From contig NZ_AP027144.1 of NCBI RefSeq assembly GCF_027925385.1, forward strand, positions 62,001-126,000: a stretch of DNA of 64,000 nt. The letters are read 5' to 3'. The stretch's first letter is position 1, and each line of letters opens with the position of its first letter. The DNA comes from Methylocystis iwaonis. Lineage in GTDB: Bacteria > Pseudomonadota > Alphaproteobacteria > Rhizobiales > Beijerinckiaceae. A program made the position numbers and the translations under genes. The notes under the pieces were generated by a model, which did not search any database, was not told the DNA's origin, and saw nothing but the letters and a program-made list of their open reading frames with translations. Positions 1 through 64,000 of the stretch are shown here, piece by piece.

Positions 1-191
1 AATCGTTCCTCCCCCGTAATGATTCTATGCACCGTGACGTAAACTCCTTCACGCCACACTACTGGCGTCTGATCGCGAAGCGCATCTAAACTGAAACCCT
101 TCTCAACTACTTCCTGTAAAGCTTCCAATTGAGCGTTTAATGCATTGACGCGCTTCAGCGCGTATTCGATGCTTTGTCGAGATCGATGGCG
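1..191 (-). other. possible gene remnant, runs off left edge
   Basis: On the minus strand a frame stays open from a TAG at 192-194 to the window edge. It reads like coding sequence, with an amphipathic helical stretch (RQSIEYALKRVNALNAQLEA) followed by a strand-like segment (VVWREGVYVTVHRII). No ATG or GTG start lies after the upstream stop; the first usable start is a TTG about 20 codons in. It is therefore either a broken gene or one whose frame shifts. I do not recognise the family. It points away from the siderophore operon and is unlikely to belong to it. Confidence 0.3.
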
Positions 192-386
192 CTACACAAC
201 TGAACGCCCTCGGATCACCTAAATCCGCCCGCAACTGATTTCAGCTTAGAGAACATCAAGATGAATATCGTCTACAGCTCCTCATAAGTACTCATCTCCC
301 TTAAAAAAAAACTCCGCTGAACTAGCGTGCCGGCAGCTCAGCCGAACGCAGCGACATTGTCTTGCGCCTTGCACGGAGCGCAGAAA

Positions 387-1403
387 ATGATCCCCAATCT
401 CTGTTCTTTCGTTGGTGACACGCCTCTCGTGGAGCTGGAAGTCCCTTTCCAAAATACGGCCATCAGGCTGTTCGCGAAGTTGGAAATGTTCAACCCCGGA
501 GGCAGCGTCAAGGACCGGCCGGCATTGTTCATGATCCAGCAAGCGATAGCCGAAGGCAAAATCACCAAAGGTAGCCATTTGGTCGAGAGTTCGTCCGGGA
601 ATCTCGCCATCGCGATTGCAATGATCGCACGGCAAATGAAGCTGGAGTTTACGGCCGTCATCGATCCCAACATCACGAAAAGCAACCGCGATCTGATCGA
701 GACTTATGGCGCCAAAATCGAACTGGTCGAAGAGAAGGACGAAGAAGGCGGCTATTTGCGATCGCGAATTCGGCGCGTACGCCGACTTTTGGACGAACTG
801 CCTAACGCCGTCTGGCTGAACCAGTACGCCAATCCAAACAACCGACGATCTCATTACGAAGGCGTCGGAGCGGAAATTGTACGAGACATGCCGATCGAGC
901 CGACACACGCCTTTATCGGCGTCAGCACATGCGGAACGATCATGGGGGTGGCTCGTCGACTGCGGGAAGCGTGGCCGACCGTTCGTATCGTGGCTGTCGA
1001 TGTCGTCGGCTCTGTCATATTCGGCTCTCCAGGTGGAAAGAGACGGCTTCCGGGCATCGGCGCCAGCCGTGTTCCAGAACAACTCGACACGTGCGAGATC
1101 GATGAAGTCGTCTATGTGACCGATTGGGAGTCCATGCAGGGTTGCTATCGGCTCGTTCGCGAAGAGGGACTTCTCGCGGGCGGCTCCTCGGGCTCGATTA
1201 TCGCAGCAATCGAAAAAGCGGCCCCTCGCCTTCCGCGAGGCGCCGTCATCGTCACGATCATGCCAGATCGTGGCGAGCGTTATCTCGACACTGTCTACAG
1301 TCGTAACTGGCTACCTGAGAGCGAGCGTGTGCGGCAACCTCTCCGCGAGTCGCACAAAATCCTCGCCAAGATCTCCGAATTGCAAAGCGTCACCCGATCT
1401 TAG
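387..1403 (+). CDS. sbnA: SbnA-like N-(2-amino-2-carboxyethyl)-L-glutamate synthase
   Basis: This is a PLP enzyme of the cysteine synthase fold, 338 residues. In staphyloferrin B synthesis SbnA joins O-phospho-L-serine and L-glutamate to give ACEGA, the precursor of L-2,3-diaminopropionate (Dap). The PLP lysine is Lys42 in NPGGSVKDRPA. The substrate loop ESSSGNLAIA and the tail block IVTIMPDRGERYLD match the SbnA subfamily rather than CysK. I chose the ATG at 387 because GGAG sits 8 nt upstream and the protein then begins like S. aureus SbnA; a GTG at 327 would add 20 unmatched residues. It is the first gene of a nine-gene operon in exact sbnA-I order. I see no convincing Fur or iron-box operator in the 190 bp upstream. 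Assignment rests on sequence resemblance plus synteny. Confidence 0.93.
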   Translation: MIPNLCSFVGDTPLVELEVPFQNTAIRLFAKLEMFNPGGSVKDRPALFMIQQAIAEGKITKGSHLVESSSGNLAIAIAMIARQMKLEFTAVIDPNITKSNRDLIETYGAKIELVEEKDEEGGYLRSRIRRVRRLLDELPNAVWLNQYANPNNRRSHYEGVGAEIVRDMPIEPTHAFIGVSTCGTIMGVARRLREAWPTVRIVAVDVVGSVIFGSPGGKRRLPGIGASRVPEQLDTCEIDEVVYVTDWESMQGCYRLVREEGLLAGGSSGSIIAAIEKAAPRLPRGAVIVTIMPDRGERYLDTVYSRNWLPESERVRQPLRESHKILAKISELQSVTRS

Positions 1404-1442
1404 CCGGCCAAAAATATCTTTCTCTTCCTGAGGTCTTCATCA

Positions 1443-2486
1443 ATGAGCGCTCTCGACATCGCCCGGCATGCGCCGGCGACCACTCATGCATTGCGTTTTC
1501 TCTCCCGCACCGACATCGCTTCTCTCGGGGGCGATCGTTCCGGGCTCTACATGCAAGCGGTGGAAGACGGTTTCCGACTTCATGCTGCGGGCGACTATGC
1601 TCAGCCGCTGAAGCCCTACTTGCGCAGCCCCCGTTCCTCCCATATCGCCGACCGCATCATCGCCATGCCCGCCTGGATCGGCGGCGACGATCCGATCGCG
1701 GGGCTCAAATGGATCGGATCGAAACACGACAACCCCTCGGCCCGGTCAATCGAACGAGCCAGCGCCGTCATCGTCCTGAACGATCCCAGCACGCATTTTC
1801 CGATTGCAATTCTGGAGGCGGGTCGGATCAGCGCTCTGCGCACCGCCGCCGTCACGGGCGTGGCCTGTCGTCACCTCGCCAAACCGATATTCCATCGAGT
1901 GGCGATCATCGGTTGCGGCCCCATCGGACGCACGCAGATCGAGATGTTCTGCGAGCAATTCCCACATGTTCGAGAGATCCGTCTTCACGACGTCCATGCA
2001 GGAAACCTCAGCGAGGGAGTTCAATGGGCGCGGGCTACGTTTCCCGAAGTAAAATTCACGCCTGTCGAGCATCCTCGCGCCGCCATCGAGGGAGCGGAGG
2101 TGGTGGTGACCTGTACGGTAACCGATCGGCCATACCTGCAATTCGAATGGCTTTCGCCGGGAACGTTCCTCGCCAATGTCTCCATAATGGACGCAGAAAA
2201 GGAAGTTTTCCTGAGGGCGGACAAAGTCGTCGTTGACGACTGGGATCAATCCAACCGGGAAAAAAAGATCATCAATCAGCTCGTCGAGGCGGGCGCCTTC
2301 TCGAGGCGGCAGCTCCATGCCGAACTCGGCGAGATCGTCGTCGGCTCCAAGCCGGGCCGCGAGAGCGGCGAAGAAATTATTCTGCTCAACCCGATGGGGA
2401 TGGCGATCGACGACATCGTCTGCGCGCGCGCGATTCTCCGCCGCGCCGAAGCAGAAGACGTCGGAACAATGCTCGATTTGTTCTGA
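1443..2486 (+). CDS. sbnB: SbnB-like ACEGA dehydrogenase (ornithine cyclodeaminase family)
   Basis: A 347-residue member of the ornithine cyclodeaminase/mu-crystallin family. In the staphyloferrin B pathway SbnB uses NAD to cleave ACEGA oxidatively into L-Dap and 2-oxoglutarate, both of which later enter the siderophore. The dinucleotide-binding turn is visible as VAIIGCGPIGRTQIEMF near residue 150, and the family block RISALRTAAVTGVA precedes it. It follows sbnA by 39 bp with a GAGG ribosome site before the ATG. Length fits the S. aureus enzyme. The neighbour SbnA makes its substrate and the three NIS synthetases use its products, so function is well supported by context. Confidence 0.93.
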   Translation: MSALDIARHAPATTHALRFLSRTDIASLGGDRSGLYMQAVEDGFRLHAAGDYAQPLKPYLRSPRSSHIADRIIAMPAWIGGDDPIAGLKWIGSKHDNPSARSIERASAVIVLNDPSTHFPIAILEAGRISALRTAAVTGVACRHLAKPIFHRVAIIGCGPIGRTQIEMFCEQFPHVREIRLHDVHAGNLSEGVQWARATFPEVKFTPVEHPRAAIEGAEVVVTCTVTDRPYLQFEWLSPGTFLANVSIMDAEKEVFLRADKVVVDDWDQSNREKKIINQLVEAGAFSRRQLHAELGEIVVGSKPGRESGEEIILLNPMGMAIDDIVCARAILRRAEAEDVGTMLDLF

Positions 2487-2494
2487 GGTCGATC

Positions 2495-4270
2495 ATGCGC
2501 CAGCCGCTCGTCGCTTCGGCCGACCCTATGCTCGCGGAGCTTCTGGAACTCTTGTGGATGGAGGATATCGCGGGCTTTCGCTCGCGGATTATGGTCGAAG
2601 CCCGAGACGGCCGAGCGCCGATCCGGTTGCGTCTCGGCGAGCACGAACTTTCGGCGGAGCTCGCCTGGGACGCCTGGCGCGAGGAGTTTCGCCCGGCGGC
2701 GGTCTTCGAGCGCTCGTCGGAGGACGTCCTTCTGCCATTAGACGCGAGAGCTCTGTTGTGGATAGTTCTTTCGAGTTTGCGCGATCTCGATCTCGCCACA
2801 CTCGATCGCACCATGCGTCAACTCGACGATAGCGTTCGAAATTCCGAGCTTCTGGAGCAAGCCGCAGCTCGTCTCGTGAACGACAGCAAGCTCGCCCTCG
2901 CAAAGAACAACAACCCGATCTGGGAGCGGCTGGCCGCATGGCGCGACCGACCCTTCCACCCGCTCGCGCGCGGCAGGGGAGGCTGGGGACGAGATGAAAT
3001 CGAATCCTATGGAGCGGAGTTTGGACGCTTATTCGCGCTGCGTTGGTGTGCGGTGTCGCGGCACCGTATCCGGATGTCTCCAGCCATGGAGCGAGGAGAG
3101 CCCGCGGATTTCGTCCTCGATCCATCCCAAGTGGAAGCATTGACAGAGGAAATGGCTCGAAACGGCCTTGCGGCGAGTCATATCGCGATTCCTGTTCACC
3201 CGTGGCATTTGGACACGGCGGTCGCTCTCGAATTCGCCTCCGAATTGGCCTCGGGCGAGATCGTCGCTCTTGCCTTCGTTGGCCCTCTCGTTTCTGCGAT
3301 GTCTTCTTTGAGAACGGCCGCGATTGCTGCAAATCCTCATCGCCATATAAAGCTTCCCTTGGATGTCTGTACGCTGGGCGTGCGCCGGCTCATGAGCGCC
3401 CAGTCGCTTCACAACGGATTGATGGGCGCAGCCCTACTGGAGCAAGCCTGTTCGCGCAGACCGATCATCGCTGCGCGGGTTCTGATCGCCAACGAAACAC
3501 GCTTCTGGACTTTCGACGAGACGTCACGCGACATATTCGCACCGCGCACGGCCGTTCTCGGATGCGCCATTCGCGACCTTCCTGTCCCCGCCGACGGCGC
3601 GGCGCTCGTCGCGCTGGCGAGCTTTGCCGTCGCGCCGTGTGCCGGATTGCCTCCGGCGATCGAACAGGCGCTCGAGATGCGGCCCGGAACAAGTGTGGAA
3701 AGCTTCCTCGAGGAGCTCTTTCGGCTCGTCATCGGCGTTGCCATCGAGGCGCTGCATTGCGGCTTCATGCCGGAGATGCACGGCCAGAACGTCTTGATCG
3801 AGCTGGTCCGCGGACAGCCTACCAGGATAATCCTGCGCGATCACGACACTGTGCGCTGCCTGCCGGAATGGCTGAGGAGAGCGGGTCTTGAGCCGCCGGC
3901 CTATCTGATCAAGGACCCCGGCCGCGCGACCATGCTCCTGGAGCGCGCGGAGAACCTGATCGCCTATGCGCAGACGCTGCTGTTCGATGTCGCCTTGCGG
4001 GCGATTTGCGAAGCGGTCGATCGTTCGGGGCGTCTCGAACTTCTCGCTTCGAAGCGCCTGCTCCGGCGCGTCACTGCGCGGGAGATCGAGACGCTCGACG
4101 CGCCGCCGGATATTCGCGAGCAACTGAGGATCGCTTTTCTCGATGATCGAGAATGGCCCTTCAAGCAGATTCTGACTCCTCTTCTCGCAACCACGCAACT
4201 CGGCCTCGGCATGCCGAGCGCGATCGGCCGGGCGAAAAACCCGCTCGCCAATGTTGAGCAGGTCCCATGA
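2495..4270 (+). CDS. sbnC: SbnC-like NIS synthetase (IucA/IucC family)
   Basis: A 591-residue NRPS-independent siderophore (NIS) synthetase. These cytosolic enzymes adenylate a carboxylate with ATP and condense it with an amine. Family signatures are visible: PFHPLARGRGGW for the N-terminal ATP-site HP motif, a central IPVHPWH, and EMHGQNVLIE followed by RDHDTVR in the C-terminal fingers/palm fold. By gene position it corresponds to SbnC, which in S. aureus performs the last condensation, adding 2-oxoglutarate to the citryl backbone; this substrate role is inferred from synteny, not from residues. GAGG lies 6 nt before the ATG. It overlaps sbnD by ATGA at 4267-4270, indicating translational coupling. 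Confidence 0.9.
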   Translation: MRQPLVASADPMLAELLELLWMEDIAGFRSRIMVEARDGRAPIRLRLGEHELSAELAWDAWREEFRPAAVFERSSEDVLLPLDARALLWIVLSSLRDLDLATLDRTMRQLDDSVRNSELLEQAAARLVNDSKLALAKNNNPIWERLAAWRDRPFHPLARGRGGWGRDEIESYGAEFGRLFALRWCAVSRHRIRMSPAMERGEPADFVLDPSQVEALTEEMARNGLAASHIAIPVHPWHLDTAVALEFASELASGEIVALAFVGPLVSAMSSLRTAAIAANPHRHIKLPLDVCTLGVRRLMSAQSLHNGLMGAALLEQACSRRPIIAARVLIANETRFWTFDETSRDIFAPRTAVLGCAIRDLPVPADGAALVALASFAVAPCAGLPPAIEQALEMRPGTSVESFLEELFRLVIGVAIEALHCGFMPEMHGQNVLIELVRGQPTRIILRDHDTVRCLPEWLRRAGLEPPAYLIKDPGRATMLLERAENLIAYAQTLLFDVALRAICEAVDRSGRLELLASKRLLRRVTAREIETLDAPPDIREQLRIAFLDDREWPFKQILTPLLATTQLGLGMPSAIGRAKNPLANVEQVP

Positions 4271-5433
4271 GCGCATCTTTTCAGCGCTCCCGACGCGCCT
4301 CGCTTCTCGTCGTGCAATTCGTGACGGCCGCTACGCCGCTCGCGGTCGTTCCCTTTCTGTCTCTGCAATTGGATCTGCTGACGCGAGGACGAACAGCGGA
4401 GGCTTCCTTCTGGACCGCGGTGGCTGCCGCCGCGCCCGCAGCGACCGCGGTGGTCGCGACGCCGCTCTGGGGCCGTTTTGCGCGCGGGTGCGGGATGTCT
4501 ATGCTGCTGTTTTCGACTTGCGCCTTGACCGCCGCGAGCTACTTTACCATGGCCGTCGCCGATGGCGCCGCGACGTTTACGATTGGCCGCGCTCTGCAAG
4601 GCGCCGCCGGCAGCGGCATCATCCTGCTGCTGGCGATCGACTGCTCGAGCGCGCGTGCTACGCGCGGTTATGTCGACCTACAGCAAGCGTTCTCCGCAGG
4701 CTGCCTCGTCGGACCTATTCTCGGCGGCTGGGCTTTCGCGCATCAGCGTCTCTCGCTTTTGCTGTGCTTTGCGGCCGTCGCTCTGCTCGCGCTCGCGATT
4801 GCCTGCGCCTTGCTCTTCAGGACAGCCCGTTTCCATCCGCCCCAAGGGCGAGAAGGCGAGAACGGATTGTCCGAACCGGTCTTTGCACGGCGCGGTCGCA
4901 ATCGCGTGCTGATCGTCGCCGCGCTGTTCGGGACGGCCGGCGCTTTCGGATTCACTCCCTTTTTTGCGGAATGGGCGGCGAGGCGAGACGCCGCCCATCT
5001 GGACCCGAGCACCGCAGGCATGGTCCACGCGTCGGCCTGGTTAGCCGCGATGATCATTCTCCCCATATGGAGTCGGGTTATCGAAAGCGTAGCGGCGACT
5101 CGTTCGATTGCGTTTTCATTGGTGGGGACGTCGGCAGCCTGCGCCGCGCTGTCCCTTTCGGCGACCCCGCCCTGGATAATCGCTTTTCGCGTCGCGCACG
5201 GAGCCTTTCATTCGGGACTCAATCCGGCCCTCTACGCCGGCGTCAGCCGATCGAACGAACACGCCGGAGAACTCGCCTCCGCCCGCACGGCTGTAACGCT
5301 TGGACAGATTCTCGGTCCTGCGTTATGCGGCGCCGTCGTTCCCTTCACCGGCATCGATGGCGCGCTCGCGCTCGCGGCGGGACTTCCCGCCATCGGACTG
5401 CTCGTTCTCTTCAGCATGCGAGGCGACCGATGA
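4267..5433 (+). CDS. sbnD: SbnD-like MFS siderophore exporter
   Basis: A 388-residue major facilitator superfamily protein with about twelve hydrophobic segments and the usual short basic cytoplasmic loops. In S. aureus SbnD exports staphyloferrin B across the cytoplasmic membrane. The gene occupies the sbnD position between the first and second NIS synthetase genes and overlaps both neighbours by ATGA, so it is translated with the biosynthetic genes. Because this cell is Gram-negative, an outer-membrane step must also exist; none is encoded inside this operon. Specificity is inferred from the operon, since MFS sequence alone does not define substrate. Confidence 0.88.
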   Translation: MSASFQRSRRASLLVVQFVTAATPLAVVPFLSLQLDLLTRGRTAEASFWTAVAAAAPAATAVVATPLWGRFARGCGMSMLLFSTCALTAASYFTMAVADGAATFTIGRALQGAAGSGIILLLAIDCSSARATRGYVDLQQAFSAGCLVGPILGGWAFAHQRLSLLLCFAAVALLALAIACALLFRTARFHPPQGREGENGLSEPVFARRGRNRVLIVAALFGTAGAFGFTPFFAEWAARRDAAHLDPSTAGMVHASAWLAAMIILPIWSRVIESVAATRSIAFSLVGTSAACAALSLSATPPWIIAFRVAHGAFHSGLNPALYAGVSRSNEHAGELASARTAVTLGQILGPALCGAVVPFTGIDGALALAAGLPAIGLLVLFSMRGDR

Positions 5434-7151
5434 CGACCGTGAACGAAGAACCCGCGGCCCTATGGGACCGTCTGGAACGAAACCGGCTGATCAACACCTG
5501 GGTGCGCGAGAGATGCCCCGAGCTCGCCGCGAGGATGGCCGAGAGATCGACCGAGGCTGCGGCGGCCGTCTGGGAAATTCCTGTCGGCAGCCAATCCCTG
5601 CTCGCCGTCTGCGGGCGCTACTCGCCCGGCGGATTCCACGACTGGAACGCAATCCGGCTCCATGATTCTCAGACGAGCGCAGACGAGATCGCGCCGTTCG
5701 ATCTCGCCCGCCTCATGCTCGATTCGCTCCGTCAGGGAACTTCAGACGCGAAGAGCCAGGCCTGCGAACGGATCCTTCAATCGATCGAGTCGAGCCGCAG
5801 CCATGCCGCCTTCCTGTCGAAACAGAAACCTGTCTCGTCCGCCGAGCAAGCCGAGCGCAGTCTTTGGTTCGGACATCCTTTCCATCCGCTCGCAAAGAGC
5901 ATCGTCGGTTTCACCTCCGCCGATTTCGAGAAATACGGGCCCGAACGGCACGCGCAATTTCAACTCTGCTGGCTTCTCGCCGAGCCGGATCGGGTCGAGA
6001 GCTACGTCTGCACGCCGGAGTTGATGTCGAGCGCCGACGCTGTGCTGGCCGAGGCGTCCGGATTGAGCAAGAGTGCGATCGCCGGCCGAACGCTCATCCC
6101 ATGTCATCCCTGGCAAGCGGCGCGCCTGAGGAACATTCCGCATATTCGCGACGATTTGAACTCGGGAGCATTGTCCGTTTTCGGTCCGTCGGGCAACGCC
6201 GCCGTTCCGACGTCTTCGGTGCGGACCATCTGGTTCAAGGAGCACGGCCTTTTCGTCAAACTTCCTCTCGAAGCTCGTATCACTAATTTCTCACGCGTGA
6301 ACACCGCAGAGCATCTGGCCCGCAGCGTAGCTGGCGCACGCGCGATCGCGGCGGCTGCAGAGCAGGTGCGCGCCGCAGGGCTCACCATTCTGCGGGAGGT
6401 GGGCGGACGAATCCTGCGCGACCGGCGGGATTCTCGCCGCAGCTACCCCGAGACTGGCTTTCTCTTGCGATTGGCCGACTTCGACGAAGGCGCCGATCCG
6501 ATCGTCGTCGCCGGTTTCGTGGAGCGAGATCCCCGCACAGGTCGTCCGAACGTGTCGGCCATCGCAGGGCGGCATTTCGACGAACAGCAACGGACCTTCG
6601 AGTGGGTCGAAAGATACATGGAGGTCGTTCTGCTTCCACTCATCAGACTGTTCGCCACGACAGGTCTCTGCCTCGAGGCGCATGCGCAAAACAGCCTAGT
6701 CGGTTTCGAGAACGGCTGGCCACGGCGCCTTTTCGTGCGCGATCTCGAAGGGGTCGCCGCCGATCGTGAGGTTTTCCAGCGCGCCCGTCCCTCCGCTGTC
6801 GCCTGTCTCGACGAAGCCTTGTTCTACGAGCGCGACGTGGTTCGTCGGCGTTTTCTCTATTACGTCATCGTCAATCACGTCGCTCACGTCTTGTCCGCGG
6901 TCGCGGAGCTTTCCGGCATGAGCGAGGAAAGCCTATGGACGGCGAGCCGCAGTGTGCTCGAAAAGGAAGCGGGCGCAGCGAGAACAATTATCGAAGAGCT
7001 TCTTTCCGCGTCTTTTCTGCCCGCCAAAGCCAATCTCACGAGTTGCGTCGCCGGACGCGGTGAAACGCCAGATTACGTGATGATCGCCAATCCGTTCACC
7101 GCCGGATGCGCGAATATTCGTCCTAGAAAAGTTGAAGAGGCTTCGCCATGA
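5430..7151 (+). CDS. sbnE: SbnE-like NIS synthetase (IucA/IucC family)
   Basis: A 573-residue NIS synthetase. The start is the ATG at 5430 that overlaps the sbnD stop; the same frame is open far upstream, but that part is only a shadow of sbnD. Motifs seen: FGHPFHPLAKSIVGF with EKYGPE, CHPWQ in the middle, KLPLEARITNFSRV, and EAHAQNSLV with a following RDLEG. In the S. aureus pathway SbnE makes the first bond, activating citrate and coupling it to L-Dap. The role here follows from position in the operon (fifth gene). It ends in an ATGA overlap with sbnF. Confidence 0.9.
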   Translation: MTTVNEEPAALWDRLERNRLINTWVRERCPELAARMAERSTEAAAAVWEIPVGSQSLLAVCGRYSPGGFHDWNAIRLHDSQTSADEIAPFDLARLMLDSLRQGTSDAKSQACERILQSIESSRSHAAFLSKQKPVSSAEQAERSLWFGHPFHPLAKSIVGFTSADFEKYGPERHAQFQLCWLLAEPDRVESYVCTPELMSSADAVLAEASGLSKSAIAGRTLIPCHPWQAARLRNIPHIRDDLNSGALSVFGPSGNAAVPTSSVRTIWFKEHGLFVKLPLEARITNFSRVNTAEHLARSVAGARAIAAAAEQVRAAGLTILREVGGRILRDRRDSRRSYPETGFLLRLADFDEGADPIVVAGFVERDPRTGRPNVSAIAGRHFDEQQRTFEWVERYMEVVLLPLIRLFATTGLCLEAHAQNSLVGFENGWPRRLFVRDLEGVAADREVFQRARPSAVACLDEALFYERDVVRRRFLYYVIVNHVAHVLSAVAELSGMSEESLWTASRSVLEKEAGAARTIIEELLSASFLPAKANLTSCVAGRGETPDYVMIANPFTAGCANIRPRKVEEASP

Positions 7152-8977
7152 CCTCCTGCGAACCGAGCAAAGCCAGGACGCCCGGTAAAATCGATCTTTC
7201 CGCGTGGGTGGTCGCTGGCCGCCGAGTCGTCTCGCAATTGCTGACGGCGATCGTGAACGAAAACCTCACTCCCGACGGCATGATTTCGATCGATTCAGTC
7301 AATTCTCGAGAAGCAGAAATTGTTCTGGACGTCCTTCCGGGATCGCTTCGTTATAGGGCGCGGGCTCACCGTGCGCTCGCCTACGATCGCCTATTGGTGA
7401 TCGAGAACTCGGTGCGCAGAATATCGGAGACCGAGCAAGGCGTTCAGGATCCGATGCGTCTGCTGGCCGATCTTCTTCCGGCGCTTCCAGGAACCGCAGA
7501 AACCCGAGCGCAGTTCATCGATGAAATTCTCCGTACCTGGTCGAATCACGCACAGTCGCTCAGCTTTGGCATAGCCAACGGCGCGAAGTTAGCGACGCTT
7601 CCGTTCGGGGAAGCCGAGAGCGCTCTTACGGATGGGCATCGGCTCCATCCATGCTTCAAATCCCGGATCGGCTTCTCGCCGAGCGACAATCTTGCTTATG
7701 GACCCGAATTCGCGAACGCCGTCCGGCCGATCTGGCTCGCGGTCCATCGGAAGTTGGTGACGAGCCGTGCTATTGGCGCGGCGAATGCTCAGGATCGCGC
7801 AGTTATCGCCGCGTCGATCGACAAGGCGAGCAGGCGAGAATTTTCCGCCGCGCTCGCCAGTATGGTCGACGAGCCAAACGCTTACCACTGGCTACCCGTG
7901 CATCCCTGGCAATGGGAAAGGGTCATCGAGCCGCGAACGGTCGCTCCGAGGGCAGATTCTCGCATAATCTTCCTGGGGACGTCACAACGCCGATATCTGC
8001 CACAACAATCGATCCGCACGCTGTCGGACATGAGCGAACGTCGCGCGCCTTCTCTGAAACTCTCTTTGTCCATACGCAATACGTCGACCGCGCGAACGCT
8101 CGCGCGCCATACTGTCTTGAACGCGCCTATCGTCAGCGAATGGCTCAGAACCATCGCATTCTCGGATTCGTTCCTCGCCCGCACGGGCGTAATTCTTCTC
8201 ATGGAGCATATGGGCAGCGCCGTCGCTCTGCCAGAGGATGACGATCCGTTCGGAGGACTGACCGGCGCTCTCGCGGCGATCTGGCGCGACCCCATCGACA
8301 TCTTTCTTACCGAAGGTGAAAGGGCCGCGCCTTTCGCATTGCTCACGCATCTCGATCACGATGGCAGGCCGGCAATCGAGGACTGGATTTGGCGACACGG
8401 CGCGGAAGCATGGATTTCGGCGTTGCTCCGTGCGGCGATGCTTCCTGTCGTTCACCTGCTTCTCGCTCGCGGAGTCGCCCTCGAGAGCCATCAACAAAAC
8501 ATGATCTTGGTGCATCGTGACGGATTGCCGATCCGCATTGCGCTGAAGGATTTCCACGATGGCGTTCGGTTCATTCCGAGCCTGCTCGATGCGCCGTGCC
8601 CGAGCCTCGCCTCGACGCCTGTCGAGCATGCGCGCGTCAATCCCAACTCCTATGTAGAGGCGAGCGATCCCGAAGACGTACGCGACTTCATGTTCGACGC
8701 CCTGTTCGGTGTCAATCTCGCCGAACTCGCATTCTTCCTCGATCGCCACTTCGATTTCGACGAGCATCGATTCTGGCTACTGGCGATCGACGTCCTTCGC
8801 GAATATCTGCGAGAAAACGACAGCGCGCGCGCGGGTGTGAAGACGTTTCGCTTTCTCGATCCATCGGTCGCCGTCGAGGATCTCGCGCGGCGCCGTTTGA
8901 AGCCCGACGTCACTTCGGGAAGGCTTGCACGCAATCCTCTCGCCAGTCTGGGCGGCGACATCGAGATGTTCTCATGA
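7148..8977 (+). CDS. sbnF: SbnF-like NIS synthetase (IucA/IucC family)
   Basis: A 609-residue third NIS synthetase. Motifs seen: HRLHPCFKSRIGFSPSD, LPVHPWQWE, KLSLSIRNTSTARTLA and ESHQQNMILVH followed by ALKDFHDG. In S. aureus SbnF attaches the second Dap to the citryl-diaminoethane intermediate made by SbnE and SbnH; that role is inferred here from gene order. The N-terminal 20 residues are poorly conserved, so the exact start is supported mainly by the ATGA overlap with sbnE. It overlaps sbnG by ATGA at its end. Three different NIS synthetases in one operon are needed to build the asymmetric staphyloferrin B chain. Confidence 0.9.
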   Translation: MTSCEPSKARTPGKIDLSAWVVAGRRVVSQLLTAIVNENLTPDGMISIDSVNSREAEIVLDVLPGSLRYRARAHRALAYDRLLVIENSVRRISETEQGVQDPMRLLADLLPALPGTAETRAQFIDEILRTWSNHAQSLSFGIANGAKLATLPFGEAESALTDGHRLHPCFKSRIGFSPSDNLAYGPEFANAVRPIWLAVHRKLVTSRAIGAANAQDRAVIAASIDKASRREFSAALASMVDEPNAYHWLPVHPWQWERVIEPRTVAPRADSRIIFLGTSQRRYLPQQSIRTLSDMSERRAPSLKLSLSIRNTSTARTLARHTVLNAPIVSEWLRTIAFSDSFLARTGVILLMEHMGSAVALPEDDDPFGGLTGALAAIWRDPIDIFLTEGERAAPFALLTHLDHDGRPAIEDWIWRHGAEAWISALLRAAMLPVVHLLLARGVALESHQQNMILVHRDGLPIRIALKDFHDGVRFIPSLLDAPCPSLASTPVEHARVNPNSYVEASDPEDVRDFMFDALFGVNLAELAFFLDRHFDFDEHRFWLLAIDVLREYLRENDSARAGVKTFRFLDPSVAVEDLARRRLKPDVTSGRLARNPLASLGGDIEMFS

Positions 8978-9771
8978 ACGCGCGGCTGAGACTGCGAAGA
9001 CTGCTCGATCAGGGCCAGCCCGCCGGAGGGCTTTTCCTTTCCCTGCCCGCCCCTGGAGTTATCGAGATCGCCGCCGTCGCGGGATTCGATTTCGTTCTGA
9101 TCGATCTGGAGCACACGCTGATCGGCGGGAGGGAGCTGGAGGAACTGATCGCCGCGGCCGATCGCTCGGGAATAAGCGCTCTGGTGCGAGTCGCGGATGC
9201 ACGCTCCGATCGCATTGTTCCGGTCTTGGACGCCGGAGCGGCTGGCGTCGTGGTCGCGCGCGTGTCGAGCATCGAGGACGCCAGAGAAGCGATCCGCCGA
9301 GCGCGCTACGCCCCCTTGGGGAACAGGGGATTGAATGCTGGCCGGCTTGGGCGTTTTGGAGATTGCGACCTGCCTGCGTTTCTTCGGCAGCTCGATCAAG
9401 AAACGCTCGTGATCGCGCTCATAGAGGATGCGGTCGGCCTCGTCGCCGCTGAAGAAATCGCTTCTCTGCCCGGGCTCGACGGCCTGCTCCTCGGAGCCGC
9501 CGACTACTCTCAGTCGATTGGCATCCCCTGGCAGACCACAGCAGAGCCGGTTCGGGCGGCGGACCGACAACTTGCCGCGATCGCCCGTCGAACCGGCCGC
9601 TATTTCTTCGCAATTCCGCGGCGCGACGACGACGTCGTCGATTATCTCCGCGACGGCGCGCTCGGGATCATCGCCGGTAATGACCGTGGCGTTCTGCGGC
9701 AGGCGCTTTCGTCAAAAGACCGCCTCTGGCGTGAGATCTACCGCAGGCAAGAATTAAAAGCAGGAGAATAG
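8974..9771 (+). CDS. sbnG: SbnG-like citrate synthase (HpcH/HpaI aldolase fold)
   Basis: A 265-residue protein of the HpcH/HpaI metal-dependent aldolase family. In staphyloferrin B loci SbnG condenses oxaloacetate and acetyl-CoA to citrate, which frees siderophore synthesis from the TCA-cycle enzyme. Seen: the opening block GFDFVLIDLEHTLIG, a metal-site region LIEDAVGLVAAEEI and the glycine-rich DGLLLGAADYSQSIG. The start at 8974 overlaps the sbnF stop by ATGA; the open frame extends upstream, but only as a shadow of sbnF. A plain aldolase with another substrate cannot be excluded on sequence, but position between sbnF and sbnH makes citrate formation the best reading. Confidence 0.88.
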   Translation: MNARLRLRRLLDQGQPAGGLFLSLPAPGVIEIAAVAGFDFVLIDLEHTLIGGRELEELIAAADRSGISALVRVADARSDRIVPVLDAGAAGVVVARVSSIEDAREAIRRARYAPLGNRGLNAGRLGRFGDCDLPAFLRQLDQETLVIALIEDAVGLVAAEEIASLPGLDGLLLGAADYSQSIGIPWQTTAEPVRAADRQLAAIARRTGRYFFAIPRRDDDVVDYLRDGALGIIAGNDRGVLRQALSSKDRLWREIYRRQELKAGE

Positions 9772-9778
9772 AGGACGA

Positions 9779-11002
9779 ATGACCGCCTTCGCTCCATCCC
9801 TCGAAACGATAGAACATCTGGTTAGCCGCGATCGGCCGGTGTCGGCCTTCATCCATGATCTCGACGCGCTCGATCGTCACGCGCGTGGGCTCGTATCCGC
9901 TCTGCCGCCCGGGGCCGAGCTTTTCTACGCGATCAAAGCGAACAGCGATCCCGCCATACTCAGAACCTTGGCGCCGATCGTCGCCGGCTTCGAAGTCGCC
10001 TCGGCCGGAGAAATCCGCAAAGCGCGCGAGGCGATCGGGGTCGGCGCCCGCATTATCATGGGTGGGCCGGCAAGAACGGCCACGGATTTCGCCGCGGTCA
10101 TAGACCATATGGTCGAACGTGTGCATATAGAGAGCATTCATCTTCTCCATCTCGCCAACGCCGTGGCCGAGTCGAGGAATGCGACGCTTCCGATTCTTCT
10201 TCGCGTCAATCTGTCAGGTCCGGTTCCCGGCGCGACGATCACCATGGGCGGACAGCCGACCCAGTTCGGAATAGACGAAGCCGAGATCGACGAAGCCGTC
10301 GCCACGCTGGCGGTCTGTCCGCATCTGCGCTTCGAAGGATTTCATCTTCACACCGTATCCAACAATCTCGACGCCGAGACTCATGCAGATTTTTGCCTCG
10401 AGGCTCTATCTCGAGCGAGACGCATCGCCGATCGTCACGGGCTCGATCTCCGCGTCGTGAATCTCGGCGGCGGTTGGGGCGTCGACTATGCGAGGATAGA
10501 CTCTCTTTTCGATGTCGATTGCCTCGCAGGACGCCTGCGTGACGCGCTGGAGCCGGGTTCACCGCAAATTCAGTTCGAGTGTGGGCGTATCGTCGCTGCG
10601 TATTGCGCTGTCTATGTGAGCGAGGTCGTCGACGTCAAAACCAATCATGGGGAGGCCTTTGCGCTCCTGCGCGGTGGTTCTCACCATTTCCGCTTGCCCT
10701 CGGCGTGGCGCCACAGGCACCCGTTCGTCGTCATCAATAGGGAGAACTGGATCTGGAAATGGCCAAGGCGCGGCCACACGGATTGCCGGGTCACTGTGAC
10801 GGGAGAACTCTGCACGCCGAAGGACGTGCTGCTCGAGGCAGAACCTCTTTCCGCTTTGCGCATAGGCGATCTCGTCTGTTTCCTCTTGGCCGGCGCCTAT
10901 GGCTGGGACATTTCGCATCACGATTTCCTCAGCAATGCTCATCCGGAAAGGATTTTTCTGCCCGCTCGGCAGGTCGGCGCGGACAAGGAAATGAACATAT
11001 GA
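9779..11002 (+). CDS. sbnH: SbnH-like PLP decarboxylase (fold type III)
   Basis: A 407-residue decarboxylase of the alanine-racemase-like fold (ornithine/DAP decarboxylase family). SbnH removes the carboxylate of the Dap moiety in citryl-Dap, giving the 1,2-diaminoethane unit of staphyloferrin B. The PLP lysine is Lys53 in LFYAIKANSD. Further family features are FEGFHLHTVSNN, VVNLGGGWGVDY and IQFECGRIVAAY for phosphate and substrate binding, and a C-terminal GELCTPKDVL block. It lies 7 bp after sbnG and overlaps the next gene by ATGA. Function is well supported by the family and the pathway context. Confidence 0.9.
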   Translation: MTAFAPSLETIEHLVSRDRPVSAFIHDLDALDRHARGLVSALPPGAELFYAIKANSDPAILRTLAPIVAGFEVASAGEIRKAREAIGVGARIIMGGPARTATDFAAVIDHMVERVHIESIHLLHLANAVAESRNATLPILLRVNLSGPVPGATITMGGQPTQFGIDEAEIDEAVATLAVCPHLRFEGFHLHTVSNNLDAETHADFCLEALSRARRIADRHGLDLRVVNLGGGWGVDYARIDSLFDVDCLAGRLRDALEPGSPQIQFECGRIVAAYCAVYVSEVVDVKTNHGEAFALLRGGSHHFRLPSAWRHRHPFVVINRENWIWKWPRRGHTDCRVTVTGELCTPKDVLLEAEPLSALRIGDLVCFLLAGAYGWDISHHDFLSNAHPERIFLPARQVGADKEMNI

Positions 11003-11463
11003 GAACACAGCACATTCGCCTCCTCTCGCCCATGGAATTGAAGCCGCACGAGCAGACCGACAGTTGTCGCGTTCGTCATGTGATCGATCTCCTTTTGCGC
11101 GAGCAAGCATGGACGCGCCCGATCTGTGTCGAAGCGACAAGCCTTTGTGTCATGGATGGCCACCACCGACGCGTCGCCGCCATTCATTTGGGGCTCGCCG
11201 CCGTCCCTGTGATTGCCTTCACCTATGACGAGATCCGGCTTGGCGGCCGACAGCCGGGCATGAGCCTAGAGCCGGAGGAATTGATCGATTGTGCAATGCG
11301 AGGGCGTCTCTTCCCGCCCAAGTCCACGCGCCACGTCTTTCCGCCGTTCCAAATGGATGCTATCCCGCTCGAGAAGCTTCTCCCCTCACGGGCTTGCCTT
11401 CGAGCGTATCTGGAAGAGAGCCGAAGTCACCGGAGACTTGTCGGTGCGAGTTGGAATTCGTAA
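10999..11463 (+). CDS. sbnI: short SbnI-like ParB-fold protein (serine kinase half only)
   Basis: A 154-residue ParB/sulfiredoxin-fold protein in the sbnI position. S. aureus SbnI (about 254 residues) is a free-serine kinase that makes O-phospho-L-serine for SbnA, and a DNA- and haem-binding regulator. Here the kinase-fold half is recognisable: HEQTDSCRV near residue 17, whose Glu18 aligns with the catalytic Glu of SbnI, and MDGHHRRVAAIHLG for the ParB signature. The C-terminal 100 or so residues, tied to regulation and haem sensing, are absent. The start overlaps the sbnH stop by ATGA. The 3' end runs tail to tail over the PepSY gene for 104 bp. Whether it phosphorylates serine is inferred from family and position. 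Confidence 0.78.
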   Translation: MRTQHIRLLSPMELKPHEQTDSCRVRHVIDLLLREQAWTRPICVEATSLCVMDGHHRRVAAIHLGLAAVPVIAFTYDEIRLGGRQPGMSLEPEELIDCAMRGRLFPPKSTRHVFPPFQMDAIPLEKLLPSRACLRAYLEESRSHRRLVGASWNS

Positions 11464-12592
11464 GCCTGCGAGCGCGCCTCTTGTTTCGCCACATCACAAA
11501 GCCCGTGACGAACAGAACGAGCGGCGCAAAGCCGGATGCGAATACCGCCAGACGACCAATCGCTCCGAAACTTGCGCCGTTGTGCAACCAGAGCTGCTCT
11601 GTAACGTATCGATCGCCCGCCGACATAACATCAGAGGTACGAGCGTGAACGATATCACCCGTCCAAGGATCGAGCCAAATCGCCCCCCGTGAACGCAGGG
11701 CCGGATCGGCTCCAGCCGGACGGAACAACACTCGCCAAGTGTTACGCGATTCGGTCGGAGGATTGAGGAGCGCGATGTCTGCACCCGGTTGCGCGGCGCG
11801 CGCGCGCTCGAGGATTTGATCAGCGGAAAGTTTGCGCGCGTTCTTGTCCAGCGGCGTTGCGACCTTCGGAGAAGGATAGGGCGTGCCGATCGAGAACAGG
11901 CTGATCACCGGCCGCATGACGTCGGGAAAAACGATTCCCACGCCGGTAGCTGCAATCATCGCCAGCACAGGCAAGGTCCACGTGCCGGCCGCATTGTGAA
12001 TGTCCACGACAAAGCGCTGCGGCGAGACGCCCTTGCGGAGAGAGATCGAACGCCAGACGCGCCCCGGCCGCGGCCACCATAAGTATAGCCCCGACAGGGC
12101 CGAGCAGAGTAGACAGAGACCCAGGACGCCGACGAGCTCCCTCCCCCACCACTCGCGCAGCAACAGCGAGGAGTGCAATCGGTAGATCGTGAACGCAAAC
12201 GCGTTCGTGTAGTCGCGCCGCCCGAGGACCGCTCCATTCGAGGGGTCGATCATCGTGGTCCAGAGGTCCGAATGAGACCCTTTGTCGGGCGCATGAATCG
12301 CGATCCAAACGGGCCAGGTCTTGTCGGGCGCGATGATGGATGTGATCGGCGCCGGGTCGGCCGCAGCCGCCGCTTGCATCGCTTCGGCGGCCGTAACATT
12401 GTGTTCGGAGCCGAGAGGATTGTAGAGCGCCGGATTCAGCGCAGCGTCGATCTCACGGTAGAAGACGTTGAAGCTGCCGGTGAGGCCGATGAGAACGAGC
12501 AGAGCGCCGGCGACGAGCCCGACCCATCTGTGCAGCAACATGAACGCCCCGCGTAAACGGGGCGTCCATGCGGCGGGAGGGCCAGCGACCAC
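11360..12592 (-). CDS. PepSY-associated membrane protein, siderophore locus 1
   Basis: A 410-residue PepSY-associated TM-helix protein. The first helix (HRWVGLVAGALLVLIG) and the motif GLTGSFNVFYREID are typical, two further TM pairs surround a periplasmic PepSY-like region, and it ends with FVTGFVMWRNKRRARR. Relatives such as FoxB are inner-membrane proteins implicated in releasing iron from ferrisiderophores in the periplasm. It starts (GTG) 15 bp after the TonB-receptor stop, so the two are co-transcribed. The last 40 or so residues lie beyond the conserved domain and overlap the 3' end of sbnI on the other strand; this tail may be read-through caused by loss of an earlier stop. The role in ferric staphyloferrin B reduction is inferred. 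Confidence 0.88.
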   Translation of the reverse strand: MVAGPPAAWTPRLRGAFMLLHRWVGLVAGALLVLIGLTGSFNVFYREIDAALNPALYNPLGSEHNVTAAEAMQAAAAADPAPITSIIAPDKTWPVWIAIHAPDKGSHSDLWTTMIDPSNGAVLGRRDYTNAFAFTIYRLHSSLLLREWWGRELVGVLGLCLLCSALSGLYLWWPRPGRVWRSISLRKGVSPQRFVVDIHNAAGTWTLPVLAMIAATGVGIVFPDVMRPVISLFSIGTPYPSPKVATPLDKNARKLSADQILERARAAQPGADIALLNPPTESRNTWRVLFRPAGADPALRSRGAIWLDPWTGDIVHARTSDVMSAGDRYVTEQLWLHNGASFGAIGRLAVFASGFAPLVLFVTGFVMWRNKRRARRLTNSNSHRQVSGDFGSLPDTLEGKPVRGEASRAG

Positions 12593-12607
12593 AGCGAGCT
12601 TCCTCTC

Positions 12608-14806
12608 TCAGAAGTCCACTGTGGTCGAAACCAGGAATGTGCGAGGCGCGCCTGCGGTGAGAAGACCACGTCCGGTCGTCGCCCAATAGTTGGTGTCGAG
12701 GACATTCTCGACACCGAGGCGCAGCGTCACCGGACGGCCCTCTATGTCGATAGTGTAGCGCCCACCGAGGTCCAGCCGTGTCCATTCTGGTATGCTCTGC
12801 GTGTTGGCCTGATCGTAAAACTGGGACGACGTGTAAATGACGCGACCGGTGAGTGTCGCAGTTCCCGGCGCAGACCAGAACGGCAGGTCGTATTCGCCGT
12901 ATAGATTGAGCTGTACGTCCGGGACCCCGGCGGCGGTCTTGCCATTATTGGTTCCGCTGGCGGTCTTCGTCAGCACGCCGTCGAGCAGGGTGACGCCGCC
13001 GAGAAGCCGCACTCCCGGCAAAGGTTCGCCGAAGACATTGAACTCCAGACCGCGGTTGCGTTGCTCGCCATCGACCGAGAACCGCCGGGTCGTCGGATCG
13101 GTGAAGCTGCTCGGCTGAGTGATGTCGAAGGCGGCGAAGGTCAATCCGAGAACTCCGAAGTCGTATTTGGCGCCGACTTCGATCTGCCTCGCTATGAAGG
13201 CCGGAAACGCCTCGCCGGCGTTTATCGCATTCACCGGCGCGATGCCGCCCGAGGTCAACCCTTGCATATAGTTCGCGTAGAGCGACAGTTTCTCGAGCGG
13301 TTTCACTACCAATCCGGCCGCAGGGCTGAAAGCCTGATTTGTGGTGCTCGACGCGATCAGCCCCGTATTGGCGTTATAATTCTTGACGTCGATCTGCTGC
13401 CAGCGTCCGCCCAGGGTGAGGAGCACCCTGTCGTCGAAGGCCGACAATGTATCGGCGAACGCGACGCCGCGATTCATGCGTGCGGCCGTCCGCGGCGCGT
13501 CTCGCGGTAAACCGAAATCGCTTCGCGCAGGGACATAGAGAGGAACAAAAACGTTCGAGGTGATCACGCGGCCGACGGTCGAGTTGATAATCCCCGTGTC
13601 CTGCCACATACCGACAGCAGAAGCTGCGAGCTGATGCTTGATCGGACCCGTCTCGAAGCGGGTGCGTAGACCAATGTCGGTCGTATTGCTCTGCACGTCC
13701 TGCGGCGTGAGAGTGGGCGTCATGCGGAAGTCGCCGCGCGCGTTGAATATCTGCAGCACTCCTCCGAAAAACAGCTCGTCGAACCGGGAGTGGCCGAACG
13801 CCGCATAGACGGTGGCGTTTTCCGATACGTCATATTCAGCGCGCAATGCGCCGTGCCAATGGCGGGCGTTATAATATTCCCATGGCTGCTGCGGGTTGAT
13901 GACCAGCGATGGCGAACTCGGAATCGGAAAGCCAGTCGATACGGTTTTCTGCCGCGTCGGCGCGTCGAGATCGCGCCTTTGGAGTTCGAGATCGGTGGTA
14001 ACGCGCAATCTTTCGCCACGGTAGTCTAGAGCCAGCGCTGCGACCCCGAACTCTTCGCCTTGGAAGTCGATCGGCGCGCTGCCCTTGCGATAGGCGCCAT
14101 TGAAGCGAATGCCCCACTCGTTATTCGGACCAAAACGGCGGCCGACGTCTACATGTGTGCCGAGCTGTCCGCGGGACGCGAAGCTCGTCGTAACGCGCGT
14201 GATCGGCGCGTCGGTCGCCCGTTTGGGAATGAGGTTGATCGCGCCGCCGATCGTTCCGAGCGGCGGCACGCCGTTCAGAAGAGCGTTCGGCCCCTTGAGA
14301 ACCTCTATGCGCTCCATAGGCTCGATCGCCTGGCTGCGCCAATCGGCGACGCCATAGAGACCGTCGATTGCAAAATCGCCGGCGAATACGGGAAGGCCGC
14401 GGACCAGAAATCCATCGATTCCGCCATATCTGGGCGCGTTTGTGCGGATCGAGGAATCATTGTCGGCCACGTCCGTCATGCTTCGCGCCTGCTGATCGCG
14501 AACGAGCTTTTCCGTATAGCTGGTAAGGCTGAGCGGCGTGTTGAAGATATTGCGATTGCCGAGCAGGCCCACGCGAGCGCCGCTGCCAACCAGACCGCCG
14601 GCGTATGGCGCGGGCGGTTGCCCGATGACGCCCGTCGGCGGGGTTTTGTCGGCGGACGGACGAGGCGCCTCGCGCGCGCCGGCAGTCTCCGCTTGTATGT
14701 CGATGGTCGGAAGGGCTTGTTGCGCATCGGCCGGCAAAGCGCTGCAAGCGGCGACGAACAACAAAGAAGCAGCCCCGCGAGGCGCGTTGTGAGATATGCG
14801 ACTCAT
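12608..14806 (-). CDS. TonB-dependent siderophore receptor (locus 1)
   Basis: A 732-residue outer-membrane receptor of the FhuA/FhuE-like siderophore class. A signal peptide (about residues 1-29) precedes a candidate TonB box LPTIDIQ. There is no N-terminal STN signalling domain, so it should not act through a FecR-type cascade. The plug domain is clear (RNIFNTPLSLTSYT, then MERIEVLKGPNALLNG and GTIGGAINLIPKRA). The 22-strand barrel ends in the usual aromatic terminus VSTTVDF. It lies opposite the sbn operon with a PepSY gene downstream, so ferric staphyloferrin B is the natural ligand; that specificity is inference from context. Confidence 0.9.
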   Translation of the reverse strand: MSRISHNAPRGAASLLFVAACSALPADAQQALPTIDIQAETAGAREAPRPSADKTPPTGVIGQPPAPYAGGLVGSGARVGLLGNRNIFNTPLSLTSYTEKLVRDQQARSMTDVADNDSSIRTNAPRYGGIDGFLVRGLPVFAGDFAIDGLYGVADWRSQAIEPMERIEVLKGPNALLNGVPPLGTIGGAINLIPKRATDAPITRVTTSFASRGQLGTHVDVGRRFGPNNEWGIRFNGAYRKGSAPIDFQGEEFGVAALALDYRGERLRVTTDLELQRRDLDAPTRQKTVSTGFPIPSSPSLVINPQQPWEYYNARHWHGALRAEYDVSENATVYAAFGHSRFDELFFGGVLQIFNARGDFRMTPTLTPQDVQSNTTDIGLRTRFETGPIKHQLAASAVGMWQDTGIINSTVGRVITSNVFVPLYVPARSDFGLPRDAPRTAARMNRGVAFADTLSAFDDRVLLTLGGRWQQIDVKNYNANTGLIASSTTNQAFSPAAGLVVKPLEKLSLYANYMQGLTSGGIAPVNAINAGEAFPAFIARQIEVGAKYDFGVLGLTFAAFDITQPSSFTDPTTRRFSVDGEQRNRGLEFNVFGEPLPGVRLLGGVTLLDGVLTKTASGTNNGKTAAGVPDVQLNLYGEYDLPFWSAPGTATLTGRVIYTSSQFYDQANTQSIPEWTRLDLGGRYTIDIEGRPVTLRLGVENVLDTNYWATTGRGLLTAGAPRTFLVSTTVDF

Positions 14807-15063
14807 GAAAAGCGAACCCCAGCTCAGTGCAACAATTTCGGCTGGCTGGCTCGGCGCGTCGGCCTGGCTGGCTTGCTACATATGTGCGCCGCCACTGGCG
14901 CGCATGTTGGAATGTCCACTCTTGTCTTAGCCGAGGCATGACCATTCGATCAAGGATTATGGCCGGTGACTACTTTGAAAGATTTCCAAGCGGCAAACTG
15001 CAATGCTTCCAATGAGACGCTTCGAGCATTGACCGGCGACATTGCTTTGTCGAGATTCTTTGC

Positions 15064-15255
15064 ATGGCCGAATTCAACGATCATCCCACAAAACGGAATT
15101 TCGATCCGCAGCAGGCTTCAGAAAGCCGAGCCGTGACTCGCGAGCACCATGCGCGCGACCTCTTGGGCGAGAAAAAGGAAGCCACGATCGTCCACGCCGG
15201 AGAACGTTATCGCCTCCGCATTACTGCGAACAATAAGCTCATTCTGACCAAATGA
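15064..15255 (+). CDS. hemP: HemP-like hemin uptake protein
   Basis: A 63-residue protein of the HemP/HmuP family. The C-terminal half carries the family signature (VHAGERYRLRITANNKLILTK in part: a conserved GE-YRLR block and a terminal LILTK). HemP/HmuP proteins are small cytoplasmic factors needed for expression of haem and siderophore receptors in several alpha- and betaproteobacteria. The gene diverges from the TonB receptor at 14806 and is followed by the exbB relic, the usual hemP-exbB-exbD-tonB order of alphaproteobacteria. No strong ribosome site is visible before the ATG. Its exact role here is not known. Confidence 0.85.
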   Translation: MAEFNDHPTKRNFDPQQASESRAVTREHHARDLLGEKKEATIVHAGERYRLRITANNKLILTK

Positions 15256-15374
15256 GATGCGTACGGCCGGCCGCCAGTTCCTCGCGTCCGGAGCCGAATG
15301 TTTTCGTGGCAATGCGAGTGCAGGCGATCCGCTTTTGACGTCGAGCCTATTAACCCCGAGCACGAGCGCCAGTC

Positions 15375-15790
<416 letters not shown>

Positions 15791-16076
15791 GCCACGCTCC
15801 GCACGCGCGGTGCGAACAACCTCCGCGGTAACCTTCCAACCGGACCGTTGAAGCACCCGACGGAGAAATTCGTCTCGCCCTTCCGCGTCCATCTCTGGCG
15901 CTCGTCTAACCGATCAATGGCGGTTGATTCATCGCCCTCACGATACGGTCGATTGACCGGTCGATCAATCCCACTTTGAGTGTCCAAAACACCTCTGGGA
16001 GTCCCGATTGAAATGCCTCGAGTGACACTTCAGTCTCACCCAAGTAATTGAAATCTAACAATACGGGAGTCCCACA
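15791..16076. other. mosaic junction DNA without a gene
   Basis: Between the break in exbB and the transposase relic I see no credible gene. The stretch holds several GATCAAT/ATTGATC half-sites, including an inverted pair around 15952-15972, and two short direct repeats of the form GGGAGTCCC followed by ATTGAAATG near 16000 and 16064. These may be ends of lost insertion elements. No function is assigned. Confidence 0.4.
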
Positions 16077-17040
16077 TTGAAATGTAAATCGACACGGCAG
16101 ATGAAGGCGCTGGGGGTCGCCCGGAGCACCGTCTATTACAAGCCGCGGCCGGTTACGGCCGAGGACCTGAAGCTGATGCACCGCCTCAACGAATTGCATC
16201 TCGAACATCCTTTCGCCGGCGCGCGGATGCTGCGCGATCTGCTGCGGCGCGAGGGCGTCGCCGTGGGTCGCCGGCATGTCGCGACGCTGATGAAGCGGAT
16301 GGGGATCGAGGCAATCTATCGTCGTCCGAACACGAGCAAGCCCGCGCCGGGACACAAGGTTTACCCATATCTGCTGCGCGGCGTGAAGATCGAACGGCCG
16401 AACCAGGTCTGGGCGACGGACATAAGCTACATCCCGATGCGGCGCGGCTTCGTCTATATCACGGCGGTCGTCGACGTGTTCAGCCGACGCGTGCTGGCGT
16501 ATCGCGTGTCGATCACGATGGAGGCGGCGTTCTGCGTCGAGGCGCTTGAGGAGGCGCTGGCGAAATACGGCAAGCCGGAGATTTTCAACACGGATCAGGG
16601 CAGCCAGTTCACCAGCCTCGACTTCACCGGCGCGCTGCTCGATGCGAAGATCGCCATCAGCATGGACGGGAAAGGCGCCTGGCGCGACAATGTCTTCGTC
16701 GAGCGGCTGTGGCGCAGTGTGAAATACGAGGAGGTCTATCTCAAGGCCTACGACAATGTGTCCGAGGCGCGCGCCTCAATCGGCCGGTATCTGGCTTTCT
16801 ATAATGGACGGGCACCCGCATTCGAGCCGTGACGGGCGCAGGCCCGACGAGGCCTACTTCGGCAAAGAGGAAACGGCGATGGCCGCACGACCGCCGCCGC
16901 CGATTTTATCGCAGCTTTGGTCGGGCTACGCCCTCCCGACGCCGCGACAAAATCGAAGAACCCCGCGTTCGGCAAACCCCGGCAGAGATCCACTTAAAAT
17001 CCGCGGGGAGCTGTCCAAACAACCGGGGCCAGCTCTAAGG
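16077..17040 (+). mobile_element. IS3-family element, 5' truncated and frameshifted
   Basis: An OrfB-type DDE transposase is readable from 16097. It contains an HTH_21-like start (MKALGVARSTVYYKPRP), ATDISYIPM with the first Asp, NTDQGSQFTS with the second Asp and DNVFVERLWRSVKYEE with the Glu. The frame breaks near 16812, where one extra G turns the expected NGR-HPHSS into NGRAPAFEP and a stop; the lost C-terminus (DGRRPDEAYFG) continues in the next frame. OrfA and the start of OrfB are missing. A right-end sequence typical of this group (TGTCCAAACAACCGGGGCCA) lies at about 17013-17032. The element cannot move by itself. Confidence 0.85.
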
Positions 17041-17215
17041 GCGAGAAAGCGAATGCGAACCACGAACGCCATCGAACGGGCGGTTCCGCGAAGCGCGCCG
17101 AAGAACCCGCCACATGATGGGCGCCTTTCAGGACAAGACCAGCATGGACCGCATCCTTTTCGCGGTCTTCACCAACAAGAAAATCACAAGGCGTCCGCTG
17201 CTCTTTCTCGCTGAC
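17041..17215 (+). pseudogene. IS256/mutator-type transposase 3' remnant
   Basis: A short scrap reads RTTNAIER in one frame and then MMGAFQDKTSMDRILFAVFT in another. This is the C-terminal signature of an IS256-like (mutator) transposase with a frameshift. Nothing else of the element remains. It overlaps the last codons of the sigma-factor gene on the other strand, so that gene's tail is probably derived from it. Confidence 0.6.
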
Positions 17216-17894
17216 CCAAACAATTTGACGTTATCCAAGCTTGATCATTTCGTCGTTGTGATCTCGCATACCGCAATGCGCCACACCGATTGCGCCGTTC
17301 GATATTTCGATCCCAGTTTCCAATAGCCTCCACTACGAATACGAACTTCTGTTGTAGGATTGGACTGAGATTTGAGTTTTTCTTCTGCGTCGCGGGCCCG
17401 TCAAGGACAGAATAGAGGTGTTTAGTCGCCAAACCAATGTCCCTGTTCACCGTCCTGACGGAAATTCCCAGTTTTGCGGCGATTTCGGCATTGTCTAGTT
17501 GGTAGACCCGACTGAGAAGAAAAATATCGCGACAACGACCAGAAAGTCGGGACAATTCCGTGAGAACGGCGTTAAGCGCGAGCCAATCGTCGAAGGGTGT
17601 GTCGCTCGTCATGTTAATTGTAGAGCATTCGTCAACCCTATCGGCTTCCACCAGAAAAGCGGCGCGTGTTCGCGCCTTGCGCAACCAGTCAACAGCGATA
17701 TTCAACCCAATACGAAAAAGATAACTACGTGGGTCGGCTATGGTCTCGCGCCGTTCCATTTCGAGTAAGCGGAGGAACGCCTCTTGCGCAACGTCTTCCG
17801 AGTCCTGGTGGTTCATTTTCCGCCGAGTTACTCGACACAGAGATTTATGTTCATCTCGAAACAGGGTTTCAATCGCCGCATTAGAGAGCCGCAT
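17184..17894 (-). CDS. ECF sigma factor, iron-starvation (FecI/PvdS) type
   Basis: A 236-residue ECF sigma-70 factor. Region 2 is seen as LFRDEHKSLCRVTRRK, DSEDVAQEAFLRLLEM and DPRSYLFRIGLNIAVDWLRK. Region 4 is FLLSRVYQLDNAEIAAKLGISVRTVNRDI. The ATG has a strong GGGAGG site. FecI-type factors are about 170 residues long; here about 60 unrelated residues follow region 4 and run into the IS256 scrap, so the native stop was probably lost. No FecR gene is adjacent, and neither TonB receptor in the window has an STN domain, so a PvdS-like, Fur-controlled mode is more likely than surface signalling. It is a plausible activator of the NRPS locus, which is inference. Confidence 0.82.
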   Translation of the reverse strand: MRLSNAAIETLFRDEHKSLCRVTRRKMNHQDSEDVAQEAFLRLLEMERRETIADPRSYLFRIGLNIAVDWLRKARTRAAFLVEADRVDECSTINMTSDTPFDDWLALNAVLTELSRLSGRCRDIFLLSRVYQLDNAEIAAKLGISVRTVNRDIGLATKHLYSVLDGPATQKKNSNLSPILQQKFVFVVEAIGNWDRNIERRNRCGALRYARSQRRNDQAWITSNCLGQRERAADAL

Positions 17895-18151
17895 TCAAGC
17901 CTCCCATAAATTTGGAGCGCTAAAAACAGTTAAAAAGCCGATCTTCTGCACCAAGTTCAGTTCCGACTCATCGATCGTCGCCGAGGACCGCTTCAGAACG
18001 ATGGGCGCAGAACTACATTCGCCAGCACGATCGTGCGGGACAAGCGAATGAAGAACACCACCGGGACACGATGCGCATCGAAAGTCGCGAGTGATCCAAA
18101 TCAATCGCTTTTTTCACGGCGCTGATGGTGCAGATATGAAAAAATGCAATG

Positions 18152-18508
18152 TTAGGATTGGACCGGCGGCGCGCGGGGTTGGTGAGGCGATGAACTCGAA
18201 CAATAGCGCCCAACAGGGAGTGACGCATTTAGCGTATGCGTGCGCGCTTCAACCTGCGTGCGCGTCGTGAACCCGCGCGAGATGGGACGTTGGAAAAGTG
18301 ATGAGCACGAACAAGAGGTAAGGCAACAAACGCCATCAAATCGGCATGCGTTGCCGGAAGCCAACGGCGGCTCTTTTAAATTGTTGGTAGAGCATATTAC
18401 GTCCTGAATACCCTGCTCGTTACGAGCTACGAACGGATTGGCAGACCCCAGCCCCAAAAAAGCAGACTGGGCCAATACCAGAAACACAATGAAAATCGTA
18501 CGAAACAT
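18152..18508 (-). CDS. small secreted Cys-rich protein, DUF2946-like
   Basis: About 118 residues from the ATG at 18508 (an upstream ATG at 18589 is also possible; neither has a clear ribosome site). It opens with a hydrophobic signal segment (IFIVFLVLAQSAFLGLG), has a cysteine cluster CRFDGVCCLTSCSC in the middle, and ends with PHQPRAPPVQS, like the Ser/Ala-Pro-Pro tails of DUF2946 proteins. A second protein of this general design lies at 29280-29714. Such genes often sit beside TonB receptors, but their role is unknown. It lies upstream of the sigma factor on the same strand. Confidence 0.5.
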   Translation of the reverse strand: MFRTIFIVFLVLAQSAFLGLGSANPFVARNEQGIQDVICSTNNLKEPPLASGNACRFDGVCCLTSCSCSSLFQRPISRGFTTRTQVEARTHTLNASLPVGRYCSSSSPHQPRAPPVQS

Positions 18509-18599
18509 GAGAGAATGCCGCCGCGCAGTCCTCAACCAAATCTTTCCTATCTCCAAATAGGCTAGAACGCAACCGCGGGTCCATTTCACACCACGTCAC

Positions 18600-18915
18600 G
18601 CGCCCCTGGCCGCCTTTAACGATCTCGACGTCGATCAACATCCGCGTGCTGTCGATCGAGGCGACCTTCAGACGCGTGATTTCTCTGACACGCAAACCTG
18701 CCACATAAGCGGTCGCCCGCGCGACGCGGTTGCGTAGTCCGTCAACCGCTTCCAGGAAGCGCACGACTTCCTCGGCGCTCATGACCGCGGCAAGCCTCTC
18801 AGGCTCGCGGCCGAAAACAATCCTTTCGATCGCCTCCTTCGTCCCACGGCGCCGTGTGAAGAACCGCTGGGCGCATGTGACTTGGTTGGCGTGCCTCAGG
18901 AATGCTTCTGGGCGA
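18600..18915 (-). pseudogene. tyrosine recombinase (IS91-associated integrase type) remnant
   Basis: The readable part includes NQVTCAQRFFTRRRGTKEAI, then MSAEEVVRFLEAVDGLRNRV and ATAYVAGLRVREITRLKVAS with the first catalytic Arg (AGLRVREI), and IDSTRMLIDVEIVKGG. After KGGQGR the homology ends. The H-x-x-R box and the tyrosine nucleophile are missing and the N-terminus is degenerate. This is the kind of XerC-like integrase that travels with IS91/ISCR elements. It marks the left edge of the NRPS region. Confidence 0.75.
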
Positions 18916-19085
18916 CGAGATGAAGGATGAGGCCGATAGGCGGGGACTTTCCTCCATCCGGATCGAGAACCGGCGCGGTCGTTCCCGCAGGCGCCGGTCC
19001 GCTCCACAATGCCTGCCAGTTTGGCTTCCTGGCCGCTCGGCGTCCGACACAAGCCTGCCGAGGGTGCGGCGGCGACGAGGAGAGA

Positions 19086-20609
19086 CTACGGCCAGGGTCC
19101 CTTTTCGGCTTCGTAGACTGCGTTCGCCTGCGCGATTTCGACGTCGCGGGTTGTTGGCGACCAACCGCCGCCCAGCGCCTGATAGACGCCGGTCGCAGCC
19201 CGGAAGCGCGCCAGACGTGCCTGCGCAAGGCGATCCTGGCTCTGGAAGAGCGAGGTCTGCGTTATGGCGAGCGTGACGGTGTCGATGGTCCCCTCGCGCA
19301 GCCGCGCCAACGCTGTTGCATAGGCGCGGCGCCAGGCCGTGACTGAATCGGCCTGCAGCATTACCTGACGCTCCGTCTCGCGCGCGGCGACGAGCGCGTT
19401 CTCGACATCCGTCAAGGCTGAGAGAATCTGCTTGCGGTAAAGGGTCGCGAGCTCCTGATATCTGCCTTTCTGCAACTCATATTGTCCCTGCAAGGCGTAG
19501 CCGTCGAATAGAGGTTGCGCCAGTTCCGACCCGAATTGCCAGGCGACGGCCTCGGGCCGCAGCACGTTTTTCAGAAGCGCGCTTTGCAAGCCATAGAGTC
19601 CGGTGAGAGTGATCGAAGGAAAAAACGCGGCGCGCGCGCGAAGCACGGAAAATTCCTGCGAGGCGAGTCTTGCTTCCGCCAGCGCAATATCCGGACGGCG
19701 CAGCAACACTTCCGACGGCAAGCCGGGCGCGACAGCCGGAACAGCGAGCTTCGCCAGCGATCCGCCCTCGAGCAGCAAGTCCTCGGGCGCGCGGCCGAGC
19801 AGCACCGCAAGGAGGTTTTCCGTCTGCTGCAAATTTTGCTCGAGCGGCGGAATCGAGGCGCGTTGATCCGCGAGGATCGCCTGCTGCTGCGCGACGTCCA
19901 TCCCCGTCGCCGTGCCGACGCCGAACCGCAGCTTGATCGTCTCGAACACCTCGGTTGCGATCAGGACATTGTCGCGGGCGATGCGGAGACGGTCGCGCGC
20001 CGCCAGAGTCTGAAAATAGGCGTTCAGCACCGCGGCGATCGTCGTAATTTCCACGACGTCGCGGTCGAAGCGGCTGGCGTTGGCGAGAAGCCGCGCGGCG
20101 CTGGAAGCGTCCTGAATCTTGCCCCAAAAATCGATCTCATAGCTTGCGGTCAGACCAAGCTGAAAGAAGCCGAAGCTGACAGCCTGGAAATCAGAAGTGG
20201 CGAGGACGTCGGAACTCGCGGGCGTCAGTCCACCCGCGCCGGATGTGGGGACCAGGACCGTTCCCGGGGTGCGGTTCGTCTGGGCGATGTTATTCACCGA
20301 TAGAGACGGCCGCAGCGCCGCGCTCGACACCCTCGCCTGCGCGTCGGCCTGCTCTATCCGGGCGACCGCCGCGCCGATGTCGAGATTTTGATCGAGCGCC
20401 TGGTCGACGAATCCGGTCAGTTCCCTTGATCGGAAGAGCGCCGCGAAGTCGCGCGCAGCGCGCAGCGGCGGCGCGGAACGTGGTCTGGCTGCGCGAAATC
20501 GTTCGGGCGGCGGCGCGCCAAGACCCGGCTTCTCCCAGTCGAGATTGCAGCCGCTTCCGGCGAACGCCGACAGCATCGCGACCAGCAGCGTGGGAAGCCG
20601 CAATCTCAT
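19086..20609 (-). CDS. outer-membrane efflux lipoprotein (NodT/OprM family, OpmQ-like)
   Basis: A 507-residue TolC-type outer-membrane factor. A lipobox (LSAFAGSGC) places the mature N-terminal Cys near residue 21. The two OEP repeats are evident, with FVDQALDQNLDIGAAVARIE and EVLLRRPDIALAEARLASQE as family landmarks, and the protein ends YQALGGGW plus a short tail. It is the last gene of the long leftward operon, 4 bp after the permease stop, with a GGGAG site. With the adaptor, ATPase and permeases upstream it would form a MacAB-TolC-like tripartite pump; in Pseudomonas the equivalent PvdRT-OpmQ secretes pyoverdine from the periplasm. The substrate here is inferred to be the NRPS product. 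Confidence 0.88.
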   Translation of the reverse strand: MRLRLPTLLVAMLSAFAGSGCNLDWEKPGLGAPPPERFRAARPRSAPPLRAARDFAALFRSRELTGFVDQALDQNLDIGAAVARIEQADAQARVSSAALRPSLSVNNIAQTNRTPGTVLVPTSGAGGLTPASSDVLATSDFQAVSFGFFQLGLTASYEIDFWGKIQDASSAARLLANASRFDRDVVEITTIAAVLNAYFQTLAARDRLRIARDNVLIATEVFETIKLRFGVGTATGMDVAQQQAILADQRASIPPLEQNLQQTENLLAVLLGRAPEDLLLEGGSLAKLAVPAVAPGLPSEVLLRRPDIALAEARLASQEFSVLRARAAFFPSITLTGLYGLQSALLKNVLRPEAVAWQFGSELAQPLFDGYALQGQYELQKGRYQELATLYRKQILSALTDVENALVAARETERQVMLQADSVTAWRRAYATALARLREGTIDTVTLAITQTSLFQSQDRLAQARLARFRAATGVYQALGGGWSPTTRDVEIAQANAVYEAEKGPWP

Positions 20610-20612
20610 AGT

Positions 20613-21832
20613 CTACTCCCACCTCAGCGCGTCGATCGGATTCAATCCCGCCGCCCGACGCGCCGGGAGATAGCCGAAGAGCACGCCGACGCCGACGGAG
20701 ACCAACAGAGCCGCCACGACGCTCACCGGAGGGACAATGAGCGGCCAGTCCACCAGGAGCGCGACGAGCGCGCTTCCCGCGAGGCCGATACCAAGACCGA
20801 TGATCCCCGCGAGGACGCATAGCGTGACGGCCTCGACGAGAAACTGCAGGAGGATATCGCGCTTGCGCGCGCCGATCGCCATGCGCAGCCCGATTTCCTG
20901 CGTGCGCTCGGTGACGGAGACAAGCATCATGTTCATGATCCCGACGCCACCGACGAAGAGCGAGATCGCGGCGGCCGCGAGAGAAGCCAGGTTAGAGAGG
21001 TTTGCGTCGTGTTCAGCAGCTCGACAAATCGGGTCGAGTCGAAGACGTTGAGCTTGTCCTCCTGAGCGCCGACGAGATGTTTGCGCTCGCGTAATAGCGC
21101 AAGAACCTCCTCTTTGACCTTCTCGCGGTCGGCGCCGGGCCTGACTTTCATGTCGATGGAGCTGATTTGCCGGGGGCTCGACAATGCGGAATTCGGCAGA
21201 TGCGCGCGCGCCGTCGTGATCGGAAGATAGATGTAATTGTCCATATTCTCGCCGCCCATCGAACCGAGCCTCGTCCGCACGCCGATGATGCGAACCGGAG
21301 CGGCGCCGAGGCGCACGGTCTGATTCAGCGGCGACTCGTCCCCGAACAATTTTTCTTTGACGGTCGCTCCAAGAACGACCACTTTCGCGCCGGCGCGAAC
21401 CTCTTCGTCGTCGAAGAATTGGCCCTCGAGGAGTTTGACGCCGAAAACCGTCTGATAGGTCGCCTCGACGGCATAATATTTGGTGTTCCAGCTCTTATCG
21501 CCGGCGACCACGGTGACGCCGCCGTTTATTTCTCGCGACAGATATTGCAGGTTGGGGATGACCTCACGAATCGCATTAGCGTCCTGATCGGTTAGAACAA
21601 CCGCCACGCCGCGCCGGAGCGCATTCTCCACCTTGGTCGTGAATACGAAAAGCACATCCGTGCCCGCGCTGGCGATCTGCCGCTCGACGAGTTTATTCGC
21701 GCCCGCATTGGCCGCGCTCATGACGACGAGGCCGCTGACGCCGATGATGACCCCGATCGCCGTCAGGGCGCTGCGCAGCAGATTCGAGCGAAGCGCCGTG
21801 GCCGCCTCCTGCAGGAGCGTGCGCGGAGTCAT
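20613..21832 (-). pseudogene. MacB-like permease 1, frameshifted
   Basis: An N-terminal TM segment (LRSALTAIGVIIGVSGLVVM) and a MacB periplasmic domain are encoded from the ATG at 21832. The frame is lost near 21000, just as TM2 starts (TQTSLT then out of frame). The remainder (LFVGGVGIMNMMLVSVTERT through GLNPIDALRWE) lies in another frame down to 20613. Together they would give a permease of about 400 residues, very similar to the intact copy next door. A second start (ATG at 20936) could yield a separate C-terminal piece, but a half permease is unlikely to work. It could be a true one-base frameshift or a sequencing error. Confidence 0.8.
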
Positions 21833-21898
21833 GCCGTCGGCTCCTTTGCGAGCGCGCCGCGCCGTCGCTGCTTGCCGCCGCTGGAAAATCGCAAGGCG

Positions 21899-23119
21899 TT
21901 ACTTCCTCCTCAAAGCGTCGATTGGATTCAATCCCGCCCCGCGGCGCGCGGGTAGGTAGCCGAATATGATCCCGACGCTGACAGAAACCAGAGTGGCCGC
22001 CGCTGCGCCCAATGGCGGGATAATGAGCGGCCAGTCCACGAGGCGCGCCACGAGAACGCTTCCCGCGAGGCCGATCATGAGACCGATCAGTCCCGCAACA
22101 ACGGACAGCGTGACGGCTTCGGCCAGAAACTGCCGGAGTATGTCGCGCCGGCGCGCGCCGATCGCCATGCGAAGTCCGATTTCCCGCGTGCGCTCGGTGA
22201 CCGACACGAGCATGATATTCATGATCCCGACCCCGCCGACGAGAAGCAGGATCGCCGCCGTCGCGAGGAGAAGCCGGTTCAGCGTGGATTGCGTCGTGTT
22301 CAGCAACTCAACCATCTGCGTGAGGTCGATCACATCGAGCTTGTCCTCCTGCGCGCCGCGCAAATGCTTGCGCTCGCGCAGAAGCGCGAGAACGTCCTGT
22401 TTGACCTTCTCGCGGTTGGCGCCTGGAGAAACTTTCATATCGATCAGGCTGAGTTGCCGAGCGGTCGACATTTCCGAGTTTGGGATATGCGCGCGCGCCG
22501 TCTTGATCGGAAGAATGATGAAATTATCCTCATCGACGCCACCGAAGGAGCCGCGCTTCCTGCGCACGCCGATGATGCGGACGGGTATAGTGCCCAGGCG
22601 GACTGTCTGATCCAGCGGAGACGCAGTTCCGAACAGCTTTCTTGCGACTGTTGCGCCGATGACGATGACCTTTGCGCCGGAACGCACCTCGGCCTCGTCG
22701 AAAAACCGCCCCTCGGAAAGCTTGACGCCCCAAACCTGCTCGTATGACGCGTCGACTCCCCAATATTCGGTGATCCAGCTGGAGTTTCCCGCGACAAGCG
22801 TCACTTTACTGTAAACCTCGCGCGACAGATATTGTATGTTCGGGACCAGTTCACGGACCGCATTCGCGTCCTGGTCGGTTAGGACGACCACCGCGCCGCG
22901 CCGGAGCGCATTCTCCACCTTGGCCGCGCGAACGGCGAGCGCATCCGTGCCCTGATCGGCGATCTGGCGCTCGACGAGCTTGTTCGCGCCCGAATTCGCC
23001 GCGCTCATCACGACGAGACTGCCGACGCCGATGATGACGCCGAACGCCGTCAACGCGCTGCGTAGCAGATTCAGTCGAAGCGCGTTGATCGCTTCTCGAA
23101 AAAGCGTCTGAAGCGTCAC
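21899..23119 (-). CDS. MacB-like ABC permease 2 (FtsX-fold)
   Basis: A 406-residue permease with four TM segments: TM1 LRSALTAFGVIIGVGSLVVM, a large periplasmic MacB-PCD domain, then ATAAILLLVGGVGIMNIMLV, a second pair of helices, and the end GYLPARRGAGLNPIDALR. The start is the GTG at 23119, which overlaps the stop of the ATPase gene (GTGA) and has GGAG 8 nt upstream. It is the intact partner of a tandem duplicate. MacB proteins are mechanotransducers that push periplasmic substrates into TolC-like ducts; here ATPase and permease are separate polypeptides, unlike the fused PvdT or MacB. Confidence 0.9.
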   Translation of the reverse strand: MTLQTLFREAINALRLNLLRSALTAFGVIIGVGSLVVMSAANSGANKLVERQIADQGTDALAVRAAKVENALRRGAVVVLTDQDANAVRELVPNIQYLSREVYSKVTLVAGNSSWITEYWGVDASYEQVWGVKLSEGRFFDEAEVRSGAKVIVIGATVARKLFGTASPLDQTVRLGTIPVRIIGVRRKRGSFGGVDEDNFIILPIKTARAHIPNSEMSTARQLSLIDMKVSPGANREKVKQDVLALLRERKHLRGAQEDKLDVIDLTQMVELLNTTQSTLNRLLLATAAILLLVGGVGIMNIMLVSVTERTREIGLRMAIGARRRDILRQFLAEAVTLSVVAGLIGLMIGLAGSVLVARLVDWPLIIPPLGAAAATLVSVSVGIIFGYLPARRGAGLNPIDALRRK

Positions 23120-23856
23120 GCCGTTGGCTCCTTCGCACGCGCGCCGCTGCGACGCTGACACACGTCTTCGACAATTTCGCCGTCGCAAAAGCGCAGCAGC
23201 CGGTCGGCATAGGCCGCGATATCAGGCTCGTGCGTGATGACGACCAGCGTCAACCCTTCTTCGTTGAGCGACGAAAGAAGCGACATGATCTCATGCGAAT
23301 TATGCGTGTCGAGCGCCCCCGTCGGTTCGTCGGCGATGACGATTTTGGGATCATTCACCAGCGCGCGGGCGATCGCGACGCGCTGTTGCTGTCCACCGGA
23401 AAGCTGATTGGGCCGATGGCTGAGTCTGTCGCCGAGCCCGACCTGCTGCAAGCGCGCGCGCGCGCACTCGAAGGCGTCGACGCCCGGTCGTGACGAATAG
23501 GCGAGCGGCAGCATGACGTTTTCGAGCGCCGACATCCGCGCCATCAGATTGAACTGCTGAAATACAAAGCCGATGCTAAGATTGCGCAAATGCGCAAGAT
23601 CATCGCCCGTCATCGACGCCACCGCCTGGCCGTGGATCTTCAAGACGCCGGACGTCGGCGTATCGAGCGCCCCGATCAGATTCGCCATCGTCGATTTGCC
23701 AGATCCGGACGCGCCCATGATCGCGACAAACTCGCCGCGCGCTACGGAAAAGCTCACCCCGCGCAAAGCCTGCACTTTCTCGTTCCCAAGATTGTAAGTC
23801 TTGGTCAGCCCCACGCATTCGATGGCGGGATCTGGCGACGCGGAGGACACTGTCAT
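23116..23856 (-). CDS. ABC transporter ATPase (MacB/LolD family)
   Basis: A 246-residue ATP-binding subunit. Walker A is GASGSGKST, the signature is LSGGQQQRVAIARALV, Walker B is IVIADEPTGALD, and the H-loop follows in VVITHEPD. The subfamily (MacB/LolD) is shown by the N-terminal LTKTYNLGNEKVQALRGVSF. It overlaps the adaptor gene upstream and the permease gene downstream by 4 bp each, so the pump parts are made in fixed order. It presumably drives either or both tandem permeases. Confidence 0.92.
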   Translation of the reverse strand: MTVSSASPDPAIECVGLTKTYNLGNEKVQALRGVSFSVARGEFVAIMGASGSGKSTMANLIGALDTPTSGVLKIHGQAVASMTGDDLAHLRNLSIGFVFQQFNLMARMSALENVMLPLAYSSRPGVDAFECARARLQQVGLGDRLSHRPNQLSGGQQQRVAIARALVNDPKIVIADEPTGALDTHNSHEIMSLLSSLNEEGLTLVVITHEPDIAAYADRLLRFCDGEIVEDVCQRRSGARAKEPTA

Positions 23857-25070
23857 TTCTCCGGCGTCGCGGCGATTGTCGCCCGCAGGATCGCCGCGTC
23901 GCCTGGCTTCAGATCGCCGTCGAGAATCTCGGTCGCCGCGTCACCCTTGACGCCCAGGCGAACGGATCGCGACTTCAGCGAATTTGTCGCGTCGAGAACC
24001 CAGAGGCGTGTCTGCCCCTCGCGCGGCGCGGCGTCGTCCCCAACGGCGGCGGAGGGATGAAACCGTAACGCTTCGTTTGGCGTGTTCAGCACATTCTCGC
24101 GTCGGGCCGTCACGATCCGAACCGTCGCCGTCATATCCGGAAAAAGCCGCATGTCCGGGTTTTGCGCGCGAACGACGACCGTGTAGGTCACGACGCCGCT
24201 CGTTTTCGTCGCCGCCAGCCGTATCTGCTCGACGACGCCGTAAAAGGTCTCGACGGGAAAAGTCTCGACGGTGAACTTCACTTCGTCGCCGACGCGGATG
24301 GCCCCGACATCCGCCTCGTCGACCTGCGCCAGAATCTGTATTTGCGACAGGTCCTGCGCGATCTGGAACAATACGGGCGTCTGATACTCCGCCGTCACGG
24401 TCTGCCCGCGCTGCATCCTTCGGTCGATCACCACGCCGTTGATTGGCGATCTGATCAAAGTGCGATCGAAATTGATCTGCGCTTGATCGCATTCGGCCTG
24501 CCGCAGCGCGACAGTCGCTTTCGCCGACTCGAGGTCAGCTTGCGCCGCGCTGAGTTCATGGCGAGTGGCGCCGCTCTCCGTTTGCGCCTGATCGAGCTGC
24601 TGGCGGGAGACGCCAGCGGCCGGCGCCAGCGCGCTGTAGCGCCCGACATTGCGATCGAGCAGACCGAGCTGCTTTTGCAGCTTCGCCATCGCCGCCTCGC
24701 GCCGCGAGACGTCCGCCCTGGCGATCGCGAGATTAGCCGAGGCGGCCTGCACTTTCGCGTCGAACGGCGCGCGATCGATCACGGCGATGAGATCGCCCTG
24801 TTTCACTTTGCTGTTGAAATCGACCTTCATCTCCGTGATCGGCCCGGAAACTTGCGAACCCACATCGACCGTCACCAGCGCTTTGACCGCGCCAGACGCC
24901 GTAACGCTCCGCTCGACGACGCCGCGGCCAAGGAGTTGCGTTTGGTAGAGGCGCGTCGCGTCGGCGTTTCCGCTACCGAAAGACCACCAGAGAGCCAGGC
25001 ACAAAACCACCGCAGAAAAAACGAGCGCGCCGACGATCGAAATTTTCTTTCCCTTTGCGTCGATCCTCAT
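23853..25070 (-). CDS. MacA-like periplasmic adaptor (membrane fusion protein)
   Basis: About 405 residues from the ATG at 25070, which has GGAG 10 nt upstream; an upstream start at 25106 would add 12 unlikely residues. It has an N-terminal membrane anchor (IVGALVFSAVVLCLALWWSF) and a lipoyl half-motif region VTVDVGSQVSGPITEMKVDF. A long coiled-coil hairpin (NLAIARADVSRREAAMAKLQ onward) and the second lipoyl half IRSPINGVVIDRRMQRGQTV come next, then beta-barrel and membrane-proximal domains. This order is typical of MacA/PvdR adaptors for ABC-type tripartite pumps. It overlaps the ATPase gene by 4 bp. Confidence 0.9.
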   Translation of the reverse strand: MRIDAKGKKISIVGALVFSAVVLCLALWWSFGSGNADATRLYQTQLLGRGVVERSVTASGAVKALVTVDVGSQVSGPITEMKVDFNSKVKQGDLIAVIDRAPFDAKVQAASANLAIARADVSRREAAMAKLQKQLGLLDRNVGRYSALAPAAGVSRQQLDQAQTESGATRHELSAAQADLESAKATVALRQAECDQAQINFDRTLIRSPINGVVIDRRMQRGQTVTAEYQTPVLFQIAQDLSQIQILAQVDEADVGAIRVGDEVKFTVETFPVETFYGVVEQIRLAATKTSGVVTYTVVVRAQNPDMRLFPDMTATVRIVTARRENVLNTPNEALRFHPSAAVGDDAAPREGQTRLWVLDATNSLKSRSVRLGVKGDAATEILDGDLKPGDAAILRATIAATPEK

Positions 25071-25463
25071 TGGAAAGAAACTCCAGTAAACGCCAGTATA
25101 CGACAAATCACGCGCGTGATCCTTGCCGCCGTACCCCGTTCGCGCGCTCCGATCGTTGTCGGTAATCTATTCGAGATTCGCGAGAGCGCATTTGAAAACT
25201 GATTGTCCCGGCCTAAAGAGAGCTGGCTCAGCGGCGCGACGAAGGAGCGTCCTTGCCCGTCCTCCTCGATCGTGAAACGGCACATGAGTTCATGATCCGG
25301 TCCGCCGTTGATGACGCCCGGAAGCATCAATCGCGGCGACGCCGAAAGGGAAACGAGCCGGTCGCGCAGAAACGCGATAAGCGGCGCGCGCGCATAGGCC
25401 AAAACGCGCCGGGCGCGAAATTCTGCGGCGGAGCAGTTGCATATCGATATTGCGGGAGCGCAT
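25067..25463 (-). pseudogene. unknown small protein, apparently frameshifted
   Basis: Eleven bases after the PepSY stop there is a strong AGGAGG site and ATG at 25463. The frame it opens (MRSRNIDMQLLRRR) soon becomes low-complexity. A second frame starting before it carries convincing sequence, AEFRARRVLAYARAPLIAFL, then RLVSLSASPRLMLPGVINGG and HELMCRFTIEEDGQGRSFVA. The simplest reading is a single gene of about 120-130 residues with a one-base shift 40-60 nt after the start. I do not recognise the family. Position between PepSY and the efflux adaptor in the same operon suggests a part in handling the NRPS product, but nothing in the sequence names a function. Confidence 0.5.
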
Positions 25464-25473
25464 AAATTCCTCC

Positions 25474-26727
25474 TTAGCGTAAAAGCCTGAAATACTCAGC
25501 GGGTCTCCTGCTCGCCGGCACACCCGCAAGCGTAGCTCCAGTTACGTGGCGCTTCCGCGCGCGCCGCTTCCGCCACCAGATGTAAACGCCCGTGCCGGAC
25601 AGCATCGTTATGACGAGGCCGAGGGCGCAGACAAAAATCTTGTAAGGCATGCCGAACAGATTTGCGGTGTGAAGCTGTACGAGCCACGTCGTCACCGTCG
25701 TCCCGCTCTGCTCTCCCGTAGGGATTTTGACGCCGAGCAACTTTCCTTCGAAGGCGTCGAAATAAACCGACGTCGATCCATATTTGTCGCCAATGTCTCT
25801 TGACGAGCGCACGCGATACTCCCAGCCGCCGAGCTGCTTGGAATTGTATAGCGCGAGAACGCGTTCGATCGTTAAGCCGCGCTTGGTAGCCTCGGTCGCC
25901 ATCAGGCGCTCTCCGGTCGCCAGCGCCTCGTCCCATGACATCGGCTCCCGGCCCGACGGCGCCGGCGGCTTGACGTCACTCCGCGCCCACATCGGCTGCT
26001 CATAATCGAGCACGAATTGCGTCACGCGCGTGTAAACGAAATTGAGATCCATATAGACACTGGACCAGGCGAATATCAGCAGCATGACCCAGAGCCAAAG
26101 TCCGAAGGCGCGGTGGAGATCGAAATTGACGCGGTAGGCTGAAGAGCCGCGCCACTTAATGAGCCAGGCCGGCTTCCAGCGCGCGAGAAACCCTTTGCGC
26201 GAATGGCCGGTTGGCGTTGGCAGCGTCAGGTAGACCCCGACGAAGCAGTCGACCGTCCATAAGAGCGCGACAACGCCAAGTATCCAGTCGCCGATTCCGC
26301 TCATCGCCAGATACATGTGTAGGGCGTAGACGAAGGGCATGATGTCGGTCTTCGTCTTCGGCAGTCCATGCCATGCCGCGCGCCCGCGTTCATGTCCGTC
26401 GATCGAATCGAGATGGATGTATTCAAAATCGAGCGGCGCGGCGCCCACACGCGCCTCCATGCCGATCATCACCGAGCCGGGATAGCCGAGATATACGGTC
26501 TTCGTTTGCGCCTGCGGAACGATCGCCTCGGCGCGGCGCGCCAACGTCGCGGCATCGAGCGTGATCCCGGGCCGATCGCCCGGATACATCTCCGGCGTCA
26601 GCCAATGATTAATTTCGAGCCAAAATGCCAGCAGGCTTCCCGTCAGCCCGACGACGATGAGAAAGCCAGCCATCACGAGGCCCGCCCAGCGGTGAAGCCA
26701 GACCCAGAACGCGCGCGTCAACATCAA
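25474..26727 (-). CDS. PepSY-associated membrane protein, siderophore locus 2
   Basis: A 417-residue PepSY TM protein. It shows the N-terminal helix motif (VWLHRWAGLVMAGFLIVVG) with GLTGSLLAFWLEI, a periplasmic PepSY region, conserved HMYLAMSGIGDWILG and FDLHRAFGLWLWVMLLIFAW helices and the closing GTGVYIWWRKRRAR. It resembles FoxB-like proteins that act on ferrisiderophores at the inner membrane. It lies 73 bp after the TonB receptor of the NRPS locus and is clearly a paralogue of the PepSY protein at 11360-12592, though not a close one. Its partner metallophore is inferred from position. Confidence 0.9.
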   Translation of the reverse strand: MMLTRAFWVWLHRWAGLVMAGFLIVVGLTGSLLAFWLEINHWLTPEMYPGDRPGITLDAATLARRAEAIVPQAQTKTVYLGYPGSVMIGMEARVGAAPLDFEYIHLDSIDGHERGRAAWHGLPKTKTDIMPFVYALHMYLAMSGIGDWILGVVALLWTVDCFVGVYLTLPTPTGHSRKGFLARWKPAWLIKWRGSSAYRVNFDLHRAFGLWLWVMLLIFAWSSVYMDLNFVYTRVTQFVLDYEQPMWARSDVKPPAPSGREPMSWDEALATGERLMATEATKRGLTIERVLALYNSKQLGGWEYRVRSSRDIGDKYGSTSVYFDAFEGKLLGVKIPTGEQSGTTVTTWLVQLHTANLFGMPYKIFVCALGLVITMLSGTGVYIWWRKRRARKRHVTGATLAGVPASRRPAEYFRLLR

Positions 26728-26800
26728 AAGGCTCCTCGATACGAGAGGGGCTAAGAGACCGCCCCGTTTCGGGACGGCCTGAGGTCGCGAAGGTTCGCGC

Positions 26801-29206
26801 TCACCATTTGAAGCTCAGCGCTCCCACTGCCGTGAACGGACGAGCGGGAATCCTGAATTTGGGCGCCGTGTTGTAGTTGAACGTATCGTCGACAGCGTCG
26901 AAGTAACGTACATTGTTGATGTTTTGCAGGTTGAGCTGCGCCGTTACCCTGTGTCCGTAGAGTTCCGCCGTGTAGCTGGCGAATCCGTCGAGCCGCGCAA
27001 AACCGGGCATAACGAACGTATTCTGGAGATCGCCCCACCAATTGGTGGAGGCTGTCACGCCGCCGCCGGCGCGAAAGCCAAGACCGTTGTCCCCGAAGTC
27101 GTAAGTGAGAAACAGCTTGCCGCTGTGACGAGGCGCGAATTCGAGATGGTTGCCGAGAAAGCCGCCTTGTGCGCCGAACACCGCACTATCAAGAAGACCG
27201 AATGGATTCAGCCGGTTCGGCGCATTGTCGTCTATCACCTTCGCGTTAATATAGGCGTAGTTGGCGATAACCGTCATGCGATCCGTCAGCGCGCCGATCA
27301 AATCGAACTCGACGCCGCGGCTGCGCTGCAGACCTGCAAGCTGTGACACTCCAACTGTTCCGAGTAGCGCAGTTGCGACGTTGGATTTCGTGATCTGGTA
27401 GAATGCAAGCGTGGCGAGCAGGCCGGGAAGCGGCTGCGCCTTGAAGCCGACTTCCCATTGCAGGGCACGCTCCGGCGGGAGGGCGACGCTTTTGGCGTCG
27501 AAAGCGGCCTGTGGGCCGAAAGATCTGGAATAGCTGGCGTAGGCGCTGAGTTCGGGCAGAATGTCGAAGACGGCGCCGACGCGCGGGCTCCAGCCGGTAG
27601 AGATGGTGGTTGGCTGACGAAGGCGAGCCGCGATCGCCAGTTCCTTGTCGGACGCCAGAACCGGGAACAGATCGAAGTTGGATCGCGACTTGCCTCTCGT
27701 TAGGTCAGCTATGTCGTAGCGCGCGCCGATCATCAGATGCAGCCGGTCGAACCAGGTAATATAATCCTGAACGTACATTCCTTTCTGACGCGCCACGACC
27801 GAGGAGCTGGACTTGTAGCCGCGCCCGATGACTGAGTCATAGAACGCCGAGTTCGGCACGGTTCCGTAAACGGGGGCGTAGATGTTGATCGGATAATTAT
27901 CGAACCCAAAATTATAGACATAGTCGTAACCTAGATTCGCGTAATCCAGCCCGAACAGAAAATTGTGCTTGGCGCCGAGCGCCTCGAACTTGCCGCTGAG
28001 GTCGATATTTGTCGAAAGATTGTACCTTTTAAAGTCCTGAAACTGCGTTTGCCTGTTCATCTGAAAAAACTGCTCGGGGTTGAAGCTCGTGTCGTAAGCA
28101 AACTGGCCAAAGCCCGCGTTCGACAACATGTTCGAGGCAGAGCGACTGTCCTGATAGAGAAAACGATTGGTCACCTTCCAGTCTTCGTTGAGATTCTGTC
28201 GGAAGTTATAGCTGACGAGATATCGATCGAAAGTGTCCTTCGGGTCGTTCGCCTCCTGGAACGAACGCGTGTGCGGGAGTGGCGCGATCAGGGGGCCAAA
28301 AAGCGAGCCGCTCGGAAGTCCGAGATCCTGCTGTATCCTGGAGGTCAGGAGTTCGGCCTCGGCCGTGAACTCTGTCCAGGCCGACGGGCTATAACGCACG
28401 ACCGGGGCGAGAAACGCACTGCGTCCACCCTGAAACTGGCGAAACGAGCCATTATTCTGATAAGCGCCCGACACCCGGTAGGCGAGGCCGGGAACCTCGG
28501 CGATGGGCGCCGAGACATCCCACTGAGTTCTGTAGTGATCATAGGAGCCGACCTGCTGGTCGACGCGATAGAGCGGCTCATCAAGCGGCTGCTTGGTGAC
28601 GATATTGATGACGCCGCCAGGATCCGCTCTGCCGAAAAGTATCGACGAGGGGCCCTTGAGCACCTCGACGCGCTCGACATTGGCGGTGTCCACAAGCATT
28701 GGCATACTGGTAAATTGCGACAAGGACAGCGCATTTCTGAATATGAAGTTCTGCCTGAATCCACGTATATGGAACTGCGCGCCGAGGCCCTCGAGATTGT
28801 TCGAGAGCACGCCGCTGGCATTGCTGACCGCGTCCTTGAGGTTTGTCACCTGTTGATCGACCAGCACCTGCCTGGGGATCACTTCGATCGATTGAGGAAT
28901 CTCCTTGATCGGAACGTCCATCTTGGTCGCCGAATCGGCATTGCGAACGATATAGGCCTCGGTCGGCGTTTTCGGCTCGAGCCGCGGGCCGGACGTATTG
29001 AGCGGAACTGCCGTCGAAGGCTGCCCGACCGAACCGACCGAAGCAGCTTGGCCGCGTTGCGCTGGCGTGCGTGCAGCCGCCGCACGTCGCTGGCCGCCCA
29101 CGTCGATCGTGGGCAGGGACTGCTGGGCGACGGCCCAGGTGGAGAACGCAAGAGTGAGCGCGCCGGCGGAAACGCCGCGCGTGAAGACCCTGAGAAGCAT
29201 AGCCAT
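26801..29206 (-). CDS. TonB-dependent siderophore receptor (NRPS locus)
   Basis: An 801-residue outer-membrane receptor of the FhuE/FpvA class. It has a signal peptide (about residues 1-27 ending AVAQQ), a candidate TonB box LPTIDVGG, and no STN signalling domain. The plug is clear: MDVPIKEIPQSIEVIPRQVL, VERVEVLKGPSSILFGRADP and GGVINIVTKQPL. The barrel ends with TAVGALSFKW, Trp being a normal aromatic terminus. It sits downstream of the NRPS and the small Cys-rich gene, upstream of PepSY. It is the natural receptor for the metal complex of the NRPS product (inference). It is not a close copy of the receptor at 12608-14806. Confidence 0.92.
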   Translation of the reverse strand: MAMLLRVFTRGVSAGALTLAFSTWAVAQQSLPTIDVGGQRRAAAARTPAQRGQAASVGSVGQPSTAVPLNTSGPRLEPKTPTEAYIVRNADSATKMDVPIKEIPQSIEVIPRQVLVDQQVTNLKDAVSNASGVLSNNLEGLGAQFHIRGFRQNFIFRNALSLSQFTSMPMLVDTANVERVEVLKGPSSILFGRADPGGVINIVTKQPLDEPLYRVDQQVGSYDHYRTQWDVSAPIAEVPGLAYRVSGAYQNNGSFRQFQGGRSAFLAPVVRYSPSAWTEFTAEAELLTSRIQQDLGLPSGSLFGPLIAPLPHTRSFQEANDPKDTFDRYLVSYNFRQNLNEDWKVTNRFLYQDSRSASNMLSNAGFGQFAYDTSFNPEQFFQMNRQTQFQDFKRYNLSTNIDLSGKFEALGAKHNFLFGLDYANLGYDYVYNFGFDNYPINIYAPVYGTVPNSAFYDSVIGRGYKSSSSVVARQKGMYVQDYITWFDRLHLMIGARYDIADLTRGKSRSNFDLFPVLASDKELAIAARLRQPTTISTGWSPRVGAVFDILPELSAYASYSRSFGPQAAFDAKSVALPPERALQWEVGFKAQPLPGLLATLAFYQITKSNVATALLGTVGVSQLAGLQRSRGVEFDLIGALTDRMTVIANYAYINAKVIDDNAPNRLNPFGLLDSAVFGAQGGFLGNHLEFAPRHSGKLFLTYDFGDNGLGFRAGGGVTASTNWWGDLQNTFVMPGFARLDGFASYTAELYGHRVTAQLNLQNINNVRYFDAVDDTFNYNTAPKFRIPARPFTAVGALSFKW

Positions 29207-29279
29207 ATTCCTGATGCGGCGTTTGAGCCGCTAATATCTCAATGGGAGCGAGGCGCACGGCCTCGAACGGCGATGAGAG

Positions 29280-29714
29280 TCAGGAGGTACGAGGAGGGGC
29301 CAGCGCGGACCAGGAACTCAGCCAGCCAGTACGCTCAACGTCAGCAATACGAGTATCGTCAAAGATTCTGGGAACGGCAGGCTGATGATTTGAATAGGCT
29401 TGGTCGTCAATCCGTTTCGAGCGGGTGGGAGCCAAAAATTGGTCATCATCGCCGCCATGATGAAAAACACAGCATAGCGCAATTTGTTTACCTGCTGGAG
29501 GCGTCGATTTATCTGCAATGTCAATCGCCGAGCAGTTTGACAAGGGTTGTGACAACGACGAGTCAATCTGAGCGTGCGCCGAACCTGCTGGAAGATGTGA
29601 GAAGCAAAACCCGGCAAGCACCTGCAGAACGAATAGCCAAGCAGCCGCGCCGACGGCGAGCCGACTGGTCCAGTTCCCAGCCACCCCACGGGCCCGAATC
29701 GTCTTGGATGCCAC
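29280..29714 (-). CDS. small secreted Cys/His protein, DUF2946-like
   Basis: A 144-residue protein starting with GTG at 29714 behind an AGGAAAG site. It has a TM/signal segment (GAAAWLFVLQVLAGFCFSHL), a central metal-ligand-like patch LCCVFHHGGDDD, and the C-terminus GWLSSWSALAPPRTS, typical of DUF2946 proteins. Function is unknown; genes of this type are often found next to TonB receptors. It lies between the NRPS and its receptor in the same orientation, and has a possible paralogue at 18152-18508. Confidence 0.65.
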   Translation of the reverse strand: MASKTIRARGVAGNWTSRLAVGAAAWLFVLQVLAGFCFSHLPAGSAHAQIDSSLSQPLSNCSAIDIADKSTPPAGKQIALCCVFHHGGDDDQFLAPTRSKRIDDQAYSNHQPAVPRIFDDTRIADVERTGWLSSWSALAPPRTS

Positions 29715-29872
29715 CTTTCCTACCCCTGTGGTCGAATCTGGGAAGCGAGATTCACCGCGGCTCCGACGATGAAATCGTCGTCGAAACTACGGTAAAGTTC
29801 AAGAATTGAATCGAGCATTACGGAACCGAACTGCCACACTGTTGCAAAATTGTTACTCAGCCGCGTATCAAA

Positions 29873-32800
29873 TCATTCCAGCATTGCTTCATGTTTCGCC
29901 GATGAGGCGTCGGCCGCGTGGCCACGCCAGATGGCGGTCAATGCATCTCGAATTTGCGCATGCAAGATCGGGTCCGACACGATCGAGGTATGGTCGCCGG
30001 CTACGATCTGAAATTTCAGACCGCTTTGCGTAATCTGAGACCACTCGGATTTTGTCGTTACGTCGGCCTTAAGCGACTGCTGTGCTGCCCAATAATGGAT
30101 GGGCGCCCGAATTTTTTTTAGATCGTGTTCGCAAATCATTCTGATGGCGTTCACGGTATCCGTGTAAATGAAATCAATTAACTCGCTGGATACCCCTTGC
30201 CAGTAGCCCCGTTCTTGACCCCAGACCGCGATGTATCGGACTTGTTCCTTGGCCGATAACCGATCAGACATAGCCAAGAGATGCTTGCGATCTTCGTCCG
30301 TCAAGAGTTCATCCGGATTCTTGCCTTCCAATATAGCAAATTCTCTAAAACCGTCCAGAACGGCGGTCGGACCGTTTGCAATATCGACACCACCGCCAAA
30401 GCTAGGAAAATCAAGAAATGAATCGATTACCCCAACGAAAGCAACTTTTTTGCCGAGCGCTTCCAACTTCTCCGCGATTGCAACTGCTGTAACGCCAGCG
30501 CTGCTCCAGCCCAGTAGAAAATAAGGCCCTTGAGGCTGATAGTCACGAATCTGGCGAACGTAGCATTCAGCCATTTTCTCAATCGATTCGTCGATATGTC
30601 GATCATCAAATATGCGACGCGATTGAATGCCGTTAACCGGTGCGAGCCCCTGCAGCGAATCCGCGAACGCCTGATAACGAATTGGCGACCCTCCCGCAGG
30701 GTGAATGCAATAGATCGGCGGATTTTCTCCCCCCTTACACAGCGGAACAACGAGAGATCGATTATCGTTTTGATGACCGGAGATCATCTCCGCAAGCTCT
30801 CTCGCCGTTGGCGCTTGAAAGATCGCCATAGTGGGCAAGTCTCCGCTGATCTTGCGCCGAATTCCATCGATCAGCTTTATTGCTGTCAGCGAATGACCGC
30901 CGAGTTCGAAGAAGTTGTCATCGACTCCTATTGATTCCAGACCAAGAACATTCTTGAATTCCTTTAGGAGCAGCCACTCCGTGGTGGTTCGTGGCGCGAC
31001 ATAGGCCCGCGTCCCCTGCGCATCGAAATCCGGCGCGGGCAGCGCCTTGCGGTCGACCTTGCCATTGGGCGTCAGCGGCAACGCTTCGAGAAACATAAAA
31101 GCCGACGGGATCATATAGTCGGGCAGTCCGCTCATCAGCGACCCGCGTAGCTGCTCAATGTTCGGTTCGGCCCCATCTTTGCCGACAATATAAGCCACAA
31201 TCCGCTTGTCGCCCGGCGCGTCTTCTTGCGCCAGCGCCACAGCGTCGCGCACCGTCTCCAGGCGCCCCAACGCGGCCTCGATCTCGCCAAGCTCAATCCG
31301 GAAGCCCCGGATCTTCACCTGGAAATCGTTGCGGCCCAAAAACTCAATATAGCCGTCCGACCGCCAGCGTCCCAGATCACCGGTGCGATACATCCGTCCG
31401 CCAGCCTCTCCCGAAAACGGGTCTTCAACAAAACGCTCCGCCGTAAGATCCGGACGGTTCAAATAGCCCCGAGCAACTCCCGCGCCGCCTATGTAGATCT
31501 CCCCATAAGCTCCGATCGGACAGGGCTCGCCAAGCGCGTCCAATATATAGATTCGCGTATTCGAGATCGGCCGGCCAATAGTTTCAATGAATCCTGCATC
31601 TCGCGTCATTCGCAACCATGTCGAGTAAGTTGTTGTTTCTGATGGGCCATAAAGGTTGACGACGTATTTGATCCTCGTTGTTCCAAAGATACGCTCGACT
31701 AAATCGGCACTCAAAGGCTCTCCCGCCAAGTTAATAGTCATTGTTGATTCGGGCATCGAACGCGCCTCCAGCAAAGCTTTTGCTGCCGACGGTACCGTAT
31801 TGATAATAGTTGCTTGCAAATTCACGCGCGTCAACTCGACTGTATCTCTTACTAATAAGATTGTTGAGCCACAACTAAGTGCAGTAAAGCACTCATACAC
31901 AGATAAGTCGAAATTTATTGAAGTCCCAAAAAGAATTTTAGAGCGTTCTTCGTGAGAAAACTCCGTTAGCGACCAGGAGAGCAAGTTAACAGCATTCTTA
32001 TGCTCTACCATGACGCCTTTTGGTTTACCTGTCGATCCTGAGGTGTAGATGACATAAGCGAGGTTTTGGGGACGCGCGAGATTTTTGGGATTGTCCGCGC
32101 GGTTTGCGGCGATGGACGGCCAGTCGGCGTCGAGGCGCAGCGTCCTGGCGACCTCCGGCAGACGCTGGCGCAGGTGATCTTGCGTCAGCGTCAAGAGCGG
32201 TCGCGCGTCGGCGAGCATGAACGCAAGCCGATCGGCCGGATAATCGGGATCGAGCGGCAGATAGGCGCCGCCGGCCTTCAACACGCCGAGCAGGCCGACG
32301 ATCATCTCCAGCGAGCGCTCGACGCAGACGCCAACCAGCGTCTCGGGGCCAACCCCAAGTCGACGCAGATGATGCGCCAACTGATTGGCCCTGGCGTTCA
32401 AGTCGCCATAGGTCAAACTTTGGTCTTCGAACACGACCGCAACAGCTTCAGGCGTCTTCGCCGCCTGCGCCTCGAACAGATCGTGAATGCAGCTATCCTT
32501 CGGATAGTCGGCGGCCGTGTCATTCCATTCGACAAGAAGCTGATGACGCTCCGCTTCGCTCAGCACATCGATTGTCAGAGCCGGCCTCTCGGGAGCCGTT
32601 TCAAGAGCCGCCACAAGGCCTTCGAGCGCGGTCTGCATATAGCCGCAAACGACACTCGGATCGAGTGGATGCTGCGTCTGCGCTTCCAGGCGGAAACCGT
32701 CCCCAAAGTCGTCAACCGACAGCGTTAAGGGATAGTTGGTGCGTTCTTGGGCGTAGAGTTCGGTTACGCCTTCGAACGCCGTTGACGATTCCGTCTCCGG

Positions 32801-35800
32801 CGCGCTGTGGCGATAGTTCAGCAACGCCGAGAACAAGGGGGCCGGCGCTTCGATGCCGCTGCAGCGCTGCGCCAACGCCAACGGAGCATGTTCGTGCCGC
32901 AAAAGCGTCGTCAAACGATCTTGCACGAGGCGCGCGCTGTCCCTGACGCTCTCCTGACCAACCCGCACGCGGATCGGCAGCGTGTTGATGAACAAGCCGA
33001 TGGCCCGGTCCGCCCCCTCGCCGCCATGCATGCGGCCGAACAGAACCGTGCCGAACACCACGTCGTTGCGCCCCGAAACGCGCGCCAGAACTTGCGCAAA
33101 GGCCAGATGCCACAAGCTCGCAACGCTCACGCCAAACGCGCGCGCTGCAGTGCGCGCGCGCCGCGCCAGCGCCAAGTCGACATCTAGCCGAGCTTCCTCG
33201 ACGCCAGAGCCGTCGCCCCACACGTCCAATAACCCGAACGGCGTGGTCGGCTCCGTCACGTCGCCAAGCATCGCATTGAAAAACGCTTCATGCTCCGCTT
33301 GGCTCACGCCAAGACGCGCTAGCGCAACAAAATCCCGGAATGGCGTCGGCGCTGGCAAAGAGTCGCTCCGCCCGGAAAGCTGCGCCTCCGCTTCTTCCTT
33401 TAGAATTTCAAAGGTAGAATGGTCAAAAATGAATTGATGCGCCAGAAGCAATAGCAGCCAGCGGTCGTTGACCGTGTCGTAAGCCCAGAACACTCGCATC
33501 ATCGGCGCCTTCCGGACGTCAAGACGGAACTGACGCGGATTGAAGCGCTCAAGTAGTTGTTGGGCGACATCGCCCGCCCTCGGACCGAATTGCACTTCCT
33601 CAATAATCAGTGCAGCCTTGCGCAACACCACCTGAACCGGTTCGCGCAATCCTTCCCACATCACGGCCGTACGCAAGATGTCGTGTCGGGCGATCACCGC
33701 CTGTAGCGTCTGACAGAAACCCTCAAGCCGCGCCTGCGTATCGAACCCAAGCAGGACGGGGACTATGTAAGGATCGCCTTTTTCCGCCATGAGATGATGG
33801 AAGAGTATACCCTCCTGCAGCGGGGTCAGCGGATAGATGTCCTGCACGTTTGTCGCGCCGCCCGGAACCGCCGCGACAATGCGGTCGATCTCCGCTTGAG
33901 TAAGATCCGCCAGCGTTAGCATCTCGGGCGTGATCGCGTCGCAGCCAGCAGGAATGAGATTGGGCGGAACGACGATCGCGCTTTCCCGTCCGACGACGAC
34001 GGCCAGTCCAGCTGGCGTCGGCTGGACGAAGAGCGAGCGCACATCGCTGCGCAATCCTTCACGCCGCATCTTCTCGATCAGGGTCATCGCCAACAGCGAA
34101 TGTCCGCCGAGTTCGAAGAAATTGTCGTTGACGCCGACCCGTTCGAGCCGAAGAACGTCTGCCCAGATGCGGCACAGCGCCGCCTCGATCGGCGTGCGCG
34201 GCGCGACATAGGCGCGCGCCGCCAGCGCGTCGAGGTCGGGTTCGGGCAACGCCTTGCGGTCGATCTTGCCGTTGGGCGTCAGCGGCAGGGCGTCGAGGAA
34301 GACGAAAGCCGACGGGACCATATAGTCCGGCAGGTCGCGCGTCAGCGACGCGCGCAGCTGCGCAACGCTCGGTTCCGCTCCGCCCTCGCCGACGACATAA
34401 GCCACAATCCGCTTGTCGCCCGGCGAATCCTCCCGCGCCAGCGCCACCGCTTCACGCACGGCCTCCAGGCGCCCCAGCGCCGCCTCGATCTCGCCAAGCT
34501 CAATCCGGAAGCCCCGGATCTTAACCTGATGATCGGTGCGGCCAAGGTATTCGATGTTCCCGTCCTGACGGTAGCGCGCCAGATCGCCCGTGCGATAAAG
34601 TCGCTGCCCGGGAGCACCAAACGGATTGGGGACAAATCGTTCCGCCGTGAGGTCGGGCCGGTCAAGATAGCCACGCGCGAGACCCGCCCCGCCAATGTAG
34701 AGCTCTCCAGAAACGCCAACCGGAACAGGCTCAAGAGACCCGTCAAGAAGATATATTTGCGTGTTCGATATCGGGCGGCCAATCGGAACGGAAACCGCCT
34801 TTTCCTCCCGGCTCTCACATTGGTGTACCGTACTCCAAACGGAGCACTCAGTCGGTCCATATTCATTGTAAAGCCTGACATGCGCGAGCTCACTAAAATG
34901 CCGGAACACCAGATCGCTTTTGCACTCCTCGCCAGCAACGATGCAGACTTGCAAACTAGAACCGCTATGAGGCCCGAGAGATTCCAAAAATGCGGAGAAT
35001 AAAGAAGGAAGACATAGCAAATGCGTTATCTGTCGCTCGGCAACCAATTGCGCAAGTGCACGCGGATCGCGGCGTCTTTCTTCCGAGGTGATATGCAGCG
35101 CTCCGCCTTGACAAAGAGTTCCGAATAGTCCCGCGACGGAGCTGTCGAAGGCGAATGACGAGATCAGCAGAAAGTTTTGAACGGAAGCGCCGTAATAATG
35201 AGAACGGGAAGACGTGGACGCAACAACACTGCTATGTGAAATCGGCACCCCCTTAGCGCGCCCAGTGGAACCTGACGTATAAATCACGTAGGCCGTATTT
35301 TGTCCGTTTGCCCGTCGCGGCGGCGCCGATCTTGGAAGTGACCCAAGCTGAAGTGAGTCGATTCCCATGGCGACATTTGGATCTGGCAAATGGGCGAGGC
35401 TGCCGGCAACCTCTTCCGAGGCCAGAATCAACTTTAGGTTGGCGTCCTTCAATATGTATCTGGTACGCTCTAAAGGGTACAATGGGTCGATTGGAACGTA
35501 TCCGCCATCGGCCTTGAGGATACCAAGAATTGCGATAACGAAGTCGGCTGATGGCGTCATGGACACGCCAACCAGCGACTCGGGCCCAACGCCAAGACGA
35601 CGTAGATGATGCGCCAGTTGATTGGCTCGGGCGTTCAGTTCGCCATAGGTCAGACTTTGCTCCTCGAACACGACCGCGACAGCTTGAGGTGTTTTCGCCA
35701 CCTGCGCCTCGAACAGTTCGTGAATGCAACCATCCTTCGGATAATCTGCCGCCGTATCATTCCATTCGACGAGAAGTTTATGGCGCTCCGCTTCGCTCAG

Positions 35801-38800
35801 CACATCGATTGTCAGCGCCGGCGACTCGGGCGCCGTTTCAAGAGCCGTGACAAGGCCTGTAAGCGCGGCCTGTATATAGGCGCAGACTGCATTGGGATCG
35901 ACCGAGCATCGAGTTTGGACATTCAAGCCGAAACCGTCGCCAAAATCGTCGACCGAAACATCAAACGGATAGTTGGTTCGCTCGTCCCAATAAAGTTCGG
36001 TAGCACCTTCCAGCCCCTGCGAGGCGAGCATAGACGCTCCCTCATGCGCGCTGTGGCGATAGTTCAGCAACGCCGAGAACAAGGGGGCCGGCGCTTCGAT
36101 GCCGCTGCAACGCTGCGCCAACGCCAAAGACGCGTGCTCGTGCCGCAGCAAAGCTGTCAAGCGATCATGCATGCCGCGTGCGCTTTCCCCGACGCTTTCC
36201 TGTCCGATCCGCACGCGGATCGGCAGCGTATTGAGGAACATCCCAATCGCCCGGTCCGCGCCTGCGCCGCCGTGCATGCGGCCGAACAGAACCGTGCCGA
36301 ACACCACGTCGTTGCGCCCCGAAACGCGCGCCAGCACTTGCGCAAAGGCCAGATGCCACAGGCTCGCAACGCTCACCCCAAGCAGACGCGCGGCCCCACG
36401 AAGGCGTCTCGAGAGACGCGGATCGAGATCGAGCTCGGCCTCCGCGACGCCAGAGCCGTCGCCCCGCACGTCCAATAACCCGAACGGCGTGGTCGGTTCC
36501 GTCACGTCGCCAAGCATCGCATTGAAAAACGCTTCATGCTCCGCCTGACTCACCCCCAGCCGGGCCTGCGCAACAAAATTGCGGAAGGGAATCGGAGGCA
36601 CCAGTTCGTCGGCGCGGCCCACCACATAGGCTGCGATCTCGCCAAGCAGGAATTCCTGAGCCGCATGATCCAGGACCAAGTGGTGGACAAGCAATTGCAA
36701 TACGACTCGGTCGTTTGCCGCATCTTTTGCCCAGAAGACACGAATCATTGGCGCCTGACGAACATCGGCTCTAAATTGGCGAGGACTGAAGCGCTCAAGC
36801 AGTTGTTGCGCAGCATCGCCCGCCGCCCAATCGAGGCTAACTTCCTCCACGGCAAGCGAAGCCTCCCGCCACACAACCTGCATCGGCTCCCGCAAGCCGT
36901 CCCACATCACCGCCGTACGCAATATGTCGTGGCGCGCGATGACTGCCCGCAGTGCGTTGCAAAACGCATCAAGACGTTCGCGGCTATTAAAGGCGAGGAT
37001 AGTTGGGTATAGATATGGATCCCCCTTGGTCGCCATGAGATGATGGAAGAGTATACCTCCCTGCAGCGGGGTCAGCGGATAGATGTCCTGCACGTTTGTT
37101 GCGCCGCCCGGAACCGCCGCGACTATGCGGTCGATCTCCGCTTGAGTAAGATCCGCCAGCGTTAGCATCTCGGGCGTGATCGCGTCGCAGCCAGCAGGAA
37201 TGAGATTGGGCGGAACGACGATCGCGCTTTCCCGTCCGACGACGACGGCCAGTTTAGCTGGCGTCGGCTGGACGAAGAGCGAGCGCACATCGCTGCGCAA
37301 TCCTTCACGCCGCATCTTCTCGATCAGGGTCATCGCCAACAGCGAATGTCCGCCGAGTTCGAAGAAATTGTCGTTGACGCCGACCCGTTCGAGCCGAAGA
37401 ACGTCTGCCCAGATGCGGCACAGCGCCGCCTCGGTCGGCGTGCGCGGCGCGACATAGGCGCGCGCCGCCAGCGCGTCGAGGTCGGGTTCGGGCAACGCCT
37501 TGCGGTCGATCTTGCCGTTGGGCGTCAGCGGCAGGGCGTCGAGGAAGACGAAAGCCGACGGGATCATATAGTCGGGAAGCGTTTGCTGCAGATGGCGCCG
37601 CAGTTCGTCGATCTCAATGGCGCCGGCCTGTGCGACAACATAAGCGACGAGTTGATAAACGCCCGGCGTGGCCGCGCGCGCAATGACAGTTGCGGTTCCA
37701 ACTCCGGGATGGGTCAGAAGAGAGGCGGCGACTTCGTCGGGTTCGATGCGATGGCCGCGGATCTTCACCTGATGATCGACACGGCCAAGGAAGTCGATCA
37801 CGCCGTCATCTCGCCAACGTCCGAGGTCGCCGCTGCGGTAGAGCCGGCTCCCAGGTGGCCCAAAAGGATTGGGCGTAAACGCCGCCGCCGTGAGATCGGG
37901 CCGATGCAAATAGCCGCGACCAACCTGAACGCCGCCAATGCAAATCTCGCTCGCGACGCCGGCCGGCGCCGGCTCCAGCCAGCGGTCGAGCAGATAGATC
38001 TGCGTATTGTCGACCGGCCGTCCGATCGGCACGCTCAGATCATCGCCCGCGGGCGGCGTTTCGATCGGAAAGTAGGAGACATCGTCGGAGCATTCGGCCG
38101 GGCCGTAGGCGTTCAGCAGACGCACCTGCGGATAGCGCGCCATGAAGCGCCGGCACAGTTCCGGTGCGAAGGCTTCGCCGCAAGGCAGCAGCCAGCGCAA
38201 CCCCGCAAGCGGCATCTCATCGTCAAAGGTGAGATCCAGCAGCGCGCGGATCGTCGAGGGCACCGCTTCGAGGATGGTGACGCCGCGAGCGGCGATCTCA
38301 GCGCCGAGGCGTCGCGGATCGCGCGAGATCGCATCGGGGAATATCTCGACGCGCGCGCCGATCGCGAGCGCGGTGAGGAACTGCCACACCGAAATGTCGA
38401 AGCATTGCGACGCCGTCTGGGCGATGACGTCGCTCGTCGTCAAACCCAGCGCAGGAACCTTCGTGATCAAATTATTGAACATTCCGCGATGCTCGACCAT
38501 CGCGCCCTTCGGTTTGCCCGTCGAACCAGAGGTGTAGATGATGAAAGCAAGATTATCGGGGCTGTGACAACGGGGCGGGTTGCTCGTCGCGCCGCGCTTA
38601 TTTTGAAGCGCTTCGAGAGCCAGAAGCTGTGGCTGTTGCTGCTGCGCGGCGTCCGACAGCCCCGACACAATCGTCTGTCCGCGCGCCAGCATGTCGCGCC
38701 CGACAAGCAAAAACGTAGCTCTGCTCTCCTCCAGCACCTGTGCGATGCGACCGTCCGGATGCGCTGGATCGAGCGGCAGATAGGCCCCGCCCGCCTTGAA

Positions 38801-41800
38801 GATCGCCAGCAGCATCATCAGGAAATCGAGCCCGCGCGCGTCGAGAAGCGCCACAATCACATCCGGCCCGCCCCCCTCTCGGATCAGAACATGCGCAAGC
38901 TCGTTCGCGCGCTTGTTCAGTTCTCCATAGTTCAGCGACACGCCTTCACAACGCGCCGCAACAGTCTCAGGCTTACGAAGCGCCTGCGCCTCAAAACGGT
39001 CGACCAAGTCGAGAGGAGAACCGTAGTCAAAATCGCGTCCACCCGATATCTCCAATAGTGTGGAATGTTCCTCCCGACTCAGCAATGAAACTTCGCCGAG
39101 CGGGCCGTCGAATTTGGCTGCAAGTTCCTCGACGGCGCGTTTGAAGCGTTCGGCGACGGTTTCGATGAAGGCGGGGTCGAAGCGCTCGCGATCGTAAGTC
39201 AGCCGTAATGTGAGATCGCCGTCCGGAATCGCGACGAAAGTGAGCGGATAGTTCGTGTGAACGCGCAGCTGCAGAAGATCGATATCCAGAACGTCCTTCT
39301 CACTACGAAGCGATGGATCGATTGGCGCATTCTCGAAAGTCAGCAGATGTTGAAACAGCAGGCCATCCGCGCGCGAGATCGCGCTGCAGCGCTGGATGGC
39401 CGGTTGAGACAGAAACTCATGCTGGCGCATTTCGAGATTGTCAGAGAGGATGTCTCTCAGCCAATCGACCACCTTCATGTCTCGCCGCAACTTGACGCGC
39501 AGCGGCAGTCCGTTGATGAAGAGCCCCAGCGTCGACTCGACACCAGGCAGGTCGATGGGGCGTCCGGAAACGGTCACGCCGAAGACGACCTCCTCGCGCC
39601 CCGAGAGGACGCTCAGTAGCAGAGCGAGCGCTCCCTGGACGAAGGTGTTGACCGTAAGCTGGCTCTGCTGTGCGAGAGTCTTCAGATTTTCGTAGCTCTC
39701 AGGAGAAATGCGAACGATCGCGTCGGCGACATTCTCGGCGGCGTCCTGCGAAGGGACGGTCGCGCCGACAAGGGGCGTCGGCTCTGAGAACCCCTCGAGA
39801 TAGCTACGCCAGAATTTCTCCGCTGCCGCGACGTCGCGGATGCGTAGCCACGCGATGTAATCATGGAAGCGCCCTGCGGGAGCAGTATGCGGTGCCTCGC
39901 CGCGCAAGGCCGCTGCATAATGCTGACGCATGTCGAGAAGCAGCGGCGACGTGCACCAGTCATCCATGATGATGTGATGGAAGCTGCGAACGCAGATGTG
40001 GCGGTCAGCCGACAATCTGATGATTCTGATGCGCACGAGAGGCGCTTGCGACAGGTCGAAACCCTCGGCGCGTTCAGCCTTCAACTGGTCGTCGACATAG
40101 GCATCCTGTTCGTCTGCAGACAGGTGATCAATCGCGTCGACCGTGACGTCAAGGCGCGCCCTGCCGAGCACGATCTGATGAACGCGACCATTGGCGGCGG
40201 CTCTAAACGACGTGCGCAAATTCGGATGCCGATCGACGACGCACTGCCAAGCTTCGGCGAATTTCGGGATATCGAGAGCGCCTTTGATCTCGTAGCGCTC
40301 CTGCATATGATAGAGGCCGGTGCCGCTATGAGACAGAGCGTGGAAATACATGCCTTCCTGCATAGGCGTCAGCGGATAGGCATCCTCGACGTCGCCAAAT
40401 TCGAGGCGGAGGCCGGCGATCTCCTCGGGATTGAGTTCGGCCAGCGCGAAATTTGGCGCGAGCGCCTGCAAAGCCCGCCGGTCATTCTCGACTTGCGCGT
40501 CAGCGTCGCCCAACCGTCGCAGCGCCGGCGCGAGCGCCACGGCAGTCTGCCGTTCGAACAATTGACGGGGAGTAACCTCGTAGCCGGCTTGCCGCAATCT
40601 CGCGGCGACCTGAATGGCCCTGATCGAATCGCCCCCGAGGCGGAAAAAGCCGTCATGCGCGCCGACGCGCTCGAGACCCAGCGCATCGGCGAAGGCTTCG
40701 ACGACTGCCTCTTCTTCCCTGCTGGCCGGGGCGACATACTCGCCGGCGGACGAGGCGACAGCCCTATGCGCAGGCAAGGCCTTCCGATCGATCTTGCCAT
40801 TCCGCGAAAGCGGCATCTCATCGAGAGCGACGATGAAATGAGGAATCATGTATTCGGGGAGGCAGCGTTGCAGACCCATCCTGATCTGGTCGACGTCGAC
40901 GCCGGCACCAGTGACGTAAGCGACGATGACCCTGCCGCCACCATGCGCGGGCGGCACGACCGCCACAGCTTGCGCGACGTTGTCCAGAGCCGAAAGCGCC
41001 GCTTCGATTTCGCCCAGCTCGATCCGGAATCCTCTGACTTTGACTTGATGATCGCTTCGCCCGAGATATTCGATTTCCCCATTTGCTCGATAGCGTGCGA
41101 CGTCGCCGGTGCGATAGAGTCTTCCGCCCGGCTGATCGAAGGGACTGGGGACGAAGCGGTCCGCCGTAAGATCGGGACGCCTCAGATATCCTCGGGCGAG
41201 ACACACCCCGCCAATATAGAGATCCCCTGCGACGCCGATCGCCGTAGGCTCAAGATTCGAATCGAGGACATAGAGCGAGACATTGGAGACCGGCCGCCCA
41301 ATCGGGATGCGGTGGCCTTCGCATGGCGAACATTGGTGGGCGCTAACGTCGATGGCGGCTTCGGTCGGTCCATAAAGATTGTGTAGTTCGCAATTCGACG
41401 CGGTCTGGAAGCTCTTCACGAGAGTCGCGGAGAGCTCCTCTCCGCTGCAGAAGACTCGCTGGAGAGAGGGCGCGTCGCGAAGGTCGACCGCGCTCAGAAA
41501 GGCCTGCAACATGGACGGCACGAAATGGAGCGTTGTCACGCCGTAGCGATTGATCGCCTGCAGGACTTGATATGGATCACGATGCGCGTCCGGAGAGAGG
41601 AGTATAAGGCGCGCGCCCGTAGATAAGGCCCAGAAGAACTCCCACACCGAGACGTCGAAACCGAAGGGCGTTTTCTGCAATACGGCGTCTGCCTCACTGA
41701 GCCCATAACGCTTCTGCATCCAGTGGAGCCTGTTCACAATCGCCTGATGCGCCATGCCGACGCCCTTCGGCTTCCCAGTGGAGCCGGAGGTGTAGATGAC

Positions 41801-44800
41801 ATAAGCGAGATTGAGTGGGCGCGCGATCGCTTCGAGGTTGTAACCACCTTCGCTCGCGAAGCTCGCCCAGTCGCCGTCGAGCGCTAGGGCGTACACCTCG
41901 CCCGGCAAACGAGGCTTTAGCGCGGTCGACGTCAGAACGAGTGCGGGAGCCGCATCATCGATTATGAACGCCAAGCGCTCGTCGGGATTGTCGGGGTCGA
42001 GAGGGAGATAGGCGGCCCCCGCCTTCAGGACGCCGATTATCCCGACGACCATTTCGATCGATCGATGGAGGCATAAACCGATGGTCGCTTCCGCTCCGAC
42101 GCCGAGACGTCGCAGGCCATGCGCAAGCTGGTTCGCCTTCGCGTTCAATTCGCCATAGGTGAGCGTTTGGCCTTCGAACGCCAGCGCGAGAGCGTGCGGC
42201 GCGCGCGCCGCCTGCGCCTCGAAAAGCTGATGCAGTGCGAGATTACGTGGAAAGTCGTCAGCGGTCGCATTCCAGTCGACAAGGATCTGCTGCCTCTCGG
42301 CGTCGTCGAGCAGACGATAGCGTGCGATTGCGCCATCCGGATCTCGGCAGATTTCGTCCGTCAACGCTTTGAAATAGCGGGCAAAGCGTTCGACTATCCC
42401 AGCGTCGAAGGCTTGGGTTCGATATTGGAAGGAGAGAAGGAGCTCGTCGCCAAGCCTGGCGCCCATAACTTTCAGATCGAAAAGTTCAACGCGGTCGAGC
42501 AATTTTACGGTTCTGGCCTCACCCGCTCCAAGCGAGACGGAGGCCCCTGCTTCTCCGAGCGCCAGCGCCGCGTACTCGGCCGGAAGATCGGCGTTCGCTT
42601 CCTGAAGGACGAACCAGGTCTGGTAGATTGGCAAATGTCCGCCGTCGCGCTCGGGCTGCAGGCGTTCGACGATGACGGGGAATGGCATGAGCTGATGCTC
42701 AAGTACCTCCCTCATTTCCATACGGGCGCGCCGCAGCACGTCCGTGAAGCGATCGCTCCCGTCGAGCGCGAGGCGAATTGGAACAGGGTTGACGCAGTTT
42801 CCGATCAGCCGCGCGGAACGGCGGTCGAGTCTGCCGCTTGTCGGCGTCCCGACGATCAGATCCGTCTGACCGGTCAAGCGATGCAGCAGTACGAAATAGA
42901 TCGAAGCGAGCAGCGTATGCAGGCTCGCGCCGTTCTTTCTGGCAAGCACTTCGAGGCGCCGAGTCGTCCCGGCATCGAGACGAAGCGGAACCGATCCGCC
43001 GCTATAGTCCGGCGCGCCTTGCGTGGCTTTGCGCTCCGGCAACGCAAGAACCGGTAACGGTCCCTCGAGGCGCTTCGACCAGAAGGCCCAGTCCGCCTCC
43101 GCGGCTCGTGAGGAGAGAAATTCCTGTTCGCGGGCCACGAAATCGCTGTAATCCTCGGCGATCGTCAGGTCAGAGCCTGCATCTGACCTCAGCGCGACGT
43201 CGAGCTGTTTCAACAGCAGGAGCAGCGACCAAAGATCGATCGCGATATGATGCGCGACAAACAGCGCCATCGTCGGCCTGCCCGGCCGATTATAGACAGT
43301 GACGCGCAGCGGCGGGCTTCTCTCCAGATCGAACGGCTTGCGCGCCTGTGCGGCCATCGCGCGCTGGAGGTCGGCGTCGGACACGTCGTCTGCATTTTCT
43401 TGCGTCAGCCATGCATTCGACGCGTCAGAGGGAAGAGCCTTTTGAACGGCGCCCAGAGGCGCGGGCGCGTAAACCGACCTCAGCTGGGCATGACGCTGCA
43501 CGACATCGCGGAGGGCAGAACTGATCTGCGCGCCGGAAAGCTCTCCCTTCAGTTCGAGCGCGAGGTGCAAATTATAAGCATTGCTCTCGGGATCGAGATG
43601 ATGGATGGTCCACATCGCGGACTGGGCGCGCGACAAAGCCGCCTTCTGCGAGAACGGGGACGGACTCGCTTCGGTTTCCGTCGGGACCGAACTCAGACAA
43701 TCCGCGAGGGCGGACGCAACAGAGGAAATCGGAGAGTCTGATAGAAGCAGACCGATCGGACTTTCGATTCTCAACGTCGCGTCGAGGCGATGCTTGAGTT
43801 CGATCGATCGGATGGATGACAAGCCCGCCCCCGGCAGCGTCGCCGATGGAACGATCATGCTTTCGGGCGTCTTCAGAAGGGCGGCGGCGCTCGTTATCAG
43901 CAAGCGCGTCAGCGCTTCGACTTGCTGATCGCGGGGCAGATGTGGCAACGCCTTCGCGATGAATGCCTCGGGCGACCATGCCGGCGGCTCCACTCCGGCC
44001 CCCGCGGCCAGAGCCAGTCTGGCCGAACGCGCCAGAAGCTTCAATTCGCCCGCAAGAAATCTTCTCCGGCATTCCGACCGTCGGACTTTTCCGCTCGACG
44101 TCTTTGGCAGGGAGCCGGTCAGGATAAGCGCGATGACGCTCGGCTCTATGTCGACCGCTTCGACCACGCAGCTTCGAATCCTAGCGAAAAAGTCCTGCGC
44201 GCCGCCTTTTTCCAAAGCGCCCGCAATGCTTCGATCAGGTTCGAGAATGACCGCGAGAGCTTCCTGGTCGTCTTGCGTAAAAGAAAACGCGACCGAACAG
44301 CCGGGCCGAACGCCGGGGGTCCGCTCCTCGATAACGCTTTCGATGTCCTGGGGATAGAAGTTGCGTCCGGCGACGATGATGAGATCCTTCAGTCTTCCCG
44401 AGATGAAACAGTCGCCGCCGCTGAAAAAGCCGAGATCGCCAGTGCGCAGATATTGACGGCCTTCGTCCCCGTGGATCGTCGCTTCAAATGTCCGCGCGGT
44501 CTCCTCCGGTCGCTGCCAATAGCCTTTCGCTACGCCGGGGCCTTTGACCCAAATTTCACCAATTTTGTTTTCCGAACAGCGGACAAAAGATTCTGGATGA
44601 ACAACCTCGACATGAGTTCCCGACCAGACGTGTCCACATCCGACGATATCGACAGATTTAAGGCTGTCGCTCGGCGCAACATTAAGCGACTCGAGGGCTT
44701 GGCGGTCGACTTTCAATACGGGAGCCAGCTCGCCGCGGCGCGGCGCGGTGACAACGAGCGTCGCCTCGGCCAAACCGTAACACGGAAAGAAGCTCGTCCT

Positions 44801-45775
44801 TGAAAAGCCGACATCCGCAAAAGCGGCCGAGAAACGGTCAAGCGTCGACGCGCGAACCGGTTCGGCGCCGCTGAAAGCGATCCGCCAGCAACTGAGATCG
44901 AGTTCTTTTTTTCCTTCTTCCTTTACTTTACGAACGCAAAGATCATACGCGAAGTTTGGTCCGCCGCTTGTGTGGGCTCGGTATTTCGAAATTGCCTTAA
45001 GCCAGCGCACTGGTTTTTCGAGAAACGCCATCGGCGACATCAGGTAGGCAGTGGCGCCGACATAGAGCGGCTGCAATACGTTACCGATCAAACCCATGTC
45101 GTGATAGAGCGGCAGCCATCCGACAAGATCGCAAAGATCGTCATGCGCGAAACTTTTCTTGATGAGCTCTTCGTTGCTCAGCAGGTTGGCGTGGGTGATC
45201 ATCACGCCGCGCGGATCGCCCGTCGACCCTGACGTATATTGCAAAAATGCGATTTGATTGGGATCTGGCGTATATCCGTCCCAGGACTCCGCTTCTTCGA
45301 CTGCTATCTCGTCTGTCGCCGCCCAACCGCAGGCAATAGCGGAAAGCGAAGACTGCGCTTCTGTTTCGAACCGATCGCGCAACGCCGCCGTCGTAAGGAT
45401 CATCGATGGTGTCGCATCGCGGAAGATCGACTGTAGCCGCTGGATATGGCGCCCGGACGGCGGATAGGCCGGAACCGCGACGACTCCGGCATAAAGGCAG
45501 CCGAAAAAGGCTTCGATATAGGGGAGGCCCTGAGGATAAAGGAGTAGGACTCTCTCGCCTCGAAGGCCAAGAGAGGTCAATCGCGCGGCGATCGCGCGCG
45601 CGCGGCGATCAAGATCCGCGTAGCCGAGACGATCCCCTTCCCTTTCGCCATCTTCCAAAAAGACGTAGGCAAGCTTCGAAGCCTGCTCGACGGCCCGCGC
45701 TTTGAGCAGATCGACGAGATTGTCGGCTGCGTATGGCGACAGCTGCTTCGAAGATGCTTCGAAGGAAAATGTCAT
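29873..45775 (-). CDS. tetramodular lipopeptide NRPS: FAAL-ACP-(C-A-T)x4-TE
   Basis: A 5300-residue synthetase. Approximate domains: fatty acyl-AMP ligase 1-600 (YTSGSTGDPRG, TSSGKVRR), ACP about 650 (GLSSI), C1 715-1150 (HHIAIDLW), A1 1180-1650, T 1715, C2 1790-2230 (HHIIMDDW), A2 2250-2760, T 2808, C3 2870-3300 (HHLVLDH), A3 3335-3840, T 3889, C4 3950-4390 (HQFIFDH, catalytic second His replaced), A4 4420-4910, T 4960, thioesterase 5010-5290 (GWSSAG, GDHTSI). Read by eye, the ten-residue codes are DVWHFSLIDK (Ser), DIWELCADDK (Dab-like), DSALIAEVWK (nearest to bacitracin His DSELTAEVCK) and DLYNNALTYK (Ala-like, cf. DLFNNALTYK). No epimerase domain is seen. A co-linear product would be acyl-Ser-Dab-His-Ala. 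MbtH, a Dab aminotransferase and an oxygenase precede it; metallophore function is inferred from the surrounding receptor and exporters. Confidence 0.93.
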   Translation of the reverse strand: MTFSFEASSKQLSPYAADNLVDLLKARAVEQASKLAYVFLEDGEREGDRLGYADLDRRARAIAARLTSLGLRGERVLLLYPQGLPYIEAFFGCLYAGVVAVPAYPPSGRHIQRLQSIFRDATPSMILTTAALRDRFETEAQSSLSAIACGWAATDEIAVEEAESWDGYTPDPNQIAFLQYTSGSTGDPRGVMITHANLLSNEELIKKSFAHDDLCDLVGWLPLYHDMGLIGNVLQPLYVGATAYLMSPMAFLEKPVRWLKAISKYRAHTSGGPNFAYDLCVRKVKEEGKKELDLSCWRIAFSGAEPVRASTLDRFSAAFADVGFSRTSFFPCYGLAEATLVVTAPRRGELAPVLKVDRQALESLNVAPSDSLKSVDIVGCGHVWSGTHVEVVHPESFVRCSENKIGEIWVKGPGVAKGYWQRPEETARTFEATIHGDEGRQYLRTGDLGFFSGGDCFISGRLKDLIIVAGRNFYPQDIESVIEERTPGVRPGCSVAFSFTQDDQEALAVILEPDRSIAGALEKGGAQDFFARIRSCVVEAVDIEPSVIALILTGSLPKTSSGKVRRSECRRRFLAGELKLLARSARLALAAGAGVEPPAWSPEAFIAKALPHLPRDQQVEALTRLLITSAAALLKTPESMIVPSATLPGAGLSSIRSIELKHRLDATLRIESPIGLLLSDSPISSVASALADCLSSVPTETEASPSPFSQKAALSRAQSAMWTIHHLDPESNAYNLHLALELKGELSGAQISSALRDVVQRHAQLRSVYAPAPLGAVQKALPSDASNAWLTQENADDVSDADLQRAMAAQARKPFDLERSPPLRVTVYNRPGRPTMALFVAHHIAIDLWSLLLLLKQLDVALRSDAGSDLTIAEDYSDFVAREQEFLSSRAAEADWAFWSKRLEGPLPVLALPERKATQGAPDYSGGSVPLRLDAGTTRRLEVLARKNGASLHTLLASIYFVLLHRLTGQTDLIVGTPTSGRLDRRSARLIGNCVNPVPIRLALDGSDRFTDVLRRARMEMREVLEHQLMPFPVIVERLQPERDGGHLPIYQTWFVLQEANADLPAEYAALALGEAGASVSLGAGEARTVKLLDRVELFDLKVMGARLGDELLLSFQYRTQAFDAGIVERFARYFKALTDEICRDPDGAIARYRLLDDAERQQILVDWNATADDFPRNLALHQLFEAQAARAPHALALAFEGQTLTYGELNAKANQLAHGLRRLGVGAEATIGLCLHRSIEMVVGIIGVLKAGAAYLPLDPDNPDERLAFIIDDAAPALVLTSTALKPRLPGEVYALALDGDWASFASEGGYNLEAIARPLNLAYVIYTSGSTGKPKGVGMAHQAIVNRLHWMQKRYGLSEADAVLQKTPFGFDVSVWEFFWALSTGARLILLSPDAHRDPYQVLQAINRYGVTTLHFVPSMLQAFLSAVDLRDAPSLQRVFCSGEELSATLVKSFQTASNCELHNLYGPTEAAIDVSAHQCSPCEGHRIPIGRPVSNVSLYVLDSNLEPTAIGVAGDLYIGGVCLARGYLRRPDLTADRFVPSPFDQPGGRLYRTGDVARYRANGEIEYLGRSDHQVKVRGFRIELGEIEAALSALDNVAQAVAVVPPAHGGGRVIVAYVTGAGVDVDQIRMGLQRCLPEYMIPHFIVALDEMPLSRNGKIDRKALPAHRAVASSAGEYVAPASREEEAVVEAFADALGLERVGAHDGFFRLGGDSIRAIQVAARLRQAGYEVTPRQLFERQTAVALAPALRRLGDADAQVENDRRALQALAPNFALAELNPEEIAGLRLEFGDVEDAYPLTPMQEGMYFHALSHSGTGLYHMQERYEIKGALDIPKFAEAWQCVVDRHPNLRTSFRAAANGRVHQIVLGRARLDVTVDAIDHLSADEQDAYVDDQLKAERAEGFDLSQAPLVRIRIIRLSADRHICVRSFHHIIMDDWCTSPLLLDMRQHYAAALRGEAPHTAPAGRFHDYIAWLRIRDVAAAEKFWRSYLEGFSEPTPLVGATVPSQDAAENVADAIVRISPESYENLKTLAQQSQLTVNTFVQGALALLLSVLSGREEVVFGVTVSGRPIDLPGVESTLGLFINGLPLRVKLRRDMKVVDWLRDILSDNLEMRQHEFLSQPAIQRCSAISRADGLLFQHLLTFENAPIDPSLRSEKDVLDIDLLQLRVHTNYPLTFVAIPDGDLTLRLTYDRERFDPAFIETVAERFKRAVEELAAKFDGPLGEVSLLSREEHSTLLEISGGRDFDYGSPLDLVDRFEAQALRKPETVAARCEGVSLNYGELNKRANELAHVLIREGGGPDVIVALLDARGLDFLMMLLAIFKAGGAYLPLDPAHPDGRIAQVLEESRATFLLVGRDMLARGQTIVSGLSDAAQQQQPQLLALEALQNKRGATSNPPRCHSPDNLAFIIYTSGSTGKPKGAMVEHRGMFNNLITKVPALGLTTSDVIAQTASQCFDISVWQFLTALAIGARVEIFPDAISRDPRRLGAEIAARGVTILEAVPSTIRALLDLTFDDEMPLAGLRWLLPCGEAFAPELCRRFMARYPQVRLLNAYGPAECSDDVSYFPIETPPAGDDLSVPIGRPVDNTQIYLLDRWLEPAPAGVASEICIGGVQVGRGYLHRPDLTAAAFTPNPFGPPGSRLYRSGDLGRWRDDGVIDFLGRVDHQVKIRGHRIEPDEVAASLLTHPGVGTATVIARAATPGVYQLVAYVVAQAGAIEIDELRRHLQQTLPDYMIPSAFVFLDALPLTPNGKIDRKALPEPDLDALAARAYVAPRTPTEAALCRIWADVLRLERVGVNDNFFELGGHSLLAMTLIEKMRREGLRSDVRSLFVQPTPAKLAVVVGRESAIVVPPNLIPAGCDAITPEMLTLADLTQAEIDRIVAAVPGGATNVQDIYPLTPLQGGILFHHLMATKGDPYLYPTILAFNSRERLDAFCNALRAVIARHDILRTAVMWDGLREPMQVVWREASLAVEEVSLDWAAGDAAQQLLERFSPRQFRADVRQAPMIRVFWAKDAANDRVVLQLLVHHLVLDHAAQEFLLGEIAAYVVGRADELVPPIPFRNFVAQARLGVSQAEHEAFFNAMLGDVTEPTTPFGLLDVRGDGSGVAEAELDLDPRLSRRLRGAARLLGVSVASLWHLAFAQVLARVSGRNDVVFGTVLFGRMHGGAGADRAIGMFLNTLPIRVRIGQESVGESARGMHDRLTALLRHEHASLALAQRCSGIEAPAPLFSALLNYRHSAHEGASMLASQGLEGATELYWDERTNYPFDVSVDDFGDGFGLNVQTRCSVDPNAVCAYIQAALTGLVTALETAPESPALTIDVLSEAERHKLLVEWNDTAADYPKDGCIHELFEAQVAKTPQAVAVVFEEQSLTYGELNARANQLAHHLRRLGVGPESLVGVSMTPSADFVIAILGILKADGGYVPIDPLYPLERTRYILKDANLKLILASEEVAGSLAHLPDPNVAMGIDSLQLGSLPRSAPPRRANGQNTAYVIYTSGSTGRAKGVPISHSSVVASTSSRSHYYGASVQNFLLISSFAFDSSVAGLFGTLCQGGALHITSEERRRDPRALAQLVAERQITHLLCLPSLFSAFLESLGPHSGSSLQVCIVAGEECKSDLVFRHFSELAHVRLYNEYGPTECSVWSTVHQCESREEKAVSVPIGRPISNTQIYLLDGSLEPVPVGVSGELYIGGAGLARGYLDRPDLTAERFVPNPFGAPGQRLYRTGDLARYRQDGNIEYLGRTDHQVKIRGFRIELGEIEAALGRLEAVREAVALAREDSPGDKRIVAYVVGEGGAEPSVAQLRASLTRDLPDYMVPSAFVFLDALPLTPNGKIDRKALPEPDLDALAARAYVAPRTPIEAALCRIWADVLRLERVGVNDNFFELGGHSLLAMTLIEKMRREGLRSDVRSLFVQPTPAGLAVVVGRESAIVVPPNLIPAGCDAITPEMLTLADLTQAEIDRIVAAVPGGATNVQDIYPLTPLQEGILFHHLMAEKGDPYIVPVLLGFDTQARLEGFCQTLQAVIARHDILRTAVMWEGLREPVQVVLRKAALIIEEVQFGPRAGDVAQQLLERFNPRQFRLDVRKAPMMRVFWAYDTVNDRWLLLLLAHQFIFDHSTFEILKEEAEAQLSGRSDSLPAPTPFRDFVALARLGVSQAEHEAFFNAMLGDVTEPTTPFGLLDVWGDGSGVEEARLDVDLALARRARTAARAFGVSVASLWHLAFAQVLARVSGRNDVVFGTVLFGRMHGGEGADRAIGLFINTLPIRVRVGQESVRDSARLVQDRLTTLLRHEHAPLALAQRCSGIEAPAPLFSALLNYRHSAPETESSTAFEGVTELYAQERTNYPLTLSVDDFGDGFRLEAQTQHPLDPSVVCGYMQTALEGLVAALETAPERPALTIDVLSEAERHQLLVEWNDTAADYPKDSCIHDLFEAQAAKTPEAVAVVFEDQSLTYGDLNARANQLAHHLRRLGVGPETLVGVCVERSLEMIVGLLGVLKAGGAYLPLDPDYPADRLAFMLADARPLLTLTQDHLRQRLPEVARTLRLDADWPSIAANRADNPKNLARPQNLAYVIYTSGSTGKPKGVMVEHKNAVNLLSWSLTEFSHEERSKILFGTSINFDLSVYECFTALSCGSTILLVRDTVELTRVNLQATIINTVPSAAKALLEARSMPESTMTINLAGEPLSADLVERIFGTTRIKYVVNLYGPSETTTYSTWLRMTRDAGFIETIGRPISNTRIYILDALGEPCPIGAYGEIYIGGAGVARGYLNRPDLTAERFVEDPFSGEAGGRMYRTGDLGRWRSDGYIEFLGRNDFQVKIRGFRIELGEIEAALGRLETVRDAVALAQEDAPGDKRIVAYIVGKDGAEPNIEQLRGSLMSGLPDYMIPSAFMFLEALPLTPNGKVDRKALPAPDFDAQGTRAYVAPRTTTEWLLLKEFKNVLGLESIGVDDNFFELGGHSLTAIKLIDGIRRKISGDLPTMAIFQAPTARELAEMISGHQNDNRSLVVPLCKGGENPPIYCIHPAGGSPIRYQAFADSLQGLAPVNGIQSRRIFDDRHIDESIEKMAECYVRQIRDYQPQGPYFLLGWSSAGVTAVAIAEKLEALGKKVAFVGVIDSFLDFPSFGGGVDIANGPTAVLDGFREFAILEGKNPDELLTDEDRKHLLAMSDRLSAKEQVRYIAVWGQERGYWQGVSSELIDFIYTDTVNAIRMICEHDLKKIRAPIHYWAAQQSLKADVTTKSEWSQITQSGLKFQIVAGDHTSIVSDPILHAQIRDALTAIWRGHAADASSAKHEAMLE
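33786..34327. repeat. intragenic repeat copy 1 (A3 end/T3/C4 start of the NRPS)
   Basis: About 540 bp covering the end of the module-3 adenylation domain, the carrier domain and the opening of C4. It is almost identical to 37032-37573, differing at only a handful of bases by eye, although the flanking condensation and adenylation sequences diverge more. The recognition loops of the A domains lie outside it. Confidence 0.85.
37032..37573. repeat. intragenic repeat copy 2 (A2 end/T2/C3 start of the NRPS)
   Basis: Partner of the repeat at 33786-34327, about 3.25 kb away, that is, one module. Further blocks of near-identity are seen in the C-domain halves (around 32804-33125 and 36050-36371). 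The pattern suggests module duplication or later gene conversion that kept linker and carrier regions uniform while A-domain pockets differ. Confidence 0.85.
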
Positions 45776-45821
45776 GTTGGAAGCCCCTGCTGCTTTCGTG
45801 AATGTCGCGCGCTGCGCGCCA

Positions 45822-46772
45822 TCACGAGACGTAATTGAGATAGGACCGGTAATACGGGAAAATCCGGTCCCGACGCACGCCGGTCCAAAGTCCGAATGCG
45901 ATGAGCGCGTTGTAGTAGACGTTCTTCAGCGGCATACCTTGCGTTAAGGCGAGAATGCCTCTGGCTGCGCTACTCTTCGTGTGCCAGTCGACATTCAACG
46001 ACATGGCGGCGTCGAGACTGCGCACATGGTGCAGCATTCCGGATGGCATGAAGAAGACGTCACCCGGCTCGACGATGACCTGCTGCGGCCTCGCGTGACG
46101 AAAAAGTGGATGCATATCGAAATCAGGGGACTCGGGATCGACGGCGGACCACCGCCAATCATGGACGTAACAATAGTTCCGCTGATCGTAATCCAACACA
46201 GTGAAACACTTTCTTCCGCGCAGTTGGAAGAAGAGGTTGTGTGTCAACAGACAATCGAAGTGCAGCGGCGTATAGCTCCAGGATGGGCCCAAAAAGAACT
46301 GTGCGAAGTCCGTCCAACTCGCGCCGTACCAGCTCGGAAAGAAATTCTGCGGAAACGCCGCAAGGCCCGCGGCGGCGTCCGGAAAGACGCTCGTCAACGG
46401 CATATCATGCAGATAAGCCGGTCTTCTTGCGCGATCGTCGCCAGCCGACCGTCTCATTTCATATTGTTCGATCTCGTCGAGATATGCGGCGATCTTCGAT
46501 TGTCGCGTCAATATCGCGCCACCTGTGCGCCAATCCTTCAGCAAAACGGTGTTACCGCCGGATTGTTCCCGGAGACGATCGAATGTCCAGCTTTTGAACG
46601 CCACAGTGTCCGCAAGGGCGCGTTTAATGAGCACCGGCCGGTTCTTCGCCACATAGCGATCGGCGAATTCCACGCTAGTCAGATGCGGCACCGTATCGAC
46701 GCCGTGCCCGTCAATTTCATCCTGCGCGGCGATGTGACTGCGCGACTGCGCTGTCTCGGTCGTAATGCTCAT
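45822..46772 (-). CDS. JmjC/cupin_8-type Fe(II)/2-oxoglutarate oxygenase
   Basis: A 316-residue oxygenase of the cupin_8/JmjC family. The facial triad is seen as His171-x-Asp173 ([10 protein letters not shown]) and His248 or His249 (MLHHVRSLD). [12 protein letters not shown] supplies the basic residue expected to hold 2-oxoglutarate, and SLNVDWHT closes the barrel. The start overlaps the mbtH stop by ATGA, and the NRPS starts 47 bp downstream, so it is a biosynthetic enzyme of this operon. Likely it hydroxylates an amino acid, free or carrier-bound; beta-hydroxylation of the predicted His residue would create a metal ligand, but the substrate is inference. Siderophore beta-hydroxylases described so far are mostly TauD/SyrP-like, a different subfamily. 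Confidence 0.8.
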
Positions 46773-46996
46773 TGCGCGGAGCCTCGCGCGTCGGCGTCCA
46801 TCTGCTTGCGCAGGCTCAAGGGGCGCATATCGGTCCACACTTCCTTGATGTGAGCGAGGCACTCGGCCTTCGGTCCGGACTTGCCGACTGTGCGCCAACC
46901 AGGCGGTAACGGCTTGTATTCCGGCCAGATTGAATATTGCTCTTCGTCGTTGACAACGATCGCGTAAATTGTTTGATCTTCTTCGTCCCACGCCAT
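46769..46996 (-). CDS. mbtH: MbtH-like NRPS partner protein
   Basis: A 75-residue MbtH-family protein with the hallmark [19 protein letters not shown] and the downstream [12 protein letters not shown]. MbtH proteins bind and stabilise adenylation domains of NRPSs. The ATG at 46996 has a strong AGGAGG site, and the stop overlaps the start of the oxygenase. Position directly ahead of the NRPS indicates that it serves its A domains. Confidence 0.95.
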
Positions 46997-47053
46997 ATCG
47001 CCCTCCTGCTCATTATTCCCAGCAGCAATTGCCGCAACCCTCGCCGCAATTTG

Positions 47054-48538
47054 CTACTGACGACGCGCTGCGACGACAGATGCGCCGAACCGCTCGAGAA
47101 TTGCATCGATCTCATCCTGTGCGATGATCAGCGGCGGCAAGAATCGGACGACGGCTCCAAAGCGGCCGCCGAGCTCCAGAATCAGGCCACGCCGCAAGCA
47201 TTCGTGTTGGATTGTTTTAGCGAGCGTTGGCGCGGGATCAGGCGCCGGCGCGTTCGTCGCGTCTCCATCGACAATCTCGACCCCCACCATCAGGCCGCGT
47301 CCGCGCACGTCGCCGATGCATGGATGCTCCTCCGCAATAACCCGAAGACCCGCCATGAGACGCTCGCCCATCTTCGCGGCGTGCGAATCGAGAGAATTCT
47401 GTCTGACGTAGGAAATGGTCGCCGCGCCGGTCGCGAATGCGAGCTGATTGCCGCGGAATGTTCCTGCATGCGCGCCCGATTTCCATTGATCGAGGTCGCG
47501 ATGATAGACCACCACTGAAAGTGGGAGACCGCCGCCGATCGCCTTCGAGAGAACGACGACATCTGGCTCGATTCCGGCATGTTCAAAGGCATAAAGGCGG
47601 CCCGTTCGGCCAAGCCCGGTCTGAACCTCGTCAACGATGAGCGGGATTCCACGCGCCTTAGTGATGTCCCTTAGTTGACGAAGCCATCCGTCCGGCGCCG
47701 CGATCACCCCGCCTTCGCCCTGAATCACTTCGATTATCATTCCCGCGGGCGTCAGAACGCCGCTATTCGGATCGTCGAATAGGGTCTCGATGTATCTCGC
47801 GCTGATCGCCGCGCTCGCCTCGCCGCCGATACCGAAAGGACAACGATATTCTGAAGGGAATGGGAGAAACTGCACCTCTGCTCCTAGGCCCCCAACGGCG
47901 CGCCTTGGCGTCGGCTCCCCTGTTAGGCTTAGGGTCGCGTGCGTCATGCCATGATACGCCCCGCTAAACGAAACGAGCCCTCTCCGGCCAGTCGCTGTTT
48001 TCACCAATTTTAGCGCGGCTTCGACTGCGTCAGCGCCCGAGGGGCCGCAAAACTGGATCTTGTAATTTTCCTGGAATGCCGCCGGCAGACTGTCAAAGAG
48101 TTCACGCGTGAACCGATCTTTTAAGGGAGTTGGCAAGTCCAGAATTTGAAGCGGCGGTTCTTCCGCCAGAGCGGACTGAATCGCCTCAATGACGACCGGG
48201 TGGCTGTGACCAAGTGCGAGCGCGCCGGCGCCGGCAAGACAATCGATAAAGGTTCGCCCTTCTGTGTCTTCGACGTAAATTCCCCTGCCCCGTTTTAGCG
48301 CAAGGGGAATTTTGCGCGGATACGTCCTCGCATTGGATTCGATCTCAGCCTGACGCGTCAGAAGGTCGTTTCCGAAGGATGAATATAAGGGAAATTGCGC
48401 CTTGTCGGCGCCGATCTGCAAGTCTCGATCGAGTTCATCGATCGATCCTGCCTGCACGCCCTGGGGGTTGAACGTCGACTTCAAATCACCTGAACGCGGC
48501 GCATCACCGCCTGCCAGCGTTTGCGCTCCTTCCGCCAT
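47054..48538 (-). CDS. L-2,4-diaminobutyrate:2-oxoglutarate aminotransferase (PvdH/Dat-like)
   Basis: A 494-residue class III PLP aminotransferase. It makes L-2,4-diaminobutyrate (Dab) from aspartate semialdehyde and glutamate. Family landmarks are FIDCLAGAGALALGHSHPVV, LDLPTPLKDRFTRELFDSLP, CGPSGADAVEAALKLVKTAT, the SGAYHGMTHATLSLTG block and the PLP lysine in VVVLSKAIGGGLPLS. The ATG at 48538 has an AAGAAGG site; a longer frame upstream adds a basic stretch without homology. It is the first gene of the leftward operon, equivalent to PvdH of pyoverdine synthesis. It supports the reading of A2 as Dab-specific. An ectoine-type EctB role is less likely, as no ectA or ectC is present. Confidence 0.9.
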   Translation of the reverse strand: MAEGAQTLAGGDAPRSGDLKSTFNPQGVQAGSIDELDRDLQIGADKAQFPLYSSFGNDLLTRQAEIESNARTYPRKIPLALKRGRGIYVEDTEGRTFIDCLAGAGALALGHSHPVVIEAIQSALAEEPPLQILDLPTPLKDRFTRELFDSLPAAFQENYKIQFCGPSGADAVEAALKLVKTATGRRGLVSFSGAYHGMTHATLSLTGEPTPRRAVGGLGAEVQFLPFPSEYRCPFGIGGEASAAISARYIETLFDDPNSGVLTPAGMIIEVIQGEGGVIAAPDGWLRQLRDITKARGIPLIVDEVQTGLGRTGRLYAFEHAGIEPDVVVLSKAIGGGLPLSVVVYHRDLDQWKSGAHAGTFRGNQLAFATGAATISYVRQNSLDSHAAKMGERLMAGLRVIAEEHPCIGDVRGRGLMVGVEIVDGDATNAPAPDPAPTLAKTIQHECLRRGLILELGGRFGAVVRFLPPLIIAQDEIDAILERFGASVVAARRQ

Positions 48539-48761
48539 GGCGCACCTTCTTTCACACTTACCGGCTGACGCAAGATGACGCCCCCTATTGGGTGAGACGA
48601 TTTTCGACGACATTCACGCCAAAAAAAATCAGGATGGGCTTTCCGAGCTGACGACGCAGCTTGCGGGCTGGGCGCGCTGGTTGACGCTCTGAATTAATTT
48701 GGCCGGATTCGGTCGCTCGAAACGTCTCTCTTAGCGAGAAGAGAAGCGGCGCTACGCGTTT
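48539..48761. promoter_or_regulatory. divergent promoter region of the NRPS locus
   Basis: This 223-bp gap separates the leftward biosynthetic/uptake operon from the rightward exporter/acylase operon, so both promoters must lie here. On the minus strand GAAAAT at about 48601-48606 followed by CGTC some 19 nt later loosely resembles a FecI/PvdS-type ECF promoter, but spacing is wider than usual. I could not find a convincing Fur box. A poly-A run lies at 48621-48628. Confidence 0.4.
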
Positions 48762-50474
48762 GTGCCGCGAAAGTGCTGGGAGAGGCGCTTGTTCGACGAA
48801 GCAGCGGCAACGAGCCCGGCCTCCGTGCTTGGCCTTATGCGCGTTTTCGCAGCGTCCAAGCTCCTATTCTTATCTTCTGTCGCGACCGGGTTGATCGGCG
48901 GCTCCGCCAGCGCATGGCTATTGGCCCTTGTCACTCAAACGATTGAGTCGCCTCAAAAAGAGACTGTGGATCTTGCGTTGTCGTCCTTTGCGCTCTGCTT
49001 GCTCTCTCTTGCTTCCAGCGCCGCTTCGCAGATTCTCTTGTCTCAAATCGCTCAAGAAAATCTTTTCAAAATCCGGCTCTGGCTCAGCCACAGCGTTCTC
49101 GCCGCGCCGCTTCGCAACATTCAGATACTCGGGCCCCACAAATTGATGGCTGCGCTGACGACCGACGTTGATAATGTCGTGACCGCTCAAGAAGTCCTTC
49201 CGACGCTTTTCATCGAGGGTTCAAAAGTTCTAGCCGTCTTTGTCTATCTTTGGTCCGTCTCGCCGCCGTTCCTCCTATTTGTCTTCGGCTTTGTCGCGTT
49301 GAGCGTGTTTATTCTATATGTCCCGCAGAAATGGGCATGGTCATTCCTGGATCGCGCACGTCTAACGGAGAACGCTATATTTGGGCACTTTCGCGCCGCC
49401 ACGGAAGGCGGCAAGGAGCTCAAGATGAGTGCGGAGCGTCGGCGCGCTTTTCTCGACGATGAATTGCTCCGCTCCGCTCATGCGTTGAAGATGCAACGCA
49501 TGAAGGCCTTCGTTATTTTTGTGTTGGTTGATCGCTCGGCGGAAATGTTATTTTTTATTCTTCTCGGCGTGATGCTCTTCATTGCGCCGCGTTACGCTTC
49601 CGTTTCGCAAGGCACTTTGACGAGCTTCGTGCTCGCCATCATTTTCTTAGGCGGTCCGCTTACCGCGGTCGGCGGCGCGCTTCCTACAATAGGGAAAGGC
49701 GTCGTTGCTTTACGTAACATTGAGAGACTGGGTCTAAGCCTCTCCAAGGAGACCGATGTTAACTTTCGTACAACGCCCACCTTTGCGCTCACTCGGCCTG
49801 CGGCCCTGGAGCTCAGCAAAATTACGCATCTCTATCGGAATGAAGAATCTGAAGTGCGTCATCAACTCGGCCCGATCAACCTTCGCATTGACCCTGGCGC
49901 GCTTCTGTTCGTGACGGGCGGCAATGGGAGTGGAAAAACTACGCTGGCGCTGATTTTACTTGGCTTGTTTCCCCCCGATGACGGCGAGATCAAACTGGGT
50001 GGCCGCCGGGTTACGGACGAAAATCGCGAATCCTATCGCCAGAATTTCTCGGCGGTGTTTGCGGACGCATACGTGTTCGATTCCCTTCTTGGCTATTCCG
50101 GCATCGAGTCGCAGGCGCGGGCGCAGGAAATGCTCGTTGCGTTGAAGCTCGAAAACAAACTTCAGATCAGTGACGGCCGATTCTCAACGACGGAGTTATC
50201 GCGGGGGCAGCGTAAGAGACTTGCGTTGCTAACGGCGTATGTCGAAGATCGACCGTTTTATTTGTTCGATGAATGGGCAGCCGAGCAGGACCCGCAGTTC
50301 CGAGACGTTTTTTACCACCAACTGCTGCCGGAGCTCAAGGCGCGTGGCAAGACCGTGATCGTCATCACCCATGACGATCGCTATTTCCATATTGCTGATC
50401 AGGTATTGCGAATGGACGCCGGCAAAATCGTATCTTTTGCCGAACAACCTCGAGCGACCGAGTTGCAATCGTGA
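48762..50474 (+). CDS. PvdE/SyrD-type cyclic-peptide ABC exporter (fused TM-ATPase)
   Basis: A 570-residue half-transporter with six TM segments (about residues 30-310) and a C-terminal ATPase. Walker A is GGNGSGKTT, the signature is LSRGQRKRLAL, Walker B is PFYLFDEWAAEQDP, and the H-loop is VIVITHDDR. FVTGGNGSGKTT and the degenerate DEWAAEQ block mark the PvdE/SyrD peptide-exporter subfamily. In Pseudomonas PvdE carries the acylated precursor into the periplasm. The GTG at 48762 has no clear ribosome site; TTG at 48789 or ATG at 48837 are alternatives. It overlaps the acylase gene by ATGA-type coupling at 50471-50474. Confidence 0.9.
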   Translation: MPRKCWERRLFDEAAATSPASVLGLMRVFAASKLLFLSSVATGLIGGSASAWLLALVTQTIESPQKETVDLALSSFALCLLSLASSAASQILLSQIAQENLFKIRLWLSHSVLAAPLRNIQILGPHKLMAALTTDVDNVVTAQEVLPTLFIEGSKVLAVFVYLWSVSPPFLLFVFGFVALSVFILYVPQKWAWSFLDRARLTENAIFGHFRAATEGGKELKMSAERRRAFLDDELLRSAHALKMQRMKAFVIFVLVDRSAEMLFFILLGVMLFIAPRYASVSQGTLTSFVLAIIFLGGPLTAVGGALPTIGKGVVALRNIERLGLSLSKETDVNFRTTPTFALTRPAALELSKITHLYRNEESEVRHQLGPINLRIDPGALLFVTGGNGSGKTTLALILLGLFPPDDGEIKLGGRRVTDENRESYRQNFSAVFADAYVFDSLLGYSGIESQARAQEMLVALKLENKLQISDGRFSTTELSRGQRKRLALLTAYVEDRPFYLFDEWAAEQDPQFRDVFYHQLLPELKARGKTVIVITHDDRYFHIADQVLRMDAGKIVSFAEQPRATELQS

Positions 50475-52891
50475 TAAGCGCCGCTAGTAGAACCATGCTT
50501 CGGAGAAGCGCGCTTGTCGTGTTTGGCGGCACCGCCTCCTTGGTTATCGCCTGCTACGCCGCAGTGTATTCTCTTCCATCTATTCAATTTCCCTCTGGAC
50601 CACGGAACGCGCCCGGGCTTAGCGCGGCTGTTTCCATCAATCTGGATCATTACGGCGTCCCGCATATCGAAGCGCGAACACGCGAGGACGCCTTTACAGC
50701 TCTTGGCTACATGACGGGCCGGGATCGTCTTTTTCAAATCGACATCATGCGCCGCAAGACCGTCGGCCGGCTCGCGGAGATTCTCGGCGAGCCGCTCGTG
50801 GAAGATGATCGCTTGAACCGCACCTTCGGCTTTTCGCGTCTGGCGGAACAGATCCTTGCGCGGCTGCCAGAGTCACAACGGACGGTGCTCGCCGCTTACG
50901 CGGCGGGCGTCAATCAGGCGATGGACGATCTGTTGACGTTGCCGTTCGAATTCTGGGCGCTCAATTACAAACCGGAACGATGGTCGCCCAAGGACAGCAT
51001 TCTCGTGGCGCTCAATCTTTCAACGCTATCTTACGCCGTCGAGGAGGAACGCATGGCGAGCGTCATGCGTGAAGCGCTCCCGGCGGCTGTCGTTTCGTTT
51101 TTGACGCCGGATAGCGACTGCTACAATGAAAAGGTCGCTCCAAGCGGCGCAAACATTTGCGCCGATACTTCGCGCCCTCCTGATGAACTGCGCACGCTCC
51201 TTCATCAATCGACCAAAAGAGCCACCAAATCTGGTGCGATCCGAGAGATGAGAGCTGCGCGCGGTTCAAACGCCTGGGTCATTGGCGGCGGCAAGACACG
51301 TGATGGTCGCGCAATAGTCGCAAACGACATGCATCTCACTCTTGGATTGCCAAACATCTGGTACCAAGCCGATCTCCGCTACGGCCCGCATCGCATGGAA
51401 GGGCTTTTTCTGCCAGGCTTGCCGATGATGATCGTGGGATCCAATGGTCATATCGCTTGGGGGCTCACCAGCGTGGACGGCGATTTTTCGGATCTCGTCC
51501 GGCTGCGTAAAGACCCCGGCGACAACAATCGCTATGCGACGCCGAAAGGCGTTCAAGCATTTTCTTCCCGGTCGGAGAGCATCGCTGTAAGAGGCAAGGA
51601 GAGCGTCTCCGTCGACGTTCGGGATACGATATGGGGACCCGTTCTACCTCAACCGCTTCTCGGGGAAGAAGTCGCGGTTGCATGGTCGATGTTGGACGCC
51701 TCGGCGACGAATCTCAACCTGTTGCAATTGGATGAGGCGCGGACAGTTCGTGAAGCTCTGTCGATCCTGCAATCCGCGGGAACCCCGCCGCTAAATGGTT
51801 TGGTGGCTGACGACCGGGGGTCGATTGGCTGGACGCTCATGGGCAAAATCCCAGCGCGGCGCGGGCTTCGAGGAATTTATTCGGAACATTGGGACGCCAG
51901 CGAAGTTGGTTGGGACGGTTTTCTATCGCCTTCGGCGCTTCCAACGATTGTTGATCCTCCAGAGGGTTATATCGTCAGCACAAATCAGCGCATGTTGCCA
52001 ACCTCAGTGTTTTCGACGCGCTTGAGTCAAGATTATCCGGGCGGATTTCGCGCTTGGCGCGTTGACGACGCTCTCAGGGGTTCATCGAAGCTCGGCGTCG
52101 CTGAAATGGTCGCCTTGCAGCTCGATACAAAGACCGATTTCTATCGCTTCTATCGGGACATTGCCCTCAGAGCGCTAAAGGGCCCTGCTTCACAAGGCCA
52201 GCCCGAAGCCGCGCGGCTTCTCGCGGCCTTGGAATCTTGGGACGGTCGCGCAGAACCCCCAAGTAAGGGGTTGGCGTTGATCACGGAGTTCAGGCAAACT
52301 CTGCTCCAAGAGATATTGTCTCCAATTTTCGAAGATTGCCGGCGGTTGGATCCGGGTTTCACCTACAGATGGTCCAACTCCGACGTCCCGTTGCAAGCCA
52401 TCATTCGCAGCGGCGATCCGTCATTCCTGCCACAGTCAGAAAATTCGAGCGATTGGACCAATTTTCTGCAAGCTGCGCTGGCCGAAAGCGCGAAGCGCCT
52501 TGAGGCGAAACACGGTCGTCCAATATCGGAAATCAGTTGGGGCGACATAAACCAAGTCGCGATCGCTCATCCATTTTCGAGGGTGGCTCCATTTCTGTCA
52601 GCACTTCTTGATTTGCCGCGTTCGCCCGTCGCGGGCTGCCCGCAATGTGTGCGACTATATGAGGTTGCCGACGGCGAGGGAGTCGGTGCCACCGCCCGAA
52701 CCGTCATCGTTCCCGGGGAGGAACAAAAAAGCGTGATCCAATTCGCGGGAGGCCAATCCGGTCAGTTCGGCTCGGCGCACTACTCTGATCGGCAGCAGGA
52801 CTGGGTTTCCGGCCGCGCTACGTCTCTGCGCTCTCAGGAAGTCGTTTCCACGATCCTGTTGACGCCGGCGGGCGCTCGCTACAATCAATAG
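50471..52891 (+). CDS. periplasmic penicillin-acylase-family Ntn hydrolase (PvdQ-like)
   Basis: An 806-residue proenzyme. An N-terminal anchor/signal (SALVVFGGTASLVIACYAAV) sends it to the periplasm. The alpha chain carries DHYGVPHIEARTREDAFTAL and GYMTGRDRLFQIDIMRRKTV. Autocatalytic cleavage is expected before Ser266 in ARGSNAWVIGG, the new N-terminal nucleophile of the beta chain, followed by IVANDMHLTL. The C-terminal block IQFAGGQSGQFGSAHYSDRQ is conserved in the family. PvdQ removes the fatty acid from the pyoverdine precursor; coupling here with a PvdE-like exporter and a FAAL-initiated NRPS suggests the same job. Acyl-homoserine lactone or antibiotic acylase activity is the alternative. 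Confidence 0.9.
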   Translation: MISAASRTMLRRSALVVFGGTASLVIACYAAVYSLPSIQFPSGPRNAPGLSAAVSINLDHYGVPHIEARTREDAFTALGYMTGRDRLFQIDIMRRKTVGRLAEILGEPLVEDDRLNRTFGFSRLAEQILARLPESQRTVLAAYAAGVNQAMDDLLTLPFEFWALNYKPERWSPKDSILVALNLSTLSYAVEEERMASVMREALPAAVVSFLTPDSDCYNEKVAPSGANICADTSRPPDELRTLLHQSTKRATKSGAIREMRAARGSNAWVIGGGKTRDGRAIVANDMHLTLGLPNIWYQADLRYGPHRMEGLFLPGLPMMIVGSNGHIAWGLTSVDGDFSDLVRLRKDPGDNNRYATPKGVQAFSSRSESIAVRGKESVSVDVRDTIWGPVLPQPLLGEEVAVAWSMLDASATNLNLLQLDEARTVREALSILQSAGTPPLNGLVADDRGSIGWTLMGKIPARRGLRGIYSEHWDASEVGWDGFLSPSALPTIVDPPEGYIVSTNQRMLPTSVFSTRLSQDYPGGFRAWRVDDALRGSSKLGVAEMVALQLDTKTDFYRFYRDIALRALKGPASQGQPEAARLLAALESWDGRAEPPSKGLALITEFRQTLLQEILSPIFEDCRRLDPGFTYRWSNSDVPLQAIIRSGDPSFLPQSENSSDWTNFLQAALAESAKRLEAKHGRPISEISWGDINQVAIAHPFSRVAPFLSALLDLPRSPVAGCPQCVRLYEVADGEGVGATARTVIVPGEEQKSVIQFAGGQSGQFGSAHYSDRQQDWVSGRATSLRSQEVVSTILLTPAGARYNQ

Positions 52892-52922
52892 CGGCTTGGA
52901 AGCGCGGCACTGAAACCAGCCG

Positions 52923-53115
52923 ATGTTTGAGCGCGATCGAAAGTCCCTGTCGCTATACTGTTTTCCATGCGCCGGCGGGAGCGCAAACTCGTTCCTGCGA
53001 TGGCACCCGAGTCTTCCGCCATGGATCAGAATTCGTCCGGTCGAGCTACCGGCTCTGGTGCAAACGGTGGGAGAGGGGCATACTCGCTCGATACGAGGAT
53101 CGATATCGCCGGGGT
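52923..53115 (+). pseudogene. type II thioesterase, truncated and frameshifted
   Basis: Thirty-one bases after the acylase stop, an ATG opens a typical external NRPS thioesterase N-terminus: LYCFPCAGGSANSFLRWHPS, then LPPWIRIRPVELP. After VELP, where GRG is expected, the frame shifts by one (the other frame reads GSGANGGRG) and the sequence ends about 53115 at an IS6-like scrap. The GxSxG nucleophile, Asp and His are all lost. The gene would have edited misprimed carrier domains of the NRPS; the cell must use another enzyme or do without. Confidence 0.8.
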
Positions 53116-53118
53116 GAG

Positions 53119-53185
53119 CACGATGCTGAGCGTCGATGATCTTTTCAAAGGCCGCCATTTCGATCGCGAGATCATCACTCTCTGT
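53119..53185 (+). pseudogene. IS6-family transposase 5' scrap
   Basis: The frame from ATG at 53122 reads MLSVDDLFKGRHFDREIITL. This matches the N-terminus of IS6-type (IS26-like) transposases (FKGRHF-EIIL). Homology ends after about 21 residues. It marks the breakpoint that removed the rest of the type II thioesterase. Confidence 0.55.
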
Positions 53186-53270
53186 CGGGAGCCATTTTGG
53201 CGTGACAATACGCATTTAAGAAAATCACGTACTTAGTCATAGCCATCATGCTTGAGAATATCCATTTAAT

Positions 53271-54992
53271 TGGGTCTTCCTCACTTTCTGTTGCAGTGGT
53301 TACACAGGAAGAAGGCGCGCACGGAGGAGTTCTGGGCCCGCGCGACCATACATCGTCCGCTTGAGCGCTTTCAGGCGATTGATCTGTCCTTCCGTCTGGC
53401 CGTTGCTCCAGGGCTCAGTGATCGCATTTCTAACCGCGTCGATATCTCTCTGCGCCGTGCGCGCGAACCGTTGCATCGCGTACAAGCCCGACTTCTGTGC
53501 GTCCTTCAGCCAGGCGCCAAGTTTGCCGACGTTTTTGCTTTTTAGCATGCCCCTAAATCGCATAGCCAGTCGACGCATCGTCGCAAATTCTGGCCAGTCC
53601 TTTTTCATCGCTTCGACTTTTGCAGCTTGGTTGGCAGTCAACAACCCTCGCGGCTTGATGCAGAGCGCCGCAGCCACAATTGGCGAGATAGAACGTCCTG
53701 TCACGGGATCGACAGGCCGCGGATTCGGAACAGTCGGTGTGGCCGTCACCTTCTTGCATTTCGGATTTCGCCATTTCGCCAAAAGTCGCTCGAGGTTTGA
53801 AAAACTTCCAGTGTAACCGCGCGCTTTGATTTCCTGGAAGAGGCGAGGTCCGCGCACGCAACCTTCTGACCAGCGGCGCGATAAATAATCTTCAAAATGT
53901 CGCGGCGACGTCGTCTTTGGCGCGGCAGCGCAACGTTCGGGAAGCTTATCGGCTCGAATCCATTTGGTGATCGTGCGGCGATCGAACCCGGTTTGTTGCA
54001 CGATCTCACGGACATTTCTGCCTTCGTTCCAGAGGGCGCGAACATGGTTGAAAGCCGCTTGCCTCGAATGCTGGTTCGCCATTCTGGATAAGCGGCGATG
54101 CTCGGCGCCGCCGTGCTTATCTCTCACGCTGGCGACCTCGTCGCCGTCCGTCGGCAACAATGGACGCGCAGAAAATCCAGCCGCGCGGCCGAGTTGCACC
54201 TGGACTGCTTCGCGCAAATTCTGCACGATATGAAAGCGGTCGGCAATTTGCCGCGCCTGCGGCGCGCCTTCTTGCGCGCCTTGGGCGAACAATCCGCAGC
54301 GATCGCGGCTGATGATCTCAACGTCAGGATGTTGCCTGAGCCAATCAGCAGTCATGCCAGCGGCGCGCTCCGGAAAGAGATCGAGCACCTGCCGTCGCTC
54401 CAGGTCCACGATTATGGTCCCGTAAGTGGAGCCCTTGCGCCATGCCCAGTCATCGACACCGACGACCCGTGTTTTCCCTTCGGAGCTGCGCTCCTTTACC
54501 CGTCGTTTGACACACCGCAGGATCGTATCATCGCTCGTCGGCATCCCCATTCGCTTGATCAAGCGCTCTCCGGGACGCCCGCCGACGCCATGGCCGAAAA
54601 GGTAAACGAGCTCGGCCGCTCGATCGGTTCGTCGCGCTCGAGAAGCCGCCACCTCGGGCAGTCGCGTCGCAAATGTCTTACGCTCGCTGGCTTCGTTTCG
54701 ACACTGCCAGCGCTGGAGACGGAGCTTTACGGTTACAGAGGCGCCTTGCGCCGGCAAATCTTGTAGATGGCGCTCATGCCAGCCATGCCGGCGTGTCGAT
54801 CGTGCCCCACAGTCTGGACAGACACCAGACCCGATAGCAATCGCCGAAATCAGCCATTGGCCATCGAGCCGCTCCGCGTCCAAAATTCTTACGCCCTTTC
54901 CCAGGGACCAAATCGATTTTCTTTCCACACGGCCAAGTTATGGCTCACCGCTCAGATCGGTCAAGCGAGCAACAGAAAGTGAGGAAGACCCA
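53271..54992 (-). mobile_element. ISL3-family insertion sequence, apparently complete
   Basis: The element is bounded by perfect 24-bp inverted repeats at 53271-53294 and 54969-54992 and holds one transposase gene. The adjacent 8-bp sequences (CATTTAAT on the left, TATTGATT on the right) are not direct repeats, so no target duplication is visible. The two flanks also differ in origin: IS6/thioesterase debris on the left, an Rhs scrap on the right. Recombination between two copies is a likely explanation. It may still be mobile. Confidence 0.88.
53300..54928 (-). CDS. ISL3-family transposase
   Basis: A 542-residue transposase. An N-terminal zinc finger is seen (CPDCGARSTRRHGWHERHLQ plus a second Cys pair region). 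The DDE core follows, with VVGVDDWAWRKGSTYGTII giving the first Asp, DVEIISRDRCGLFAQGA the second, and ITEPWSNGQTEGQINRLKAL the Glu, with a C-terminal KALKRTMYGRAG typical of ISL3. The helical insertion domain with an HTH (NVREIVQQTGFDRRTITKWI) lies in between. Length is normal for this family and no frame break is seen, so the protein is probably functional. Confidence 0.92.
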   Translation of the reverse strand: MERKSIWSLGKGVRILDAERLDGQWLISAIAIGSGVCPDCGARSTRRHGWHERHLQDLPAQGASVTVKLRLQRWQCRNEASERKTFATRLPEVAASRARRTDRAAELVYLFGHGVGGRPGERLIKRMGMPTSDDTILRCVKRRVKERSSEGKTRVVGVDDWAWRKGSTYGTIIVDLERRQVLDLFPERAAGMTADWLRQHPDVEIISRDRCGLFAQGAQEGAPQARQIADRFHIVQNLREAVQVQLGRAAGFSARPLLPTDGDEVASVRDKHGGAEHRRLSRMANQHSRQAAFNHVRALWNEGRNVREIVQQTGFDRRTITKWIRADKLPERCAAAPKTTSPRHFEDYLSRRWSEGCVRGPRLFQEIKARGYTGSFSNLERLLAKWRNPKCKKVTATPTVPNPRPVDPVTGRSISPIVAAALCIKPRGLLTANQAAKVEAMKKDWPEFATMRRLAMRFRGMLKSKNVGKLGAWLKDAQKSGLYAMQRFARTAQRDIDAVRNAITEPWSNGQTEGQINRLKALKRTMYGRAGPELLRARLLPV

Positions 54993-55139
54993 TATTGATT
55001 GAGCATTGGCGCGCGGATCGGTGACTTTGATGAGATTGTCGTTGTTGTCGTAGACGAATTGGTAGCTTTGCGAGCCCGCGCCGATCGCGCTCACTACGCG
55101 CCCCAGCTGATCGAAGGTCTGCGAGCGGGTAGAAGTGCT
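54993..55139 (-). pseudogene. Rhs/YD-repeat protein scrap
   Basis: On the minus strand one frame reads RSQTFDQLGRVVSAIGAGSQ and then SYQFVYDNNDNLIKVTDPRA. This has the G-x(3)-x-Y-x-Y-D-x-x-x-N-L spacing of YD repeats found in Rhs and related polymorphic toxin/wall proteins. It is bounded by a stop upstream and cut by the ISL3 right end. No other piece of an rhs gene lies in the window. Confidence 0.55.
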
Positions 55140-55570
55140 GAACTTTCATCATGCGGCCAGGCGGGGCTCACCACCCGGCCATTACTTTGCGACAGTGGAC
55201 ACGTCGAAGCGCGAATTGCAATCGCGGGCGCTTCAAGCGCTCCAACATGAAGGCTACGCCGGGCGAGGTGAATTGACGGTGATTTCGGACAGCGCCGAGA
55301 TCATAAAACGACTGCCAAAAGAGTTGCCGAAGCCCACGACGCACATCATCGATTGGTTTCACATCGTCATGAAAATCCAACCGCTGCGGTAAGTGGCTGA
55401 CCACATTGACCGAACGAACGCCAGTCGAAATGGTCGGGCCATTTTGATCGGCGACGACATCCGCTTGGCGAACTGGAAACTGTGGCACGGTCAGACAGAT
55501 CGAGCCATTGATCGCCTTGAAAAGATAGTGGCTGATTTAGCGATCCAACGTAGCCGTGCAGACGCATCAT
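55140..55570 (+). pseudogene. ISKra4-type transposase, part 1
   Basis: Readable blocks are FATVDTSKRELQSRALQALQ, LTVISDSAEIIKRLPKELPK, THIIDWFHIVMKIQPLR and, after a TAA-type break near 55391, WKLWHGQTDRAIDRLEKIVA. They match the central region of ISKra4-family transposases (DWFHI-M and LWHG motifs). The N-terminus is missing. The remaining C-terminal part resumes at about 56590 beyond an IS630-type insertion. Confidence 0.7.
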
Positions 55571-56560
55571 ACGGTAACCGGTTGATTACTTCGGCTTGGC
55601 GATTTTGGGCCACCAATGGAAACCGGCTCGGCTTTTGATGATGTCGCGCTCGTTCGTGAGCGCGGCGCATCTTTCGCCGATGATTGCGTCGAGTTCGTCG
55701 ATCGTTCCGACATGTTTGTTGACGATGGGCTCGTCGACGAGCGCCCATAAGGTCTCGGCGGGTTGCAGCTCCGGCGTATAGGGCGGGAGATAGATCAGCC
55801 GCACGCCGTCTGGCACGTTCAAGCCCGCCTCGCCATGCCAGCCGGCGTTGTCGAGGACGAGCACGATGGTGCGATCGACGCCGGCCCGAGCTTCGCGCGC
55901 GAAGGCTTGGAGCAGCGCCGCGAAAAAAGGTTTCGAGACGCCGTCGTGCACATACCAGAAGGTCTCGCCGCTCGCCGGCGAGACGAAGGCGGTCACGTAA
56001 AGCCAGTCGAAGCGGTGATGGCCATGCGCCGTCGGCCGTTCGCCTCTTGCGGCGAGGCGGACTTCGGATTTTTGGGGCGTGGAGCCTGGATCGACATGCC
56101 GCAGGCTTTCAACGCCTCCCAGCCGCGTTGAGCCGCGACCTTCTCCAATCCCAATTCGCGCGCGAGGAAAGCCGCGACTTTCCCGCTCGTCCACAAGCCG
56201 CCGTCGTCGGGCGGCTCCTTCAGCCGAAGCCGCAATTTGTCGAGCAACTCGGGTTTCAACACCCTCGCCGACGAGCCGTTGCGCCGGCGCAAGTCGCCAA
56301 GAGACTCCGGGCCTTCTGCGTTGTAGCGCGCCGCAAGCTGTTCGATCCAGCGCTGGCCAAAGGATGTCATCTCGGCGACGTCGCCGAGCGTGTGGCCCTT
56401 GGCGAGCAGCCAGATCGCATGGAAATGCCGCGCCTCGCGCGCGTTCGAACTCGAAACATACCGCTCACGCAACGCATCGACGCTCAAATGCGCAGCTATC
56501 GTCGCCATGATCCGCCTCCAGCGATTCATGACGACGCAGCCTAGCTGCTTCGATGCCAAA
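55571..56560 (-). mobile_element. IS630-family element with internal deletion, inserted in ISKra4 relic
   Basis: On the minus strand an IS630 transposase starts near 56505 (MATIAAHLSVDALRERYVSS), with a paired HTH region (GHTLGDVAEMTSFGQRWIEQ, LWTSGKVAAFLARELGLEKV). It reads to PKNPKSASPQE and then jumps, out of frame, to GERPTAHGHHRFDWLYVTAF, VLVLDNAGWHGEAGLNVPDG and YLPPYTPELQPAETLWALV. The segment with the first catalytic Asp is missing, so the transposase is dead. It splits the ISKra4 reading on the plus strand, showing the order of insertion. Confidence 0.8.
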
Positions 56561-56589
56561 CGGGAATCCCCGCCGCCGACTCAATCAGC

Positions 56590-56939
56590 CGGAAACCGTA
56601 TCAGACAAGCGTCGCCTCGATCTTGCGCAGCCCTTGCTCACCTACGTTCGTTCAAACCGAAACGCTATCGTCAATTACGGCGCACGCTACCGATCGGGCC
56701 AACGGATTGCGTCCTCGCTCGCTGAATCCGCTGTCAATTCCCTTGTCGCCCAGCGAATGGTCAAAAAGCAGCAGATGCAATGGACGCTCAAAGGCGCGCA
56801 TCACATGTTGCAAGTTCGCGCTGCCGTTCTCAACGGCGACTTGCGCGAGCGTTTGGCTTGGCGACCTCCAAAGCCGACGCATCGATATCGCTTGGCCTGG
56901 ATGTTCGAGCCGACACCGCCATTGCTAAAAGCCGCATGA
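56590..56939 (+). pseudogene. ISKra4-type transposase, part 2 (C-terminus)
   Basis: The reading LLTYVRSNRNAIVNYGARYR, ASSLAESAVNSLVAQRMVKK and QQMQWTLKGAHHMLQVRAAV matches the ISKra4 C-terminal block (YVRNN-x-x-I-x-N-x-G-x-R-YR, then F/MVKKQQMQWT). It continues the gene begun at 55140-55570 and ends at a TGA at about 56939. Confidence 0.75.
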
Positions 56940-57109
56940 AACCCAGTTAATTTATCGGTCCCTGATCAGCGCGCTTCTGGAGCGATCGCAAGCGAACACG
57001 ATAGCACGCTACGCCGTTCGAAATTTGTCCAGGCCATAGTCTCGTCCGCTTCGACGAGGCTACCGCTCGCCCATCCCTCGAGGCGCTCTCGCGCTCGATT
57101 CCGCTGCAT

Positions 57110-60100
57110 TCATCGGCGCATCCGTCCGAGCCCGCCCTCGAAGATTTGGCGCACGGTGACGAACAGCAGGGGAACGAAGAAGATGGCGAGCCCCGTCGCG
57201 GCGATCATGCCGCCCATGACGCCGACGCCGATCGAGTTTTGCGCGGCCGATCCGGCGCCGCCGGCGAAAGCGAGCGGCGCGACGCCGAGGATGAAGGCGA
57301 AGGACGTCATGACGATCGGGCGCAGCCGCTGGCGCGTCGCGAGCAGCGTCGCCTCGATCACCGCCATGCCCGCCCGTTGATGGTCGATGGCGAATTCCAC
57401 GATCAAAATGGCGTTCTTGGCGACGAGCCCGATCGTCGTCAGCAGGCCGACCTTGAAATAGACGTCGTTGGCCTGTCCGAACGACAGCGCCGCGACGAGC
57501 GCGCCGAGCACGCCGATCGGCACGCACAGCATGACGGCGAGTGGGACCGTCCAACTTTCGTAGAGCGCGGCGAGGCACAGGAAGACGACGAGGACAGAGA
57601 TCGCATAGAGCGCCGTGGCCTGACTGCCGGAAAGCCGCTCCTGCCGCGAGAGGCTGGTCCATTCATGGGCGAATCCGGGTGGCAGGCCGGCGACGAGATG
57701 GTCGATCTCCGTCATGGCGTCGCCGGAGCTGGCGCCGATTGCAGCCTCGCCCAGGATCTGGACGGCGGGCGATCCGTTGTAACGTTCGAGGCGCGGTGAG
57801 CCGAACGCCCAGCGGCCGGTCGCAAAGGACGAGAAGGGCGCCATTTCACCCGAAGCGCCACGGACACGCCAGCGATCGAGATCGTCGGGCTGCATCCGGA
57901 AATCGGCCGCCGATTGCAGATAGACCTTCTTGACGCGGCCACGATCGACGAAGTCGTTCACATAGGCGCCGCCCCAGGCCGTCGATAGCGTTGCGTTGAC
58001 GTCGGAAAGGCCGATCCCTAGGGCGCTCGCTTTTTCCTGGTCGATGTCGATCGCAAATTGTGGCGTGTCGTCCTGGCCGTTCGGGCGCACGCCGTTCAAG
58101 AGCCTGCTTCGCGCCGCCGCGGCGAGCAAACGGTCTCGCGCGGCCAAGAGCTTTTCGTGGCCGGCGCCCGTCAAGTCCTGGAGATAGAAATCGAAGCCGC
58201 TGCTCGTCCCCAATCCCTCGATCGCCGGCGGCGCCAGCACGAAGACTTGGGCGTCGCGGATTCCCGCGAGCGCCGCCGTCGCGCGCTCCGTCACCGCGGC
58301 CGCGGACAGGTCGGACGCCTTGCGCTCCGCGAAGTCGCGCAGGCCGACGAAGGCCATGCCGACATTCTGGCCGAGGCCGCTGAAGGCGAAGCCTCTCACC
58401 GTCATGACGCCATCGACAGCCTTGCTCTCCTGGTCGAGGAAATATCGCGTCACCCGATCGAGCGCGCGTTCCGTGCGGTCGCTGGTCGCGCCGACGGGCA
58501 GCTGCACGCTGACCATGAGATAGCCCTGGTCCTCCTGCGGCAGGAACGAGCTCGGCAGGCGCGTGAACAGCGCGGCGGCCGCGATTATCATCACGGCCAG
58601 AGCAGCAAAGCCTCGTCGCGGGCGCTGCAAAGCGGCGCTCGCGCCGTCTCGATAGGCGCCGGCGCCGCGCTCGACTGCGCGATCGAACCAACGGAACAAG
58701 CCGGCCTTCTCGGCGTCCGGCCTCGGCGGACGAAGAAGCGTCGCGCAGAGCGCTGGCGTCAGTATCAGCGCGACGCCGACCGACAGCGCCATGGCCGAAA
58801 CGATGGTGACCGAGAACTGACGGTAGATGACGCCGACCGAACCGCCGAAGAACGCCATCGGCACGAAGACCGCGGACAATACCGTCGTGATGCCGATGAG
58901 CGCGCCGGTGATCTCGCTCATGGATTTGACGGTGGCCTCGCGTGGCGACAGCCCTTCCTCGCGCATGATGCGCTCGACATTCTCGACCACGACGATGGCG
59001 TCGTCGACCAGGAGTCCGATCGCCAGCACCATGGCGAACATGGTGAGCGTGTTGATCGAATATCCGGCGACCGCCAGAACGCCGAAGGTTCCGAGCAGCA
59101 CCACCGGCACGGCGAGCGTCGGAATGAGCGTGGCGCGGATATTGTGCAGAAAGGCCAGCATGACCAGGAAGACGAGCGCGATCGCTTCGATCAGCGTGTG
59201 GGTCACCTGCTCGATCGAGATTTTGACGAAAGGCGTCGTGTCGTAGGGAAAGACGACTTTCAATCCTTTCGGAAACATCGGCGCGAGCCGATCGATCGCC
59301 GCCTTGACCGCGGTGGCCGTGCGGACTGCATTCGCGCCCGTCGCCAGATTGACGGCGAGGCCGGTCGCCGGCGCGCCATTATAGGTCGATGCGCTAACGT
59401 AATCCTCGGCGCCCAGCTCGACGGTCGCGATATCGCCGATGCGAACCAGCGAGCCGTCGGCCGTGCTCTTGAGAATGACCTCGCGGAATTGCTCCGGCGT
59501 CTGCAGGCGGCTCTGCGCCGTGACGGTGGCGTTGAGCTGCTGCCCTCTGCGCGCAGGCAGACCGCCGAGCTGTCCTGCCGACACTTGCGCGTTCTGCGCT
59601 TGAATCGCGCTCGCGACGTCGCTCGGGATCAGCGCATATTTGGCGAGCTTGTCCGGATCGAGCCATATGCGCATCGCATAGCCGGCGCCGAAGAGCTGCG
59701 TGTTTCCGACGCCTTCGACCCGCTTCAGCGTGTCGTTGAGGGCGCTTTTGACGTAATCCGACAGATCCGTGGCGGTCATCTTGCCGTCGGTCGAGACGAA
59801 GCCGACGACCATCAGGAAGGCGTTCGACGATTTGGTGACGGTGAGGCCATTGGACTGGACCATGGTCGGCAGCAGCGCGGTGACGAGCTGCAGTTTGTTC
59901 TGCACCTGCATCTGCGCCACATCCGGATTGGCGGCGTTGGTGAAGGTGAGGGTGATGTCGGCCTGGCCGGTCGATGTCGACGTCGAGGTCATGTAGTCGA
60001 GATGGTCGAGGCCGGTCATGCCTTGCTCGATGATCTTGGTGACCGAATTCTCGACCGTCCGCGCATCGGCTCCGGGATAGTTGGCGGTGATCTGGATCGT

Positions 60101-60226
60101 CGGCGGTGCGATCTCTGGATATTGCGAAACCGGCAGGCCGGCGAGCGCCAGCAGGCCGCCGAGCATGACGACGATCGCGATCACCGAGGCGAAGATCGGG
60201 CGGTCGATGAAAAACGCCGAAATCAC
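57110..60226 (-). CDS. RND multidrug efflux pump, AcrB/HAE1 family
   Basis: A 1038-residue inner-membrane proton-driven pump. The N-terminus is [20 protein letters not shown], the porter domain follows with [20 protein letters not shown], and TM4 carries the proton-relay pair in [17 protein letters not shown]. The second half repeats the fold, ending at [18 protein letters not shown] and the C-terminal TM12. I chose the GTG at 60226, 8 nt after an AAGG site and 6 bp after the adaptor stop; the open frame extends upstream without homology. No outer-membrane factor gene follows, so a TolC-like protein from elsewhere is needed. Substrates cannot be told from sequence. Confidence 0.92.
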
Positions 60227-60231
60227 GCGCG

Positions 60232-61425
60232 TCAGCCTTTTGCCTGGGCTTTGGCCGTCGTCGGCTCGCGCTCGCGCAGCTCGCCGGTGGCCCCGTCGAT
60301 CACGACCTCGACGCCTCTGGCCTGCTGCCCGGCGCGCACGAGCTGCAGGCCTTCGACGACCACACGGTCGCCGTCGCCGACTCCCGCCGTGACCAGCCAA
60401 TTATTGCCGATCGTCCTGCCAACCGCGAGCACGCGCTCCTCGATCTTGCCGTCCTTGTCGAGCACCAGAGCCGTCGCTTCGCCCCTGATGTTGCGGGCGA
60501 CTGCGCGCTGAGGGATGAGGAAGCTGCCCGGCGCGACGCCTTCCTCGACGAACGCCCGGACATACATCCCCGGCAGCAGCAGGCGCGACGGATTGGGGAA
60601 CGCCGCGCGCACCGTCACGGTTCCGGTCGTCTGGCTGACTTTCGCCTCCGTGAATTCGAGCCGGCCCGTCATCGGATAGACCCTGCCGTTCTCGACCTCG
60701 AGCCTCACATCGACATTGTGCCCCGACAGACTGACGCGGCCCTCGTCGATGGCCCGCCTCAGATCGAGCATTCCGGCGCTCGATCGGGTGAGGTCGACAT
60801 AGATCGGATCGAGCGTGCGGATTGTGGTGAGCGTGTCGGCCTGACCGGCCGTCACCAGCGCGCCTTGTGTCAGCGAGGATTTGTCGACGCGGCCGCCGAT
60901 GGGCGCCTTGATCGTCGTATAGTCGAGATTGATCTTCGCGCTCGCGACATTCGCCTCTGCCGTCGTCACATCGGCTCGCGCCTGGGCCAGCGCGGCGACG
61001 GCCTCCTCGAGATCCTGCGTGCTGACGGCGTTCTTCTTGATCAATCCCTGATAGCGGTCGACCTTGGCTTGCGCGCTGGGCACGGCGGCCTCGGCCTTCC
61101 GCAAGGCGGCGACGGCGCTGTCGTGAGCGGCTCGATAGGGGGCGGGATCGATCTGATAGAGCGGCGCTCCCTCGGCGACCTCGCCACCCTCCTGGAACAG
61201 CCGCTTCTGAATGATCCCCGCGACCTGCGGCCGGACTTCCACCACGAGCGAAGCGACGATGCGGCCAGGCAGCTCGGACGTGATGGCGACATTTCGAGGA
61301 TGCAAGGTGACGACGCCGACCTCGGGACGCGCGGGCGACGCCTCGCTTCGGTCGCGCGATTGAAAATCGCAGCCGGTGAGCGCGACGGCGGCGGTGACGG
61401 CGACGATCGTCGGGCGAATATCCAT
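60232..61425 (-). CDS. RND efflux adaptor lipoprotein, AcrA/MexA family
   Basis: A 397-residue periplasmic adaptor. A lipobox (AAVALTGC) follows the start at 61425. The lipoyl halves are seen as [20 protein letters not shown] and [20 protein letters not shown], with the coiled-coil hairpin ([20 protein letters not shown]) between them. The beta-barrel domain contains [20 protein letters not shown]. The frame is open upstream of 61425, but that stretch lacks adaptor features. It is co-transcribed with the AcrB-type pump and diverges from the YbjX-like gene. Confidence 0.9.
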
Positions 61426-61668
61426 GGGGCGCGCTTTCGAGGACGTGGCTGGATCGCCTCGGCCGGAGCCGGGGCGAGAGGTGTTTGTCTTCGATCGTGA
61501 CCTACCCCGCCGCTGTTCGTGGATCGTGCAGATTCGATGGAGATTTGATGGACACCCTGGAGCCTGACCGGACAAATGATTGCTGCGATGTCTATGTTTC
61601 ATTACTGACAGTTGAAGTTGATCCTTCATTGACTCGTAGTTGGGTCGAACCGCGGACGCAGCCTGCCT

Positions 61669-62739
61669 GTGAAGCCGTACCAAAACGGTCATTTGTCTGG
61701 AGGCGTGGTGCAAGAAGCGATACGGACGATATGGCGGCGCGTCTGCGTGATCGCAGCAAACGAATCGACATTTCAGGCAGGAATATTCTTCCTATCGTCG
61801 TTGCAGGATATGCGCGCCGCGGCGGCCTGGCTGAACTTTCTCGAGTATCTCAAAGACAAACATCCGTTTGGAGCAGCTCCGACGCAATGTATCAGAAAGC
61901 CATTTTTCAATTACGCCATGTATCGTCTCTCACACTCCCAGCGCGTGTCGATTTTAAGAGATCACTATAGCCTGATCTGCGATGCTATTCCATCTCTGAT
62001 CGCCGTTTCTTGGGGAGTATGTAGTGCAGAGCTCGGCCTCCTATGCGGCAAGAACGGTGAAATTTATCGGTTGTCGCTACGCAGCGCAGAATATTGCTAC
62101 AAAGAGGGGGAACTGAGTTTCGTATTGACCGACACGGCGGACGGTCTCGAACTCGCGACTCTGACCTTTGTGCTCGGCAACGGAGACGAGGGAGCGCCCT
62201 CCGTTTTGATCGGGGGACTGCAAGGACCATCGTCGCATTGCGGCCCTGACGCCAAGGCGCGGATCGTGAAAGCGACGCGGGCTCTCTGGGGGTTGCGTCC
62301 CAAAATGGCGGTCTTTCTGGCGGCGGCGGCCTTCGCCCGAGCCTTGGGCGCCCGGCAGATCCACGCGGTATCTAATGACACGCATTCGATCAACGCCGAC
62401 GCCTGGTGGCAGCGCCGGCGAATGCGCGCCGATTACGACGCTTTTTGGCTCGAACGCGGCGGATTACGCGCACGTGAGGGCTTCGTCTTACCCGTAATAT
62501 CGGCGACGAAATCGCAGAACAAGCGACGTGAAGAGCAGCGGGCGCATATCGACGAGTTGGTGGGTCGACTTTTCACGGAAGAGCCGTGCCTGGGTATCGA
62601 CATTCGTGACAACTCGTCGATACCGGCAAACGGAAACTTACGGGTTATCAATCAAACATTTCCACAGACCCATTTCTTGGCGGGATATTCAGGGGCGTCT
62701 CCAGCAGCCGGAAATTCGGCCATATATCGACGCGGGTGA
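61669..62739 (+). CDS. VirK/YbjX-family protein (DUF535)
   Basis: A 356-residue protein of the VirK/YbjX (DUF535) family. The region from about residue 85 to 290 carries recognisable blocks: GEIYRLSLRSAEYCYKEGEL, VLIGGLQGPSSHCGPDAKAR, LWGLRPKMAVFLAAAAFARA and IHAVSNDTHSINADAWWQRR, then YDAFWLERGG. Relatives are linked to envelope stress and virulence in enterobacteria, but their activity is unknown. The GTG at 61669 is tentative; ATG codons further in (61708 region onward) could serve. The last 60 residues look unconserved. It lies between divergent efflux and regulator genes and has no evident tie to the siderophore loci. Confidence 0.72.
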   Translation: MKPYQNGHLSGGVVQEAIRTIWRRVCVIAANESTFQAGIFFLSSLQDMRAAAAWLNFLEYLKDKHPFGAAPTQCIRKPFFNYAMYRLSHSQRVSILRDHYSLICDAIPSLIAVSWGVCSAELGLLCGKNGEIYRLSLRSAEYCYKEGELSFVLTDTADGLELATLTFVLGNGDEGAPSVLIGGLQGPSSHCGPDAKARIVKATRALWGLRPKMAVFLAAAAFARALGARQIHAVSNDTHSINADAWWQRRRMRADYDAFWLERGGLRAREGFVLPVISATKSQNKRREEQRAHIDELVGRLFTEEPCLGIDIRDNSSIPANGNLRVINQTFPQTHFLAGYSGASPAAGNSAIYRRG

Positions 62740-62822
62740 CCAAAGTCGTTCCGCGAAACGACATTGTCCGATGTGCGGGGGAACGATATGAGGCCAGCCA
62801 GCAAAACGCCGAGAGCTCGACA

Positions 62823-63509
62823 ATGAACGAACTCGTTCTCATCGCCGATGACGAGCCGGAAATCACCGCGATTCTGGAAGCCTATCTAGCGCGGGAAGGA
62901 CTGCGAACGGTGAGCGCGGCGGATGGGCGGATCGCTCTCGATCAACATGCGATTCTGAAGCCGGACATCGTCTTGCTGGATGTGAACATGCCGAATGTCG
63001 ACGGCTGGGAGACGCTGGCCGAGCTGCGACGCCGCGGCGACACGCCCGTCATCATGATCACCGCGCTCGACGAGGACATCGAGCGTCTTCAGGGATTGCG
63101 TCTCGGCGCCGACGATTATGTGGTGAAACCGTTCAATCCAGCGGAAATCGTCGCGCGCGTGAAAGCGGTTCTACGGCGAACCAATGCTCGCGCCGGCAAC
63201 CCCGTCTTGCGGATCGGCAAGCTCGAGATCGATCTCGAAAGCTTTCTCGCCAAGGTGCGAGACGGCGATGCGACGGCGCCGCTGCCCCTGACGCTGACAG
63301 AATTCCGGCTCCTCGCCCATATGGCGCAGTCGCCTTCGCGGGCGTTCAGCCGCAGCGAGTTGGTCGACGCCTGCCTACCTGGCGGCGACGCGCTCGAGCG
63401 GACCGTCGACAGTCATATGAGCAATCTGCGCCGCAAGCTCGACGAGGCCGGCGCGACCGGCCTGATGAACGTCGTGCGCGGCATCGGCTATCGGCTGACG
63501 GCGCCATGA
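62823..63509 (+). CDS. OmpR/BaeR-type response regulator
   Basis: A 228-residue response regulator. The receiver domain has the acidic pair ADDEPE, the phospho-acceptor Asp53 in DIVLLDVNMPNVDGW, a Thr in VIMITALDE and the Lys in DDYVVKPFNPAEI. The DNA-binding winged helix follows (LTLTEFRLLAHMAQSPSRAF, VDSHMSNLRRKLDEAG). I took the ATG at 62823 because it begins the receiver directly behind GAGAG; an open frame reaches back to 62736. It overlaps the kinase gene by ATGA. Proximity to the RND pump suggests that it controls efflux, as BaeSR does for mdtABC and AdeRS for adeABC. Confidence 0.92.
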   Translation: MNELVLIADDEPEITAILEAYLAREGLRTVSAADGRIALDQHAILKPDIVLLDVNMPNVDGWETLAELRRRGDTPVIMITALDEDIERLQGLRLGADDYVVKPFNPAEIVARVKAVLRRTNARAGNPVLRIGKLEIDLESFLAKVRDGDATAPLPLTLTEFRLLAHMAQSPSRAFSRSELVDACLPGGDALERTVDSHMSNLRRKLDEAGATGLMNVVRGIGYRLTAP

Positions 63510-64000
63510 CCCGCCATCGTTTGAGCCGACAGATCACGCTGTCGATGAGCGCGGTCGTCGCCGTCGCCGTCATGATCGTTTTCGTCGGCTCCTTCACCTT
63601 CTACGGCATCTATCTGACCTACTACCCGCCGCCGCCGGGGCCGCCGCCGCTTCTTCCCGAGGCGCCCGACTTCGTCTTGATCGCAGTCCTGCTGCTCTTC
63701 ACTCTCGTCATCGCAATCTTCGCGGCGCTTCGCTTGACGAAGCGGATTCTCGTGCCTCTCAATTCGCTCGCCGAAGGCGCGCGCAGGATCGCCGCCGGCG
63801 ATCTCACGGCGCGGGCCTCGCCCGGCGACAGATCGCTCGGCGAAACGGCTCGACTGGTGGACGACTTCAATGCGATGGCGCAACGCCTCGAGGATAGCGT
63901 CGCGGCGATGGCCTCCTGGAACGCCGCGATCGCGCATGAGCTCAGGACGCCATTGACGATCCTACGGGGCCGGCTGCACGGCCTCACCGACGGCGTGTTC
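63506..64000 (+). CDS. sensor histidine kinase, BaeS-like, cut by right edge
   Basis: The first 165 residues are present. TM1 is at about residues 14-35 (MSAVVAVAVMIVFVGSFTFY), with a very short periplasmic loop rich in proline (YYPPPPGPPPLLPEAPD), then TM2 (FVLIAVLLLFTLVIAIFAAL). A HAMP linker (LTKRILVPLNSLAEGARRIA) and the dimerisation/phosphotransfer helix with His144 in IAHELRTPLTILRG follow. The ATP-binding domain lies outside the window. The tiny periplasmic loop suggests membrane or intramembrane sensing rather than ligand binding in the periplasm. Confidence 0.9.
   Translation, partial: MTRHRLSRQITLSMSAVVAVAVMIVFVGSFTFYGIYLTYYPPPPGPPPLLPEAPDFVLIAVLLLFTLVIAIFAALRLTKRILVPLNSLAEGARRIAAGDLTARASPGDRSLGETARLVDDFNAMAQRLEDSVAAMASWNAAIAHELRTPLTILRGRLHGLTDGVF

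Follow-up and report, generated by a model that had tools for sequence, protein, structure and literature searches.

The window analysed here, a stretch of 64,000 nt from Methylocystis iwaonis (NZ_AP027144.1, positions 62,001-126,000, forward strand), carries an NRPS gene cluster together with genes for export, uptake and tailoring. In profile searches, 12 cluster genes pass thresholds that are either curated or set at very low E-values, and the same set was found again in other genomes; it is not a chance assembly. Neither Rfam nor tRNA scans, run with default thresholds, gave a hit in the window. The features are, in order of position:

17184..17894, minus strand: ECF sigma factor, link to the cluster uncertain (nearest model a methanobactin-type sigma, 118 of 350 bits)
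19086..20609, minus strand: outer-membrane efflux protein, OEP (PF02321, 142 bits)
20613..21832, minus strand: MacB-type permease 2, split (PF12704 and PF02687 on separate ORFs in different frames)
21899..23188, minus strand: MacB-type permease 1, intact (profile matches)
23116..23856, minus strand: MacB-type ATPase (profile matches)
23853..25106, minus strand: MacA-like membrane-fusion protein (PF16576 and RND_mfp, 143 bits)
25474..26727, minus strand: PepSY_TM protein, possible periplasmic/inner-membrane reductase (PF03929, 185 bits)
26801..29206, minus strand: TonB-dependent siderophore-type receptor (TIGR01783, 284.7 bits, cut-off 223.5)
29873..45775, minus strand: NRPS, FAAL-T-(C-A-T)x4-TE, 5300 aa (Pfam, FAAL searches, A codes, own-HMM domains)
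45822..46772, minus strand: JmjC/Cupin_8 2-oxoglutarate oxygenase, proposed Dab hydroxylase, between the MbtH and NRPS genes
46769..46996, minus strand: MbtH-like NRPS partner (PF03621, 80.6 bits; ATGA overlap with the next gene)
47054..48613, minus strand: diaminobutyrate-2-oxoglutarate transaminase, Dat, Dab supply (PRK06938, 718.4 bits, cut-off 671)
48614..48761, no strand: divergent intergenic region between the Dat and exporter genes (longest ORFs)
48762..50474, plus strand: PvdE/SyrD-type cyclic-peptide ABC exporter (TIGR01194, 432 bits, cut-off 286.2)
50471..52891, plus strand: membrane-anchored Ntn-hydrolase acylase, proposed to remove an acyl cap (PF01804, 521.9 bits)

Much of what the original prediction had read into the locus by comparison with pyoverdine was borne out by these searches, namely a PvdH-like Dab supply, MbtH, a PvdE-type exporter, a TonB receptor with a PepSY protein, and an acyl-loaded synthetase that is indeed one protein of four modules, with an N-terminal FAAL domain, four C-A-T units and a TE. 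The ornithine hydroxylase and formyltransferase (PvdA and PvdF in pyoverdine), which it had described as absent, gave no match in the window with OB3b OrnOx and PvdF queries at the thresholds used, and domains of the PvdP/PvdO chromophore type were not seen among the domain-scanned window ORFs (general annotation). Its gene list was incomplete in that the JmjC/Cupin_8 gene had been overlooked, and because the A-domain codes had been left unread, the common X-Dab-His core was missed. The two units do diverge, but 148 bp lie between the longest ORFs, and the proposed 223-bp control region (48539-48761) is obtained only with a Dat start at an internal Met; likewise, of the proposed span of 19086-53115 the part beyond the end of the acylase holds no assigned system gene. 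A PvdR/T-OpmQ-like efflux set is present as a MacA/MacB-type pump with OEP, the second MacB-like permease being divided between ORFs 20933-21832 and 20613-20936, both of which lie in a single frame in the sister strain Sn-Cys. The nearby ECF sigma factor exists as well, but whether it belongs with the NRPS is uncertain, since it also adjoins another TonB receptor/PepSY_TM pair and an NIS cluster of the staphyloferrin-B-like kind, and it may serve this neighbouring siderophore cluster instead. A box scan for promoters returned no Fur, Irr or RirA-type matches; CueR-like boxes matched weakly, with up to 4 mismatches and without a shuffle control, and none was convincing.

The A codes of the window NRPS are, in order, DVWHFSLIDK, DIWELCADDK, DSALIAEVWK and DLYNNALTYK, from which the synthetase reads as a predicted FAAL-Ser-Dab-His-Ala-TE line. 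The DIWE-type code we take to be that of Dab, a reading supported by the co-occurrence of Dat, which is present with every complete-stretch cluster having such a module and missing from the AOB4 stretch, which has none. Among NCBIfam models, the FAAL stretch scores highest with PRK05691, at 605 bits, far below the cut-off of 4090 of that long model; a FAAL-initiated NRPS, as in the pyoverdine pathway, is nevertheless present. DSALIAEVWK is given as a His-activating code, with beta-OH accepted, in a portion of PMC12283262, and the window has with it the His-activating module of beta-OH-Asp/His NRP siderophores. The TauD-family beta-hydroxylase named in the antiSMASH rule of PMC12971057, as far as an extract of that paper goes, was not found, PF02668 giving 0 matches in the whole genome. 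Receptor and uptake genes lie alongside the synthetase, as expected of a metallophore locus, in the window and in the gammaproteobacterial clusters.

We read 17 JmjC-bearing clusters, the window included, all from methanotrophs of the Alpha- and Gammaproteobacteria; G534, which also carries JmjC but lies at the edge of a contig, stands outside the counts, and two clusters (G529, G521) are cut by contig ends. The counts are not independent events, since some clusters nearly duplicate others (Sn-Cys the window, G568 wino1), and module order across separate NRPS proteins presumes colinearity. All 15 clusters readable at module 2 have Dab there; at module 3, 12 of 13 have His, the remaining one, G447, having Dab instead yet keeping the cluster. 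Module 1 is Asp in six, Ser in five, His in four and unassigned in one of 16. Chains comprise 3 to 12 residues, with only the N-terminal X-Dab-His core in common and the remainder variable. An exporter and an acylase go with the FAAL-NRPS in all 13 complete JmjC-bearing clusters (the window; Sn-Cys, whose exporter is split; M. bryophila; G025; and nine gammaproteobacterial ones), a conservation on which the original prediction had made itself depend; in G587 and G507 the acylase was not seen within the fetched stretch. All nine complete gammaproteobacterial clusters contain a thioester reductase and an internal PepSY_TM gene, eight an internal TonB receptor, and seven end at residue 3. Next to the His module lies a TauD gene in M. 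bryophila and Methylocapsa and a CmlA gene in G025 and G444.

The window acylase belongs to the penicillin-amidase family, with S266, H288 and N505 invariant across three orthologues, and its N-terminal hydrophobic stretch suggests a periplasmic location, where it would deacylate an acyl-peptide. The original prediction had called it PvdQ-type; the Ntn acylase stands, but PvdQ membership was dropped, the PvdQ equivalog NF051460 giving 69.6 bits against a cut-off of 950. Among solved structures, its match to D-succinylase spans almost the full length (194.7 bits), that to PvdQ only a part (best 55.8 bits). In a tree of 44 rows, made by a quick method with SH-aLRT support only, in which OB3b forms a very long branch and G444 is a partial row, the 11 methanotroph acylases form one clade (SH-aLRT 100). 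The wider lineage is also found in Nitrospira, Sorangium and Poribacteria; the idea that it is tied to copper users was dropped, since His is not at position 3 in the complete non-clade clusters read (two from Nitrospira and AOB4).

The JmjC protein shares its fold and the metal-binding HxD...H motif, invariant in 11 of 11 sequences, with JMJD5/JMJD7-type hydroxylases in a structural comparison covering part of the JmjC families; unlike these, it is bacterial and lies within an NRPS operon. The known substrates of JMJD5/JMJD7-type enzymes are Arg and Lys of proteins, and by analogy the most likely residue for the JmjC protein to hydroxylate is Dab, which is basic as well. Dab is also the better target because the code of module 2 ends in ...C-ADDK in 15 of 15 readable JmjC-bearing clusters and in ...T-ADDK in five genomes without JmjC (Methylocapsa and Nitrospira G438, G439, G440 and G443), an association confounded by descent; G447 additionally has one T-type Dab module further along the chain. 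Our first idea, that JmjC replaces TauD on His, was weakened by G447, which has JmjC but no His module, and by M. bryophila, G025 and G444, where JmjC occurs together with a TauD or CmlA gene next to the His module. A Sorangium JmjC match (52.6 bits) was left out of the counts.

From genes, domains, A codes and their conservation, we infer an order of steps, a product, a hydroxylation target and a metal. Dat would supply Dab, the FAAL domain would load a fatty acid, and the NRPS would assemble acyl-Ser-Dab-His-Ala, which the TE would free; Dab would most likely be hydroxylated by the JmjC protein. The PvdE-type exporter would then carry the acyl-peptide into the periplasm, where the Ntn acylase would strip the cap and bare the N-terminal amine; the MacAB-OEP-type pump would secrete the deacylated peptide, and the TonB receptor and PepSY_TM protein would serve uptake and metal release. 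Capping and uncapping might in this way keep the metal site closed inside the cytoplasm. We regard the acylation-export-deacylation logic as quite likely and consider it probable that the product is a metallophore, whereas for the pathway as laid out in full, from Dat to uptake, we lean only slightly in favour. The sequence of making, exporting, deacylating and secreting an acyl-peptide that had originally been proposed matches the gene content and is partly supported overall.

As to the metal, Cu or Ni is our leading guess and also our boldest reading, and it is a tentative one. It stems from the fact that a free H2N-X-Dab-His, with His at position 3, as the codes and the order of modules predict for the window and for 12 of the 13 JmjC-bearing clusters, would have the form of an amino-terminal Cu(II)/Ni(II) (ATCUN) motif. 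One could speculate, with considerable doubt, that two methanotroph classes share an NRPS chalkophore or nickelophore, a tripeptide X-(hydroxy)Dab-His masked by a fatty acyl group, whose ATCUN site is made only by periplasmic acylase unmasking; this would explain siderophore-style capping and uncapping as masking of the metal site, and the JmjC enzyme would join the NRPS-tailoring repertoire as a new type of hydroxylase. G447, which keeps the cluster without His at module 3, counts against a pathway to a Cu/Ni ATCUN metallophore. Like the proposed product, methanobactin is a peptide metallophore of methanotrophs, and its metal is copper, but it is ribosomal and made by MbnB/C. MbnB was not found at the NRPS locus on contig C3; the genome's mbnB lies on contig C2 (451 bits, cut-off 325) and, given the nearby NIS siderophore cluster, neither a copper nor an iron need is unmet in this genome. 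Copper acquisition by methanotrophs without methanobactin genes is the question on which the cluster bears: according to a part of PMC3621798, some methanotrophs have no recognisable methanobactin, and any chalkophore of theirs must differ. In gammaproteobacterial methanotrophs without mbn genes, the product could be this long-suspected non-methanobactin chalkophore.

The main rival to a Cu/Ni metallophore is an iron siderophore, itself possible but doubtful, in which Fe(III) would be held by His and/or Dab in beta-hydroxylated form together with further donors, possibly with at least two peptides per iron, and in which the cap would do no more than tether the molecule to the membrane during synthesis and transport, as has been proposed for pyoverdine. 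The locus encodes a PepSY_TM protein, a type with links to the reduction of ferric siderophores, next to a receptor whose nearest solved relatives are iron-siderophore receptors (FhuA/FptA/FpvA-like). TauD or CmlA beside the His modules of the four related clusters named above is a siderophore feature; beta-OH-His is a known chelating group (PMC12971057, in the same extract), and the longer chains of M. bryophila and G025 give more donors. The window, however, lacks hydroxamate genes by the OB3b queries as well as any TauD in its genome, and a peptide of 3-4 residues would probably be short of hard donors for the usual hexadentate Fe(III) site. If iron is bound instead, the clusters would still represent a family of siderophores, as yet undescribed, that are very small peptides and are shared by methanotrophs of both proteobacterial classes.

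We consider it improbable that the product is no metallophore at all but an acylated prodrug, such as an antibiotic or surfactant, activated by the periplasmic acylase, or, in the gammaproteobacterial clusters with reductive release, a peptide aldehyde protease inhibitor. Lipopeptides, too, are exported by transporters of the PvdE type and by MacAB pumps, so that both types present here would suit such a product, as would the thioester reductases. Precedents are glidonin and telomycin, non-siderophore lipopeptides that are detoxified or matured by acylases (PMC10587159, in part). The TonB receptor and PepSY_TM genes within the gammaproteobacterial operons, between two NRPS genes, fit uptake instead. 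Still less probable is a decaying cluster with no present function, of which the disrupted frame of permease 2 and the damaged copy in Sn-Cys would be the signs. Sn-Cys has a split exporter, a split sigma gene, broken FAAL and OEP frames and an inversion, and hence does without the pathway; orthologues at 1e-90 occur in 1 of 397 genomes of the order, namely the window itself, and at 1e-20 in 9 of 61 relatives, remote homologues included. In the window, on the other hand, the frames of the 15.9-kb NRPS, exporter, acylase, Dat, JmjC and receptor genes are open, permease 1 is intact, and single-base differences could be sequence errors.

With the metallophore preferred, the compact gene set conserved in methanotrophs gives a concrete predicted structure, acyl-X-Dab-His converted to H2N-X-Dab-His, and we found no description of such a methanotroph cluster family in the open-licence literature. 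Pyoverdine (PvdL FAAL, PvdE, PvdQ, PvdRT-OpmQ, PvdH) resembles the window system in its FAAL-capped start, TIGR01194-type exporter, Ntn acylase, MacAB-OEP-type pump, Dab supply and TonB receptor, but the window acylase is of another Ntn lineage, and the pyoverdine core is Glu-Tyr-Dab instead of X-Dab-His. Corrugatin, ornicorrugatin and histicorrugatin are likewise acylated peptides with Dab (or Orn), and these lipopeptide siderophores carry beta-OH-His; unlike the window system, they keep the acyl chain and use TauD hydroxylases. They have eight residues according to a section of PMC4528175. Crochelin of Azotobacter chroococcum, work on which is cited where PMC10587159, in the part available, lists acylases of siderophore maturation, shares exporter, MbtH, NRPS and TonB receptor, but its putative cluster (pAcX50f stretch) shows no acylase in 41 kb and A codes unlike those of the window. 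That no described metallophore has this combination, as originally supposed, holds in our searches of the open-licence literature, although the general scheme is not unique: the nearest published case, a cluster with acylase on plasmid pOB3b3 of Methylosinus trichosporium OB3b, appears as a putative siderophore in a portion of PMC12811070. It, too, is a methanotroph NRPS cluster with cyclic-peptide exporter, Dat, MacB, TonB receptor and sigma/FecR genes. Unlike the window, OB3b has an ornithine oxygenase and PvdF, its A codes in the fetched stretch are Gly/Asp/Thr-like with no His code, and its acylase is PvdQ/MacQ-like (362-671 bits to solved PvdQ and relatives), sharing 27% identity over 199 aa with that of the window.

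What appears to be new here is that an X-Dab-His core, assigned by the first three NRPS modules, is conserved in methanotrophs. In the window, the corresponding cluster is laid out on both strands:

Minus strand, in order: diaminobutyrate transaminase (Dat), MbtH, JmjC/Cupin_8 protein, NRPS (29873-45775), TonB receptor, PepSY_TM protein, MacA, ATPase, two MacB-type permeases, outer-membrane efflux protein (OEP)
Plus strand: cyclic-peptide exporter (48762-50474) and acylase (50471-52891)

The NRPS (5300 aa) has the domain order FAAL-T-(C-A-T)x4-TE, and alignment to GrsA numbering gave the A-domain codes DVWHFSLIDK, DIWELCADDK, DSALIAEVWK and DLYNNALTYK, the first, second and fourth of which we take to be the specificity codes for Ser, Dab and Ala. 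Since DSALIAEVWK is counted among 14 His-activating A domains in PMC12283262, whose abstract gives 2051 A domains overall, module 3 is assigned to His, and the predicted product is acyl-Ser-Dab-His-Ala.

Relatives were sought by a scan of genome contigs with three orthologues; the exporter was present in 29 of the best 80 loci kept (flanks ≤10 kb, many contigs short), and full stretches were fetched for representative loci. The JmjC protein reached at least 340 bits in 10 of the 19 genomes of the acylase lineage. Across the 251 genomes of the order to which Methylomicrobium sp. wino1 belongs, it was found at 1e-60 in 14, six of which are already part of the former count. Of 18 JmjC-bearing clusters, 17 were read, with near-copies among them (Methylocystis sp. 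Sn-Cys/window and G568/wino1). Module 1 is variable (Ser 5, Asp 6, His 4 and one without assignment; 16 readable), module 2 carries Dab with a Cys-type pocket code (15/15 readable), and module 3 carries His in 12 of 13 readable cases, the exception being G447 with Dab. Methylocapsa palsarum also reads Ser-Dab-His, though it has no JmjC gene. While these N-terminal three residues are kept, the tail comprises zero to nine residues: presuming that separate NRPS proteins act colinearly and that all synthetases lie inside the fetched stretches, chains have three residues in Sn-Cys and seven gammaproteobacterial clusters, four in the window, G437 and G447, 11 in G025 and 12 in M. bryophila, where the last nine codes are all Ser. 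The M. bryophila plasmid (L026/L012/L115) encodes an NRPS ORF of 11271 aa with one His module and nine modules in a row with the identical Ser code DVWHISLVDK.

The original prediction was a pyoverdine-style scheme. Exporter and acylase both accompany the FAAL-NRPS in 13/13 complete JmjC-bearing clusters; in the fetched stretches of G587 and G507 they were not seen. The postulated route (acyl-peptide, export, deacylation) was largely right. The assignment of the acylase to the PvdQ type was wrong, as it belongs to another family, and the pyoverdine pathway was not adopted as the identity of the cluster. Eleven acylases, from 10 JmjC-bearing clusters and Methylocapsa, form a single clade (SH-aLRT 100, 44-row tree). 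We would file the cluster as a variant among NRPS metallophore pathways using acylation-deacylation. In the open-licence literature, we found no account of this methanotroph FAAL-NRPS/acylase X-Dab-His family under the topics methanotroph siderophore, pyoverdine, FAAL/acylase, ATCUN and chalkophore.

In gammaproteobacterial clusters the genes run, with minor variations, MbtH-JmjC-NRPS(FAAL-X-Dab)-TonB receptor-PepSY-NRPS(His)-thioester reductase-acylase-exporter-Dat. As the thioester reductase occurs in 9/9 complete clusters of this group, the peptides made by them should be released as aldehydes or alcohols; in the four Methylocystis clusters, a TE is the final domain. A related cluster, exporter-Dat-acylase-MbtH-TauD-NRPS, is present at Nitrospira loci (L039, L040 and others); it includes a FAAL and a number of modules for Dab, Ser and Asp. 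On Rhizobium tropici pRtrCIAT899b (L117, 15013-15954), a JmjC homologue (37%) is surrounded by IS elements; an ectB-type Dab transaminase lies ~11 kb off, and no NRPS is annotated within the 31-kb stretch.

A free amine together with His at position three constitutes the ATCUN motif, a strong Cu(II)/Ni(II) site, as in Asp-Ala-His of albumin. Since the acylase would free precisely the N-terminal amine of an X-Dab-His peptide, we propose that the fatty acyl cap masks this site until it is unmasked in the periplasm, and Cu(II) or Ni(II) may be the metal. Iron may be the metal instead, as the receptor of the window cluster is of the siderophore type and hydroxylase genes adjoin the His module elsewhere, either TauD (M. 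bryophila, Methylocapsa) or CmlA (G025, G444), which suggests beta-hydroxylated His in these four. However, the whole window genome has no TauD, no match to OrnOx/PvdF lies within the window, and the window peptide would be very short for iron. What counts against copper is mbnB in the genomes of the window strain, Sn-Cys and M. bryophila (3/19 over the cut-off); the other core carriers among the 19, every gammaproteobacterial one included, fall below it. A second NRPS ORF (2525 aa; G000:C2, ~54-59 kb) lies close to the mbnB contig region of the window genome. CmlA-type diiron hydroxylases near His modules in G444 (L156, 10265-11869), G025 and AOB4 (L159-L160 region) suggest that beta-hydroxylases were recruited repeatedly and independently.

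The sister strain Sn-Cys (97% alike, as is its acylase) carries a clean, reciprocal inversion of ~32 kb (L031, L111, L112) with junctions at window positions 17700 and 49713/49714 that show no obvious repeat. The inversion cuts the ECF sigma gene (17184-17894) as well as that of the exporter. The Sn-Cys NRPS lacks ~2.9 kb of that of the window and has three modules (Ser-Dab-His-TE), its FAAL and OEP reading frames are broken, and permease 2 is one frame there but split in the window. There may be assembly errors in either strain.

Immediately past the acylase, the window holds ISL3-type and DDE_3-type transposase ORFs (53300-56194), followed by an AcrB-type RND pump with a CusB/HlyD-type adaptor (57110-61713). 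At its other end lies a staphyloferrin-B-like NIS siderophore cluster (327-11002), with a TonB receptor and PepSY_TM protein beyond it:

327-1403: PLP enzyme
1443-2486: ornithine-cyclodeaminase-like protein
2495-8977: three IucA/IucC proteins
8596-9771: aldolase-like protein
9779-11002: Orn/DAP decarboxylase
11360-14806, minus strand: TonB receptor and PepSY_TM protein
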